Shown here piece by piece: positions 1 through 64,000 of a stretch of 64,000 nucleotides of DNA (the first letter of the stretch is position 1; each line of letters opens with the position of its first letter). This DNA is from Siphonodentalium dalli (Eukaryota; Mollusca; Scaphopoda; Gadilida; Siphonodentaliidae), in contig CP136061.1 in assembly GCA_032622095.1 (NCBI GenBank), forward strand, positions 221,745,148-221,809,147, given 5' to 3'. A program made the position numbers and the translations under genes. The notes below the pieces were generated by a model, which was not told where the DNA came from, made no database searches, and saw only the letters and a program-made list of their open reading frames with translations.

Positions 1-254
1 TACAATTAACCAATCATAAAATGCTAGCTCTTTTGGACAGTTCATCCCTTATATGATCTTATTAATGGGATAGCTCAAACTCTAATAATACGAAATTAGC
101 GTATTACGACAAATATTGCAGGTGAATCGCTGATACATTTCATCAGCACCCTGAGCAAAATATCCAAAATAGTGTCAAAGATGGGGACAAATTGGAATAT
201 ATTTGAATCAGGAGCCCAATTCGGTGTCGACTGCGAATCACAATGGCCCTATGA

Positions 255-890
255 TCAGGTAATAAAAGCGGAGGAAAACGTCCCACTTGGACATATGTTA
301 GAGAGTCACATCAACTTTATGCAGATGACACTCAAATCTATGTTGAATTTGATCAGAATAAAGTTGGAGGATATGATGCAGATAAACGTTGTCTGGAAAC
401 ATGTTTCAGTGATGGTAAGAATTGGATGCTTGATAATAATTTAACCCTTTACCCAACAAACCGGCCAAAACCGGCCAAATAAAGCTTCAACAGCCTAAAA
501 TATCTTCGGTCTGTCTCAATAGAACCATACAAATATGGATATCATTGGAACCGGCTCCTTGACCACATTGTGATAGTTACAGTTATGCCCTGTGCCAATG
601 CATTCTCTTATATATGCGAGTTGACCATAGGTCGCCTCGCATATATAAGAGAATGCATTGGCCTAAAAAAAAATCTTTTTTTAACACTTTTTACCATTTT
701 TTCTTACATTCTTTAACAATTTTATAATTTTTAATGTGTTAAGCCAATGCATTCTCTTATATATGTGAGGCGACCTATGGTCGACTCGCATATATAAGAG
801 AATGCATTGGCACAGGGCCGTTCTGTTGGGTAAAGGGTTAAAGCTGAATGATGATATTATTCACCATTCCCTAATTTCTTATAGATTTTC
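255..890 (+). pseudogene. Non-LTR retrotransposon reverse transcriptase fragment, split by a MITE
   Basis: In the frame that opens at 255 the translation reads HQLYADDTQIY at about 309-341. This is the YADD box of reverse transcriptases of the CR1/Jockey/RTE-like non-LTR group. About 20 residues later comes a Cys-rich stretch, then NWMLDNNL, which matches the downstream conserved segment. The frame breaks at a TTAA at 441 where a MITE is inserted. On the far side of the MITE (838 onward) the same frame continues as LKLNDD, the usual continuation. Only about 80 residues survive, with no endonuclease or start, so this is a dead fragment. The clade is not resolved. Confidence 0.7.
441..841 (+). 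mobile_element. Family 1 TTAA double-hairpin MITE, copy 1
   Basis: TTAA is present at both ends, with inverted ends CCCTTTACCCAACA. Inside are two hairpins of about 70 bp built on GCCAATGCATTCTCTTATAT, separated by an AT-rich spacer. A TTAA duplication with CCC-starting ends is typical of piggyBac-type elements. No transposase is encoded. The element interrupts a reverse transcriptase fragment. Confidence 0.85.
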
Positions 891-1139
891 GATTCACAAT
901 TGGTTATATTTAAATTGTGTTCAAAATTTGTTTTAGATTGTATTTTCTTTGGTCTTTTTGTAAACTCACATTATCATTTTATTTGCCCTGTGTTTAATAT
1001 TATCTCTTTGTTTTAAACATGTATAGCAATTGTAAAGCACATTGAAACTAATTTACTGTCTAATGCATTTTTAAATGTAAATATAATAATAAGGATGTGC
1101 AGAAGGATTCATATTCTTTTGCATGAAATGTTCAGATAA
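842..1139. other. AT-rich stretch without a gene
   Basis: The first 50 bases or so continue the reverse transcriptase fragment. The rest is AT-rich, with no open frame or repeat that I recognise. If lipase gene A continues leftwards, this is its intron 6. Confidence 0.4.
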
Positions 1140-1229
1140 TAAGTTCCATAAATGTTTGCTGAACTTACGGTAATAGCTGAACATTTGCTAGGGAATACTT
1201 GTCAATGAGTATTTAGTAAAGAAAGGGTT
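1140..1229. mobile_element. Family 3 TTAA MITE, end fragment
   Basis: The sequence carries the family 3 end, with TGAACATTTGCTAGGGAA, then GAGTATTTAGTAAAGAAAGGG and a decayed TTAA (TTGA). The other end is missing. It lies 36 bases downstream of the donor of lipase A exon 6. Confidence 0.6.
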
Positions 1230-1265
1230 GATATCATCAGAATCACGTTTGATATTAGAACTCAC

Positions 1266-1421
1266 CTTGTTGAGATTATCCAAGTTAGGGCCACACAATA
1301 AGAAGAGGATATTAGAGCAAACAGATCGAACCACTGGTGTTTTACACACGGTCTCAGCCAACATGTCGAGAAGTGGTCCTCCATTCAGAAAGTCTTTCCT
1401 TCCACACATGAGGAAAAGAGC
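1266..1421 (-). CDS. Lipase A exon 6 (lid region)
   Basis: This exon has 52 codons, phase 0 on both sides. The acceptor is CACCTTGCAG and the donor GTGAGT. It encodes [12 protein letters not shown] through [19 protein letters not shown], the Cys-containing cap/lid part of acid lipases. It has the same length and phase as gene B exon 6. The next exon should carry the [11 protein letters not shown] segment and is outside the window. Confidence 0.88.
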
Positions 1422-4400
1422 CTGCAAGGTGAAAAATAGCAGAAATACAGGTCCAAAGTAGCATAGTGAAACTACGAACATCAGCTGACACCATGGTGAT
1501 AAACAGCTAACTAAACTACCAAAAAGCATGAAGAAGCTACTGGTGTCACAATAATTTATTGGTTTAAACTAGGATGGTTTATTCAATTTATTTGGATTTA
1601 TCATCATTTCAGTTGCTATGCGATATCACAACGTTATCATCTTTCTTTGGTGGAAGAAAGACAGCGCATAGGACTTTTACTGAAAAATCACTCCACTACA
1701 TAACCATCCATGCAGACCCACTGGTAAGTAACTGACAACAAGCTTGCCCAGATACACAAATCATATTACCCTTCCTTTGCTTAGATTACCCTTCCTTTGC
1801 TTTGCTCATATCATGAATGGAACCAGCCTTGAGATCTCTATTGTATGATGGAATATGATATGGTCTGATATGCAATGCACCTTACTGACTGAGTCACCAT
1901 GGGCCACTAAATTAGCATAACAAGCTATAAATGTGACAAATTGCTAAAGTAGCATAACTGAGCCACAATGGTAATAACCCAGGTAAGAAGAATTAATTCG
2001 TTAAGATATCACTCTTTCCAATAAATATAGCATTCTGTTGGGCACCTGCGAATATTCCATATTCATTTTGTTATTCATTTCGACCTCGATATTCGATTCA
2101 AATTTGATTCGACGTTGAAACAACAAATAGTAATTCTGAATACTTCAAAACTGTCAGCGCGAACATAATGCAATTGTCGGTAAAATCTGATCATTCACAA
2201 TTACTACTGTGAAGTATAGAAAATAGATACACTCATAATTATACCATCAAAATATCTGTCATTTTAAGTTAACTTTAATGGTACTAACTACTAACGCTCT
2301 TGTTTCGCGACCACGAATATAACAGTTTATAATTTATTCCGAGAACATTCAGTCAGATGGAAAGATACTTGAATCATACTTCACAATTCAGTTGAACAGT
2401 ACATCACATGACCACCCAGACACGCAATTAGATGTATTATTTTTTCATTATTTGATTCTGTTTACAAGCTTTGCTCAGTTTGACTTGCAACGACAGTTGT
2501 AATGCCCAAGTGGGCCGTTCGCAACAGTGCAGGTCAAATCCCTTTGATTAAATGTCTGTTTAATTTTTTAGAAAGCTGTGATTGAGTAATTCTGCAATGG
2601 TTCATTTGCGATTCCGCCTTTTGAATCGGTAAGTGGAGAATTCCCCTTTAGTGACATCTTTCAAATCGGAAATTTTAATTATTTATAATCTTCAATTTTT
2701 ATTGTTATGTCATTCTGAACGCCTCGACCCTTGACTTTATGGTACAGAGAATGACGGGGTTTTTCAAATTATTATATTGTATGCCCGATAGCCTTATAGA
2801 GTTATTCTGGGTCCAACACATAATATAATTGAAGCAACAGTCATTATTTATTCACAATCGCGGTTATACAGTAAGGATATTAAATTGTCAGTGAATCAGG
2901 AGAGTTCCAATGCACGAAATAGTATTTTTCCAAATTTTTTGTTATATTTTAAGGAAATTATGTCTTTAATTGATCCACCATTCACAAAAACATTGCCAGC
3001 GTGTTTTATTTAGTAGATAATCAAACATACATATGAAAACCGAAAACATATCTTATGATAAACTCAATAAAAATTGAAGATAAATTCCCATAACAGAACC
3101 ACTGGATCTGGGTATAATATATACTATACGAGAGTCAAGGCTGACAAGAAAGATTTGGTCAACAATTCACAAACTATCATATTCCTCATAAATTCTCAAA
3201 ATCGGTGACCTCAGCTAAAATATCTTTCAGCAGCTTATCGGCCATGAAAATTCTTGTCTTTCTTTATATGCATGACTCAACAGAGTCAGATGGAGCAAAG
3301 TTAAAATATTGTATCGAAAACTTAATCGTGAAAACAGTCGTATGCTTGGGTGTCTTGTAAGTAGTCATAATTCACAGATAATCATTGAATTATTTTTAAT
3401 AAATTCCCAAAACGATATGCCAACTTTGTTTCATATCAAACAAAAGGAATTTTATGGCCAATAAGATACATTCAAGTCTGAGTTTAGTCTGTCATTTAGT
3501 GATGCCATCCCGCATAGTGGGGTAGCATCACCAAATTGATCCTCTGGGGACTTCATTCTATTTGGGCCTCAACTGCTATGGGAGACCTAGGATCAGATTG
3601 AAGTTGGTGATGCTCATCCACTAGTCACCTCGATTATGCATTTTATCTTCTGCTAATTAGGGGATATAAAAACTTCCCAGAAGGAAAAAAGTAACTAAGA
3701 ACAATGTTAATTTGAGACTATAGATACAACCCAGAAGATGAGGCCTGAGCAGAATGAGGTCCCCTGAGGGTCAATTCAGTGATGCTAGACCTCTAAACAG
3801 GATTGCATCACTAACCTCACCCTCTGGGGACCTCATTCTGAAAATGACAGGCACACTAATCTCAGGCTTGGATTCTTTGGCGAACATTTGGCTGAGACTA
3901 TCAATTTGACGACCCATTTCCCCCTCCAAATCTCAAGTAGATTTTGCAAGTTTTCAGTATGACATCTTGAGTTTGGTTCCTTTGATTTTGTTAAAATTAA
4001 TTATGTCACAGAGAGGGAATTTTATGACCAATAAGACATGCTGGGTTATTTGGTATTTTCATCCTCATGGGCCTCTGGTCTGAAACATAAACAATATTAC
4101 TGTAAAGTACCTACCTCCTCTGGAATATAGGACACAAGTCGTACTGGGCTCTTGATGTGACCTACAGTTACAACAGGCGCAAGAGCAAAGAATGTCTTCA
4201 CCTACAATTTATAATGTTGGAAATAATACATAAAATACAAGATTCTCATATAATTAAAAAAAAATTCTGGTTAAATATTGTCATATGCTTTCAAACTGTT
4301 TGTAAAGATTATTTTAATATGTCTTTATCGGTCTTAATTAATATTTTTAGTACACATTACAATGTTGATTTTCAAACTTGCATACTCACATGAGATAATC

Positions 4401-7400
4401 CTACATTTCATTTCTGTATGGTTCCCTGAGAATGTCCCGTGCATTAGTATACAGTAATGCCCTAAATAATCGACTCGATCCTTAACCATTGCAGAATTAT
4501 GGGTAACTTTTCAGGATTTATTTGGTAATATGGCTTGTTGCCATTCATTGGAAAGCTCTCAGTGAGAGCTTTCCGATGAATGGCAACAAGCCATATTTCC
4601 GACTAAATCCTGAAAAATTACCCATAATTCTGCTGTGGTTAAGGAGTCGATTATTTAGGGCATTACTGTACACTTATTGACTGCCTTGGGATGGAATAGC
4701 AAGAACTATTTTCCCAAGGTGATGTCTTTTAAGCTGCAAGCAGGACTATTAGCTCAGGCCGCGGTCAATAGTCCTGTTTGCTGTTCAGAAGACACCATCG
4801 AGGGAAATTATAAGCACTTGTTTTTCCACCCAAAGGCAGTTAACCCTTTACCCAACAAACCGGCCAAAACTGGCCAAATAAAGCTTCAACAGCCTAAAAT
4901 ATCTTCGGTCTGTCTCAATAGAACCATACAAATATGGATATCATTGGAATCGGCTCCTTGACCACATTATGATAGTTACAGTTATGCCCTGTGCCAATGC
5001 ATTCTCTTATATATGCGAGTCGACCATAGATCGCCTCGCATATATAAGAGAATGCATTGGCCTAAAAAAAATCTTTTTTTAACACTTTTTACCATTTTTT
5101 CTTACATTCTTTAACAATTTTATAATTTTTAATGTGTTAAGCCAATGCATTCTCTTATATATGCGAGGCGACCTATGGTCGACTCGCATATATAAGAGAA
5201 TGCATTGGCACAGGGCCCTTCTGTTGGGTAAAGGATTAATAGATGTTTTATTATAGATGACAAAATTCTGCCTCATGTCAATTGTGACGTCATAAGGTGG
5301 ATAAATAGTTTGAAGACTACATCCTGGGTGCTAATTCGCAAATTTCTGGCCTCTTGCCAGAATCATGACAATTGTCGCATTGCCCCAAATTTTGCCTCAC
5401 GCCAACCATGACATCAGTAGGTGGACAAATAGTTTGAAGACTATATCGCCCATGCACAGAAATGTGACAATTCTGGCAATTTGCCAATTCTGATTGTCAG
5501 ATTGTGATGTCAGCATGCAGGTACTAGTTCAAAAACTATAGCCCGGGCGATAATTCACTTGCAAGGCAATGGTCAAAACTACTCTCTGACATGTGATGAC
5601 GCTTCTTCAAAAGACAGTATCACCCTCTGTAAATTCAATGTATATAATAATGATAATTATTATATAACTTGAGTTCCCAGAAGGTGATTTGATTGGACAA
5701 ATCACCATCATGTGTCAGAGAGTAGTTTTGACAATTACCTGATGAGCGACCTATCGCCCGGGCTGTAGTCTTCGAACTATTACCTGCCTGCTGACATTTC
5801 AATTTGGCGCAAGGCCAGAATTTTGCAAGATTCCAAAATTGTCATAATTCTGGTGCGAGCCAGAATTTTGCAAACTATCGCCTGGGCTATAGCCTTCCAA
5901 CTATTTATCTGCCTACTGTCATCATGGTTGGCACAATGAGTGAATTTTGTCATATATAATAAAGCACCTATTGACTGCCTTGGGGTGGATTAGTGAGTGC
6001 TATTTTCTCTTAACCCTTTGAACCCTGATGTCCTCAAGGTTAAATGGTCCCCACCCGAGGCACCTGATGTTATATAGTGTTTCCTATGAACTCGTAGTGC
6101 TCTTAACTGGGACGTATATACATGTATACATCCTCAACTATATGGCAATCTGCTATGCTAACTGAACTAGTGTGCAGTCAAATATGTCACAAGGTATTTC
6201 AATGAATGGTTCATTCAATTCCACATTCAATATACATGTAGATTATATTGCAGGTCCCTTTGGTCGCACTATATATTTATAACAAAATTGTTATCCTTTG
6301 TCTATGATAAAAGGTGTTTCTCAAAATGCACCTATGTGCAAGCGCGACGAAACAGACCCCCTGACACCAATTTGGCTGTTAAAGTCAGAGGTATGAACAT
6401 GTGACTTAAGTGTGAAAAGTAGACGCGCAATTCTAGTTAATTTGCACTTTGATCACGCAATTTTTAATGAAAAACTTCTCCTATTCCGACGATAAAAAGC
6501 ATTTTTTTTGCTCAAAATTAGGCTTCTGCGCATGCACGAAGAAACAGACCCTCTGTCATCAGTTTGTCTGTCAAAGTCATATTGGTAAACATATGTGACG
6601 CATGTGCGCAAAGTAGAAGTACAACTCTAGTTGATATGTACATTTATTGTGCTCTAATTTCATGTCAAAAATCGTATGATTTCCTGACCGCTATTCACAC
6701 CGCTATTCCGGTCTCCCGGGATATAGGAACATAAGGATTGGACCGATATTCCGGTCTCTCAGGTTCAACGGTTTAATGGTGTCTTCTGAACAGTCCTGCT
6801 TGGGAAAATAATTTTGCTATTCCAAATTCCAAGGCAGTCAATATGTGTATAATATAGAGGTCATATATTAACTATAGAGATAACCATAAATACATACCAT
6901 GGCGCCATACTTCTGATTGCGAGAGAATAAAGCGAAAGCCTGCATGGTTCCCTGGGAATGTCCGACATAATGAAGTCGTGGTTGTCCCGTCGCATTCGTG
7001 ATGTAATCAAACACTGCTGGTAAATCGTTCAGCGCCATCTGGTCCCAACTGGAAATGAATGCAATATAACAAGTTTAGATTAATCTGAACAAATGTAAAA
7101 GAAAAGATTCCATCGTGCCCCAACTAGAAATAAACATAAACTATTAGACTAATATGAACAAATTAAAAAGGGCATATATATATGTCCCAACCTAGATCAA
7201 CATGATACCACTTTCGCTGATTGCTGCAGGTAATACATGACTGAACTGCCGGTAAGCATAATTTCTGTATAATATAGTTGAATTCCCCCATGATAAATAA
7301 ATATTAAAATGGGCTTTTAAAGGGCAGTATTATTGTCCACATATTTTCCTTGCAGCTAAATATATGTATGATAAAAATACAAAGTTGTTGACAGGTCGAT

Positions 7401-10400
7401 CAGTTTTACCCTGCTGGAGTAATAGGAGTCTCTGCTGTCGGAGTTTTTACATGCTGAAGGAGGTTGTGACATCATGATATCATGAAGTCTTAATTTGTTG
7501 CCAAGAAGCCAACTTTCAAAAGATTTGTTACCAAAACCAACCCCGATAAGAATTCATATTACTAGTAAGCATATTAACAAAAAATTTGTGCAACATTTTC
7601 ATAGCACATTAGCATGCTTTACATGCTGTATTTAAGATATGACGTCGCCGGAAGTGTGGAAGGATAAAGAAACAAACATCAAAGATCAGGACAAACCAAA
7701 GCCATTACTTGTGTCCAGCATAGATGCGGCACAATAAAATACCAATCAAACATTATGTGGGCATTTAAATTATCAACTTGAATGCAAGATCCCTATTTTA
7801 TTATTCACTATGCTTTAGAGACTCATTTCACTGTTACCTGAATTCCCAGAACTCCTTGTCGTTTTTTGTATATTCTTTATGTTTTAGAGAGTATGTGTTT
7901 CCTCGACTGTTCCCCATCCATACGTCAAATCCTGCATCTGCCAAAATGAAACCTGAAATGAACATCAAGATATGAGCTTTAAATTTCAATAAAAATTTCC
8001 AAGATTAAGTCAAGAATTTTAGACCACAAGATGAGGCCTACAACATTCAGAACAAAATAATGGAATTATTTCTCTTAAAGGATTACATCAGTGTAGCTTT
8101 TCTCAGTCAGTATTGATGCCCGCTAATCCACTAAGCACGTTGACAAAAATAATTTTGCGATAGGCCGTACATAACTGAAGTTATGCCAATTCATGCGATT
8201 GAATAATTCATTATGGATTATGCAGTCTGAATTGTTAATCTTCCTTCATGTGACGTCATATGAGGGACTTCTAGCGATACACAGTGTCAAACGTGAAGGC
8301 TGTCGCAATTGGCTTTTATCTACTGATTGTTTGCACAAAAATGGCTAGACCATCAGAGCTAAAAATGTGTTCATATGGGTACTTTGTCCTGGGGGATCTT
8401 AATAGGTAGGCCCCATTGACATCAGATGTCTTAAAAGGGCACTAATAATTAATTCAATTAATTATATACCCAAAATTGTTGCAATCTGGTCGATGGAAAT
8501 TGAAACACGGGGATAAATTGACTTGTAGAGTATAACAAGATAGATGTCATTCAACTCAGATGACTTAAAGGGCCAAATATGAGTAATAATGAGTGTTCCT
8601 TATGTAGAAAATTGGTACCGATTGGTCACCTGACCAGATGAATTTCATGGGATAGGCTAATCTTCTCATGGCCCAAGAATACTGGCTGAGAATAAAGTAT
8701 TACTTACTTATGCTTGACCTCAGATGACTTGAAAGGGGAATAATGAATTATATGATAAATAAAGAGCGTTTATTATTAGTCTGGAAGATATGTGGTAAAT
8801 TGGTGTAAAACCATTGTATAATACAAGTCAGTTTATCCCTGTGTTTCAAATTTCACTGACCAGATTGCAACCATTTTGGGTATATAGTTAATAATTTAAT
8901 TTAATTAATTATTAGTGCCCTTTTAAGACATGTGATGTCAACATGACCTATATAATAGGATTCCATGGGTCAAATTACCCATATGTACAAATGTTCAGCT
9001 CTGATGGTCCAGCGTTTCTGCATAAACAATAAGTTGATAAAAGCCCATTGCGACAGCCTTTCAAGTTTGACACAGCATGTCACTTGTAGTCACTCATGTG
9101 ACGTCACATGAAAGAAGATTTACGATACTTCAGTTACGGGCGACCTATCGCAAAAAACTTTTCGACAACGTGCTCAGTGGAATAGCGAGCATCGATAATG
9201 AGAAAAAAGAAAAGCTAAACTTGTGTAATCCTTTAAAGACAAAAATATTATTTTGTTTTCTCTAAGGATCCTCTCTTGAGGACTTGAATAATTTGATTCC
9301 TCAATGTATGTTGTGAAGATGGAGACAATTAAGGACCTATGAATAACAGCTATTTAATGTTGAAATTTCTTTTGGGGTGCTATGAATATCTAAAGTACAG
9401 TTTCATTCAGTGTGAGAATATAAAATACAGTTTATGGAAATAAATCTAAAAAACGACATTATATTTGAGATTTTACCATCTGTAATATAAAATAATGATA
9501 TTTATATTTATTTTATATTACAGACGGTAACATCTCAAATAAAATATTGTTTTTTTTGTATTTATGGACCATGATATGACATACCAAGTGCTTCGTACGG
9601 GTGATTGGTCACCCAGTTAGTGGATGAACACAGTAGTCCGTGCTGTATAAAAACCACTTTCTTCCCCGTTGTTCTAGGCTGATTCTTCCCATGTGGAATT
9701 CGGAACACGCCTAGAATATATCCATCCGATGTCTCAACACTGTGCTCCTCTACAGGATATCCTTGACTTGTCACTAGTTGCGACTACAAACAATGAATAC
9801 CTTCATATAAAAATTGTGTTGGTAATTGAACGTCTGGAATCATGAATACAGTAATGCCCTAAATAATCGACTCCTTAACCACAGAACTGAAGTTCTCACT
9901 GAGAGCTTTCCGATGAATGGTAACAAGCCATATTTCCGACTAAATCCTGAAAAGTTACCCATTATTCTGCTGTGGTTAAGGAGTCGATTATTTAGGACAT
10001 TACTGTACAAGACATAAAACTTGTTTATTGCTTGGTTTATAATCACATTGACCAAGCCTGGAAATAGTCTGTCTGACATTTGCAGAATGAGGTCCCCAGA
10101 GGGTGAATTTAGTAGCCCTATCCCGCATGACAGGCGGGTGTCATCTGGGAACCTCATTCTGCATAGACCTCAACTGGGAGACCTATGATCAGATTGAAGT
10201 CCCCCAGTTGAAGTTGGTGATGTTCACCCATTGGTCACCTCGATAATGCATTTTATCTTCTGCAAATTAGGGAATACAGAAACTGAACAGAAGGGAAAAA
10301 TAAACTAAAAACAATGTTAATTTTTGACTACAGATACTTCCCAGAAGATGAGGCCAAATCAGAATGAGGTCCCCAGAGGGTGAATTAGGTGGTGATAGTA

Positions 10401-11249
10401 CGCTGTGTGGTGTAGCATCACTAAATTCACCATCTGGGGATTTCATTCTGCAAATATCAGACACAATATTTCAAGGCTTGATATTGACTAAAATATGAAG
10501 CATGTGGTGTACAAAATAGTTGATGGCCGAGTATTTCATATTATTTTCTACATCTATCCTCTATGTTAAATCAGTTTATTCTTAAATTATGAACAAACAT
10601 TTAATTTTTCAAAAATCTTTTAAAATTCATTTACACTGTTCACTGTTCACTGTTTGTCGTTGGTGTGGTAATGAATTATTTTATTTTACCTTCTGGTGCA
10701 ATCCTGCATCTAATAATAATTCATAGATAAAAATGCACAACAAAATTTTTTATTTGTGGTTTCAAATTATTTTTCACTATCAGAGGTAAATCCAGTTCTG
10801 ATTAAAGCCATACTCAGACTCTTAAAGTACTTTAAGAGTCTGAGTATCGTTTTAATAAGAGCTGAGGTAAATCTGTATCAGAGGATGAAAAAGATGCTTT
10901 ATTTTATATATTTCACATTTAAGAAAAACAGAGCTCTTAATAATGAGACCCTCCAGTTGTTTTCAATTTCAAATAATTTCTATTTAAGTTTTGTTTAAAT
11001 ACATAATTATTTCTTGCCACTTGTTTATGTTGTTATTGTTTTTTTTTTCACTTGATATATAAACCAAGTTATAAAATAATAGACTACGGAATATATATTA
11101 TTATTATAGTTTTATATAGATGTACTTGTAATAAATACCATGTTGTAGTGAACCTCAGGATCAGAATGTTTTTCAACGTTGTCCGGAATACTCATACATG
11201 CACCTAACATCATGAGGAATGGAACAAGCTTGATGTAAATTGAAGACAT
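1266..11249 (-). CDS. Lipase gene A: acid lipase family (lysosomal/gastric type), 5' six coding exons, continues off the left edge
   Basis: This is an alpha/beta-hydrolase of the acid lipase family, expected to hydrolyse triacylglycerol or sterol esters after secretion or delivery to lysosomes. Coding exons are 11139-11249, 9585-9783, 7838-7952, 6898-7048, 4115-4201 and 1266-1421, in total 273 codons without a stop. All introns are GT-AG and phases join cleanly. Visible in order: a hydrophobic N-terminus (signal peptide, [12 protein letters not shown]), [19 protein letters not shown], the oxyanion-side [16 protein letters not shown], the nucleophile elbow GHSQGT (Ser about residue 173), an N-glycosylation site NAT, and the start of the lid. 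The Asp and His of the triad lie in exons left of the window. Compared with gene B, exon 1 lacks 29 residues. It looks functional as far as it goes. Lysosomal versus digestive use cannot be told from sequence. Confidence 0.9.
1422..4114. other. Intron 5 of lipase A and its repeats
   Basis: Apart from the family 5 element at 3473-3870 this intron is AT-rich. A segment near 2040-2130 carries degenerate GATTCGATTC-type repeats that recur at about 26,100-26,790, 34,910-35,000 and 36,190-36,240. A 16-bp unit (ATTACCCTTCCTTTGC) is doubled at 1766-1800. No other gene was seen. Confidence 0.5.
3473..3870. mobile_element. Family 5 double-hairpin element
   Basis: The ends are CAAGTCTGAGTTTAGTCTGT and a matching inverted end finishing CAGGCTTG. 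Two hairpins are built on AGAATGAGGTCCCCAGAGG/GATGCTA. Flanks GATACATT and GATTCTTT are a decayed 8-bp duplication. It lies in intron 5 of lipase A. Confidence 0.75.
4115..4201 (-). CDS. Lipase A exon 5
   Basis: This exon has 29 codons in phase 0, acceptor AATTGTAG and donor GTAGGT. It encodes [19 protein letters not shown], the conserved strand/helix that follows the nucleophile elbow (family form: F.ALAPVA). It is one codon shorter than its partner in gene B. Confidence 0.9.
4450..4670. mobile_element. Family 4 near-perfect palindrome MITE
   Basis: It starts TACAGTAATGCCCTAAATAA and ends with the complement. The two arms of about 105 bp meet at AGCTCTCAGTGAGAGCT. The ends and terminal TA suggest a Tc1/mariner-type derivative. 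It sits in intron 4 of lipase A. Confidence 0.8.
4672..4846. repeat. Inverted-repeat element with GACTGCCTTGGG end
   Basis: Arms run from TTGACTGCCTTGGGATGGAA to AAAGGCAGT and contain a central palindrome around CAGGACTATT.AATAGTCCTG. A related copy at about 5,970-6,846, itself split by another element, ends CCAAGGCAGTCAA. Confidence 0.6.
4850..5239 (+). mobile_element. Family 1 TTAA double-hairpin MITE, copy 2
   Basis: It has the same ends, TTAA duplications and two hairpins as copy 1 (441-841), in the same orientation. The right inner end has one change, AAAGGATTAA. It lies in intron 4 of lipase A. Confidence 0.85.
5243..5962. mobile_element. Foldback element with long arms
   Basis: The left end TTATTATAGATGACAAAATT is matched by GAATTTTGTCATATATAATAA at the right. 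Within each arm the unit TTTGAAGACTA.A.C.C..GGGC is repeated, so the element can fold on itself over most of its 0.7 kb. There is no coding capacity. Confidence 0.65.
6007..6775. mobile_element. TTAA-flanked non-autonomous element
   Basis: It begins TTAACCCTTTGAACCCTGAT and ends GGTTCAACGGTTTAA, so it has TTAA-type ends with a TTGAACC inverted end. It is inserted inside the GACTGCCTTGGG repeat, whose two halves lie on either side. Internal CGGTCTCCCGG and CGGTCTCTCAGG are subterminal repeats. Confidence 0.6.
6898..7048 (-). CDS. Lipase A exon 4 (nucleophile elbow)
   Basis: Exon of 151 bases, phase 2 in and 0 out. Acceptor TTTCCAG, donor GTATGT. It encodes [19 protein letters not shown], then [22 protein letters not shown] is the G-x-S-x-G elbow with the catalytic serine. 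The NAT sequon is a likely glycosylation site. Decoy acceptor copies lie just upstream (about 7110-7195). Confidence 0.93.
7838..7952 (-). CDS. Lipase A exon 3
   Basis: Exon of 115 bases, phase 1 in and 2 out. It encodes [20 protein letters not shown] followed by [17 protein letters not shown], the hallmark segment of acid lipases (family form ADAG.DVW.GN.RGN). The split codons with exons 2 and 4 give Gly and Ser. Confidence 0.93.
8075..9236. mobile_element. 1.16-kb foldback element with TTAA ends
   Basis: Both ends read TTAA then AGGATTACA in inverted orientation. The two arms are related over roughly 400 bp each, through the ATGTGACGTCA.ATGA and TTAATTATTAGTGCCCTTTTA blocks. A TTAA duplication points to a piggyBac-like mechanism. 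No transposase was seen. It fills most of intron 2 of lipase A. Confidence 0.7.
9450..9551. repeat. Short AT-rich palindrome
   Basis: Arms of about 40 bp (TTTGAGATTTTACCATCTGT and its complement with two changes) flank a TA-rich loop. It lies 34 bases from the donor of lipase A exon 2. Confidence 0.6.
9585..9783 (-). CDS. Lipase A exon 2
   Basis: Exon of 199 bases, phase 0 in and 1 out; acceptor GTTTGTAG, donor GTATGT. It encodes [34 protein letters not shown] and [18 protein letters not shown], the N-terminal strand pair and the HGLL oxyanion-side motif of acid lipases. Confidence 0.93.
9847..10007. mobile_element. Family 4 palindrome MITE, shortened
   Basis: The ends TACAGTAATGCCC and GGACATTACTGTA are intact but the left arm has lost an internal part. 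It lies in intron 1 of lipase A. Confidence 0.75.
10053..10480. mobile_element. Family 5 double-hairpin element
   Basis: Ends are CAAGCCTGGAAATAGT and AATATTTCAAGGCTTG. Flanks ACATTGAC and ATATTGAC form an 8-bp duplication with one change. Two AGAATGAGGTCCCCAGAGG hairpins lie inside. It sits in intron 1 of lipase A. Confidence 0.8.
10810..10847. repeat. Perfect 38-bp palindrome
   Basis: The centre is AGTACT within CTTAAAGTACTTTAAG, with arms reading ATACTCAGACT and its complement. Flanks share GAGGTAAATC, suggesting a small foldback repeat. Confidence 0.6.
11139..11249 (-). CDS. Lipase A exon 1 (signal peptide)
   Basis: It has 37 codons from ATG at 11249 to donor GTATTT. It encodes a signal-peptide-like [18 protein letters not shown] and ends [10 protein letters not shown], the family's DPEV..N. 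motif just before the first intron. A good acceptor (GTCTTCCAG) lies 24 bases upstream of the ATG at 11273, so an intron in the 5' UTR is likely. Gene B has the same arrangement. Confidence 0.85.
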
Positions 11250-11386
11250 TCTCTGGCAGTTATGGTTCTAACTCTGGAAGACAAAATACCAAAGTTATGA
11301 ATAATCTGCTGTAACCTTATTATAACAATATAACATATTGTTGTAAACATATTTTATTTCCAATCAAATCATACATGTCATACAAT

Positions 11387-11530
11387 TTAACCCTTTCTAT
11401 ACTAAATGGATTCTCCCACTCAGTTATAAAAGTATAGATTGGAATCGTCTATTATTCATCTGGAGGGGTGTTCAGGTAATAAAAGCAGTGGAGGGGTGTT
11501 CAGGTAATAAAAGCAGATGACAGATAGAAC
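11387..11530. mobile_element. Family 3 TTAA MITE, 5' part
   Basis: It begins TTAACCCTTTCTATACTAAA and carries the family's GGAGGGGTGTTCAGGTAATA block twice in tandem (about 11462-11510). The far end is missing. Confidence 0.65.
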
Positions 11531-11631
11531 AACAGATAATGCAAGATACAAAATATTCAGGATTGAGTTTTAAGGCTACGAATAAATAAGAATCACATTA
11601 TTTCTCATCGCTAAGTATTCAGTTATCAAAG

Positions 11632-11815
11632 TACAGTATAATGCCCTAAATAATTGACTCCTTAACCACAGCAGAATTATGGGTAACTTTTCAGGATTTA
11701 GTTGGAAATATGGCTTGTTGCCATTCATTGGAAAGCTCTTACTGAGAGCTTTCCGGTGAATGGCAACAAGCCATATTTCTGCTGTGGTTAAGGAGTCAAT
11801 TATTTAGGGCATTAC
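11632..11815. mobile_element. Family 4 palindrome MITE
   Basis: Ends are TACAGTATAATGCCC and GGGCATTACA. The arms meet at GAGAGCT. The right arm lacks the CCTGAAAAGTTACCC block. Confidence 0.75.
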
Positions 11816-11990
11816 ATGCTATGAATGGGTTTGATGCTCACCGATGGACTGCTGAGTTTCATTACAGTGGCTAGGTGTGAGTTAAGCGGAGAGTGACAGT
11901 AGAGTTATATGCTGTTTAAATCTCACTCCTAGTTGTGAACCTTGAGCAAGGCCGCTCATACAGTGACCACTTCGCACCACTCATGTGTTA
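11816..11990 (+). repeat. SINE-like repeat, 5'-truncated copy
   Basis: The sequence GGACTGCTGAGTT, then GTGGCTAGGTG, then GTTTAAATCTCACTCCTAGT matches the body of the tRNA-derived repeat at 15740-16035 with scattered changes. The tRNA-like head is absent. Confidence 0.5.
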
Positions 11991-11991
11991 T

Positions 11992-12391
11992 TTAACCCTT
12001 TACCCAATAGAAGGGCCCTGTGCCAATGCGTTCTCTTATATATGCGAGTCGACCATAGGTCGCCTCGCATATATAAGAGAATGCATTGGCTTAACACATT
12101 ACAAATTATAAAATTGTTAAAGAATGTAAGAAAAAATGGTAAAAAGTGTTAAAAAAAGATGTTTTTTAGGCCAATGCATTCTCTTATATATGCGAGGCGA
12201 CCTATGGTCGACTCGCATATATAAGAGAATGCATTGGCACAGGGCATAACTGTAACCATCACAATGTGGTCAATGAGCCGGTTCCAATGATATCCATATT
12301 TGTATGGTTCTATTGAGACAGACCGAAGATATTTTAGGCTGTTGAAGCTTTATTTGGCCGGTTTTGGCCGGTTTGTTGGGTAAAGGGTTAA
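11992..12391 (-). mobile_element. Family 1 TTAA double-hairpin MITE, copy 3
   Basis: The family 1 element is in reverse orientation here, with TTAA at both ends and both hairpins intact. It lies 5' of lipase A, between the two genes. Confidence 0.85.
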
Positions 12392-12555
12392 ACAAGTATC
12401 AGTCAGCTTGTACGTAATACCGGTGAGTATATGTTCTGATCAAACTAGAGCAGCGGCTGTACAAATGACTGCAGCAGGTTCATTGTATGGCTTGTACAAA
12501 TGACTGTGTACTGTACTGTATTGTTTAAAAGTGTCTAAGTTGAGCAAGTAATTGG

Positions 12556-12945
12556 TTAACCCTTTACCCAACAGAACGGCCCTGTGCCAATGCATTCTCT
12601 TATATATGCGAGTCGACCATAGGTCGCCTCGCATATATAAGAGAATGCATTGGCTTAACACATTAAAAATTATAAAATTGTTAAAGAATGTAAGAAAAAA
12701 TGGTAAAAAAAGTTTTTTTTTAGGCCAATGCATTCTCTTATATATGCGAGGCGACCTATGGTCGACTCGCATATATAAGAGAATGCATTGGCACAGGGCA
12801 TAACTGTAACCATCACAATGTGGTCAAGGAGCCGGTTCCAATGATATCCATATTTGTATGGTTCTATTGAGACAGACCGAAGATATTTTAGGCTGTTGAA
12901 GCTTTATTTGGCCGGTTTTGGCCGGTTTGTTGGGTAAAGGGTTAA
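12556..12945 (-). mobile_element. Family 1 TTAA double-hairpin MITE, copy 4
   Basis: It has the same orientation as copy 3 and lies only 164 bases from it. Both hairpins and both TTAA ends are present. Open frames on both strands here are products of the hairpin and are not genes. Confidence 0.85.
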
Positions 12946-14260
12946 GCGGTGTATAAAACCGTCATAAAGTGTCCAAGCCTAGTTCCTGGGCCATTCAGCA
13001 AACATTCCTGTTACATCAAAATCCTAATTCAGTTAAAGGGACTTAAGGTCTTCGAAGTGGGTTCATGTGAAAAAACAAAAAAGTCTGTAAAACAGCTATT
13101 ATCAACATGTACTTGAAAAAATAGATTGACTTTTTTCTTATTTTCATTATTAATAACTCTCCAATAATGAAATGTTGCATGTCAAAAACATTGTTAGAAA
13201 ACATTACTGTTACAGTGGAATTTGTTGACAAATCACTATAACAATTTTGTTTACATATTAATAATTTCAACATACAAAATTTTGTTCTTGGAGAACTATC
13301 AATAATGAAAATCAGAACAAAGTTTATCTATTTCTCTATGTTCTTCTTAGTGATGATGTTATCACATACTTTAAAAAAAAAAATTGCACATTTACCCAAC
13401 AGAGTGCTTTGGGTTTCTGGATTAGTCAATTACAATCACTGCTAGCCAAGTTCCTGCTCATCCAAGCCGCTGGAATAATAAGCTATATATAATCCTTGTT
13501 ATTACCTGTTTTAATCAAAGTACTATTCCGTCAATATACTATACTAGTAAGTTTCATAGCCATATAGGTACCCAAATGTTTTTTGGGGGAGGGGGGGCTG
13601 AATTTTGTCTTAACATTTTTGACATGATATATTCATCGTTGTAACACAGTTTTTGTTGAATATACCTTGTATAACACATAAATATAACAAAATAGATTCA
13701 AATTAACCTTAAATATGTATAATTCAGGTAGAAACATGAACATTTTGAGCTTTCAAAACATTTGGGGGGGGGGGGTTCTGCATGCAGCTCAGCTCCCTGG
13801 CCCATACGGCAATGAGTAAGTTGCATATTATTCCAGGCAATCTACAGTAGAAGCATGAATTGAGTCTGAATTTCTTACCTCAGAAAATTGAAGAATAGTT
13901 AAGTCAACTTGAACCTTGGCTATAACAGCCTTGTGATGCAGCAACAATCTTTACTAGATATACTTGTTTAATGTTTACATCAGTGTTTTATACATATATT
14001 ATCTTCTAATCCTATCAAATGTAAGTGCATGACTCATCTTATCAAAACATTGGAGATATCAGACCATGGGCCGATTTTTAAATCAGGTTATCTATTGAAA
14101 CCAACTGAAGAATTAAAGTTGATATTAACCTATGCAGAGTGATCAGTTTATTAAACTAGTCCAAGGCAGTAGTGAGTACTAATTATATCACACATGTTAC
14201 AACATATATTAATCTGTTCTTATTGGTTAAAAGACTGCTGTGTTGCATTTGGTAGGAGAG
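12946..14260. other. Intergenic stretch with dispersed repeats
   Basis: No gene was seen. The block at about 13265-13425 is related to 56,765-56,900, so it is a dispersed repeat. Two G-runs at about 13587 and 13764 sit in similar surroundings. The rest is AT-rich. Confidence 0.4.
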
Positions 14261-14269
14261 TGATTGCAT

Positions 14270-14820
14270 GATCAGATGTAGAACAAGTCATCTCAGTCCA
14301 CGACAGCTTTGGATATCGGTTGGGTTGATGCTGTTTTGGACTGAGTTCTGTCCCGTCACTCTTCTATAACAGACTTTCATTGAAAGACCTACTACATTTA
14401 CATGTGGAGCCTGGGCATTCCTGTGAACCTCTGAATGTGATTAATCATCTGACATGTCTATGATTAATCTGTCTTCAAAATGATATACCATTTACTGTGA
14501 CAGCAAAAGGTAAAGTGATGATACAAACATTGTTTACTTATAAATCTTGTTGCTTTGACATTCAACGGACCTCTGATATATGCATGTTTGATATCAGCAT
14601 GCTTGGGAAAGGCTGCCCTCTATGTTCACATGTGCAAAGTGTCCATTGACCTAATCCGAAGACATACAATCAAGATAACTCCCGCCCACGATCCTGGGCG
14701 TGAAGTCTGTTATAGAAGAGTAATGGGATGGGACTCAGTACAAAACAGCATCAACCCAACCGATATCCCAAGTTGTTGTGGACCGAGAAGACTAAGTCAT
14801 GGTCTAGATCAGATGATGGA
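14270..14820. repeat. Inverted-repeat element
   Basis: Arms at about 14270-14390 and 14700-14820 are inverted copies, sharing GATATCGGTTGGGTTGATGC and CTTCTATAACAGACTT. An open frame of 89 codons over the right arm is explained by the repeat. Confidence 0.6.
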
Positions 14821-15078
14821 ATGAACATTTTGGTAATATTTCTTAGAAATATATAAAAATTTGGTGGTGGATCCAATATTCTGGACTTCATTAATTCTAT
14901 CACTTATGATTCTATTTCAGGGAATATCTGATGAATATCTATTCAACATACAGGGAGCAGAAACTTTGTGAATGTTATGATTTCTAAGCGGGTCTTAGTT
15001 TCCATAAATGAAAAAAAAATTACATTAATAACAGATTTAGCAGATACTGCTCCATATTATTGTCAACATCAACATATG

Positions 15079-15485
15079 CAGGCTCCAAAATATGGTGCTG
15101 GACATTTGCAGAATGAATCCCTGAAGGGTGAATTTAGTGACGCTACACTCCTTAGTGGGCTAGCATCACTCAATTCATCATCTGGGGACCTATGGGAGAC
15201 ATAGACACAGATATAAGTCCCCTGATTATGCAGTGTGTCATCTGCCAATTTGGGAATATAGAGAAACCATAAAAAGAAAAAGAGACTTTCTAAAGAAGTT
15301 TCTAAAGAAACTAAAAACACTTGTTAATTCGATAATATCGATAATTTCCAGAGATGAGGCGCAAGCAGAATGAGGTCCCCAGAGGTTGAATTTAGTGATG
15401 CTAGCCTGCTGTGCTGGGTTGGGTAACTAAATACACCCTCTGGGGACCTCATTCTGCAAATGTCCAGCACAATATTTTCAGGCCT
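15079..15485. mobile_element. Family 5 double-hairpin element
   Basis: It carries the CAGG..CC end variant with ATATGGTGCTGGACATTTGC and the complement at the right. Two hairpins on GAATGAGGTCCCCAGAGG lie inside. It sits between the lipase genes. Confidence 0.7.
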
Positions 15486-15739
15486 AAACATGAAATCATT
15501 TCCAAGGTGTATGACACTTATTTTGGCCAGTTTCTGTCACTCAAATAGGGATGTCCATAGAGGGTATGCATCACAATTGGCAGTTTCTAAATTGTCCATG
15601 TACCTGGTACTTCAAGCTTTCCAACTGTTAGAAATTATGGTTGGAAATTTTCAACTCATATTCATTTTGGTCAAAACTATTTACCAAAAGTGGGAATATA
15701 TTAAATTTTTTATCTAAAAAAAATAAAAATTCACACTAA

Positions 15740-16035
15740 ATATTGAGCTCTAGTCGTCTAGTGGTTAGCATGTTAGACTTGTCTTCATTGTCAACACATG
15801 GAGATGAGTTCACATCCGGCCAGTGGACTGTTGAGTTCTCACAACAGTGGCTTGGTGGGATTAACGACTTGTGGCTGTTGGGTTGTACGCTGTTTAAATC
15901 TCGCACCAAGTTGTGACGCTTGGGCAAGGTCACTTGTACTGTACTCGCTTTGTCGTACCTAGACAAGATATAGGGACCAGGTTAAGCATAAGTCGCTCTT
16001 GTGAAGAGCCTGTAAAATGGCAGCAGGCATTAGAG
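15740..16035 (+). repeat. tRNA-derived SINE-like repeat
   Basis: The head has an A-box-like TCTAGTGGTTAGCATG and a weak B-box-like GAGTTCACATCC at tRNA-like spacing. It is followed by a body that recurs at 11816-11990. No tRNA acceptor stem is formed, so it is not a tRNA gene. Confidence 0.5.
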
Positions 16036-17388
16036 TCTTATGATAAAACTCGGCATTCAATCTTGCAAGGAATTTGCAAAAAAGCTGTATAAAAAGTATC
16101 ATTTAGACATTTTCATGACACGAATCGAGAATTTCATTTTGCCATTGTCACCGTGCACAAATCATTGGGTTTGTTCATTGCGTTACTCGGAACACGGCTC
16201 CGTAACAATTTCCTGTGGGGCGGGTTGGCTCGTTTCGCTACTCCATTCTGCGCCGATGAAATTTCACTGTGCTACATCCAGATTTGATGCACGCTGAAGC
16301 GGCCGATGTCGGTGAATCAAAAACTAAAGTTAGCCGCTCTCGGCCAACCAGAATGCTTGTTTTTAGTGACAAATACTCAATTGAATTACAATTCGGCATA
16401 TTCACCATTGGTTAGAATATATATGATAGAGTTCTTTGCCATAAGGTCTCATTAACAGCGATGTCTGTTAAAAATTGTATAACATCTATACAATTGTGTT
16501 TTGTCCATTGGTAACAATATATATAGTTCTTCCCCATTTATTGTTATTTGACACCTATTTATTTTGAAAGGATGTCTATTAATTTAAACTAAAGTATATT
16601 GATTTATCATTAACTTTTGTTTTCAAAATTCTATACAATAAGTTTGGTTGGATGACTATTGAATTTCTTTCGACTTATTTGAAAATAAATGTGACATTTA
16701 TTTGTAGATTGGTACAACTGGTTGGTACAATATTTTGTTTTAAATATTTGTCATAAAATAAATTTATTTTGAAAACGTCTATTAAAATAAATTTGGATTT
16801 GACATATTGGTTATTATTTGACACTTATTGATTTCCATGACATCTTTTTGACCACTTGGCCGCCCGTATGACTGGCTTGATATTGAGGAAATAAACAAGT
16901 CATCTCAAGTTTTAACAGATATTAAAACTTGCTTGCGAAATTTGTTGTCAAATGAAAAAAAGTTTTCCAAATTGGAATTATTCTGCATTTGGTCAATTTA
17001 GCAAATGGCAGGATGAACACTGTCTGTAGATAGAGGCATGTGCAGTATGCTTTGTGTAAATTATTTCATAATATTTCACTGTTGGGAGGGTAATTGAAGT
17101 CAGTAAATAAGAACAATCTGTTTCATTTATAACAAATAATTAATTGCTTAAAACAATTACAGAATAATTATTTTCCTGAGTAGCTGAAAGAAGAAGATCG
17201 AGTGTCAAACACACAAACATATATAGCCAGTTTTAGCCACAGATATGTGTAACTTGTAATGTGTGTTACTATGGTATTGCTATGGAGATGTACATGGAGG
17301 TTTTACAGCGCCAAACCTACACATTTTATATATACTCTAGATATCGACCAATTTCTAGTGAAACATGCATGTAAACAATAGTCAGGAG
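16036..17388. other. Intergenic stretch, degenerate tandem repeat
   Basis: Between about 16,400 and 16,860 the words TTATTTGACA..TATT and ATTTTGAAA..GTCTATTAA recur irregularly, like a decayed tandem array. No gene was seen. Confidence 0.35.
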
Positions 17389-17842
17389 CAAGTCTGAGTT
17401 TAGTATCTGTCATTTGCAGAATGAGGTCCCCAGAGGATGAATTTAGTAACGCTATCCCACATTGTGGGCTAACATCACTAAATTCACCCTCTGGGGACCT
17501 CATTCTGCTTAGGCCTCATCTTTTCTGGAAAGTTTCTTTATTATCAAATTTCTAGAGAAACTTCTTAGCATAGATTCTATTTCTTTTTTAGTTTAGTTTA
17601 TATCCCCAAATTGGCAGATGACACATTGCATAATCGAGGTTCCCAATGGGAGTATATCACAATATTCAACATTTGGGAACTTCAATCTGAGTCTATATCT
17701 CCCATAGTAGATGAGGCCATGCAGAATGAGGTTCCCAGAGGGTAAATTTAGTGATGTTAGCCCACTATGCAGGATAGAATAACTAAATTCACCCTATGGG
17801 CACCTCATTCTGCAAATGACAGGCACACTAAACTCAGGCTTG
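17389..17842. mobile_element. Family 5 double-hairpin element with exact 8-bp duplication
   Basis: Ends are CAAGTCTGAGTTTAGT and ACTAAACTCAGGCTTG. The flanks are GTCAGGAG on both sides, an exact 8-bp target duplication. Two AGAATGAGG hairpins are inside. Confidence 0.85.
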
Positions 17843-18467
17843 GTCAGGAGAGGTGAGGACAATATGTTCACTCTGCAACCATTGATACACTTAATTAGCT
17901 TCAATCATAATAAACTTGTGCCACGCTGGAAAATGTCAAACACTATATCCAGACTTGTATACTTTCTATTTCATGTGAATCTGAATCAGATTTATCTGCT
18001 CTTTTCCATTATCCGTATATCATAGCGTTATCATTCATATGGTTGTCAGAAGATTTGATTATTCCTCTGCTACAAGTTACGTACGCTACACGTTGGACAA
18101 AAAAACATCTGAACGGTTTGACTATACTATGTACGTGTAGGCGAAATGGTCATGTGAGTCTGGTGATTTATGTTGACAATGACAATGCTACATGTTGCAC
18201 GTACCTGTGGCTGAACCTGGTTATTATCAAACAGTAAACTTCATATTGAACAGTATTAGAATATAATATATTAATGTACATAACTATCAGTCAGTAACTT
18301 CATATTGCATATATAAAATATACAAACATATTTATCAAACAGTAACTTCATATTGCAAATATAAAATATACAAACATAATTATCAAACTATTACTTCATG
18401 TTGAAGTATAAAACATACAAAAACAGAACAATCCAACAATAATTCAGGCACAAACAGGCACAAAATG

Positions 18468-18735
18468 CATTAACCAATCCATGACTGGAGCTTCCTGAAA
18501 TGTTGCGAAAACCATGTGCCAATGCATTCTCTCATATATACGAGTCTCCCATAGGGATCCTTGCAAATATAACAGAATACATTGGCCTAACAATATTTAC
18601 CTTGACCTTGTAAGCCAGTGCATTCTCTTATATATGCGAGGCTCCCAATGGGAGACTCACATATTTAAGAGAATGTACTGCATATGATCTTTAATGCTGC
18701 ACCAGCATGGCTCCCGTCATGAATGGGTTTATAGT
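18468..18735 (+). mobile_element. Family 2 TTAA double-hairpin MITE, decayed
   Basis: It carries CCATGACTGGAGCTTCCTGA at the left and CTCCCGTCATGAATGGGTTTA at the right. Both hairpins are present, with changes in the stems. The TTAA ends are eroded. Confidence 0.65.
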
Positions 18736-18925
18736 TCATTTCAGTATGCAGAGGTCGGTGATTCAATAAAGCTAAATAATCTAATCAACCAACAATTGAC
18801 ATGATATCCAGTAATCAGCTTCCGGCCATGAAAATCATCATATAATCTAGTATGCATGAACACTGAAAATCTTCAATATGTGAGAAAGTGCTTAACTATA
18901 GTGCTAGCATAATATTTTCTTAACA

Positions 18926-19020
18926 AAATATGTATCTCCTAATATGTATCTCCTAATATGTATCTCCTAATATGTATCTCCTAATATGTATCTCCTAATA
19001 TGTATCTCCTAATATGTATC
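18926..19020. repeat. 14-bp tandem repeat
   Basis: The unit TATGTATCTCCTAA is repeated about seven times with almost no change. It abuts the inverted-repeat element that follows. Confidence 0.9.
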
Positions 19021-19945
19021 TTGGACACTGAACTATTGGTTATCCTTCATGCTTAGTATGTCACAGAAGATTTAAAAGAAAAATGTTACATATCAGTAGG
19101 TAATGAAATGGTACAAAATACTATGGAACATTTTTACGCACTTGTCAAATCGAAAATAGATCTCATTAACCATGTGCCACCATTTCTTTTTAAAGGAACA
19201 TTGAGGTAAGATCATCGATTGTTATTATATAATAGAAGAGGCATGTCCACTACCTAGCTCTGGACCCACACGTGACAGATGAAGGAGCCACAAAAGAGGA
19301 AAAAGCTGAGGCTGTCTAGCTTCCTTTGGTCACCAGAGAAGCTACTGTAGTCCAGAAGGAAGGCTGATAAAGTCCTCAAAATTTGTCATGGCAATCAGCA
19401 ATGTCGAGGGAAACACGAGAAACAAGTGAAATCGAACATTGTCACAGAATTAATTCTTCATGGGTCATGTTCCATAATTTTGTGGGCTGCATATTTGATA
19501 AGTTGAATCTGAAATATACCCAGTGCAAACTACGCAAGGAACAGGGCTTAACGAGAAACGGAATCATGATATGAAGTTAGCATCGCATAATAGACAGCTG
19601 ATCCGCTATAAAAATGGTGTGATTCTCGCAAAATATTACGGAGTTTTAAAGTCCTGCAGTTCTAAGTCGAAGCTCAGTTTATAAATACCAAAGAGCAAAC
19701 TATATGCCTAGGCATTATGTTGATTAAAAATTTGTATGAATAGTATGCAATTTATCTTTCTGTAATGTTCCTTTTATAAGAAATGACGGGCATGTGGTTG
19801 GAAAGAACTACTTTCAATTTGACAAGTGCGCGAAAACCATAACGTAGGTATTTCGTACCATTTCATTACCTACGGATATGTAACCTTTTTTCTTTTTAAT
19901 CTTCTGTGACAAGGATAACCAATAGTTCAGTGTCAAAGATATCTT
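19017..19945. mobile_element. TIR element of about 0.93 kb
   Basis: The terminal inverted repeats extend about 140 bp, from TATCTT.GACACTGAACTATT to beyond GGTAATGAAATGGTAC. The middle (19,200-19,740) is unlike its surroundings, but no transposase motif was seen. It lies 3' of lipase B. Confidence 0.6.
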
Positions 19946-20124
19946 TGCCGGAGATATGTATAGCCAATTATAGAATATGTAGGAGTTGATATGCTGCCAT
20001 GCATGATGCTAAATGTGAATACAAAGTAGATGCTGAATGGTTGCTATTAAATTGTAAAAAAAATGATGTCCAGAATAATAAATAAAGTATGTGTCGTGAA
20101 ATTTCTTCCCCAAAAATGTGGCAT

Positions 20125-20271
20125 TCATTTGTTTTCGTTGATGATGTTGATGATGACCTCATAGATATCTTTATAGGCATTCATCCCCCAAATAAAATCC
20201 AGATGGTTGTACGAGTCGACATGGATTGTTTTGACTAGATTTTTCAACTTTGGTATCAGAAGAGAGACATC
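20125..20271 (-). CDS. Lipase B exon 10 (catalytic His, stop)
   Basis: Phase 0 after acceptor TGTTTTCAG, 48 codons and TGA. It encodes [15 protein letters not shown] and [20 protein letters not shown]. The His of NHLDFIWG completes the triad. The end of the protein, INIINENK, matches the family's C-terminal length. Confidence 0.93.
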   Translation of the reverse strand, partial: DVSLLIPKLKNLVKTIHVDSYNHLDFIWGMNAYKDIYEVIINIINENK

Positions 20272-23200
20272 CTGAAAACAAACAATAAATTTTAATCCAA
20301 TTCATAATTGGAAAAACAGTTGACATTCAAACCATTTCATAAAAGGAAAACAAATGTAATTAATATCATTATTCCGATTCAATAACTTGAGCATTTAATC
20401 TTTAACCCTTTACCCAACAAACCGGCCAAAACCGGCCAAATAAAGCTTCAACAGTCTAAAATATCTTCGGTCTGTCTCAATAGAACCATACAAATATGGA
20501 TATCATTGGAACCGGCTCCTTGACCACATTGTGATAGTTACAGTTATGCCCTGTGCCAATGCATTCTCTTATATATGCGAGTCGACCATAGGTCGCCTCG
20601 CATATATAAGAGAATGCATTGGCCTAAAAAAACACTTTTTACCATTTTTTCTTACATTCTTTAACAATTTTATAATTTTTAATGTGTTAAGCCAATGCAT
20701 TCTCTTATATATGCGAGGCGACCTATGGTCGACTCGCATATATAAGAGAATGCATTGGCACAGGGCCCTTCTGTTGGGTAAAGGGTTAAAGACTCTAAAT
20801 ATTTCCCTTCTATAAACATAACTTTAAACATCATTTATCTCACAGGATTAGATTGAAAGTCAAATACTGGAATTTGTTCTTAGCTACCTGTTTAGAAAAA
20901 ACATAAACAGATTATAGGAAGCCGAACAATGAGTGCAGAGATACTAAATGTGTACTATACAAACATAATGTGAGTGAAGCAATTTTTTTGTGCCACAATA
21001 ACAGCCTATATACTGCCAATACAAAAAGGCCAAGACATTACTCCTGAGGTTGTTCCAAAAAGGGGAGAATGGAGGGTGTTCAAAAAGAGCGACCGGCTGC
21101 TCCGGTTCATTTATTGAAAAGAAAGTATAACTCAAACTGCTTCGCATATCCCTGCCGGCAAAAATATAGTTCCCCTGATTCTTGCTTTGGAATTATTCCC
21201 ATCGACAGTTTATAATCTTATATTATTCTTGCCAAAATTCTTGCAATTGATATATATGGGCATGTTTCATCTGAATATTTTCCAACACAATTGTATAGCT
21301 TACTTTTGTGAAATGCCAAGCGTTATGGCATTGCGATCTATGTTGATGAGATACCTCGCTATCAAACATGTTCACATTACAATCAAACATGTTCGCATTT
21401 CAGCAAACTTTTGTTTAATGTCACATGCGTAGTTAATCCTTTGGGATAAAATTCGTCGCTATGTTTTTAAAATTTCAAATTTCATGCTGAAATTTGTGGG
21501 CTAAAAACTTTAATACTTTATTATGATCTTGAAACCAACCTTGGGATCAGCTAGCCAATCATGTCCTCCTGTAAACAGTACGACTGGTGTCTCCATCTTT
21601 GTGACATCATACAAGGGTGGGGTATCCTGGGAATTTGAGAGGAATACTAGTATAATAGTGTTTCAAATTGCTCTACAATGTAATTGTTATGTTAAACAAG
21701 AGCTTTGATAGGTCATGGCAATATATGTCCGTTAACCATTTTGAATTGTACTACAGCAAAAAACAATAAAAATTTGAGCTTACAAAGAATATCTGATGTA
21801 CCCCTAATTTCAATGCCAAAATGCGGTAAAAATGTCAAAAAGGGCCGTAACTCATGTCAAAATAATTGGGTCTGTATTTTTAGCTGGGGAAACACACGTA
21901 TCAGCTTTAGTTCAGATCAAATAATCCAAACAAGAGTTATCGGTCAGAAAATTAAAAGTTATGAAATCAGGCAAATTCTAAGTCGAAAAAGGGCCGTAAC
22001 TCAAGTAAAAATAATTGGACGGAATCCATATTTGAACTTGGCCTGTATTTTTAGCTTGGAAACCAAAATATTATGAAATCAGTCAAATTCTAAGTCGCAA
22101 AAGGGCCATAACTCATGTAAAAATAATTGGACGGAACCAATAATTGAATTTGGCCTGTATCTTAGCTGAAAATACATATACCAACTTTGGATCAGATCAA
22201 ATAATCCAAACTGGAGTTATTGGTGGGAAACCAAAAATGTTAATGGAAGGAAGATGGACAGACAGACTGACTGATTTCATAATACGACCGTTTTTTCAAA
22301 GGGCATATAAAAAATATACACAAATTTTGAATCAAGCGTGTAATAACTTGCTGTGGTCAAGTTGTGGTCTCATAAAGAAATATGAGTTTGAGTAGAAATC
22401 GCAAACCCAATTTGATGAAAATCAGACAAAGTTCATCAGATGTTTTCTGGTGAAGGCAGGAATGATTTTCAAGTCAATCAATGATATTTATTATTAGAAT
22501 CCATTAACCAAATTTGATGAAACCCAGAACATTATAAGAGGCATAACTCATGAAACAAAATTCGGACAGGACTGGTTTTCAATCAGAAGTCTCAGTAGCT
22601 TGGGCATTAATTTATAAATATACCTCTCATTTAATATTATAAAATACATTGGTGCAAGGATAAACAGACCGGATATGCCACTTGACGCAGACTTAATTAA
22701 AATTACGCGAATTAAAATTTAAATGGAGATGATATATTTATTTGACTTTTTATAAAACAACAGTTTATGTGAGTTTAATAATCACTTTAACATCATAACC
22801 ATGCTTTTTTGTGCATTGTGTACATTGAAATTGAATACAGTGGGAACAATTATCAGATGACCGGTCAGGTGACTTGAAGTCGTCAGACAGACATGTTTCC
22901 TATAAGTATGATAGTCTATTTTTGGCTACATTCCAACTAGTCCAAGTTTTTTATGTGTGGAAACTACAAACCATAATTTGGCCAACATCCAATAATTGTT
23001 TTATTTATTGTGCTTATGACATGATACACTAGATAGATGGTTGGGACAGATGCCCACTGTTAGGTGGAGTTCTGTTACCCCATCGATCGAAAAGTGCATT
23101 ACATCTTGTTTCTGACAAAAAAAAGCTACCAACCTGTCCATAATGCTCTTCATTTTGCTTTTTCGACCGATAGTCATACATCTGAAAAGCCTTTGTATCA

Positions 23201-26200
23201 AAAGCCTGGAAAATATTGCATTAAAATCAACAAATTAGTTCATAGCTAATTAAATAAGGTAATAATTTGGACCATGTGAAGCTTCAAGATTTTATTCAAT
23301 TTTGATTCGACTGTTATTTGTGTGGAAAGACTATGGAGATAAGTGACTTAAATGACAATTGACTCAACAATGCAACTGCATTTTTAAAATGAAAAACATA
23401 ACAAAATAAGAATATGAAGTAATGTTCTGATGACATTAGATTTGAGATGTCGGTCTGAGTGAATAAACACAGTACTGCATATATGTTGCTAGCCAATACT
23501 TCATGTCACTCTTGAAATCTTGAAATCATGGAATGTTAACAGATGTCCCTTAATACAGTATCGCATTCATGACACAAACTGACACTGCAGTTCTTTGCAC
23601 TTATTGTTCAGTCCAACTCAAAATTATTTTCTTTTGAATTTGTTCAATTTAAATATATAGCTGCATATATCAGCTACATTTGCTAAGAAGGTGGTATAAT
23701 TGCAGAGTCACATTCAGTGTGGTCTTTAACCCTTCCATGACTGGAGCTTCCTGAAACGTAGCGAAAACCCTGTGCCAATGCATTTTCTTATATATGTGAG
23801 TCTCCCATAGGGAGCCTCGCATATATATGAGAATACATTGGCCTAACAATATTTACCTTGACCTTGTAAGCCAGTGCATTCTCTTATATATGCGAGGCTC
23901 CATATGGGAGACTCGCATATATAAGAGAATGCACTGGCGCATGATCTTTAATGCTTACCGGCGCAGCTCCCGCCATGAAAGGGTTAAATATTGACCCAAT
24001 CCTTCAAAAGTGCTGGGCCTTGAAAAGTGCAACCTCATTCTGATTAAGCTTCATCTTCTGGGAAGTGTCTATAGTCTCAAATTAACATTATTTTTAGTTA
24101 CTTTTTCCCTTCTGTTTAGTTTCTAAATCCCCTAATTTGCAGAAGATAAATTACATAGTCAAGGTGACCAATGGGTGAACTTCAATCTGATCCTAGGTCT
24201 CCCATAGCGGTTGAGGCCTAAGCAGAATGAGGTTCCCAGAGGGTAATTTGGTGCTGCTAGCCCACTGTGCGGGGTAGCATCACTAAATGCACCCTCTATG
24301 GACCTCATTCTGCAAATATCAGACACACTATATCCAGACTTGTATACTTTCCATTTCATGTGAATCTGAATCAGATTTATCTGCTCTTTTATATTTAGCA
24401 TGGTGCACGTCACCTGGATTATAAGCCGTACCTGTTTATAGTGAACCATGTTTTGTGTTGATGTCCCAGCTGGCGTATGTGATAAATACACAGGAAGTCT
24501 TGTCTAGAAAATAAAATTTTCAAAGTTAGGCCTTTAGGTACTCTTAACCCTTAATGTGGTTAGTTTCAGATACAATTGATCATTTAGCAATAACATAAAA
24601 GTCGTCACACAATACCCAAGTAAAACTTTAAATGACCCGGCAATGAAAGTTGTTGACATAACAATAGGTTAATCAAGTAGTGTTCTACTGAAGTGGAAAT
24701 GAGTTAATAAGTGTGCCAAATCAATAGAATTTTTACAAAGTCTTGACACGTATTATTTCGCTGTGTGTGGTCTCAATACAAACTTAATACTAAATGGATA
24801 TCCGGTAGCAAAACGACTGAAACGAATGTGTGTGATCAAGTGTTTGCAAGTAATTTTTGCCATAACTAGGGCAGAGAGGTCAAAAGAAAACAAGAAACAA
24901 ATTTAGATTTAGAGTTTTGTACAATCAATAACAGTCGTAAGAGCGACATATTTTATCCAAAAGGGTTAGCATGACATTAAACAAAAGTTGTCTGCAAACG
25001 AGAACATGTTTGATCGCGAGATATTTCATCGGCATAGATCGCTATGCCATATCGCATGGCATTTCACAAAAATAAGTTATTCATTTGTGTCGGCAAGTAT
25101 TTAGATTAAATTCGCCCATAAATATGAAGCACAAGAATTTTGGCAAGGATATATAAGTTTATGAATCGATTGGAATAATTCCCAAGTTATCCCAAGCAAG
25201 AATCTGGAAAAAAATATGTTTGCCAGAGAGGATACGCAAAGCGGTTTGAGTTATACTTTCTTTTCAATAAATTAGTTGTCTTTCACTCCAACCCTGTGGG
25301 ATAAAGGTTCTTTTTACAATCAGACACTGAAACACTAATTTTGAGTTAGTTCTGGTATTGACAGTTTTGATATTGATAGTTATCTGCTGAAAAACTATTG
25401 ACTCACCAGATTTAAATTTGACAAGTCTGGGCCACATATTAAAAAGAGGACATTGTAACAAAGAAATCTGGTCAGTGCTTCTTTACACACGCTGTCAGCT
25501 AATATATCCATAATAGGTCCTTCAGGCAGAAAGTCTTTCCTTCCAAAAATAATATAAAGAAGCTGCAATTAGAACAGACGTTTATAAATTTCAAATATAT
25601 AATTATACAACAGGCCTGAAAATATGGTGCTGGACATTTGCATAAATGAGGTCCCCAGAGGGTGAATTTAGTGACACTACTCCACACAGGGGGCTGGGCA
25701 TCACTAAATTCACCTTCTCAGAACCTCATTCTGCTTAGGCCTCATCTTCTCTGGAAAGTGTCTTTATTATCAAATGAACAAGTTTCATTTAGAAACTCTT
25801 TAGAAGTTTCTGTTTAGTTTTAAGTTTCTCTATATCCTCCAATTGGCAGATGACACAATGCATAATCGAGGTGCCCAATGAGTGCACATCACCATCTGGG
25901 AACTTAAATCTGTATCTAGGTCTCCCATAGCAGATGAGGCCAGGTAGAATGAGGACCCCAGAGGATTAATTTGGTGATGCTAGTCGCTAGCCAGCTTTAC
26001 AGGGTAGCGTCACTAAATTCACCCTCTGGGGACCTCATTCTGCTATATTTTCAGGCCTGATTCACAAGGACATAGACAACATCCATTTTCATCCTAAAAT
26101 TTGAAATGTTTGCATATTATATAATATAGGGCTTTCCAGATGTATGAAAAGCAATTCATATTACATTACTGTGTTGATATTTTGGGTTTTTATTGAATCA

Positions 26201-29200
26201 ATTCGATGCGATTTGGAATCTTTTGTCTGATTCGATTCGAAATTGGATGTCCTGATTTGAATTGTATCCAACATTGGCACAAGTTGCATTCTCATTACTT
26301 CAACAGACAACATTACTTTTTTCACGAATATAGATTATGATACCAATGAAATACCATACAATCACTGTTGTAGACTGAGCTATACCATATAGACCACCGA
26401 AGCATTACACAACTGATGTAACTGATCTAGAAAAATTTCATATATATGTCGAACTTCAGCTAAGTGAATGTGATTGCTTACTGACTTCATTATTGTCTAT
26501 GATACTGTTTCATTAGTTTATAGCAGAGATGGCCACACGAATGCGCACTCAATTGGTTAAATGCGAATCCATTTATGGATAATATTTACGTTATATATCA
26601 ACGATCACTTATCGTCGTTATGAAGTGAGCAAATTGATACCGGTATGGCCACTCAGTCAAGTGATATCTACATCTTCAATATTGATACGTGTGATGCAAT
26701 GATTCGATTTGAGATTCAATGTGATTTTGAATAATTCGGCTGATTCGAGATTCGATTTGAAATGAAAATGCCCAATTTGCAGGGCCCTACTTTTTTTCTA
26801 CCATGCAATCCTGTTGTAAGTTTGCTATTTTCTGTTTTCAAATTTGTATTACTGGGCACAAATACCGGTAGTTATCATAGTTTTCTTATACATAACAACA
26901 TTGTAAGGGCATTAATGTAAAACGTGTGAACAAAAGCAATGTAACTCAGCTAGAATGAACTGAAACAAAAAATAAAGCCTTTTATCAGATTTAATTCTCC
27001 TCAATCAACATCAACTTGGTAAATTTTGTGAGATAAAAAATGGCTAGAGTTCACAGTTCAAATTTTAAAGGCAGGGTTCGTGCTGGCCAAAAAATTCCTT
27101 TGGCCATTTCTGAATTCCTTTGCCATTTCTGAATTAGTTTGGTTATTTCTGAATTTCTTTGGTCATTTCTGAATTTCTGTGGTCATTTCTCTCATATTTT
27201 GGCCAAATTGAAAAATCCAAAATGGGTTTTCCAATCAAGCGACATTCAGAAGAAGGTTAGAAAATCATCGGGATAATTGACTCCCACAGTGTACTGCAAT
27301 TACCATGTTCTTAATTCATCAAAAATTTCAACGTGATTGGGCAAATAACATATATAGAAGCTACAGGGTATCATGAGGGGGAACTCTATTTTTAGGAGTT
27401 TTATAAGAGAATGCATTGGCACAGGGTTTTCGCAAATTTTAAAGAAGCTCCAGTCAGAATTTACCAGTCATTTTTGGCATGCATGTTTTATTTTCTTTGA
27501 CTTTACCTTTTTTTTATTATTATCTTTTTTTTAGTTTTTTTTTATTGTTCAATAATAATTTACTGCATTTACCATGTTCTCAATCCGTAAACATTTCAAC
27601 ACGATCAGATGAACAATATACAAGATACAGGGTAATATATGGGGGGGGGGCTTTTTTTTTAGGTGTTTACAAGCGAATTGGGAGCCTTGCATATATAAGA
27701 GAATACATTGGCCTAACAATATTTATCTTGACATTGTAAGCCAGTGCATTCTCTTATATAGACGAGGCTCCCAATTGGAGTCGCATATATAAGAAAATGC
27801 ACTGGCACAGGATCATTAATGTTGCACCAGCGTAGCTCCCATCAAGAAAGGGTTAAATGTACTATAAGGGGCTTTCAGTTGCATTCTTTTAGGGTGTTCT
27901 TCCAAAATAGCAAAGAGGACAAACATATTTTTGAGTGCAAATTGACATGTGGCTTTAAGCATAAATCTGCACTCTTGCTGGACAAAAGGGAGAGGTATGT
28001 TAACTCTTTCGCTTCCAGTCTTGCATAAATGCGAGTTACCCAGTCACTGCTAATAGTGCATTATGCAAATTCAGCGGTGCATCTGGTATAAGGAATGTAA
28101 TTCTATTGTTTTGTTGCATTATGAAGGTGGCTCGGTTATTTTCTATAGAGTGCTGGTGTGCACTGACAATTTAGAAGAAATTAAATTAAAGAAAAGAATG
28201 TTAACAACTTATAACAAATCACCTAATTTCATGGTAACTTACCTCCTCCGGGACAGCGGACATGAGTTGTACAGCCCGGCTCTTTAAGTAACCTATCGTT
28301 GTAACAGGAGCCAAGGCAAAGAAAGTCTTTACCTGTAAAATTTATAAAATATTGTAAAAACTAATCATCTTTATAGTCAGTATATGATACATGACAGGCA
28401 GATTCTGACAAATTTCTCCAAATTTAATAATAGTACAGACCCAAATAACAGTACACTACAGAGTGGATGTTTTCAAGTTTCCCCACAATCATTGTCATAT
28501 GAGCTAATTACAATTATAGTAACTGGTAATGTCACCATGTTAAAAGTGAGAGAAAGATGATTTGTCTCATATTTGGCAGAATATTTGCAGCTAAGGTGAT
28601 CTGAGACTGTATATTTATGCTGGTGAGCAAAATTAAATAAACATACAGTAATGCCCTAAATAATTGACTCCTTAACTCTCAGTGAGAGTTTTGCGATGAA
28701 TGGCAACAAGCCATATTTCCGACTAAATCCTGAAAAGTTACCCATAATTCTGCTGTGGTTAAGCAGTCGATTATTTAGGGCATTGCTGTACAAACCCAAA
28801 TATATAACATACAGGATAGAGTTTTTTGCAGAAAATTAATAATAATACATCTATGATTATCTGGATCCTGAGAGTGCCATCGAGGGATAGTTTGCAAGAG
28901 AATAAAGCAAAGACCTGCATGGTTTCCTGAGAATGTCCGACATAATAAACAAGTTGTAGCTGTCCCATTGAGTTAGTGATAAATATAGTGGTGCTATAGT
29001 AATTATATAGATAACCATAAATACATACCATGGAGGCGTACTTCTGATTGCGAGAGAAAAAAGCAAAGGCCTGCATGGTTCCCTGAGAATGTCCCACATA
29101 ATAAAGTTGTGGCTGCCCCGTCACATTAGTGATGTAATCCAACACTGCTGGTGTGTCATTCAGCGCCATCTGGTCCCAACTGTGAAACAAATAGGAAATA

Positions 29201-32200
29201 GAATTACATTAAATATGAATTCTTAGGTCAGCAAGCATAATGTAGACAGGTATAGGGGTTAAATATAATGTGTTTTAATAATAAAAAGTGATCGCTGAGC
29301 ATAGGAATTATGTCATGGCAGCAGTGTCAATATAAAATCCCCGTTTCAATGATATCACCAACTCAAATTGTTTTTTCAGGTTTATTGTATTTATAAGGAA
29401 AAATCTACATTATTTTATACAATTATACAGTATAAACACATTGGTGCCAATCAAAAATTAAGTTTGTGATTCGTTCCAAAGGTGACAATACAGTTCAGTC
29501 ACATCAGAATTGAAGATTATCCTTAGCCTTTCTTTACTAAATGGATTATCCCACCCATTTACAAAAGTATACACTGGAATGGTCTATTATTCATTTGAAG
29601 GGATGTTCAGGTAATAAAAGCAGATGACAGATAGACAAAATGATGATGCCAGTGCAGAATTATTTATACTCATTGATGGGAAATGTCAGATAACAAGTTC
29701 AACAAACCACCTATGTTCATTTTTTGAACTTATTATCTGAACATTTCCTAAGGGAACTATGATTCAATGAGTATTTAGTAAAGAAAGGGTTAAATATGTA
29801 CATCCTTTGTTGACAGATCTTTGACCTTTGATTCAATGAGTATTTAGTAAAGAAAGGGTTAAATATGTACATCCTTTGTTGACTGATCTTTGCCCTTTAG
29901 AAAATAGGTGTTCACCAGACTGGTTACCTGAATTCCCAAAATTTCTCGTCACATTTGCAGTATTCTTTATGCTTCAGAGAGTATGTATTTCCTCTACTGT
30001 TCCCCATCCATACGTCAAATCCAGCATCCGCCATAATGAAACCTGAAATGAGCATTTAGGTGAACTATATCACTAAGAGCTTTCCGATGAATGGCAACAA
30101 GCCATATTTCTGACTAAATCCTGAAAAGTTACCCATAATTCTGCTGTGGTTAAGGAGTCGATTATTTAGGGCATTAATGTACACCTCAGATGCTGGCATA
30201 CCCCACATTGCCATATTGAAACATTAAAGGACGGAAACCAAATTTTTAAAAAACAAAGAAGGATAACTCTAGAATGGAAAATTCAAACATTACTGGGCAT
30301 TCTTTTGAAAGCAGTCATGAAGGTAAAACCTCTATACCAAATTTCATTCAGATCTGATAACCCATGGGTGAGATATCTGAATGGATGGGCAAAAAAACAC
30401 TATTTCCGGATGAACAAAGAAGGATAACACTAGAATGGAAAATGCAAATGTCATTTGCCCTTCTTTTGAAAGCGGTCATGATGGCAAACATTGTTACCAT
30501 ATTTCATTCAGATCCGATATGCCCAGACGAAAAATTCAACCCAGCATACCCCCCATTTTTAAAGTGGGGGTATAATAATCACATATATATGTATTGCCCA
30601 CTATCTTGGAATTCCTTTCACCAGACTATATCGAAAAAAGGTGGCTTTATAATATATTCAAACACTTCTGATGGGTTGGAACATAAAGGGCATCACAAAT
30701 TTGCCACGTATGTCGCTTCAAGCCGATCATGGGCACGAGCTCGCTGCATGTCTTACACTTCATAAAAAGCGATGAACCACCTAGTCAGGCCGATCATATT
30801 GTTATTGGGATACTATGTTGGAATTTGAACGATATGTTACTTTACAATTTTTGGTAGTTTTGAAAAGTTGATAAAGTTATTAACCCTTTACCCAACAAAC
30901 CGGCCAAAACCGGCCAAATAAAGCTTCAACAGCCTAAAATATCTTCGGTCTGTCTCAATAGAACCATACAAATATGGATATCATTGGAACCGGCTCCTTG
31001 ACCACATTGTGATAGTTACAGTTATGCCCTGTGCCAATGCATTCTCTTATATATGCGAGTCGACCATAGGTCGCCTCGCATATATAAGAGAATGCATTGG
31101 CCTAAAAAAAATCTTTTTTTAACACTTTTTACCATTTTTTCTTACATTCTTTAACAATTTTATAATTTTTAATGTGTTAAGCCAATGCATTCTCTTATAT
31201 ATGCGAGGCGACCTATGGTCGACTCGCATATATAAGAGAATTTTAATGCATTGGCACATGGCCCTTCTGTTGGTTAAAGGGTTAATGTTCTATTAAAATG
31301 GACTGGTATATGATTATAATGAATGACTTGAATATTGATTGAGGTCATTGCTTTTGACCGGCAAAGTAATCAAACAAAGTTCGTGTGAATCCCTTCGGTC
31401 ATAATCCAATGACCCCAATTGATATTCAAGTAATTTCTTAAATAAATTATTCAGATGCACGGTTCTCACTGAGTCATTGAATCGGACCCTGATATTGTAT
31501 AATAATTGCTTCATATGAATGGTTCTCACCGGGTCATTAGCTCGGACCCTGATCTTGTATAATAAATGCTTGATATTCACGGGTCTCAAGTGAGTTCTCA
31601 TTTCCAGAAAAGAGTAGAAAAATAATTATCGACTACTGAGAAATTGGCTGCTTAAACTGCCTACATGTGTGTCCCGAATGTGCCATACCAGTTTTTTTTA
31701 GTAGCGGCTTATGAAAGTTAGAGGAAGTTAATCTGATTCAAGTCTGGAAATAGTGTGTCTGACATTTGCTGAATGTTGTCCCCAGAGGGAGAATTTAGTG
31801 ATGCTACCCTGCACAATGGGTTAGCATCACCACATTCACTCTCTGGGGACCTCATTCTGCTTAGGCCTCATCATCTCAGAAATATCTATAATCTCAAATT
31901 AGCATTGTTTTAGTTACCTTTTCCCCTCTGTTCAGTTTCTATATCACCTGATTTGAAAATAAATAAAATGCATAATCATGGTGACTAATGGGTGAACATC
32001 ACTAACTTCAACTGGGGACTTCAATCTGATCCCAGGTCTCCCATAGCAGTTGCGGCCTAAGCAGAATGAGGTTCCCAGATGGTGAATTTGGTTGGTGATG
32101 CTTGCCGCCTTATGGGCTAGCATCACTAAATTCACCCACTGGGGACCTCATTCTGCAAATGTCAGACACACTATTTCCAGACTTGATCCGATTGCATATC

Positions 32201-34473
32201 AGAGAAGTACATAGGGCCATTTGTTACGACGGTGATGTGATCATAATTAATCACTTTTCAATAGGGGTGTTCGTAAATTTTATTTAGATCTTATAGTGCC
32301 AGGTTTTAGAATAATCCACTGGAGTAACAAGAATTATTTAAGAATTACGACTGCTGCCAGCATTGATTCATTGTGCTTTTATGGAAACTTGGCAATATCT
32401 GTACCAGCAGAAGCATTGGATCTCGACCATCTGAATCAACAAGTTTTATTTGGTCATGATGTGGACATATATTTTGGAGTGACCATTGTCAAAGTTAGAC
32501 TTTAAACTCCTTAATTTCGACCAGATATCATTTGTCGATGCCTGAGATAAAACGGTGACAATGTTGATATGGGAGACAATAGTCACTGATAAAATATACA
32601 GAGAGGGTTCATGATGGCCAGAAATTTCTTTTGGCCATTTCTGATTTTTGTTTGGCCAGTGATCTATGTCCTGTATAAAGATAAGAGTTATGCCGCTTCC
32701 ATCAGTAAACTGACGAGACTCTAAAGAACCATCATTTTTGACGGGCATTCCCCTAGTCATTGTTTTGATAAGTAAGCATGTGTGATTTTGATAAATTGTT
32801 ATTTATAAACAGGCAAGCAACTGCTAATTATTTTTGACCAATTGCTATTTTTTTGGCCATTTTCCAAACATAATGGTCAGCATATTGTCCAATTTGGCCA
32901 AGGACAGCGTGAGCCCTGTATACAGATCAAGTTCTTCGTAAAGACATACCAAGTGATTGGTATGGCAAATTGGTAACCCAGTTAGTGGACGAGCAGAGTA
33001 ATCCATGCTGCAGGAATGCCACTCTCTTCCCCGTCTTCCTCGTCTGATTCTTCCCATGTGGAATTCTGAACACACCGAGAATATATCCATCTACCGTCTC
33101 GACGCTGTGCTCCTCTATAGGATATCCCTGACTTGTCACCAATTCAGACTGCAATGGATAGAATTTAAGGTGTAGATTCTGATAACAAGCTACATTGAGA
33201 GGCCCAGTTACTAGATTCTCAATAAAGCATTTTTTCATTGCAAAATATATTTAATAAAAGCGGCTAGGCCCCAAATAGGGTGGCTTTATTTGACTGGTGG
33301 CTTTTTCAGAAATAAAAAATTTGATGGAACAACCATAAATCAAACTGTGCTTCCAACAGTCTATGTTAACTATTTCTGAAATATCACGCAATGACAGATG
33401 CAAAATTCATCAGATGTATTCTCAAATTATAACTTGTAACACATAATTCATCTGGGCCCAGATTCTCAAATTTTTAAGTCAACACAGACCATAACTGGGG
33501 TTAAAATTGGCAGACCAAACCTAAATTCAAAATTGATCTGTATTTTCATATAACTAATCCACATACAAAATTTGAAACAACCAGATAACTATAACTAAAG
33601 CTACATGTATCACCTATAAACCAAAAACAAAATTATCAGTAAACTAGGAAAAAATAGGCAGACAGAACCCAAATCAGAACTTTACCTGTATTTTCTTATC
33701 AGTAATCCATATATCAAATTAAAAAACAATCAGATACTTAAAACTAAAGTTATCACCCGGAAACAAAAATAATTGGCAAATTCTAAGTTGACAATTACCA
33801 TCACCCTGGCAAAAATGAACTGACTGAATCCAAATTCAAACTTGTCCTGTATTTTCATGTGGTAATTCACATACAAAATTTGAAAACAATCATTTATCTA
33901 AAACTAAAGTTATCATCATCATAACTCTGCTTGTCCATTCAGCGGACATACACCGCTGATTTCTATAGTCACCCAAAAAAAAAAAATGCAGGGGACAAGG
34001 GAATGGTCCGTCAAAAATGACAGTTGAAAATATCGCTGGTTTTTTTATGAGTATCTTTCTAGAAGTCTGAGATAATGAAATCTTTACTAATTCGCATACA
34101 CTTCCCAAGTTAACCCAAATGAATTTTCCACATCAAATTATAATCTGACAACAAATATATAATGTGTGCAAGATCTTGCAATTGTAACATACTGTATAAC
34201 CGAAGAAACCTGCAATTTAATTAAAGTGCATGTATTTGTATGAAGAACAGCAGAAGTAATATGTTGAAAACATACCATGTTATAGTTAACTGCTGGATCA
34301 GAAGGATTTCCAATTTTGATTTGCAAAATATCACTTGGTCGAAAATCCATTTTCTGTACCAGATTAACATACTTCTGTAGATGACTAGAGAGCTTTGATA
34401 TGCCTGGGAATTGACTTCTACATACACCTAACATCATGAGGCAAGGCACAATTCTGATGAACAAGAAAAACAT
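20125..34473 (-). CDS. Lipase gene B: complete acid lipase family gene (lysosomal/gastric type), 10 coding exons, 428 codons
   Basis: This alpha/beta-hydrolase should cleave triacylglycerols or sterol esters in the secretory/lysosomal compartment or gut lumen. Coding exons are 34276-34473, 32950-33148, 29928-30042, 29029-29179, 28243-28332, 25407-25562, 24432-24503, 23134-23205, 21540-21626 and 20125-20271. All junctions are GT-AG and phases add up to 429 codons including TGA. In order: signal peptide (residues 1-20), a propeptide-like stretch, [41 protein letters not shown] with catalytic Ser202, the cap/lid, [20 protein letters not shown] with Asp374, and NHLDFIWG with His403. Spacings between triad residues match the family. 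NVT at residue 189 is a likely glycosylation site. Its introns hold many MITEs, a decayed exon-4 copy (28860-28990) and large inverted repeats around exons 7-9. Gene A is its tandem paralogue. Confidence 0.94.
20402..20789 (+). mobile_element. Family 1 TTAA double-hairpin MITE, copy 5
   Basis: A complete element with TTAA at both ends and two hairpins; the spacer is slightly shortened. It lies in intron 9 of lipase B. Confidence 0.85.
21109..21475 (+). repeat. Left arm of a large inverted repeat in lipase B
   Basis: About 360 bp beginning TTATTGAAAAGAAAGTATAA, matched in opposite orientation at about 24,935-25,271 with scattered changes. It lies in intron 9. The two arms enclose exons 7-9. 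Confidence 0.75.
21540..21626 (-). CDS. Lipase B exon 9 (catalytic Asp)
   Basis: Exon of 29 codons in phase 0; acceptor AAATTCCCAG, donor GTTGGT. It encodes [20 protein letters not shown] and [10 protein letters not shown]. The Asp after GGH is the triad acid. An earlier CTAG acceptor is rejected because it leaves the wrong frame. Confidence 0.9.
21760..22260 (+). repeat. Tandem array with AGGGCCGTAACTC units
   Basis: Three to four diverged units carry AAAAAGGGCCGTAACTCA.GT, ATAATTGGACGGAA and TTGGCCTGTATTTTTAGCT. A related array in opposite orientation fills 33,470-33,915. Open frames here are products of the array. Confidence 0.7.
23134..23205 (-). CDS. Lipase B exon 8
   Basis: Exon of 24 codons in phase 0; acceptor ATTTTCCAG, donor GTTGGT. 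It encodes [20 protein letters not shown] and HYGQ, matching the family's F.AYDWGS..N..HY.Q segment. Confidence 0.9.
23726..23987 (+). mobile_element. Family 2 TTAA double-hairpin MITE, intact
   Basis: TTAA at both ends, left end CCCTTCCATGACTGGAGC and right end GCTCCCGCCATGAAAGGG. The hairpin stems share GCCA.TGCATTCTCTTATA with family 1, but the tip stems read CTCCC/GGGAG in place of CGACC/GGTCG. It lies in intron 7 of lipase B. Confidence 0.85.
24035..24342. mobile_element. Family 5 element, 5'-truncated
   Basis: One end, ACACTATATCCAGACTTG, and the second hairpin are intact; the other end is lost. It lies 89 bases from exon 7 of lipase B. Confidence 0.7.
24432..24503 (-). CDS. Lipase B exon 7
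   Basis: Exon of 24 codons in phase 0; acceptor TATTTTCTAG, donor GTACGG. It encodes [20 protein letters not shown] then HYKQ, matching the family's highly conserved H.PAGTS.QN..H motif. Confidence 0.93.
24935..25271 (-). repeat. Right arm of a large inverted repeat in lipase B
   Basis: This is the inverted partner of 21,109-21,475, ending ACTTTCTTTTCAATAAA. It lies in intron 6, 135 bases from exon 6. Confidence 0.75.
25407..25562 (-). CDS. Lipase B exon 6 (lid region)
   Basis: Exon of 52 codons in phase 0; acceptor CTAATTGCAG, donor GTGAGT. It encodes [27 protein letters not shown] and [17 protein letters not shown]. Length and phase match gene A exon 6. Confidence 0.92.
25611..26059. mobile_element. 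Family 5 double-hairpin element
   Basis: The end variant is CAGGCCTGAAAATAT with its complement at the right. Two hairpins. It lies in intron 5 of lipase B, 48 bases from exon 6. Confidence 0.75.
26060..27380. other. Intron 5 of lipase B: dispersed repeats
   Basis: Degenerate GATTCGATTCGAAAT-type repeats occur at about 26,190-26,270 and 26,690-26,760. At 27,080-27,200 a short unit, TTTGG.CATTTCTGAATT, is repeated about five times. No exon was seen. Confidence 0.45.
27395..27856 (+). mobile_element. Family 2 MITE, broken and rearranged
   Basis: Family 2 stems and the right end (CTCCCATCAAGAAAGGGTTAA) are present at 27,640-27,856. A detached piece of stem and left end in inverted order lies at 27,395-27,450. 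A G-run and T-rich stretch separate them. Confidence 0.6.
28243..28332 (-). CDS. Lipase B exon 5
   Basis: Exon of 30 codons in phase 0; acceptor ATTTTACAG, donor GTAAGT. It encodes [20 protein letters not shown] then [10 protein letters not shown]. It has one codon more than gene A exon 5. Confidence 0.92.
28644..28790. mobile_element. Family 4 palindrome MITE, left arm shortened
   Basis: Ends are TACAGTAATGCCC and GGGCATTGCTGTA. Most of the left arm has been lost. It lies in intron 4 of lipase B. Confidence 0.75.
28860..28990 (-). pseudogene. Decayed partial duplicate of lipase B exon 4
   Basis: The minus strand reads [20 protein letters not shown] then [12 protein letters not shown], a copy of the second half of exon 4. 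The first half and the acceptor are absent. The nucleophile elbow is GHSQET in place of GHSQGT, and the donor is not preserved. The frame happens to run on from exon 4 through the intron start. It should be spliced out as intron. Confidence 0.75.
29029..29179 (-). CDS. Lipase B exon 4 (nucleophile elbow)
   Basis: Exon of 151 bases, phase 2 in and 0 out; donor GTATGT. It encodes [20 protein letters not shown] then [20 protein letters not shown]. Ser202 lies in GHSQGT, and NVT is a sequon. Confidence 0.94.
29523..29793 (+). mobile_element. Family 3 TTAA MITE
   Basis: It begins CCTTTCTTTACTAAATGG and ends GTATTTAGTAAAGAAAGGGTTAA. A mirrored GAAATGTTCAGATAATAAGTTCAACA motif (about 29,687-29,745) forms an internal hairpin. 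It lies in intron 3 of lipase B. Confidence 0.75.
29763..29900. repeat. Tandem 69-bp duplication over the MITE end
   Basis: The stretch from TTCAATGAGTATTTAGTAAA through TTGAC.GATCTTTG is repeated once directly. It includes the right end of the family 3 MITE and about 40 bases of flank, so it arose after the insertion. Confidence 0.8.
29928..30042 (-). CDS. Lipase B exon 3
   Basis: Exon of 115 bases, phase 1 in and 2 out. It encodes [20 protein letters not shown] then [17 protein letters not shown]. It carries two cysteines (YCKCDE) where gene A has YTKNDK. Confidence 0.93.
30074..30182. mobile_element. Family 4 palindrome, one arm only
   Basis: From GAGCTTTCCGATGAATGGCA to GGGCATTAATGTA, one arm of the palindrome is present; the other arm is gone. 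It lies in intron 2 of lipase B, 32 bases from exon 3. Confidence 0.7.
30183..30780 (-). repeat. Tandem-repeat element related to 40,135-40,860
   Basis: Two diverged units carry GAACAAAGAAGGATAAC.CTAGAATGGAAAAT and ATTTCATTCAGATC.GATA. The edges are GCATACCCC blocks. This is the complement of the array type seen at 40.1 kb. The open frame of 133 codons over it has no recognisable domain and is attributed to the repeat. Confidence 0.6.
30880..31285 (+). mobile_element. Family 1 TTAA double-hairpin MITE, copy 6
   Basis: Complete, with TTAA at both ends. There is a 4-base insertion (TTTTA region) in the stem of the second hairpin. It lies in intron 2 of lipase B. Confidence 0.85.
31436..31595. 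repeat. 63-bp tandem repeat
   Basis: About 2.3 units carry GGTTCTCAC.G.GTCATT, TCGGACCCTGAT.TTGTATAA and a TGCTT.ATAT tail. Confidence 0.7.
31739..32185. mobile_element. Family 5 double-hairpin element
   Basis: Ends are CAAGTCTGGAAATAGTGTGT and the complement. Flanks ATCTGATT and ATCCGATT are an 8-bp duplication with one change. It lies in intron 2 of lipase B. Confidence 0.85.
32950..33148 (-). CDS. Lipase B exon 2
   Basis: Exon of 199 bases, phase 0 in and 1 out; acceptor CCATTGCAG, donor GTATGT. It encodes [34 protein letters not shown] and [18 protein letters not shown]. Confidence 0.94.
33470..33915 (-). repeat. Tandem array, about 130-bp units
   Basis: Three to four diverged units carry CCTGTATTTTC, ACATACAAAATTTGAAA.AA and AACTAAAGTTATCA. 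This is the complement of the array type at 21,760-22,260. It lies in intron 1 of lipase B. Confidence 0.65.
34276..34473 (-). CDS. Lipase B exon 1 (signal peptide and propeptide)
   Basis: It has 66 codons from ATG at 34473 to donor [26 protein letters not shown] is a signal-peptide-like start, followed by a 29-residue stretch absent from gene A, then [12 protein letters not shown] strong acceptor (TATTTTCAG) lies 24 bases upstream at 34497, as in gene A, so a UTR intron is likely and the promoter is further right. Confidence 0.87.
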
Positions 34474-34497
34474 TTTCTATGTGAGGAGGTTTTAATC

Positions 34498-36950
34498 CTG
34501 AAAATATAGAACACAAAAGATATATACATGTATATACAAACATAATTTAATCAAAGGCTGTCAAATCACAAAATACTGTAAAACAATTTGTTGTCGCTTA
34601 ATTATAGCCAATAAGGTTATATATGTTGATAGGTCACACCTCCAGAAAACACAGGTGTGCGAACTAGTTTCCATACAGCAGCCCCACACTTCTTTGGAAA
34701 GATGCCAACAATGTTGATTTCAATTGACTGACCAACAAAGATCATAAGGGCAAAACAAATTTTCAGGTAACGGGCATGAAAAATAGGGGTGGGGAGGTGG
34801 GGGGGGGGGGGGTGTTTACATTTTGTTTAATATTTTTTTCATTTTATTTTCTCTTGGTCTCAAATTAACCTCCAACATAGCTATCCCTTGTAAGTTGTAG
34901 TGTAATTGACTATTAGGGGCCTGCGAATCGCCACTTTTCTGCAGATTCGCAATCTGAAATTGAATCGCGGAGCCGATGTCGACATCGAATCGAACCTTGA
35001 GTCAAATCGGCTAGCCGCCAGTTCAGAACATAGGTCTTCGAAGTCAGTACCATTTTTTTCCATATTAGATGTCGATAAATTTCAGTATAAATAGGAGGTT
35101 GATAGAAAACAACATAGCTGTAGCATGTGCAATTCTCCAATTATATAAGTTACATGTAGATACAGTTTGATTAAGTTTTATTAATTGAAGTAAATTGCTT
35201 CCTAGTACATTTATGTGCATTGAATATGCTCAAAAATAATTACTAATATGCAGTTTACAGTTAATAATTAATTTCGATCTGGACAGTTTTTATATCGATA
35301 CTGCATAATCTGCAGATATATTAATGGCGTGATAACATACCAATAATTAGCTATAAATTTATATGTACGTGTACACCGACAATCCAGTATGCGAAATTTG
35401 GGTACATAAAGATCTATAACAATCCCGATTACACAATCAACCTATAAGAAATGCTAGGCCCTTTTGGACAGTTCGTCCCTTATATGATCTTTTGGACGTA
35501 CGGTATACCTATTAAGTGAACAAACCTTTAATAATTAAAGAAATTTAGAAATTAGCGTATTACAACAAATATCATGGATGTATCGCTCATATATTTCATC
35601 ATCACCCCGAAAAAAATGTCCAACGTAGTGTCGATGATGGGGACAAATTTGATATTTGAAAATATACAAATTGGTTGTCCGGTTCGGTGTTGATACCGAA
35701 TCACAACGGCTATATCGACATCAAATCTAATCTTGAATATTCGCAGGGCCATTTTTACTATTTAATTGATGGCTATTAGAACATTCAAAATGGCGCACTT
35801 TATTTAACCCTTTGCTAACTGGATACTAGCTGATGAGTAGTTACTTGATCATCCATTTGTTGAACTTATTTATGAACAGCCCTACAAATCAATGAATGTA
35901 CACGTATCCAGGGAGAAATCTCAGGCAGTATTTTTTCTGCCGATCGACTGCTCACATTATCAGAACAACCCTAGAAATGAAGAAACAGACCATTACAATG
36001 TAGAGCATGAGGATCAGTAAATAATTTTATCAACTTTTTAGATACATCTATAATCGGATTTAACACCCCTAAAGTATTATTTCTTTGGCTTTGGGGGTAA
36101 AAATATATTTTATTCAAGTTCAGGGACCCACCCATAAAAGCTTAGAGTTATCAGATATCATTTTTTTAAATCTGTTATTTTTCACCACCTGGAATATTTG
36201 GCGGCCTAGCGAATATTCGATGAGCCGACTGACATATTCTCGATACCAAATTAAGTTGAACAAAATGTTGATGTATAACACATTTGGAAAAGTTTATACT
36301 ACAGTTAATTGACAGCACTTTTTTGAGTTAGCAATATTTTTTGGTAATTAATCGATTCTGATAATAAAAGAGTCTTTTGAAGATGTGTTGTTGGAATCTG
36401 ATCGGATTGTGTACCTTTAAATGTAGTGATCAACTTTATGTTGTACATGTATGTGGATACTAGTACATGTACATATTATATTTAGTACACTTTTCAGTTT
36501 TCACATATTACACTGTGTTGATTCAGCCCCATATAACTTGAATGTTACAGCTCGATGTATTTTTCTCCCCATTAAAATGCACAGGTTGATAAAATACAAA
36601 ACAAAAATATTTTTAAAAAATAAATTTATTTTAGTAGATTTTTTTGAAAACCGTTGGGGCCATTCAAAGAGGGTGGGCAGGTTACTATAATATAATACTA
36701 TAATACTATAATACAGATTTTTTTTTTTTTGTGCCTAATATGTGTTGTTTCTCTGCAACTGGGTGCGTGATTGACAGGTGTTTGAAATAGGGTGCGTAGG
36801 GTGTTTTACCATATATGCCAACTTTGGTCAAAATTTTTAACAGATGGAAATTTCAGACAATTTCAAATTACATGTAGGTTGATCGAGATTGTACTTATAA
36901 TTTAATTTGCCAACCAATATTTAAATAATTGTGCAAATATATTGTTTAAT
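34498..36950. other. Stretch upstream of lipase B, no gene seen
   Basis: It contains a G-run at about 34,798-34,812 and two repeat segments with GGGGCCTGCGAATCG-like and GATTCG words (34,914-35,010; 35,440-35,750). The second is related to 15-250 at the left edge of the window. At 35,807 there is a TTAACCCTTTGCTAACTGG end of a family 3-like MITE. The promoter and UTR exon of lipase B should lie here but cannot be placed. Confidence 0.4.
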
Positions 36951-36970
36951 TTAGCCCAAGACTTGAAAAT

Positions 36971-37240
36971 CTAATTGATACAGTGTAATGGATATTTTCC
37001 AGAGTTGAGAAGTTTGATCTTCAAGAGGGGGCGTGTGGGTTGTACAGTAGTACATGTAGTTGTTGATGGAGATGGAAATTCTGAATTGGACACCCATCCA
37101 TTGGAAACACATTCTGTGCAGTAGCTGCGATCCTGTGCATTTTGATATAGATCTACTAAAATTGGATGACACATAACTATAACAGAATTTCTGTGTGAAG
37201 TGAAATCCAAGTTATACAACAGATTATCCATCAGCCGCAT
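36971..37240 (-). CDS. Unrecognised short open frame, possible exon
   Basis: 89 codons from ATG at 37240, reading MRLMDNLLYNLDFTSHRN onward, with a Cys-containing RSYCTECVSNGW. Base composition is slightly less AT-rich than its surroundings. No domain is recognised and no strong donor is seen. It lies head-to-head with the candidate exon at 37,995. It may be a chance frame. Confidence 0.18.
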   Translation of the reverse strand: MRLMDNLLYNLDFTSHRNSVIVMCHPILVDLYQNAQDRSYCTECVSNGWVSNSEFPSPSTTTCTTVQPTRPLLKIKLLNSGKYPLHCIN

Positions 37241-37739
37241 GATCCGTTTCCAACATCAATGATCAACAATCATCAACACACTTTCAGTTCACTTTGCCAA
37301 ACTCTCACACGTTACTGTAAAACTTACTCAGTTATTGAAAGAAAATGAACTTACTTCTGACTAATTCTAACACAAATAAACCGTGATGCGTGTGTCATTC
37401 TAATATTTAAGATATCGTAGCAAATTCATCGCAGATATTTGAATATTTACAGCGTTAATGTTGGTAAAAAAAATTCAGTAAATCACGTGTTGTTGTCATG
37501 CGTTGTTGACTAAACTCGACCTCTGACCTATAAACTACACCACGTGGTCGTTTATTTTTGGAGTATGGAAAGCCAGTTTGTTGTTTGTACGTATTATTAG
37601 ATCTGACAGCAAAATCGCCAGGGCATATTTATTCCATAAAAAGCCAATGTTTCATCATACGTACATGTACACATACAATCCATGAGAAGCTTCCACATAT
37701 GTACATGGAAGAAGAAGAAGAATCGATACTTAATGATAT

Positions 37740-38035
37740 GTCTGGATTTGGATCCTCATGACGCCCCACATTGGCGGGAAACTGATTTCAACGTTTTGGC
37801 GTCATTGGTTCCCGATAACACGTCAACCCCACGGATGTGAGATAATAATGTCCACCCCAACACGCTATTGTTCAACTAGAAAATCGCACCGATTGGCCGG
37901 AAAGAAATATCTAGCACGTACGTGTTTGTGAGACACAAGTCTGGATTTTAATCCTCACGACGTCCTGATTTGGCGGGAAACTGTTTGCAACGTTTTGACG
38001 TCATTATTTCCCGATAACGTAAACATCGCGGATTT
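37740..38035 (+). promoter_or_regulatory. Two direct copies of a module with E2F-like sites
   Basis: Copies at about 37,740-37,835 and 37,939-38,033 share GTCTGGATTT, then TTGGCGGGAAACTG, CAACGTTTTG.CGTCATT and TTCCCGATAAC. TTGGCGGGAAA matches the E2F/DP consensus and TGACGTCA-like words match CREB/ATF. CACGTG occurs at 37,484 and 37,542. The segment is clearly GC-richer than its surroundings, which suggests a promoter. Confidence 0.4.
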
Positions 38036-38186
38036 CCGGTATGGCCTTCATAAATTCACACAAAGGGGCACAACATATCGGGTTGAACTTGAAGCGTCGT
38101 ATATAATCGAGGATGAAGATAAAACTGCCAGTGTCGTTTTTGTTCATTTCTATAATAGTTTTGCCATTCCTGAGATTTCAAATAGA
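37995..38186 (+). CDS. Candidate first exon, unrecognised
   Basis: 64 codons from ATG at 37995 to a strong donor GTGAGT at 38187, in the GC-richer segment just after the second E2F-like module. The text (GLHKFTQRGTTYRVELEASY) matches no family I know. No following exon was found. The ATG overlaps the repeated module, which weakens the case. Confidence 0.22.
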
Positions 38187-38219
38187 GTGAGTATCGTATG
38201 TCACTGCGGAGTGTGGTAA

Positions 38220-39480
38220 TTACATTATTCAATTCAGAGTCAGACACAACTGTCAGTGTCACGACACAAGACCGTCACCGTGGGCGTAACGGTGAATACG
38301 TACGGTACACCGTATACACCACTTGGGAAAACAGTAAAAGTGAACATTTCTCTTTAATATAAAACATTTAAAAGTCAAGAGTTAACTTGATAGAAATTCA
38401 ATTTCCAAAAGCGGAATTCAGTTTATTTCCTTACTGAAAGTGAAACCGAAACGATTCTCCCATTCAATTATAAATTATTAATATTATGAATTTATTGTAA
38501 AAGTTTATATTATTAATATTATTATAATAATAATATTTATATTAATATTTAAATATAACTTAATTATAAGTGTACTGTACCCCCCCCAACTTTGGTCAAA
38601 ATTTTCAACAGAACTTGGAAATTTCATGCCTGCCAAAACATTAGTTGGAAATTTCACACCAACAATACGTCAATAGCCTGAATAGGTTGCATTCCTGTTA
38701 ATTTCAATGTATTCGCCACTACATTAGGCCTTAGATAAGTTAGAACTGTGTTATGACATACTTAATTGGTCACACACTGAATCGACTGATGCAGTGATGG
38801 TAGTTTGGGAGATTATTTTGGGTGACTTTGGACGGGTTTTGGGCCATTGCCACAGCTGATTGCCATGGATATATAAATACCAAAGGTACATAGCAGGATA
38901 TTTGGACCTATTTCTTACCACCCACTATTCAATTACAAGAATAAATATCCACATATTTCATTCATTTAAGAGATTGTAATACCCAGTATTCAAAAACAAA
39001 TAAAACATTATAAAAGTGTTCGAAATCACCCCATTTTACGGTATTTGGGACAATTCGGACATGTTCAGAATGAGATGGTAAGTAACAGCCTATTGCCATT
39101 TGTTGAACTTAATATCTGAACATTTCGTAAGGCCCGGGAACTACTCATCAGTGAGTACTTTGTAAAGAAAGGCCAAGGATTACATAAAAGTTTAGGTCTA
39201 AAAATTAAATAAGAATTTCTTTTAAAACTAAAGTAGAGATTAGAGTTAAAACTAATAAAAGGAGTTAAATTTTTCTCAAATCATTGCAATTCAGTTTGTC
39301 CTAAGGGAACATTGTAATTCAGTGGCAGAAATATAATTAAACAACAATTTACTCACTAACTCAGTGTTAAGAGGAACCAAATTAAGGCTAAAGAAAAAAA
39401 TATATGTGGTTTTGGTTTAGAACTGGTTACCTACCAACCCTATCTCATTCTCAAACCCCCTACACTAAAGAATCTTTATG
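38220..39480. other. Stretch without a gene
   Basis: A TAATATTAT-rich stretch lies near 38,480-38,560. A family 3 MITE end fragment lies at 39,064-39,175 (TGTTGAACTTAATATCTGAA, then GTACTTTGTAAAGAAAGG). The rest is unremarkable. Confidence 0.4.
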
Positions 39481-39761
39481 GTCTGGCCTAACAAAAAAAT
39501 ACGTTTGTTTCCGCTAACGAGCTGAAAAAAATTAGGTACCGTAGGTAGGTAGGCTTAACTTTTTCTTTTTTTTTTACTTTTTTTTTTCAGTATCTTTAAA
39601 AATAACTGTATAATACTTGTCAATAACCCAAACTATGCACTTCTAAGCCCCAATCATGTTAACCCAGATGACAGAGAAACTATAAACTCCAATTCAATCT
39701 TACATATGCTTTAATAATTACATATATACTAGTCTATATACTAATATAGTCTTTGATAATC

Positions 39762-39900
39762 CTAATATTTCCCATATGGTCTGGCGACAACTGGAGTCAG
39801 TCCAGCACCACTGCACTGTTCACATATTGGAGTGACCGTCTTGTACCGATCTCTCAATGATGGCTTCAGAACACCACCTTCTCCGCATTCAGTGAAGGAT
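39762..39900 (-). CDS. Orphan terminal-exon-like frame with a CxxC pair
   Basis: On the minus strand, an acceptor-like TACCTAG is followed by a 45-residue open frame: SFTECGEGGVLKPSLRDRYK, TVTPICEQCSGAGLTPVV and ARPYGKY, then TAG. An ATTAAA lies about 50 bases further on. The CEQC pair could bind zinc. It lies inside the 2.1-kb TIR element, so it may be the end of a transposon protein or a captured host exon. No partner exons were identified. Confidence 0.35.
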
Positions 39901-40134
39901 CTAGGTATTTTTTTTTAGGACACCTGTTTTTGGGCAATGATGTGCCAAAGGCATAACCTGAAGGCCTGAGCGGAGGAAGGTTTGGGAGGGGTGACCCCCC
40001 CCCCCCCCCCCCCCCTACTGATGGTGGGGGTTCTCACCCTGGAAAATTTGTGAAAATCCATTGCATATGGGGGGGTATAGTGTTTTGCATCTGTCCGTCC
40101 GTGCGTCCGTCCATACATCCATACGTCCATCCGA

Positions 40135-40860
40135 TGTCTGTTCATGTCATAACTTGAACAGTAGTACTCGGATCTCAATGAAATTAGGTATGGATGTTCA
40201 CTACTATGAGGACATTAAATAGATGGTTCCATCGTTTTGTTCGGATTTTCCATTCTAGAGTGTTTCATCTTTGTTTATCTGGAAATGTTGGCTTTTTAGT
40301 CTGTCTGGGGTCTGTTCATGTCGTAACTTCAACAGTTGTGCTGGGATCTCAATGAATCTTGGTATGGATGTTCACTACTATGAGGACATTAAAAAGAGGG
40401 TTCCATCGTTTTGTTCGAATTTTCCATTCTAGACTTATACATCTTTGTTTACCTTGAAATATTGGCTTTTTGATCCGTCTGGTGTCTGTTCGTGTCGTAA
40501 CTTCAACAGTTGTGCTGGGATCTCAATGAAATTTGGTATGGATGTTCACTACTATGAGGACATTCAATAGAGTGTTCCGTTGTTCTGTTCCGCTTTTCCA
40601 TTCTAGAGTTATTCATCTTTGTTTATCTGGAAATATTGGCTGTTTGGTCCATCCGACGTCTGTTCTGAGGTCATAACTTGAACAGTAATGCTCGGATCTC
40701 AATGAAATTTTGTATGGATGTTCACCAATATGAGAACATTTAATGGCACATTCAACTGTTTTGTTTTGGTTTTTTGTTTTAAATTATTCATCTTTGTTTA
40801 CATGAAAATGCTGATTTTTTGGGTCCATCTGTCTGAGTACTAGTATAGCAATCATAAGTT
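40135..40860 (+). repeat. 175-bp tandem array, about four units
   Basis: Units start at 40135, 40310, 40484 and 40658 with GTCTGTTC, then TCAATGAAATTTGGTATGGA, TTCCATTCTAGA and CATCTTTGTTTA. A CCGTCC-rich lead-in (40,093-40,133) and a trailing GGGTATGCACCGGATGACAG frame the array. Diverged relatives occur at 30.2-30.6 kb in the other orientation. Confidence 0.85.
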
Positions 40861-41814
40861 ATAGATATGCCCACATCAGGCGGTATGCACTAAGAGGGTA
40901 TGCACCGGATGACAGTCGATCTCTTGTTTTATATGTATGGATTGGAAATGCTTATAAGATATTGTCAGATATCTTTTGGTTCAATGGACTATGATTATCC
41001 TGCTTGATATGAGACTTACCATTATCACTCTAATTCATATAATAGGCTATTTTATAAAATTCAAGTGAGACACATACATAATATACTACATGTAGTACAG
41101 AAACAATGTCTATTAAGTTAGTAATTACTATTTATAGTACTAATCTCTATGTTAATTTTTCATCCCACCCGATAACCAGGTTGATTTGATCAAATTGTTA
41201 ATGTTCCTGTACTGTATTTGATTGAAATACTGAAGTCTGAAGGCTGAATGATAACAAACCTGAACTCAAACTATTTGAAATTTTCACAGATGAAAGCTAG
41301 ATAAAGCCAAACATACTTTACAGTACGGTATGATTCCAACTGTTAAACTTAAATCTTTTTGTAAACTTAAATTTCTTATGGCAATATATATAAATATATT
41401 AATGTTTTGCATCTTGTTATGATATGAATTGGGACCTAAATTGAAAAAAAAAAAAAAAAGAGTTTTTTAAATAAAATGTTTTTGTTTTTTTTGTCCAATT
41501 TTTTTTTTTTTTGCAATGGCAATAAAAAGTTTAGGGTCGGGGGTTTAAAATAGGGTCGGTCGGGTTAGCGGAAACAAACGTATTTTTTTTTAGGCCTCTT
41601 CAAGAAAATCTTTTTTGTAAAAAAAAAAACAGAAAACACTTTCTAATGTCTCAGATTAGATTGATTTCACAGCCAAAGCATTCTATAATATAACAGTTAA
41701 TACAGACAATCAAAATTAATCTTAGCTTAATCGTGCAGATAAAATATAAGACATGAAAAGACATAAAGAAATCTGTCAAAATAAATTTATGCCTACCTGC
41801 ATACCCTAATTGTT

Positions 41815-41850
41815 TTCTGACTTGTACCCCCCCCCCCCCCCCCAACCACA
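41815..41850. repeat. C-run
   Basis: A run of about 20 C, similar to that at 39,995-40,014. Runs of G or C like this recur through the window and are likely assembly-sensitive. Confidence 0.7.
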
Positions 41851-42319
41851 TATTTAAATATCTTTGGCCTAACAGAATTTTGAAATCAACCTATGAAACT
41901 CCCTCATTTAAAGCTAAAATCTTAAAATGAATAACTCACTTATATGGCCTAATAAATAGTGATGGGTGGGGATTTAGACTGAAATTAATGAAAGTATCAA
42001 TGACACTGTAGCTCAACTTTGTAAAGAAGGTAATTTTTGTGTGATGAGCAATGAATAGAGAGATTAAAAAGGAGTGTAAAAAATGAGCAATAAAAGGCCT
42101 TGGGTATTATATTTGTAGATGAAGTTATGTTCATTGCAAGGATTTCATCAATAAGTTAGGGCTGCATAGTTTAGACCTGGCAGTGCCATTTATGTAATTG
42201 ATGGAATTGCAGCAACAACTCCCTTATGATCAGACCATGGACACTCTATCACTGTTGTGAGAACATCAGTCATGTTTGTGAAAATGAGATCAATTGTGGA
42301 TTTGGCTGAAATGTTATGA

Positions 42320-43262
42320 TGATCAGACTAAAGGTACGACCTGTTGCACGTGCTAAAGGATTTAGTCATACAAAGAGTAAAATCCAAGATGGCTGCTGGC
42401 GGCCATGTTTTTTGGCCGATTGACCCCAAAATTAATAATTCCCATCTACATGTCAATATTAACATCCATGACAAATTTCATGATGATCAGGCGAACAGTA
42501 CGGCCTGTGCTAATGCATTGAAATTTGAAATCAAAGATGGCACTGGCGGCCATGTTTTTTGTCTGAATGACCCCAAAATGACTCTTTCCCATCTACATTC
42601 CAATTTCAACAGCCATGAAAAATTTCATGATGATCAGACTAAAGTTACGACCTGTAGCCTGTGCTAAAGGATTTAGTCATACAAACAGTAAAATCCAAGA
42701 TGGCTGCTGGCGGCCATGTTTTTGGGCCGAATGACCCCAAAATTACTCGTTCCCATCTACATGTCAATATTAACATTCATGGCAAATTTCATGATGATCA
42801 GACGAACAGTACGACCTGTGGCCCGTGCTAATGGATTGAATTTTGAAATCAAAGATGGCCACTGGCAGCCATGTTTTTTGTTCGAATGACCCCAAAATGA
42901 CTCGTTCCCATCTACATTCCAATTTCAACATCCATGACAAATTTCATGATGATCAGACTAAAGGTACGACCTGTAGCCCGTACGTGCTAAAGGATTTAGT
43001 CATACAAAGAGTAAAATCCAAGATGGCTGCTGGTGGCCATGTTTTTTGGCTGAATGACCCCAAAATGACTCGTTCCCATCTACATGTCATTATTAACATC
43101 CATGACAAATTTTATGATGATCAGACTAAAGGTAGGACCTGTAGCCCGTGCTAAAGGATTTAGTCATACAAAGAGTAAAATCCAAGATGGCTGCTGGCGG
43201 CCATGTTTTTTGGCCGAATGACCTCAAAATGACTCGTTCCTATCTACATGTCATTGTTAACT
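42320..43262 (+). repeat. 170-bp tandem array, block 1
   Basis: Units carry TCATGATGATCAGAC, ACGACCTGTAGCCCGTGCTA, AAATCCAAGATGGC and GGCGGCCATGTTTTTTGG. Two unit types alternate: one with GATTTAGTCATACAAAGAGT, one with GATTGAATTTTGAAATCAAA. Open frames of about 105 codons here come from the array. Confidence 0.88.
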
Positions 43263-43548
43263 GGTTCAGTGCTGAAAGCCCATATTTGGACCCTATGTAA
43301 GAGTGCTGGAAGCCCAGATATGGGCTTTGGCAATGACACTGTCTTGTTTAGTCAACTCTTGTTTAGTTTAATAATTTAAATAGCGTTTGTCAGGTAATAT
43401 TTCAGAAATATTGTTACATATATAATTAAATTCGGACATTGTGAAGTTTGAATGGATGCCGACCAATAAAATTGTCAGAAAAGGTACTTATATCGCGAAA
43501 AGTTTGAGAGAAATTACAAATGTTTTGCCCTAAGGGCGGCCGACAACC

Positions 43549-43800
43549 AATATTCATAACCATAACCTAATCAGACATCCAGGCTCATATCGATAACCTA
43601 CTTTGACAAACAGACAACCAGGCTCATAACCATAGCCTAATGAGACATCCAGGCCTATAACCATTGCCTAATGAGACATCCAGACTCATCATCATTGCCT
43701 AATGAGACATCCAGACCCATAACCATAGTTTAATGAGACATCAAGGCTCATAACCATAGCCTAATGGCTAATGAGACATCCAGGCCCATAGGCATAGCCA
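43549..43800 (+). repeat. 31-bp minisatellite
   Basis: About eight units of CATAACCATAGCCTAATGAG then ACATCCAGGCT, with small changes. It lies between two blocks of the 170-bp array. Confidence 0.85.
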
Positions 43801-43804
43801 ATCA

Positions 43805-43965
43805 CTAAAGGTACGACCTGTAGCCCGTGCTAAATAATTTAGTCATACAAAGAGTAAAATACAAGATGGCTGCTGGCGGCCATGTTTTTGGGCCAAATGA
43901 CCCCAAAATTACTCGTTCCCATAGATCTACATGTCAATATTAACATTCATGACAAATGTCAACCA
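43805..43965 (+). repeat. 170-bp tandem array, block 2 (one unit)
   Basis: One unit, cut off after CATTCATGACAAAT. The missing continuation CATGATCAGACGAACAG is found at 52,471, so the array was split by insertion. Confidence 0.75.
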
Positions 43966-44920
43966 GAAGGGTAAAAATTTGAATTTGTCCCAAGATTGTG
44001 ATTTTTTTTTTAATTAGTTTGTGAAGACTCTGATTTGTTTGGAAAATTTAAATTTTATTCCAGTATGTCAATATATTTCTTTTTATGCATGTGGGACGCA
44101 GGGGGCAAAAAGTCTCAAATATTCGTGAAAATCTAATTCTAAATTAGTGTTATGAAAAAATAGTTGATAATATACACTAGGCCATGTTTTATCTCATTTT
44201 ATATTGTTTGAGTAGTCAAAACTATAAACAAACATACTACGTCCAAGAACAGAGCATCGTTTCTTAATATGACACAATACACCTTATGAGTTTAACTGTA
44301 ACGTATGTGACAAAAATGAACTGTTTAGTATTCTCATTACACGAAATCCATGGAAAGGAATATAACAGTTGCATAATTACTGTATGCAGTAAATGGATTG
44401 AAAAATTATGATGGTTAATCAAAAGTGTTGTTGCGGTACGTAAAGATGGTTAAATACTCTACAAGTTACGTAACACATGTGACGTCACGTACGTTACATT
44501 TGCATTTATTGCTACTGTGCATCAATTGTCCCTTCTGTTCTGTACTATGATGTTTCTACTAACAGAAGCACTTCAGCTACCGTACATGATTTAACATGTG
44601 CATCTCCATTGTTTTACCAGTAGATTGGCTATACATGTATACATTAGTTTTAGTGGTTATAGGTAGATGTATGCAATCTCTTGAAATCAATTGTTCCAGA
44701 CATGGTGAAAATATCATGTTTTATGATATATTGAAAGGTAGAGACCAGTTACTTCTTACTGATCAATCATCCAGAGTTGCAGAAACTGCATAATAGTTGG
44801 TTAGAATTTCTCCCAATTCAAATTCCATAAAGTACAGCTATACTACAGCATAACACATACACAATCTAGCAATATTTCAGCAGAAAGTGTAGCAATTCCA
44901 TACAGATCATGCATGTCAAA

Positions 44921-45142
44921 TTAACCCTTCAATTCTGTGACTTTGTTATTTGCAGTGCTATTTATTAGGACAGTGGCCTAAATAATAGATAAGCATTATA
45001 TATCAAAGAGTGCTATTCTGACATTACTAGTAGTTGCCTATTATTTATATGTTTAAAGGCACACAATGTGGTGGACTCAATAAACATTGTTGTATGTGGT
45101 TGAATTTTAGCACCAGCGCAGCTCATGTCATGAAAAGGTTAA
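44921..45142 (+). mobile_element. Family 2-related TTAA element without hairpins
   Basis: TTAACCCTTC at the left, AGCGCAGCTCATGTCATG then AAAAGGTTAA at the right. The ends match family 2, but the hairpin core is absent. Confidence 0.55.
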
Positions 45143-45742
45143 GGAATGAATAAATATAGGATATCTGCACAATTTTAGTGAATATGGGAATTATTTTATT
45201 GGTGAAATTTCTAAGATTACATACCGTTATAATTTAGCATATTATCTGTAAAGCGGCCCGTGGTAGATTTATTGATGATATTATTTTTAGATGAACATAG
45301 GAAAAGAAATATATACTTCACCCAAATATGCAATACCATTGGCTTAGGATTTAGAAAATTTATGTTTTCAGCAAGATATTAACAAACATCAGTTGAAAAT
45401 TTTTATCTTAGATTTTTTATGATATCCAAACTATACTTACATGCAATGCATAGAAACACTTAATATGTATATATATAGCTATATTGCCACTGATGAAGGC
45501 AGTGGGACCGAAAGCTATGGCAAAATTGTGTGTTTTTATTCACTGTATCTACACATGCGCAACTTCTCTTACCCTGGACATTATTCATTTTATTATATTT
45601 ACATTATTTTACATATTGTACCGGTATATTAAAAAGCAAATTGACACTCTTAAAAAGAGTGTCTGTTTACTTTTATACCATTTGAAAGAATATGGATTTG
45701 TAATTCTCTGGATAATAATTTTTTTATTACAATTAACATAAA

Positions 45743-48340
45743 CACTGGGGGTAAGCTGCTCCGTGGGAAGCGGTTCGCTTGTGATAAAAGCTCCAGTGCG
45801 CAGTTTACAATACGACGGTGCGTCTGTGATTATTTTGTGAAAAAGGAAACTGAAGTATTCAAAATGGTACGTATTATCTCTATAAACAGCATTATTCTAT
45901 GGAACGTCGGTCACAAATGACCAACATGCTTCAACTGTGATTTATATATCGCATTTATTCGAACACATTTCCATACCATGCAGAAGCAGCTGATTTATCA
46001 CTTCAAAACCCGATTGTGTAACGAGAAAATTCTTAATAACATGATATTTTGTGTATGAAAACGAAATAATCTGAATAATGTCCCGTATCAATTGCTATAA
46101 CAAACACCTCCGCCGTGCGATTGTTGTTGGCGTTGGTGTCTCAAACAACTAAATACTGAGAAAAATGCATTTTAACACCACCACGTGGACGCTCCAGTTC
46201 GTATTTCGATAAGCGCCAGCGCGTAGACCGCCGGGACTGGAGGGCTCCAGTGCGCATTTAAAAAGAGATTTAGGGAATTGCAGAGGTGAAAACGATCGAA
46301 ACAAGTTCGTATTTATTATTTCAATCACATTGGCATTATTGGAGCCTAAAACATGACAATTATCGTGTGGTGTTTCCGGAATTATCAGTTATATACCAAT
46401 AGTATATCCTATTATATACTCCAATCGATATGTATTTGAATGTACATGCAGTCCTGTGTGATTCACATGTTATTGTACGGATATAATTAAAACTATTCGT
46501 TTGTTGTCAGCCTAATTGATTTCGAATAGTGGGTTGATCATGTATGCATATTACGATGTGGGAGATTGACCATGGCATGCATGTATTCGCATAATTAATC
46601 TTGCAAAATAATTGTTGATATGCGGCTTGTGTAAGTCATAACACAATATGGATGTGCCATTATATATAAATGGCACGAAAACGGCATGCATGACCTATTA
46701 AAGGCAGACAATCTGATCAGGTGGTCCCCGTATAATCAGATTCCAACAACAATAACAACAACAACATTTTTCAAAAGACGCTTTAGTTATTAAAATCAAC
46801 TAATTGCAAAAAATAATGCCAAATACATGCAATTATGGATGCATTTTAATATCTTTTCAGAAAGGTCCATTAAGATCATTGAATCCTCCATTGACCCTTC
46901 CATACACGCATACATCTGAAATGACAATAATGAAATAATAAGCGCAAGATAATCAGGTATAATTGTGGGTAGAGTGTCTTCATTGCGGGTGGGCAATATT
47001 GGGCAAATCAATTTGCAATACAGGGGTCCAGGAATGTTTTGTTTTAATTTATCATATTATTTTCTCAAAATACTATAATAAATTAAAAACATATATATTC
47101 CCTGACCCCTGTGATTTGCACTCCACCCGGAGTTGAAAGACATTTATATTTACAACATATATTTCAGATACTTTCAAATATATGGGGGTATATCGTTGGA
47201 GTTCCAACCAGTTGCAAACCTGGTTCAGGTAACAGTCAGAATATTCAACCTCAAGAGTGTGCAAAATAAAAGGAAAGTCTTAAGTTGAGATAAAAATGTG
47301 CTCCCAAAGTGGGGGATACAGTTGGAAATTCGAAGTTTGACACCCACCCAAACCAAGACCCTCTAGTCACGTCCCTGACACTCCCAATCGTGCATCAAGG
47401 TGTGAGCTTTCACTGAAGCAACATAGCGATACCAGTTCAACATATTCCCAACTAAAATAAATGTCTAATAATCATAATTACGAATCCATATCACCATTAT
47501 ACATATGGTGTTATGGTTCTGCGAAGAATGCACTGCAAATGATATGAATATAATTATTATATTATAGTAATTATATATACTAATGTCTAATTATCGTAAT
47601 TACATTCGTATCATTTGTATTACATTCTTAATTGTCTTAATTACATTCGTATTCGGATATTTATGCTATAAATGATATATAATATATTAAATTACAACAT
47701 AAAACACAAGCTAATTGAAGAAAATGACACTGAGGAAAGCACACACCACCTTCTGTAGTTTTCGGTTGTCAGAATGTTGATTATCCTGCCAAAATAAGTC
47801 AATTACGATTCCATGACACCTACGCACTGGCGCTTTATTTCATCACAAGCGCACACGATGTGTAACCTGTTATCGCAATGGCACTGGGGCTTTTTGTCAT
47901 GATTTGAAAGCTTTCTGGCATTGATTTAAATGAGCAGAATACATCGACACTGATTGGGGATTACTAGATGACGTATTAGCTTTATTGTTCAATATTGTTC
48001 ACGCTCAAATAAGCTTTTAAATACGGTCTATTCACCCGGTTACTTTCGGTAGTTTCCCATAGTAAATGCATAGGGAATACTTTTCAGCAATGCTAAACTG
48101 GGAAAAGGAGGGTATTGTGAGCAAAGATGTGACAAAACGTCCCTGATTTTGTTATAAATGTTATCGTAGAAGGGAGCAGCAGTGGAAATTATTTTCTATT
48201 CCTTACCTTCAATCTGTGTTCTTTGAATGTTGTAAATAAAATAACTTCTTCTGACCGGATGCGCATTGGAGCTTCGCTCATGCGCACTGGAGCTTTTATC
48301 ACAAGCGAACCGCTTCCCATGGAGCAGCTTACCCCCAGTG
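45743..48340. mobile_element. 2.6-kb TIR element with ATAAA duplication
   Basis: Inverted ends of about 58 bp start CACTGGGGGTAAGCTGCTCC and include GAAGCGGTTCGCTTGTGATA. ATAAA is found on both sides (45738-45742; 48341-48345). Further copies of GCACTGG.GCTTTT and TCACAAGCG lie inside as subterminal repeats. There is no long open frame, so it is non-autonomous. CAC ends with 5-bp duplications are found in Transib-type elements, but the heptamer differs at one position, so this is only a suggestion. Confidence 0.8.
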
Positions 48341-48499
48341 ATAAATGGGGTAATAAAATAATTTTACAAATAAATGTCTGCATTTTAAAGCTATTTTCAT
48401 GAAAACATTGTCCATGACTTGAAGATGTAACATACGTGACAATTCCATGTAACGTACGTGACAACAAATTGAGAATTACCGCTGAACAATTTGAGGCTC

Positions 48500-51400
48500 C
48501 CCTTACCGAAATCTTAGTGATATCTTAGTGCTTCCTTAGTGATTGAATGCTGGAGGAAAATCACTAAGAAATCACTAACAATAATCAGTAGGTGAAATGC
48601 CTAATAGGGAAAGTGAATGCTAATCTTAGTGCTTCTTAATGCTCAAGCACTACCTTAGTGCTTCCTTAGTCCTCTATTTGGGTGAAATATTCATGAGCTT
48701 AGTGCTCGAGCACTAATCTTAGTGCTCGAGCACTAATCTAATTTACATATCACTAGTGCTTGCCTTAGTGCTCAAGCACTTATTTTTAATGATTTGTGAG
48801 CACTAAGGTTGAAATAATAAATTCCAGCTAATATAGTATAGGCTAGTAGTAAATAAACATGCACATGTACTCACAATTTATTCTATAGGGTCCATATTTG
48901 TGTCCCACGGGTGTATATATAATCCTTCATCAAGTTTTTAATGAAATACTGTAATTTTCAAATTGATAACTTGATAACTTTTAATTGGAAAAATAACATT
49001 TATACTAAACATCTGTAACATTTCATCGATTACTTTATCTAAATCACGAATATATGTACATGATTCTCTATTCTGGTCTTCCTCGGTTTAATTGTACTGA
49101 CTTATTCCTGCAAAGAGAAATAAAAAATATGTTTAAAATTTGAATTATAATGTTGAATCTAGGCATACTATTACTGAATGAGTGTCTAATCTCCAATGGA
49201 TGCAAATAGCAATTCTGCCAATATGCGTTATTTGCAATCCGATGCTAGCTTAAATTTAAAAAAACATATTTTTGAAATAACAGAACTATATGCCAATATT
49301 ATCATTATTCCTACCTGTTTTCCATAAAATAAGACCCACTTATACATATATACTGATGATACTGTCCTAGCTGCCTCAAACTTTTGCAATTTAACTGAAA
49401 ACTTTCAATGTTAAAGGAAATAATTTTAAAAAATCCTGTATAAGCATCATTTTTGCAATCCATGTTTTAATAATTTGGCATTTCACACATTTGTATAACT
49501 CACTCTATAATCTCTTTCTTTTTTTGCCATAAGTTGAGCTACCAGTACTGCTACTGAGAGATTGATTCAACTCCCTGCAATTCAAGCTGATTTCCTGCTG
49601 TATAGTCATGATGCAGTTTCTTCCCAAATCTTGCATGAATGCATGCTTCTTTGAAAGAGAAATTGTGAAATCTGAAATTAAAATAGAATAATTAATATGT
49701 CTTGGCTATAAAGATATTAAAGTCATATTTTTCTCTCATTTTGATCTTGGGGGGTACCATTAAAGAAAATATATTGGCCTTATAAAATTGTTTATTGGGG
49801 AAGACAATTAGCACATTATAGTTAATTAATACACCCAGTGTAAGTTTCTTTTAAATATAAAAAATTGCAATATATCATTCAAATATGTATATATAGATTT
49901 ACACCTTGGAGGTGTGAGTCATTTTTTTATTTTCAAAAGGGTTAAATTTCCTATGAGAATTGATATATTAAATCCCATTTATACATGTTTGTGTATTTTT
50001 AAAGGGAACCTGAGAATCTGGTGGAGAGTTTGGTGAATTGTGGCAGCTGGGCCTTGTAATGATCGCTGTAGCTATTTATATTTGTTTAATATTGCACTGT
50101 GTGTACTTGAGTTGGTGAAGTCATCCTGTGAATATTATTAGTACTGTTGACAATATCATAGTTTGGATTTTCATGAGGCAACATATAAATTAAAAAGATT
50201 TATGAGAGTATATACTTACATTGTTCCCCATCCTGGTGCATGCTGTTGTTTCTCCATCAAAAACACAGAAAAAACTGAGAAATTATCTCTTTTCACATAC
50301 ATAAATGTGTTAGGTATATATATTGAAAACATACTTCTTCCATATTCCGATTTAACTCACTGATTCTTTAGAAAAAATATGAGAATAACAGCTAGCTCCA
50401 TGTGTATAATATATGACTGAGAGACAAACTATGGGTAGTCAAAATGAGAGCACATACACTATGACAAACATCTGTTGCTGATATTAAAGAAGTGTCAAAT
50501 TACAAGATGTGGCTGGATTCCTTTGTGATGTAACTAAATTTAGAACAAGTTCAAATAATCCTATATAGGCTCCAGGGGGTGGTCAGATTAGATGATTAAT
50601 TTATATATATAGGCACCGTCTTGTCCCAGGAATATTTTTAGAGCATGCATATGATACAGTTGGTTTTATTGCAGTTTAATAGCTCCAATTAAGAGCCAGC
50701 TAGTAGCTAGTACATGTAGTGAGAACAATTCGATCATTACTTGAAATAGTTAAGCAAATTGTCTCTTTTATAACTCAGAATTGGGGTAGTTTCAATTCAT
50801 ATTAATTATCAACTACTAGTACTTATAGATCCAAAATGGTATTATATGTATTTCCAATGAAAAATTATATTTTTAAATGTATCTAAAAAAAATCAACAAT
50901 TTTTGTCCCTTTTCAGAACAAATAATTGGAGAAAAATACATTTGAATAACACAAGCTCATGTTGACTGGTCTGCCTGACTGAAAACATTATTATTTTATA
51001 TAAAAAAACAAAAAAACAATATTAATAAATAATAATAATAATTTATTTATATAGGATATGAAGGGGTTGACAATCTGACAATATACTTTATCGGGTCTCA
51101 CCTTGAAGTGTTGATCAAACCACTTATTTTGATATGTATAATGCACAGATCAACCAATTTTTTATGCAGCAATGGATTTTTTCTCACTTTTTCCATGAAA
51201 TATCTGTTGAACCTGAGTTAGTTTAATTGCAAGAGATTCTCTGCTTGAAATAAACAAAGTTCTCAGCTGTAAGCACTAAGAGTGCCTTACTAGTGATTGA
51301 GAAAATCCCAGAAACATTAAATGACTGCTGTTATTTAGAAGCTAAATTCTTAGTGCTTCCTATTACTCCAATCTCATGGTTTTGACATTGTGTATTGAAT

Positions 51401-52118
51401 AGATATATTTTGTTGCAAATATTTCACTTAAAAGATAGATTTCCAATAAAAAAGTTAAGTTTTTAAATGTATCTTAATCAGCCACATTTTCCATCCTTGT
51501 TCAGATAAAATAAGTGGAGAAAATATGTTCATGTGAGTGCATGTATGTGACACAAACTCACCCTAACTGGTCTGTTTCACTCAAAAATTATTTTTTAATA
51601 TAAAAAAAATAATTGGTCTCAGCATGAAGAGTTCATCAAACTGCTTCTTTTGATATGTATAAAGCACATACTAGTCAATACTTGTTACAGCAATGGATTT
51701 TTTCTCACTTTTTCCGTGAATTCCATGAACCTGACTTGGTTTATTTCAAGCAGAGATTCTCTTGAAATTAAACTAAGTTCTCTGTAAGCACTAAGAGTTC
51801 CTTACTAGTGATTGAGAAAATCTCACAAACATTAACTGACTGCAGATATTTGGAAGATAAATGCTTAGTGCTTCATATTACTCCAGTCTCATGGTTTAAA
51901 ACATCATGCAGCATTAACAATCAGATGGTTGGAGTACTAAGAATCACTAAGAATCACTAAGGAGAAAATCCCTTAGTGCTCAAGCACTAGCATTAGTGAT
52001 ATTCTTAGTGCTTACACCCCACAAACATTAAGGAAATGTGGAAATTAATGATTCTTAGTGCTCGAGCACTAAGCAAGCACTAAGGAATCACTTATTTAGT
52101 GATTTCTTTCGGTAAGGG
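48500..52118. mobile_element. 3.6-kb element with CCCTTACCGAAA ends and TTAGTGCT repeats
   Basis: Ends CCCTTACCGAAA and TTTCGGTAAGGG. Several hundred bases at each end are packed with TTAGTGCTT and the palindrome CTTAGTGCTCGAGCACTAAG. The interior is AT-rich. It includes a direct duplication of about 0.5 kb (about 50,835-51,390 and 51,440-51,900) and no long frame. No target duplication could be identified. Confidence 0.75.
49335..49412 (+). pseudogene. Possible reverse transcriptase scrap
   Basis: The frame reads IYTDDTVLAASNFCNLTEN then stops. DDTVLA resembles the YADDTVL. box of non-LTR reverse transcriptases. It is too short for certainty. Confidence 0.3.
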
Positions 52119-52470
52119 TCTGCAGATAAATTAATTGTTGAAAACAAAAGAAAGTGAGCATGAGTCACTGGTAGTTGATTGGACATTGAATATAGTTGTC
52201 AGAAATCACAGAAACAATGAATGAAAACAATAGTTTGCGAAAAAGTTTGTTTTTGCATGTAACGTACGTACGTTATACTGACAGACTTCAGGTTTGGCAT
52301 AACATTTTTAAACACCACCAATCTGCTGATCTGCTATTTTATTACGATTATATATACTGTTGACTATCTGGACACTCAGACAATTGTTGATATCAGTGTT
52401 CAGTTTTCAAACAGTAACTTCTTTTATTTCCAAAAATGAGTTCAGTGTAACATACGTGACGCTGAGAATC

Positions 52471-53210
52471 ACCCATGATCAGACGAACAGTTCGACCTGT
52501 GGCCCGTGCTAATGGATTGAATTTTGAAATCAACGATGGCCACTGGCAGCCATGTTTTTTGTCCGAATGACCCCAAAATGACTCGTTCCTATCTACATTC
52601 CAATTTCAACACCCATGACAAATTTCATGATGATCAGACTAAAGGTACGACCTGTAGCCCGTGCTAAAGGATTTAGTCATACAAAGAGTAAAATCCAAGA
52701 TGGCTGCTGGCGGCCATGTTTTTGGGCCGAATGACCCCAAAATGACTCGTTCCCATCTACATGTCATTATTAACATCCATGACAAATTTTATGATGATCA
52801 GACTAAAGGTAGGACCTGTAGCCCGTGCTAAAGAATTTAGTCATACAAAGAGTAAAATCCAAGATGGCTGCTGGCGGCCATGTTTTTGGGCCGAATGACC
52901 CCAAAATGACTCGTTCCCATCTACATTCCAATTTCAACACCCATGACAAATTTCATGATGATCAGACTAAAGGTATGACCTGTAGCCCGTGCTAAAGGAT
53001 TTAGTCATACAAAGAGTAAAATCCAAGATGGCTGCTGGCGGCCATGTTTTTTGGCCGAATGACCCCAAAATTACTTGTTCCCATCTACTACATGTCAATA
53101 TTAACATTCATGACAAATTTCATGTTGATCAGACGGACAGTACGACCTGTGGCCTGTGCTAATGGATTCAATTTTGAAATCAAAGATGGCCGCTGACGGC
53201 CATGTTTTTT
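52471..53210 (+). repeat. 170-bp tandem array, block 3
   Basis: About four and a half units of the same two types as block 1. It begins in mid-unit (CATGATCAGACGAACAG), where block 2 broke off. It ends next to a palindrome, CCCACTGACCGACGCGCGAA to TCCAGTGGG. Confidence 0.85.
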
Positions 53211-54550
53211 CACCCACTGACCGACGCGCGAAGCGCATCCAGTGGGTGTCTATAATCGTAGGACTCATGCGTTTCTGCTGAATTGAACTAGTGCCTATGC
53301 GTTTCTGCTGAGCTGCACTGACGTTTAATCGCAAAATAAAATTATAATCATTATCAAAGCACACATTTGGATAACACCGCCATAAACAGTGACATATTAT
53401 GATGTTGAGCTCGTATCGTCAATAAAATTAGAGTTATAACTTATAAAACTAAGAATTACTGCTAAAGTATTTCTACCAATTGAGTAACTAGATTCAGGTT
53501 GAGCTGGAACTTGAGAACTTTTTAATTTCAACCAATTGAAATGTCGTTGGGAGTGGAAAGGGTTAAGGTTGGGAAGCAACGCAAATGACATCATCGTAAA
53601 CAAGGCGCCTCAAAATCAAATCGTACACATGAACATGTCTCGATTCGTCTCGGAAGCTGATTTAAATTCATTCATTTTGACTGTTTCTGTGTCCTAAGAT
53701 ATTAAAAACTTGCGGGATATCTTTGAATGTGCTTAGGAAGCCCGAAGGATTGTATTGATATCTAATTTATTGGATTTACCTCCCAAAAAGGTGAGTTTAA
53801 GGCCTGCATTTGTTCAATGTGTTGTCAATCTGATTCTGACAGGGACAGCGCTCGTCTGCAACTGTATATTGGCTGAATTCGCGTGTTTGAAGCAAATGTT
53901 TTCTCCACTCAATTCTCTCAAAATGCCATAATCTGTCAAATTCTCTCAATAATTCTATCTAAATACATCTTAGCTATTGTTCGGATCAGATCTCCCCGTC
54001 GAGAGAGCAATATTTTTACCAAAACGACACTTGAGAAAATGATTGTTAAATTTGTTTACGCTGGTTTAGTTGTGTTATATACATATTTTATAATTTGATT
54101 CTAATTTTCATTGTACCACTATAGAAGTCGATAAATAACTATTCTGGCACTATATAGAGATAAATAAGTTTCTGACACCCCCCCCCTATTTTATAGCCTT
54201 GTCGCAACAATAGAGTTGAGATGCATAATATATCAACATTGGTCATTATCGCTCTTCAAATCTATATCGGTATCAAACCATATTTCCCCGTATCGCCCAC
54301 CCCTCCCCAATTTTTTCATTTGTATTATAGACTCGTTACATATACATTTTATCATTTGATACTGATATTCTGTATTTCTCTTCTGTTCAACAATGCCAAA
54401 ATCATAACGGTGCAATGCCTTGTAACATTTGCTTCAACATGCCGAGTTCCGCTGCAGACGATACAAAACTGACAACATTTTGAAATGTAAACAGGCTTCA
54501 AACTCACCAAAACCAAAGGTCCCAAGTCAAGGTCCAAAATCCCCAACACA
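53211..54550. other. Stretch without a gene
   Basis: Frames on both strands are short and without recognisable domains. A C-run lies near 54,180. Confidence 0.35.
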
Positions 54551-54551
54551 C

Positions 54552-54812
54552 TGATGTGAGGTATAATGATAACCATCTAAATAACCAATATAAGGATGTG
54601 AGGTATAATGATAACTCCATCTAAATAACCAATACAATGATGCGAGGTTTAATTATAACTCCATCTACATAACCTGCAATATAAGGATGTGAGGTTTAAT
54701 GATAACCCCATCCACATAACCAATATAAGGATGTGAGGTTTAATGATAACCCCATCCGCATAACCAATATAAGGATGTGAGGTTAATGATAACTCCATCC
54801 ACATAACTACTA
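54552..54812 (+). repeat. 44-bp minisatellite, six units
   Basis: Unit GATGTGAGGTTTAATGATAA, CCCCATCCACATAACC and AATATAAG, with units varying by a few bases. Confidence 0.9.
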
Positions 54813-55129
54813 AATATGTCTGAAAATTAAACCAAACAAATTAAATTCCATGATGGCGTCCAATATGGACTACCTAATTCTGCTCCAAAAACATGTATTT
54901 TGAATATATGGATGTTTATGGGGAGAAACCGATTATTTCAATGACATTTTAATTCACTTGGTGCCAAAAGCCGACCTACATGTATGGGAGCGCGTTTCGA
55001 GCGCGACTGTATCTTCCGCATATGTGCATCTTTAATAAGCCAACAATTGGAATCCCAACAGAGAAGATTGGCATCGGTCACTTGCGCATAGACATCATTG
55101 ATGATCTCTATGGGAAACAAAATTGACAT

Positions 55130-55545
55130 TTAATAGACAATTTCGATTAACCGCAATAACTTAAGGAATCTCTAATTGCGCTTAAGCCCAATGAGAATGC
55201 AATAAGACATTCCTTATTATGCTTAACCGCAATTACTTCCCATTGCACTTAAACACAATTAATATCTCTCTCATTAGATCACCCTTCTGCAAATAGTAGA
55301 ATAATCCTATATTTGTTCCACCCATTGTACCATGGAGATGGACTACACCACCTGAATTATAAGGAGTTTATGTACTATATATAATATATTATTCCTTATT
55401 AAGATATTCATTATTGGGCTTTATCAGCACAATTTGAATATTCTTCATTGCGCTTAAGCGCAATTAAATATTCCCTTATTGCACCATAGAGATTCCCTTA
55501 TTGTGCTTAAGCACAATTAGCTCTTCTTGCGCTTAATTAAAAAAA
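55130..55545. repeat. Cluster of TTGCGCTTAAGCGCAA palindromes
   Basis: At least eight copies or half copies of ATTGCGCTTAAG or its complement, often followed by TCCCTTATTG. The palindrome occurs complete at 55,446-55,463 and as a variant TTGTGCTTAAGCACAA at 55,500-55,517. The arrangement resembles subterminal repeats of a DNA transposon. No clear ends were found. Confidence 0.6.
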
Positions 55546-55914
55546 AGAAGCTATAATTTTATTGTAACTATTGGTTTGTCCTTTAATATTTCCATACATC
55601 ATGCCCACATATATTATAATAGAATAGTACTATTATTATTAATAGTGCTCGTAGTAGTTAATACCACCTTACCGTTAATATTCTAGCATGGTTAGTTTCA
55701 AAATCATAACGTTAATTGTTATTACTATTTGTGTATACTGTATATGTACATCAGTCATCAATTGAGAAACTTAAGCACAGCCTGGTTGAATATCTATCAT
55801 AAATGGTGGGTTATTCCCAAATTCAAGCTGTTGGACCCCCCTCCCCGATAGCTTATCAATACCACTCAGGACAGTGGGTGTTTTTCCTCAATTAATTGAA
55901 TTTCTTGTTGTCTG

Positions 55915-56530
55915 AATGAACCCAAAATGACTCGTTCCCATCTACATTCCAATTTCAACAGCCATGACAAATTTCATGATGATCAAACAAAAGATACGAC
56001 CTGTAGCCCGTGCTAAAGGATTTAGTCATACAAAGAGTAAAATCCAAGATGGCTGCTGGCGGCCATGTTTTTTGGCCGAATGACCTCAAAATGACTCGTT
56101 CCCATCTACATGTCATTGTTAACATCCATGACATATTTTATGATGATCAGACTAAAGGTACGACCTGTAGCCCGTGTCAAAGGATTTAGTCATGCAAAGA
56201 GTAAAATCTAATATGGCTGCCGGTGGCCATGTTTTTTGGCCGAATGACCCCAAAATTACTCGTTCCCATCTACTTGTCAATATTAATATCCATGACAAAT
56301 TTCATGACAATCAGACGAACAGTACGGCCTGTGGCCCGTGCTAATGGATTGAATTTTGAAATCCAAAATGGCCGCTGGCGGCCATGTTTTTTTCCCAAAT
56401 AACCCCAAAATTAATCATTCCGGTCTAAATGTTGATGTCAACAGCTATGACAAATTTTATAATGATCCGACCCACGATACGACCTGTAGCCTGTATTGTT
56501 GACGCATCACGTACACACGCATACACGGAC
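55915..56530 (+). repeat. 170-bp tandem array, block 4
   Basis: About three and a half units, the last diverged, followed by CACGTACACACGCATACACG and GCCATGGCAATAGCTC. The following TTGAGCTAATAATAGTGATGG is an inverted match to about 41,950-42,025, left of block 1. Confidence 0.8.
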
Positions 56531-56900
56531 GACAAAGCCATGGCAATAGCTCAAATTTACAAAGTAAAGTTGAGCTAATAATAGTGATGGCAATTCAATC
56601 TATGTCTCAATGCCAAATAATAGAGATCGTTGGGGAATGTTCTCCAAAATTAATAATTGTGCTACCACTATTATTAGGCACTTGCGAGTACCATTATGTA
56701 CAGTGGAATTCCAGATAAAAGTCCAATAAGACACTAAAGTTTAATCAAACAGTTTTGTTTGCATAACATTGATTTCGACGCACAAAATTTTGTTACTCCG
56801 GTATTGGATAACTATCAATAATCAATAGAAGAACAAAGTTGATCTATTTCTCCATGTTCTTCTCAGTGGTGATCTTTTTTAAAGACTTTCTTTGGGTCTC

Positions 56901-57206
56901 TTAACCCTTCCATCACTGTCCAGAGCTTCCTGAAATTTTGCGAAAACCATGTGCCAATGCATTCTCTTATATATGTGAGTCTCCTTTAGGGAGGCTAGGG
57001 AGCCTCACATATATAAGAGAATACATTGGCCTAACAATATTTATTTTGACCTTATAGCCAGTGCATTCTCTTATACATGTACATGTATATGCAAGGATCC
57101 ACATGTATATCCAAGGATCCCTATGGAAGACTCACATATATAAGAGAATGCGCTGGCTCAGGATTTGTAATGCTGCACCAGAGCAGTTCCCATCATGAAA
57201 GGATTG
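56901..57206 (+). mobile_element. Family 2 TTAA double-hairpin MITE
   Basis: TTAACCCTTCCATCACTG at the left and CCCATCATGAAAGGATTGA at the right (TTAA decayed). The tip of each hairpin is expanded by small duplications. Confidence 0.7.
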
Positions 57207-57732
57207 ACAGAAGTTGATTTTCTTGTAACAACAATTGATTTCTTCCTACATGACAGGAATTCAATTTCTGTTTAAGAGAACTGGTCAGTCAACTATATAA
57301 AAGAGTAGTTTCTGTCCGTCTGTCTGTTCGGATTTTTCTCCCAGACCCCTGGACCGATTTAACCAACTTTGGTGTGGTGACACAGGGTAACCTGGCGGAG
57401 GTTATAACAGTGTTAGTTTTTCAATATTTTGATTAAAAAAAAAAAATTAAATAAATAAAAAAAACATACAAATTAAAATAAGCTCACTTTGGGCCTATAT
57501 ATTTTAGAATATAATAAATGTGAATATTGAGGTTCAATATCAAACTTTATACATGTGTTTTAAACTTTTCATTGTGGCCCGTGCCATCCAACAGAATAAC
57601 GGGTAGAGTCCACTGTGGGCTCCACATAGATATGGGCTTGGCTTATTTCAGAATCAAATAAGTCAAATATGAATCTATGTGAATATTTAGGTTCAAATGT
57701 GCGCAAAGCGCACACAGGGGCCCACACAGGCC

Positions 57733-58441
57733 CAGGGGTGGCACCAGAAAATCCCCGACAGGGGAGCTGTGGTCCCCGACAGGGGGGGGGCTACACTAAA
57801 TTACACCATATTGCCTGTTGGTATGTGAAATGAGCGCACATAGTGTGTGTGGCGAACCAATAAGGGAGTCGTCATAAAGTTTTGCAATACATCAGCCACA
57901 ATTAGCAGATGAGATAACTCGAAGATTAAAACCCATGAATTGTTGTGAAAATTCCTATATTCTAGGGAGGCCACTTGTCTTCTGTGTCAGTTCTAATTTC
58001 TAATTTCATTAGTTGCAAGTGCCAGCATGGTGTTTCACTGTCGGGGATATAGCTAACATGTGGCCATACTGTAGGTACTCAATGGTTCTATAGACCAATG
58101 TGGCCATTGTGACAAATGCCAGAGTTGCCAGCAATGATAAAGCACACATGTTTCAATAGATTTTCATTACCACTAAAACGCTGATGGTGTAACAATACAG
58201 GGGAATACCCCTGGATTTAATGGGAACATGTGCCATGAATATTTTGAGTGGGATATATTCCGCTGTATGTTCTCTCTCTGACACTTTCACACACTGACAG
58301 TCTGTACATGATTACTTCATCTTATACACAATTGTATATAGAAAATCCCCGACAAGTCCTCCCGACGAGGGGGCTAGAGCTCCCCGACAAGGGGGCTGTA
58401 GCCCCACCCCCCCCCCATGCCCCCCACTGGCGCCACCCCTG
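57733..58441. mobile_element. hAT-type non-autonomous element, exact 8-bp duplication
   Basis: Inverted ends CAGGGGTGGCACCAG and CTGGCGCCACCCCTG. CACAGGCC occurs immediately on each side (57725-57732; 58442-58449). TCCCCGACAGGGG-type repeats lie near both ends. The 8-bp duplication and CAG.G ends are the hAT signature. There is no transposase. Confidence 0.9.
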
Positions 58442-58623
58442 CACAGGCCCCCCCGGCATTGAATAAAGGCTCCCTAAGGGAGCCTGTTTCAGCTAATATA
58501 CTATATTAACATCCCAAATATGTCAAGATATTTTAATTAGTTATCAAATTAATTTAATATCATGATGTCAACGTTCTAAAATAACAAACTTTAATTCAAC
58601 AATGATTCATATTTAAATTTCAG

Positions 58624-58826
58624 TGAACTCATATCAGAAACAATACGAAGAAGAGATGTTGGCTGTGAGTTTTCATTCTGGGATTTCATCTACACATTTT
58701 TCTTCCTTTCCTATCCTCCTTGGAGGGATAAGTCCTGTGATGTGACTCTGAATGACAAAGAAACAGAACCTACGAACATATTACCATCAGATGAGATAGG
58801 TTTTGTCTGGAATTATTTCTCAGAAG
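58624..58826 (+). CDS. Unknown gene, exon 1 in window
   Basis: After acceptor AATTTCAG, one base completes a codon, then 67 codons (ELISETIRRRDVGCEFSFWD onward) end in phase 1 at GAAG before GTAGTA. It is less AT-rich than the surrounding intron. A family 3 MITE begins 3 bases after the exon. Confidence 0.55.
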
Positions 58827-61800
58827 GTAGTAACCCTCTCTTTACTAGTAAATGGATTCTCCGGGAATTTATCCCATCCAGTTATAAATGTATGCATTGG
58901 AATTGTCTATTGTTCATTTGGTGTGCAGTAAAAATGAACCGATGTCAGACTGATGTATATAAAAAGATAATACAAGTGCAGGAGGTGGGAAATGTTTAGA
59001 TAACAAGTTCAACAGATGGCCTATGGTTGTTTGTTGAACTTATTATCTGAACATTTCCTATAAGGGAACTACTCGTCAATGAGTAAATTTAGTAGTTTGT
59101 AGAAAGGGTTTAAAGACATATTATGTACTTGTTCGGGTGCATGAAAACGATAAGCTAGTATTCAGGCACTATGACAATTGGAGGAATGCAACATTCTACT
59201 AACATCGCAACAAAAATGAAGCAAATCGACCGTACCACTCCATAGAAAACATCCTTAGAACTACGCTCAATTGTAGATATTTACTACACGATTCAGGATG
59301 CATCTATGGGCGATAGACTAACGAAAATGATTTCCCCACTGAGAGTCACTGCATTTAATTAATATATAAGATTAAGAATGACGGTGTGTGTGTCAATTTG
59401 GATCTACTAAATATTTGTAAAAATTACTACTTTGAACAAGATCACTTTAACACTACCTTACTCGTATTTAAATTCGCGCAGTACTATTTTTTTCGCGCAC
59501 CCGTCGGTGCGCGAATTTAAAACTGAGCGAAAAATAGTATGACTCCCAAGTTTAATCCAAACCACAGTCCACAATCTCCGGGCAGAGTTATCTCCCATCT
59601 CTCCGCTGAGCTCTAGATTCCACTGCCACAAGGACATTTGGTAAGGATTTCTGACATAATCTTAGTGCTTATGTTTTAGGATTAAAATTGTCTATGTCTG
59701 GTTCAGTTCATATTGTTCTTATCAATGCCGAAAGAATTACCATTATGGCAAACTTGCATGGTCAAAATAAGATACTATAGGGCATAATAGGTGACTAAAT
59801 ATAGTTCCAAGGATACGTAAAAATAAATGTATCGGTCTGCAAAGTTCCATCCTTGTGGTAGTGATCTATCGCAGAGATACCGGAGAGCTACCTAGGGCGC
59901 TGCACGGATAAATTTGCACAGTCCATAGCTAATATTAAGAGGGCCATGTTGCTGAATGTACATACATTATATATGAATGGCTGAATAGAAAATTACGCCT
60001 GTACATGTATGTATATATTTACATTCAACACACCGCTATCAAGACCATTGCTCACAATGCCAAGCGACAAATCATGGTCACATAGATATTGTTGAAATGC
60101 TTGTACAAGAAATCTTAATATTCCAGGTCGCTACAAAATAATGATGTATGTAGTTACAAGTTTATTGTTTACACAATGTAAATTAGTCGCGAATGTGTTT
60201 AATATATACACATATACTATCCACAGCAATGACAAAGAACCGATAACTTTCATCAGCTTCAAGATATACGAAAATATCACGGAAATATTACGAAAATATT
60301 TTTGTCAGTTTGAATTCGCGCAGCTAGATGTGCGAATTTAAAGTGCGCGAATTCAAAACTGAGCGAAAAATGTACTGCTCGAATTTAAATACGAGTGAGG
60401 TATGGCAAATACACCATTTTATTAAAGAGGGTGTCCAACAACTTTCCTGAAACAGCATCAGCTGAAAAATAGATTATTCTGATGATTTAATTTGTAATAA
60501 AAGGTCAGCCGACCACAGTGTCCCCCAAAAACGTGGCAAGTCGATGCCGCTTTGTTAAAGAAATTAAAAAAAATGTTGAAATTTTTTAAGTCGAAAAGGG
60601 TCAATAACTCCGTAAAAAAAAAAAAAATCCGTCATCTATATACATGTTGCACGTCTCCAATATATGGGTAACAATACTCTGAAGTTTCAGATATCTACAA
60701 TCAAAACTTTAGGAGGAGTTGATTACACCATGAAGGTACCCTCGTACAGAAAATTATAAAAAATGTTGAAATTTTCTAAGTCGAAAAGGGTTAATAACTC
60801 TGTCAAAAAATAATTTTTCCGTCATCTATATACATGTTGCACATCTTCAATATATGGGCAACAATATTCTGAAGTTTCAAATCTCTAGGATGAAAACTGT
60901 AGGAGTTGAATACACCATGAAGGTACCCTCACACTGAAAATTATTAAGTAAATATCTAGTGTAAAGTATGTGATTTAGTGTAAACTACGTGATTTTTTGG
61001 TTGAATAATTTGCTACCCTCAGTCGCATTTCAGACTCACTGAGTCACCGGACATGAATTTGGACAATATTTAACCATAGAAAGGCTATAAGGGAAGTGGT
61101 TTGTGGATCTGTTACAACAAGCTCTCGAGAGGTATTAGTTGGAAGGGGGGGGGGCATAACATTTGAAGAGTTCGGGATCAGATCAGGTTCTAGGGAGTTT
61201 AGGTGCTGATCGATATTTAAGTTGGACAACCACCAATGCAAGCAATGACCCTCCAAGCCTTGAAATAGGGTGTCTGTCATTTGCAGAATGAGGTCCCCAG
61301 AGGGTGAATTTAGTGATGCTACCCCGCATAGCGGGCTAGCATCACCAAATTCACCCTCTGGGGACCTCATTCTGCTTACACCTCAGCAGAATGAGGTTCC
61401 CAGAGGGTGAATTTGGTGATGCTAGCCCGATATGTGGGGGTAGCATCACTAAATTCACCCTCTGGGGACCTCATTCTGCAAATGACAGACACCCTATTTC
61501 AAGGCTTGTGACCCTCTACTAGTAATTGTTCTGATAGTTGGATTTTCCATCCAGTATTTAGCACGAAATTTGTTGGTTTAGGCTGAAGTCTAATATTTCT
61601 TATTTTAGGTCAAATTTTGGCCTGATATGGGGTGAGGGTATATATCTATCACTTGAACATTCTTAACCAAAGGGTGCCAGATTGGAAATTCGAAGGTCCT
61701 TGCTTAAATAAGTGCATTTATTCACACACTTGGTGAATGAACCTTCAGCCGATTTTAATGTGATGATCATTATATTCTAATTTAAAGATATATATACCTT

Positions 61801-63630
61801 TCAGGTCACTGGAGAAGCACTAAGTTTCTGATAATTGTTGCAACTTGTCTGTCACTCCACTATTTCTTTCCTCAAAAAATAACACTTCTGAGCTTGTGGG
61901 GGTCAGATGAAGGTATGTATTGCTTTTAGATTATATTTGGTTTATGTTGATGGCATTTATGAATGACTTGTAACTTTAATGTTCACTCTTGAAATATTGC
62001 AGCAACCTCCATACTTAATTTACTGATAGAGACACTGTACATCGTCATGCTATCTGTGTGGGAGGGACAGAAAATAAAATTCTGGATTCTGGAAGGATAA
62101 CTTGAAAGCATTTAACCCTTTATATACTAAATGGATTCTCCCATTCAGGAATAAAAGTATACATTGGAATGGTCTATTAATCATTTGGAGGGGTGTTCGG
62201 GAAAATTATCAGACAACAGAAAATGAAAGTGCAGGAGTCATCTATTTGAGAGAAATGTTCAGATAATAAGTTCAACATGGTAGTTTGTTTAACTTATTGT
62301 CTGAACATTTGCTAAGGGAACTACTCTTCAATTATATTTAGTGTAGAAAGGGTTAATATAACAGCCCTCTTAATTCAGATTGTTTGGCTACCACAATCTG
62401 ATACGGCAACCCTTTGTGTGGCCTAGTTTGCTTCAGCAAATGGCTTCAGCATCAATTGCTGATTGGCATAGCCAATATGAGGATTGATATAACCATGAGA
62501 TATCTGCACTTATTCTCAGGTGCCTAATAATTGTGATGGCCTAATAGTGATGGGTGAGGATTTAGGCAGACTGATTTAGGTTGAAATTAATAATAGTTAT
62601 GACCATTTCTCCAAAATTAATAATTGTGGTGACGCTATAATTAGGCACCTGAGTGTACAAATGGACAGATAGAAGAGTGGCTAGACAGACAGTCTGACAG
62701 TCAATCCAGTTTACACTGCCTCCATTTCTATTATTATTAATTAATATGCGCAATGATGACTAGAAAACATCATCACACATTATAGTTATTAAATTAGGCA
62801 TGATAATGATCTTCATACACCTTTTTAGCCAATCACATCAGGATCTTTAATGATGCAACAGCGCAGCTCCCGTCATGAAAGGGTTAAACATTTTGAGTTT
62901 AAAAAAAAAATTTAATTCATATTTTTTAGATTCAGCTCCTTGATGAATTTAACAAACAGTTTTATTTATTGATTTAAAAAAATTTATTTTAGTCGGAAAT
63001 ATGGCTTGTTGCCATTCATCGGAAAGCTCTCACTACTAAATCCTGAAAAATTACCCATAATTCTGCTTTGGTTAAGGAGTCGATTATTTAGGGCATTACT
63101 GTATGATATCTAAATTTACATTCTGTCTGTTTGAAGATGAGCCAGCAAGAAATATAATGGGTTATGGCACCATGATAGGACAGAGACTGAGCCACACACT
63201 GACACTTCTGTCTGGAACATCGGGAGAGTCAGCAGAAGACACAGAATCCATCGATCCTGTCTCGGCTGACGGCTCCGTGTCTTATGACATTCGTAAGATG
63301 GATCAGATTCCATCGAAGGTGCTTGAACATTTCTTCTGCATACAGAGGCCATGTGAGCACCAGCACGAACACTTCAGGGTCGTCGGTAACAGGATCCATG
63401 TTAGTCCTCAGATGTCGTCAGAACTGGGGCTAATAATCCGGGAAGAGACACAGGAGGAGGTGCAGGATGCTTTAGCAGGAGGAGATAACTGCATGATGCA
63501 AGATGAGACTAACGGATCGAGTGTAGACCCAGGAGACGTTTACCCGACTCCTGATCGAGTAGCAGAGCTTAACCCGTATGATATTGCGCGGCTCACTATG
63601 GATGGAACACCTGATGCTCATTCTATTCAG
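58624..63630 (+). CDS. Unrecognised multi-exon gene with hydrophobic segments, partial
   Basis: Four exons join in phase: 58624-58826, 61805-61912, 62003-62095 and 63137-63630. The text has hydrophobic stretches (FWDFIYTFFFLSYPPW, FLIIVATCLSLHYFF, SILNLLIETLYIVMLSVW) and then a polar, acidic tail (EETQEEVQDALAGGDNC). A membrane protein with a cytosolic tail is plausible. I do not recognise the family. Exon 3 has no GT at the expected place (GAAG then GATAAC), and reading through would stop at 62098-62100. Either this is a non-canonical site, or the coding part ends there and exon 4 belongs to another transcript. Exons left of 58,624 and right of the window are expected but were not found. Confidence 0.55.
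58830..59113 (+). mobile_element. Family 3 TTAA MITE
   Basis: It begins TAACCCTCTCTTTACTAG and ends TAGTTTGTAGAAAGGGTTTAA, with the internal GATAACAAGTTCAACA hairpin. It lies directly after exon 1 of the unknown gene. Confidence 0.7.
59454..60402. mobile_element. 0.95-kb TIR element, TA ends
   Basis: Inverted ends TACCT.ACTCGTATTTAAAT then TCG.GCAGTAC (about 31 bp). Subterminal palindromic GCGCGAATT and AACTGAGCGAAAAAT copies lie near both ends. A TA duplication is possible. There is no transposase. It lies in the first visible intron of the unknown gene. Confidence 0.7.
60560..60945 (+). repeat. Two tandem units of about 183 bp
   Basis: Shared AAAATGTTGAAATTTT.TAAG, TCGAAAAGGGT.AATAACTC and CGTCATCTATATACATGTTG. 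It belongs to the group of arrays with AAGGG..AATAACTC words. Confidence 0.8.
61254..61508. mobile_element. Family 5 element, compact, exact 8-bp duplication
   Basis: Ends CAAGCCTTGAAATAGGGTGT and the complement. TGACCCTC occurs on both sides. Two hairpins of about 95 bp stand almost back to back, each almost perfect. This is the best preserved member. Confidence 0.9.
61805..61912 (+). CDS. Unknown gene, exon 2 in window
   Basis: 108 bases, phase 1 on both sides; acceptor CCTTTCAG, donor GTATGT. It encodes GHWRSTKFLIIVATCLSLHY then FFPQKITLLSLWGSDEG, with one hydrophobic segment. The following intron is only 90 bases. Confidence 0.55.
62003..62095 (+). CDS. Unknown gene, exon 3 in window
   Basis: 93 bases after acceptor AATATTGCAG, phase 1 in. 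It encodes TSILNLLIETLYIVMLSVWE then GQKIKFWILE. At the expected end GAAG is followed by GATAAC, not GT. If read on, a TAA stop comes at once. Confidence 0.45.
62112..62356 (+). mobile_element. Family 3 TTAA MITE
   Basis: TTAACCCTTTATATACTAAA to TTTAGTGTAGAAAGGGTTAA, with TTAA on both sides and the AAGTTCAACA/TGTTTAACTT hairpin. It begins 16 bases after exon 3 of the unknown gene. Confidence 0.8.
62820..62886 (+). mobile_element. Family 2 MITE, right end fragment
   Basis: GATCTTTAATGATGCAACAG then CGCAGCTCCCGTCATG and AAAGGGTTAA; hairpins and left end are absent. Confidence 0.65.
62992..63103. mobile_element. Family 4 palindrome, collapsed copy
   Basis: GTCGGAAATATGGCTTGTTG to GGGCATTACTGTA, with most of the second arm's start missing. 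It ends 33 bases before exon 4 of the unknown gene. Confidence 0.7.
63137..63630 (+). CDS. Unknown gene, exon 4 in window (polar tail)
   Basis: After acceptor TTCTGTCTGTTTGAAG, 164 codons in phase 1 in. Base composition is near half GC, far above the surroundings, which supports real coding. It encodes RLSHTLTLLSGTSGESAEDT, EQ-rich and acidic stretches, CIQRPCEHQHEHF and PTPDRVAELNPYDIARLTMD. The exon ends either at a weak donor (CAG then GTTAAT at 63631) or reads into the next MITE and stops at 63726. Confidence 0.6.
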
Positions 63631-63640
63631 GTTAATCAAT

Positions 63641-63841
63641 TTAACTCTTTCTATACTGATTTCCCCATTCAGTTCAGGAAAAATGAGCAGCCGACACACA
63701 GGCAAAAAGATAATACAGGGGCATAAGGATTCATTTTCAGTGCCACAGTTTAGGGAAATGTTCAGATAATAAGTTCAACAAAACGATCTATAAGGGGACT
63801 ACTTGTTAATGAGTACATGTATTTAGTAAAGAATGGGTTAA
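63641..63841 (+). mobile_element. Family 3 TTAA MITE
   Basis: TTAACTCTTTCTATACTGAT to ATTTAGTAAAGAATGGGTTAA, with the GATAATAAGTTCAACA motif. It begins 10 bases after the proposed end of exon 4 and would supply the last residues and stop if the exon is not spliced. Confidence 0.75.
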
Positions 63842-64000
63842 AAGCTGGCATTATAAATATGCCCTACACTGCAGTCTCAGTCTGAGAAACTATAATTTAT
63901 TGTATTTAAAGGTACTCAAAGATTCGATGGTCCCCATATCATCAGATTCCAACAACAACAAAATATTTTGTGACAGTTATCAGAATCGAGTAATTGCCCA

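Follow-up and report, generated by a model that had tools for sequence, protein, structure and literature searches.

MITEs of the piggyBac type are usually told apart by their ends. The elements described here resemble them in their TTAA duplications, short CCCTT-type inverted ends and high copy number, but differ in that an internal palindrome is conserved while the ends vary. The closest precedent in the literature, and the sole near case found, is represented by the CMITEs of Acropora corals, elements of ~100 bp with ~1,600 copies in A. millepora, which have TTAA duplications and CCCTTT-type ends, occur in tandem arrays and are related to piggyBac; their families have differing terminal inverted repeats and one conserved internal region of ~75 bp in common, which was suggested by its authors to matter for transposition (PMC2872659). 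Palindromic DNA has also been described for piggyBac and piggyBat, where subterminal palindromes of 19 bp and ~14 bp, respectively, each associated with one transposase, are bound by two transposase C-terminal domains (PMC11707139). Finally, template switching has been described to keep up hairpins in rRNA and microRNA genes, with perfect stems and with compensatory and half-way states (PMC8794818).

The 64,000-nucleotide stretch of the genome of the scaphopod Siphonodentalium dalli that was analysed here (the window) contains MITEs of more than one family that carry the same hairpin. As judged from the published description of the CMITEs rather than from their sequences, the likeness is that the families found here (F1 to F4) also have different ends and a conserved internal region in common (PMC2872659). 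That paper does not use the words hairpin or palindrome, however, whereas the unit shared here is a 69-bp palindrome, mostly present twice per element; this palindrome, its presence at more than 140,000 places, its occurrence in a non-TTAA family (F3) and the paired changes of its arms are what is added relative to the CMITEs (PMC2872659). TTAA in all families, a mark of the CMITE group, is not seen here, as F3 is non-TTAA. With piggyBac and piggyBat the elements share palindromic DNA inside TTAA ends, but the palindromes of those transposons are short and belong to a single transposase each, whereas the present one has 69 bp and occurs in several families, and a reading of the palindrome by a protein dimer, described for those systems, would be a model for the present one (PMC11707139). 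Compensatory and half-way states such as those of template-switch hairpins were also observed here, in F2, although a mismatch that persists and the lack of inverted loops agree less well with that process (PMC8794818).

Results

Elements in the window

With at most 3 mismatches allowed, the stem word GCCAATGCATTCTCTTATAT was found 39 times in the window, as compared to 0.02 expected. A preliminary description of the interval 441-31285 had listed six copies of a first family (F1), together with intact and broken copies of a second (F2), with different ends, the same stem, and the tips CGACC-ATA-GGTCG and CTCCC-ATA-GGGAG, respectively, and this inventory was recovered: six F1 elements were found, all within the interval, which also holds two F2 elements with two hairpins, a broken one and a fragment, with one more F2 element lying beyond it (Table 1). 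All 12 matches of the family-1 tip (at most 1 mismatch) fall within the six F1 elements, 10 being exact and those at 622 and 5021 carrying a single change each. The family-2 tip has 5 matches at the same threshold, at 18546, 18642, 23802 and 23898 within the interval and at 58470, and the match at 23802 is the sole exact one among the four within the interval. A broken pair is frequent in single copies, as at 622 and 5021 for F1 and at 18546, 18642 and 23898 for F2.

Table 1. Hairpin-bearing elements of the window (positions are those of the window).
Element	Position	Strand	Hairpins and remarks
F1	441..841	+	594-662, 743-811
F1	4840..5239	+	4993-5061, 5141-5209
F1	11992..12391	-	12022-12090, 12170-12238
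F1	12556..12945	-	12586-12654, 12724-12792
F1	20402..20789	+	20555-20623, 20691-20759
F1	30880..31285	+	31033-31101; second from 31181, right arm with 4-base insertion
F2, decayed	18470..18731	+	18518-18586, 18614-18682
F2	23726..23987	+	23774-23842 (left), 23870-23938 (right)
F2, first hairpin broken	27672..27856, start uncertain	+	second hairpin ~27740-27806
F2, left-end fragment	27395..27480	-	part of one hairpin arm
F2, beyond 441-31285	56901..57207	+	insertions enlarge both hairpin tips

Structure of the hairpin

From its base to its loop, the intact hairpin of 69 nt has 27 outer pairs, a single T×C mismatch, the five pairs of the tip and the loop ATA. In elements with two hairpins this module is present as two inverted copies flanking an AT-rich linker, hairpin 2 being the reverse complement of hairpin 1. 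The predicted fold of the F1 hairpin has -54.3 kcal/mol (z -14.3 and -13.7, one F1 element), and the two hairpins of the F2 copy at 23.8 kb have -40.1 and -55.2 kcal/mol (z -10.1 and -13.0).

The retention of the T×C mismatch, noted previously from the window copies together with that of the ATA loop, holds in the larger sample: T×C was present in 207 of 212 oriented hairpins, the remainder having T/T (3), A/C (1) or a flipped G/A (1), and a loop reading TAT was found in none of the 212, the orientation of 4 of which was decided by a score gap of at most 1. The mirror arrangement G×A of the second hairpin, on the other hand, had been noted separately but is no further conserved feature, since hairpin 2 reverse-complements hairpin 1 and G×A and T×C are therefore one asymmetry seen twice. 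Their mutual reverse complementarity also allows hairpin 1 to pair with hairpin 2 within one strand. Such inter-hairpin pairing fits less well as the selected structure, given that in F2 the change of pair 5 is restricted to the right hairpin and that the two hairpins of locus L167 have differing tips.

Families, ends and genome-wide occurrence

The genome searched comprises 2.23 Gb in 9 contigs. The hairpin core was defined by 9 exact bases to the left and right of a 15-base tip that was left free; it is present at 143,975 exact places, as compared to 0 in the backward control, and the exact ancestral tip is present at 114,889 places. A similarity search of the genome using a 402-base F1 query, by a method that leaves out very common words, gave no match. 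Exact occurrences of the F1 end TTAACCCTTTACCCAACA number 91,648, the F2 linker has 32,446 occurrences (at most 3 mismatches) and the F3 end 19,655. Two hundred loci were examined, 160 for elements and 40 for transposases, ~30 of them being inspected by eye and the remainder by script; the 160 element loci all lie on contig C1 and, having been retrieved with exact or near-exact search patterns, are biased to well-kept copies. For the consensus work 185 hairpins were used, of which 23 without a clear family were dropped. A search of an F1 element against plasmid sequences returned no match, which is uninformative for a genome of this kind. When five short element sequences were looked for in published papers, two cell-culture papers were listed, with a single match to one sequence in either case.

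The hairpin is common to at least four MITE families with different ends, three with TTAA and one with 2-bp duplications, so that the two TTAA families of the preliminary description both exist but are part of a larger set which includes a non-TTAA member. F1 has the ends TTAACCCTTTACCCAACA, and F2 has TTAACCCTTYCATGACTGGAGC and TTAACCCTTTCATGACGGGAGC. An older form of F2, F2b, shares these ends but has the ancestral tip and a longer linker that is AT-rich and repetitive (L068, L071 and others). F3 has the ends TGTGACCCGCCATATCAAATCC (L015, L017, L018, L074-L079), while F4 has TTAACCCTTTGAGTGCCAGG ends and a single hairpin (L061-L067, some incomplete). The inverted ends of F1, F2 and F4 start with CC[C/T]T (CCCTTTACCCAACA, CCCTTYCATGACTGGAGC and CCCTTTGAGTGCCAGG) and are piggyBac-like, of the TTAACCCTT type. 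Of the F1 elements, 29 of 30 had TTAA at either end, as had 9 of 11 F4 elements; TTAA was likewise seen, without a count, at the ends of the F2 copies of the window. In F3, the 2-bp flanks were equal in 19 of 23 rows, 12 of them being TA/TA; one of the 23 rows is an internal pairing and another an apparent duplicate. F1, F2 and F4 thus carry the marks of piggyBac-type MITEs, TTAA and CCCTT ends, and F3 does not.

In almost every copy that was read, the part in common starts at CCCTGTGCC or a one-base variant of it, CCCTGTGCC being the sequence by which the module is entered on its outer side. The possibility that the module is a transposon in its own right was considered and is not supported so far, as 99 of 100 listed left flanks were assignable to F1-F4, partly by the flank letters and partly by the examined loci; the 100 flanks are the first matches on contig C1, obtained with a pattern built to omit most F1 and F2 flanks. 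The sole unassigned flank, L016, has an F3 core and a flipped linker without recognisable F3 ends, and part of the outer ends is missing in L066 and L073. No constant target duplication was seen by eye at the borders of the module. L019, a 2.4-kb F1 element considered as a longer parent, appears instead to be an F1 copy whose linker is interrupted by a foreign insertion.

Conservation of the hairpin as compared to the linker

Between F1, F3, F4 and F2b the hairpin consensus does not differ at any of its 69 positions. Homology between the linkers extends over their first 66-75 bases, which are 66-85% identical (44/67 to 55/65), and in the four comparisons made the aligned linker consensuses differ at 9/54 to 17/68 positions. 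The contrast between hairpin and linker was significant in each of these four (Fisher P 2e-6 to 5e-4), albeit that the linkers are AT-rich and repetitive and that slippage or misalignment may explain part of it. Divergence from consensus amounts to 5.2% in F2b as compared to 1.1-1.5% in F1, F3 and F4, in a sample that favours good matches; F2b is older than these families, and its consensus hairpin is nevertheless the same.

Paired change of the arms in the F2 lineage

In the source lineage of F2 both arms of the hairpin have changed together, in a stepwise manner. Relative to the ancestral hairpin, the consensus of the F2 right hairpin (F2R) is altered at positions 5, 30, 31, 39, 40 and 65, and these six differences make up exactly three whole pairs, 5/65, 30/40 and 31/39, for which the chance probability is 6.6e-5 by placement and ~2e-6 when matching bases are also demanded. 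The consensus of the left hairpin (F2L) has two whole pairs changed and two single changes (P 0.012 for at least two whole pairs); the single change of C to T at 24 is present in near half of the copies, and pair 8 is a fixed C×A mismatch. Three F2b copies have a C×A beside the tip mismatch in common.

Intermediates of the paired change survive. The left hairpin of L167 reads CGCCC/GGGCG and its right hairpin has the ancestral CGACC/GGTCG; in L189 (CGCCC/TGGCG) and in L181 (TGCCC/GGGCG), a tandem neighbour, pair 4 is exchanged and pair 3 is still G-C, and L070, read by eye as CGCCA/TGGCA, has pair 6 exchanged too. Pair 3 is half-changed in L025, L114 and L115, where CTCCC faces GGGCG, and A×C is present at pair 5 in L167 and L108. 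Together with the whole-pair changes of F2R these intermediates support the earlier statement that two base pairs were exchanged between families 1 and 2 with pairing kept.

The F2-left hairpins were aligned using 47 of 64 rows plus L119; rows that were shifted by two bases were removed, as were three F3/F4 rows, a further L065 repeat and close duplicates. Across the 47 distinct rows there were 26 two-sided cells as compared to 17.4 in shuffles, a value reached by 2 of 500 shuffles, although kinship among the sequences can exceed shuffles without any structure. The number of pairs that show two-sided change, 7, was not above that of the shuffles (8.3). Clear paired change is confined to this one old lineage, F2.

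Pairing in individual copies

Covariation across copies, which had been proposed as a check of maintained pairing, gave a divided answer, in that two-sided cells exceed shuffles in F2L while no two-sided pair change was present among 46 distinct F1/F3/F4 rows. The latter alignment covers 56 of 100 hairpins, hand-picked and mostly changed ones; the scripted count covers all 100 assigned F1/F3/F4 hairpins and gave 86 one-sided changes, and the four two-sided changes it returned are all in L040:90, which is truly an F2 hairpin. The two-sided changes that the script returned for F1 and F2b could largely be traced to four misassigned hairpins (L040:90, L020:282, L119:72 and L119:167) and were rejected. 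Two of the others in F2b, at pair 30 of L163 and pair 22 of L169, are genuine paired doubles, each in a single copy.

Tip pair 3, a G-C pair within CpG on both arms, was examined genome-wide. Transitions on one or both sides of it were present in 2,520 copies, of which 2,490 were single and 30 were double changes to A-T, so that ~98.8% of transition-changed copies are no longer Watson-Crick paired at this position; one of the two single-change classes, G with T, would still be a wobble in RNA. The search for double changes returned 36, namely 30 A-T, 1 T-A and 5 unpaired, a number which includes near neighbours such as two on contig C7 that are 3 kb apart. The 30 A-T doubles represent a 2.2-fold excess over the at most 13.5 expected under independence (P 7e-5), which could arise from CpG decay, from copies of unequal age and from a small number of local duplicates. 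The copies, then, do not maintain pairing. The preliminary proposal that it is being maintained can thus be retained for the change between families, where the arms changed together (three whole pairs in F2R, with intermediates), but not for the copies, which lose pairing uncompensated.

Candidate transposases

The piggyBac transposase domain PF13843 has 128 matches in the genome, many in open frames. Neither the hairpin nor an exact F1, F2 or F4 end was found in the 40 sampled transposase loci, 20 of which were covered with ~1.3 kb on each side and 20 with ~1.4 kb upstream only. At L088, examined on one side, a candidate transposon end agrees with the F1 end in 21 of 24 bases and lies ~1.4 kb before a transposase domain whose open frame has 426 codons; a weaker candidate, with 19 of 24 bases of the F2 right end, was observed at L090. 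Several others start with TTAACCCTTT.

Discussion

The reading to which we lean, with reservation, is that the palindrome represents a portable module whose symmetry or pairing is constrained in source elements, while inserted copies decay freely. The palindrome would be needed during amplification of the source elements, its most likely role, by analogy, being that of symmetric DNA which may be read by a protein of the transposition machinery, or that of a hairpin which may be extruded. Source lineages that lost arm symmetry would be outcompeted and inserted copies would be free to decay, and template-switch correction may often provide the second of two matching changes. Constraint on the sources would predict the lack of two-sided change that is seen in the copies of the young families. 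Perfect pairing is evidently not demanded, because mismatches have become fixed in subfamilies, as is the case for the C×A at pair 8 of F2L and the C×A of F2b. One transposase cannot explain the sharing of the hairpin, because the target duplication of F3 differs. Further points against this reading are that the 40 sampled transposase loci yielded no autonomous element with the hairpin, that the count of two-sided pairs in F2L does not exceed the shuffles and that clear paired change is confined to one old lineage. A further idea, which we regard as unlikely, is that the palindrome acts as an amplification module in its own right, which would promote the multiplication of every small DNA transposon in which it occurs, irrespective of the transposase that cuts the ends; it would have passed from one to the other of the piggyBac-type and non-TTAA elements, with its symmetry selected in the sources.

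Changes could also have become symmetric without selection, if one arm was copied onto the other by template switching, quasi-palindrome correction or conversion between the two hairpins, and this is a possible, if somewhat doubtful, account of the F2 hairpins. The mechanism is known for hairpins and includes both half-way states and corrected pairs (PMC8794818), to which the half-changed tips of L025, L114 and L115 would correspond; the right hairpin of F2, with its derived tip and few intermediates, looks as if copied from the left one, and the surplus of double A-T changes at tip pair 3 points in the same direction, although CpG decay, unequal ages and local duplicates also yield such doubles. 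Arm copying should, however, at times remove the T×C mismatch or invert the loop. T×C is situated 1-2 bases from the changed pairs and was nevertheless kept in almost all oriented hairpins, among which there was one flipped tip and no TAT loop; as these outcomes are rarely seen, the balance tilts to constraint on the sources. In addition, the C×A mismatch stayed fixed in F2L and correction was not seen in the 100 F1/F3/F4 hairpins.

It is improbable that the palindrome is a neutral passenger, captured once or a few times by families which amplified soon after, the paired change of F2 being a rare chance lineage. The decay of copies without compensation, the youth of F1, F3 and F4 and the same CCCTGTGCC borders in the copies read, as for a single captured piece, are all consistent with such a history, but the linkers have diverged and the hairpins have not, and the six F2R changes would fall into three whole pairs by chance with the low probability given above; linker divergence may, for its part, merely reflect faster evolution or poor alignment of AT-rich repeats. 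A function in RNA, whereby folded transcripts would give small RNAs or editing substrates that aid the elements or the host, appears very improbable: the predicted fold is very stable, but any long palindrome folds equally well, and neither the 46 young rows nor tip pair 3 displays the compensatory change across copies that is expected of a functional RNA. Constraint on the symmetry of the source elements remains the reading that we prefer, at the tentative strength stated above.

The reason for the explosion in number of a few MITE families has long been sought. The identity of the palindrome in four element types whose ends are unrelated and whose surrounding sequence has changed draws attention to one defined DNA segment, the role of which is amenable to a transposition assay. 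The ancestral, intermediate, half-changed and derived variants of its tip represent natural mutants by which selection for pairing may be separated from copying between the arms.

Structural variation, tandem copies and insertions of the hairpin elements

The elements in loci L001, L002, L004, L005, L009, L013 and L077 have lost a whole 69-bp hairpin or part of one, with L004 retaining a half hairpin whose tip lies in the opposite orientation. Single-hairpin elements of the TTAA family F4 occur as inverted pairs with other DNA in between in L061, L062 and L063, and these pairs are possibly composite elements. Hairpin copies at G000:C1:742231-915867 are spaced in steps of approximately 14,558 bp and then of approximately 11,175 bp, and as the copies recur at such regular steps, two large tandem arrays near the start of contig C1 hold hairpin elements. 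On a smaller scale, multiple units of family 2 hairpin plus linker stand in tandem at a single site (L065:1597-1956), a pattern that would fit amplification of the hairpin unit in its own right.

In L078 and L079 an F3 element (the family with 2-bp target duplications) is, as judged by eye, hosted at an ATATAT stretch in the stem of another hairpin of the same kind. A family 1 linker (L019:about 290-2300) carries a foreign insertion of approximately 2 kb, with ends read by eye as AGGAATTAG and TAAATCC, seemingly at a TTAA site. The insert that splits the L080 hairpin is approximately 1.2 kb long, contains CGG-rich inverted repeats (by eye) and harbours an open frame of 142 aa with a Bcl-2 match (PF00452, E 9e-11); it may be an apoptosis-regulator gene captured on a mobile element, or else a separate element.

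Locations of selected features in the window and in fetched loci
Feature	Position	Genomic interval	Strand	Match
F3 element, hairpin split by insert	L080:602-1030	G000:C1:4495950-4497740		
Family 1-like end	L088:5-28	G000:C6:83252300-83253800		21/24 bases identical to the family 1 end
Open frame, alpha/beta-hydrolase match	window 28771-29190		minus	PF00561, E 3e-8
Further near match to family 2 tip, apart from the described elements	window 58470-58482			

The family 1-like end in L088 is followed approximately 1.4 kb further on by an open piggyBac-type transposase frame, and this locus is a candidate relative of the autonomous partner of family 1.
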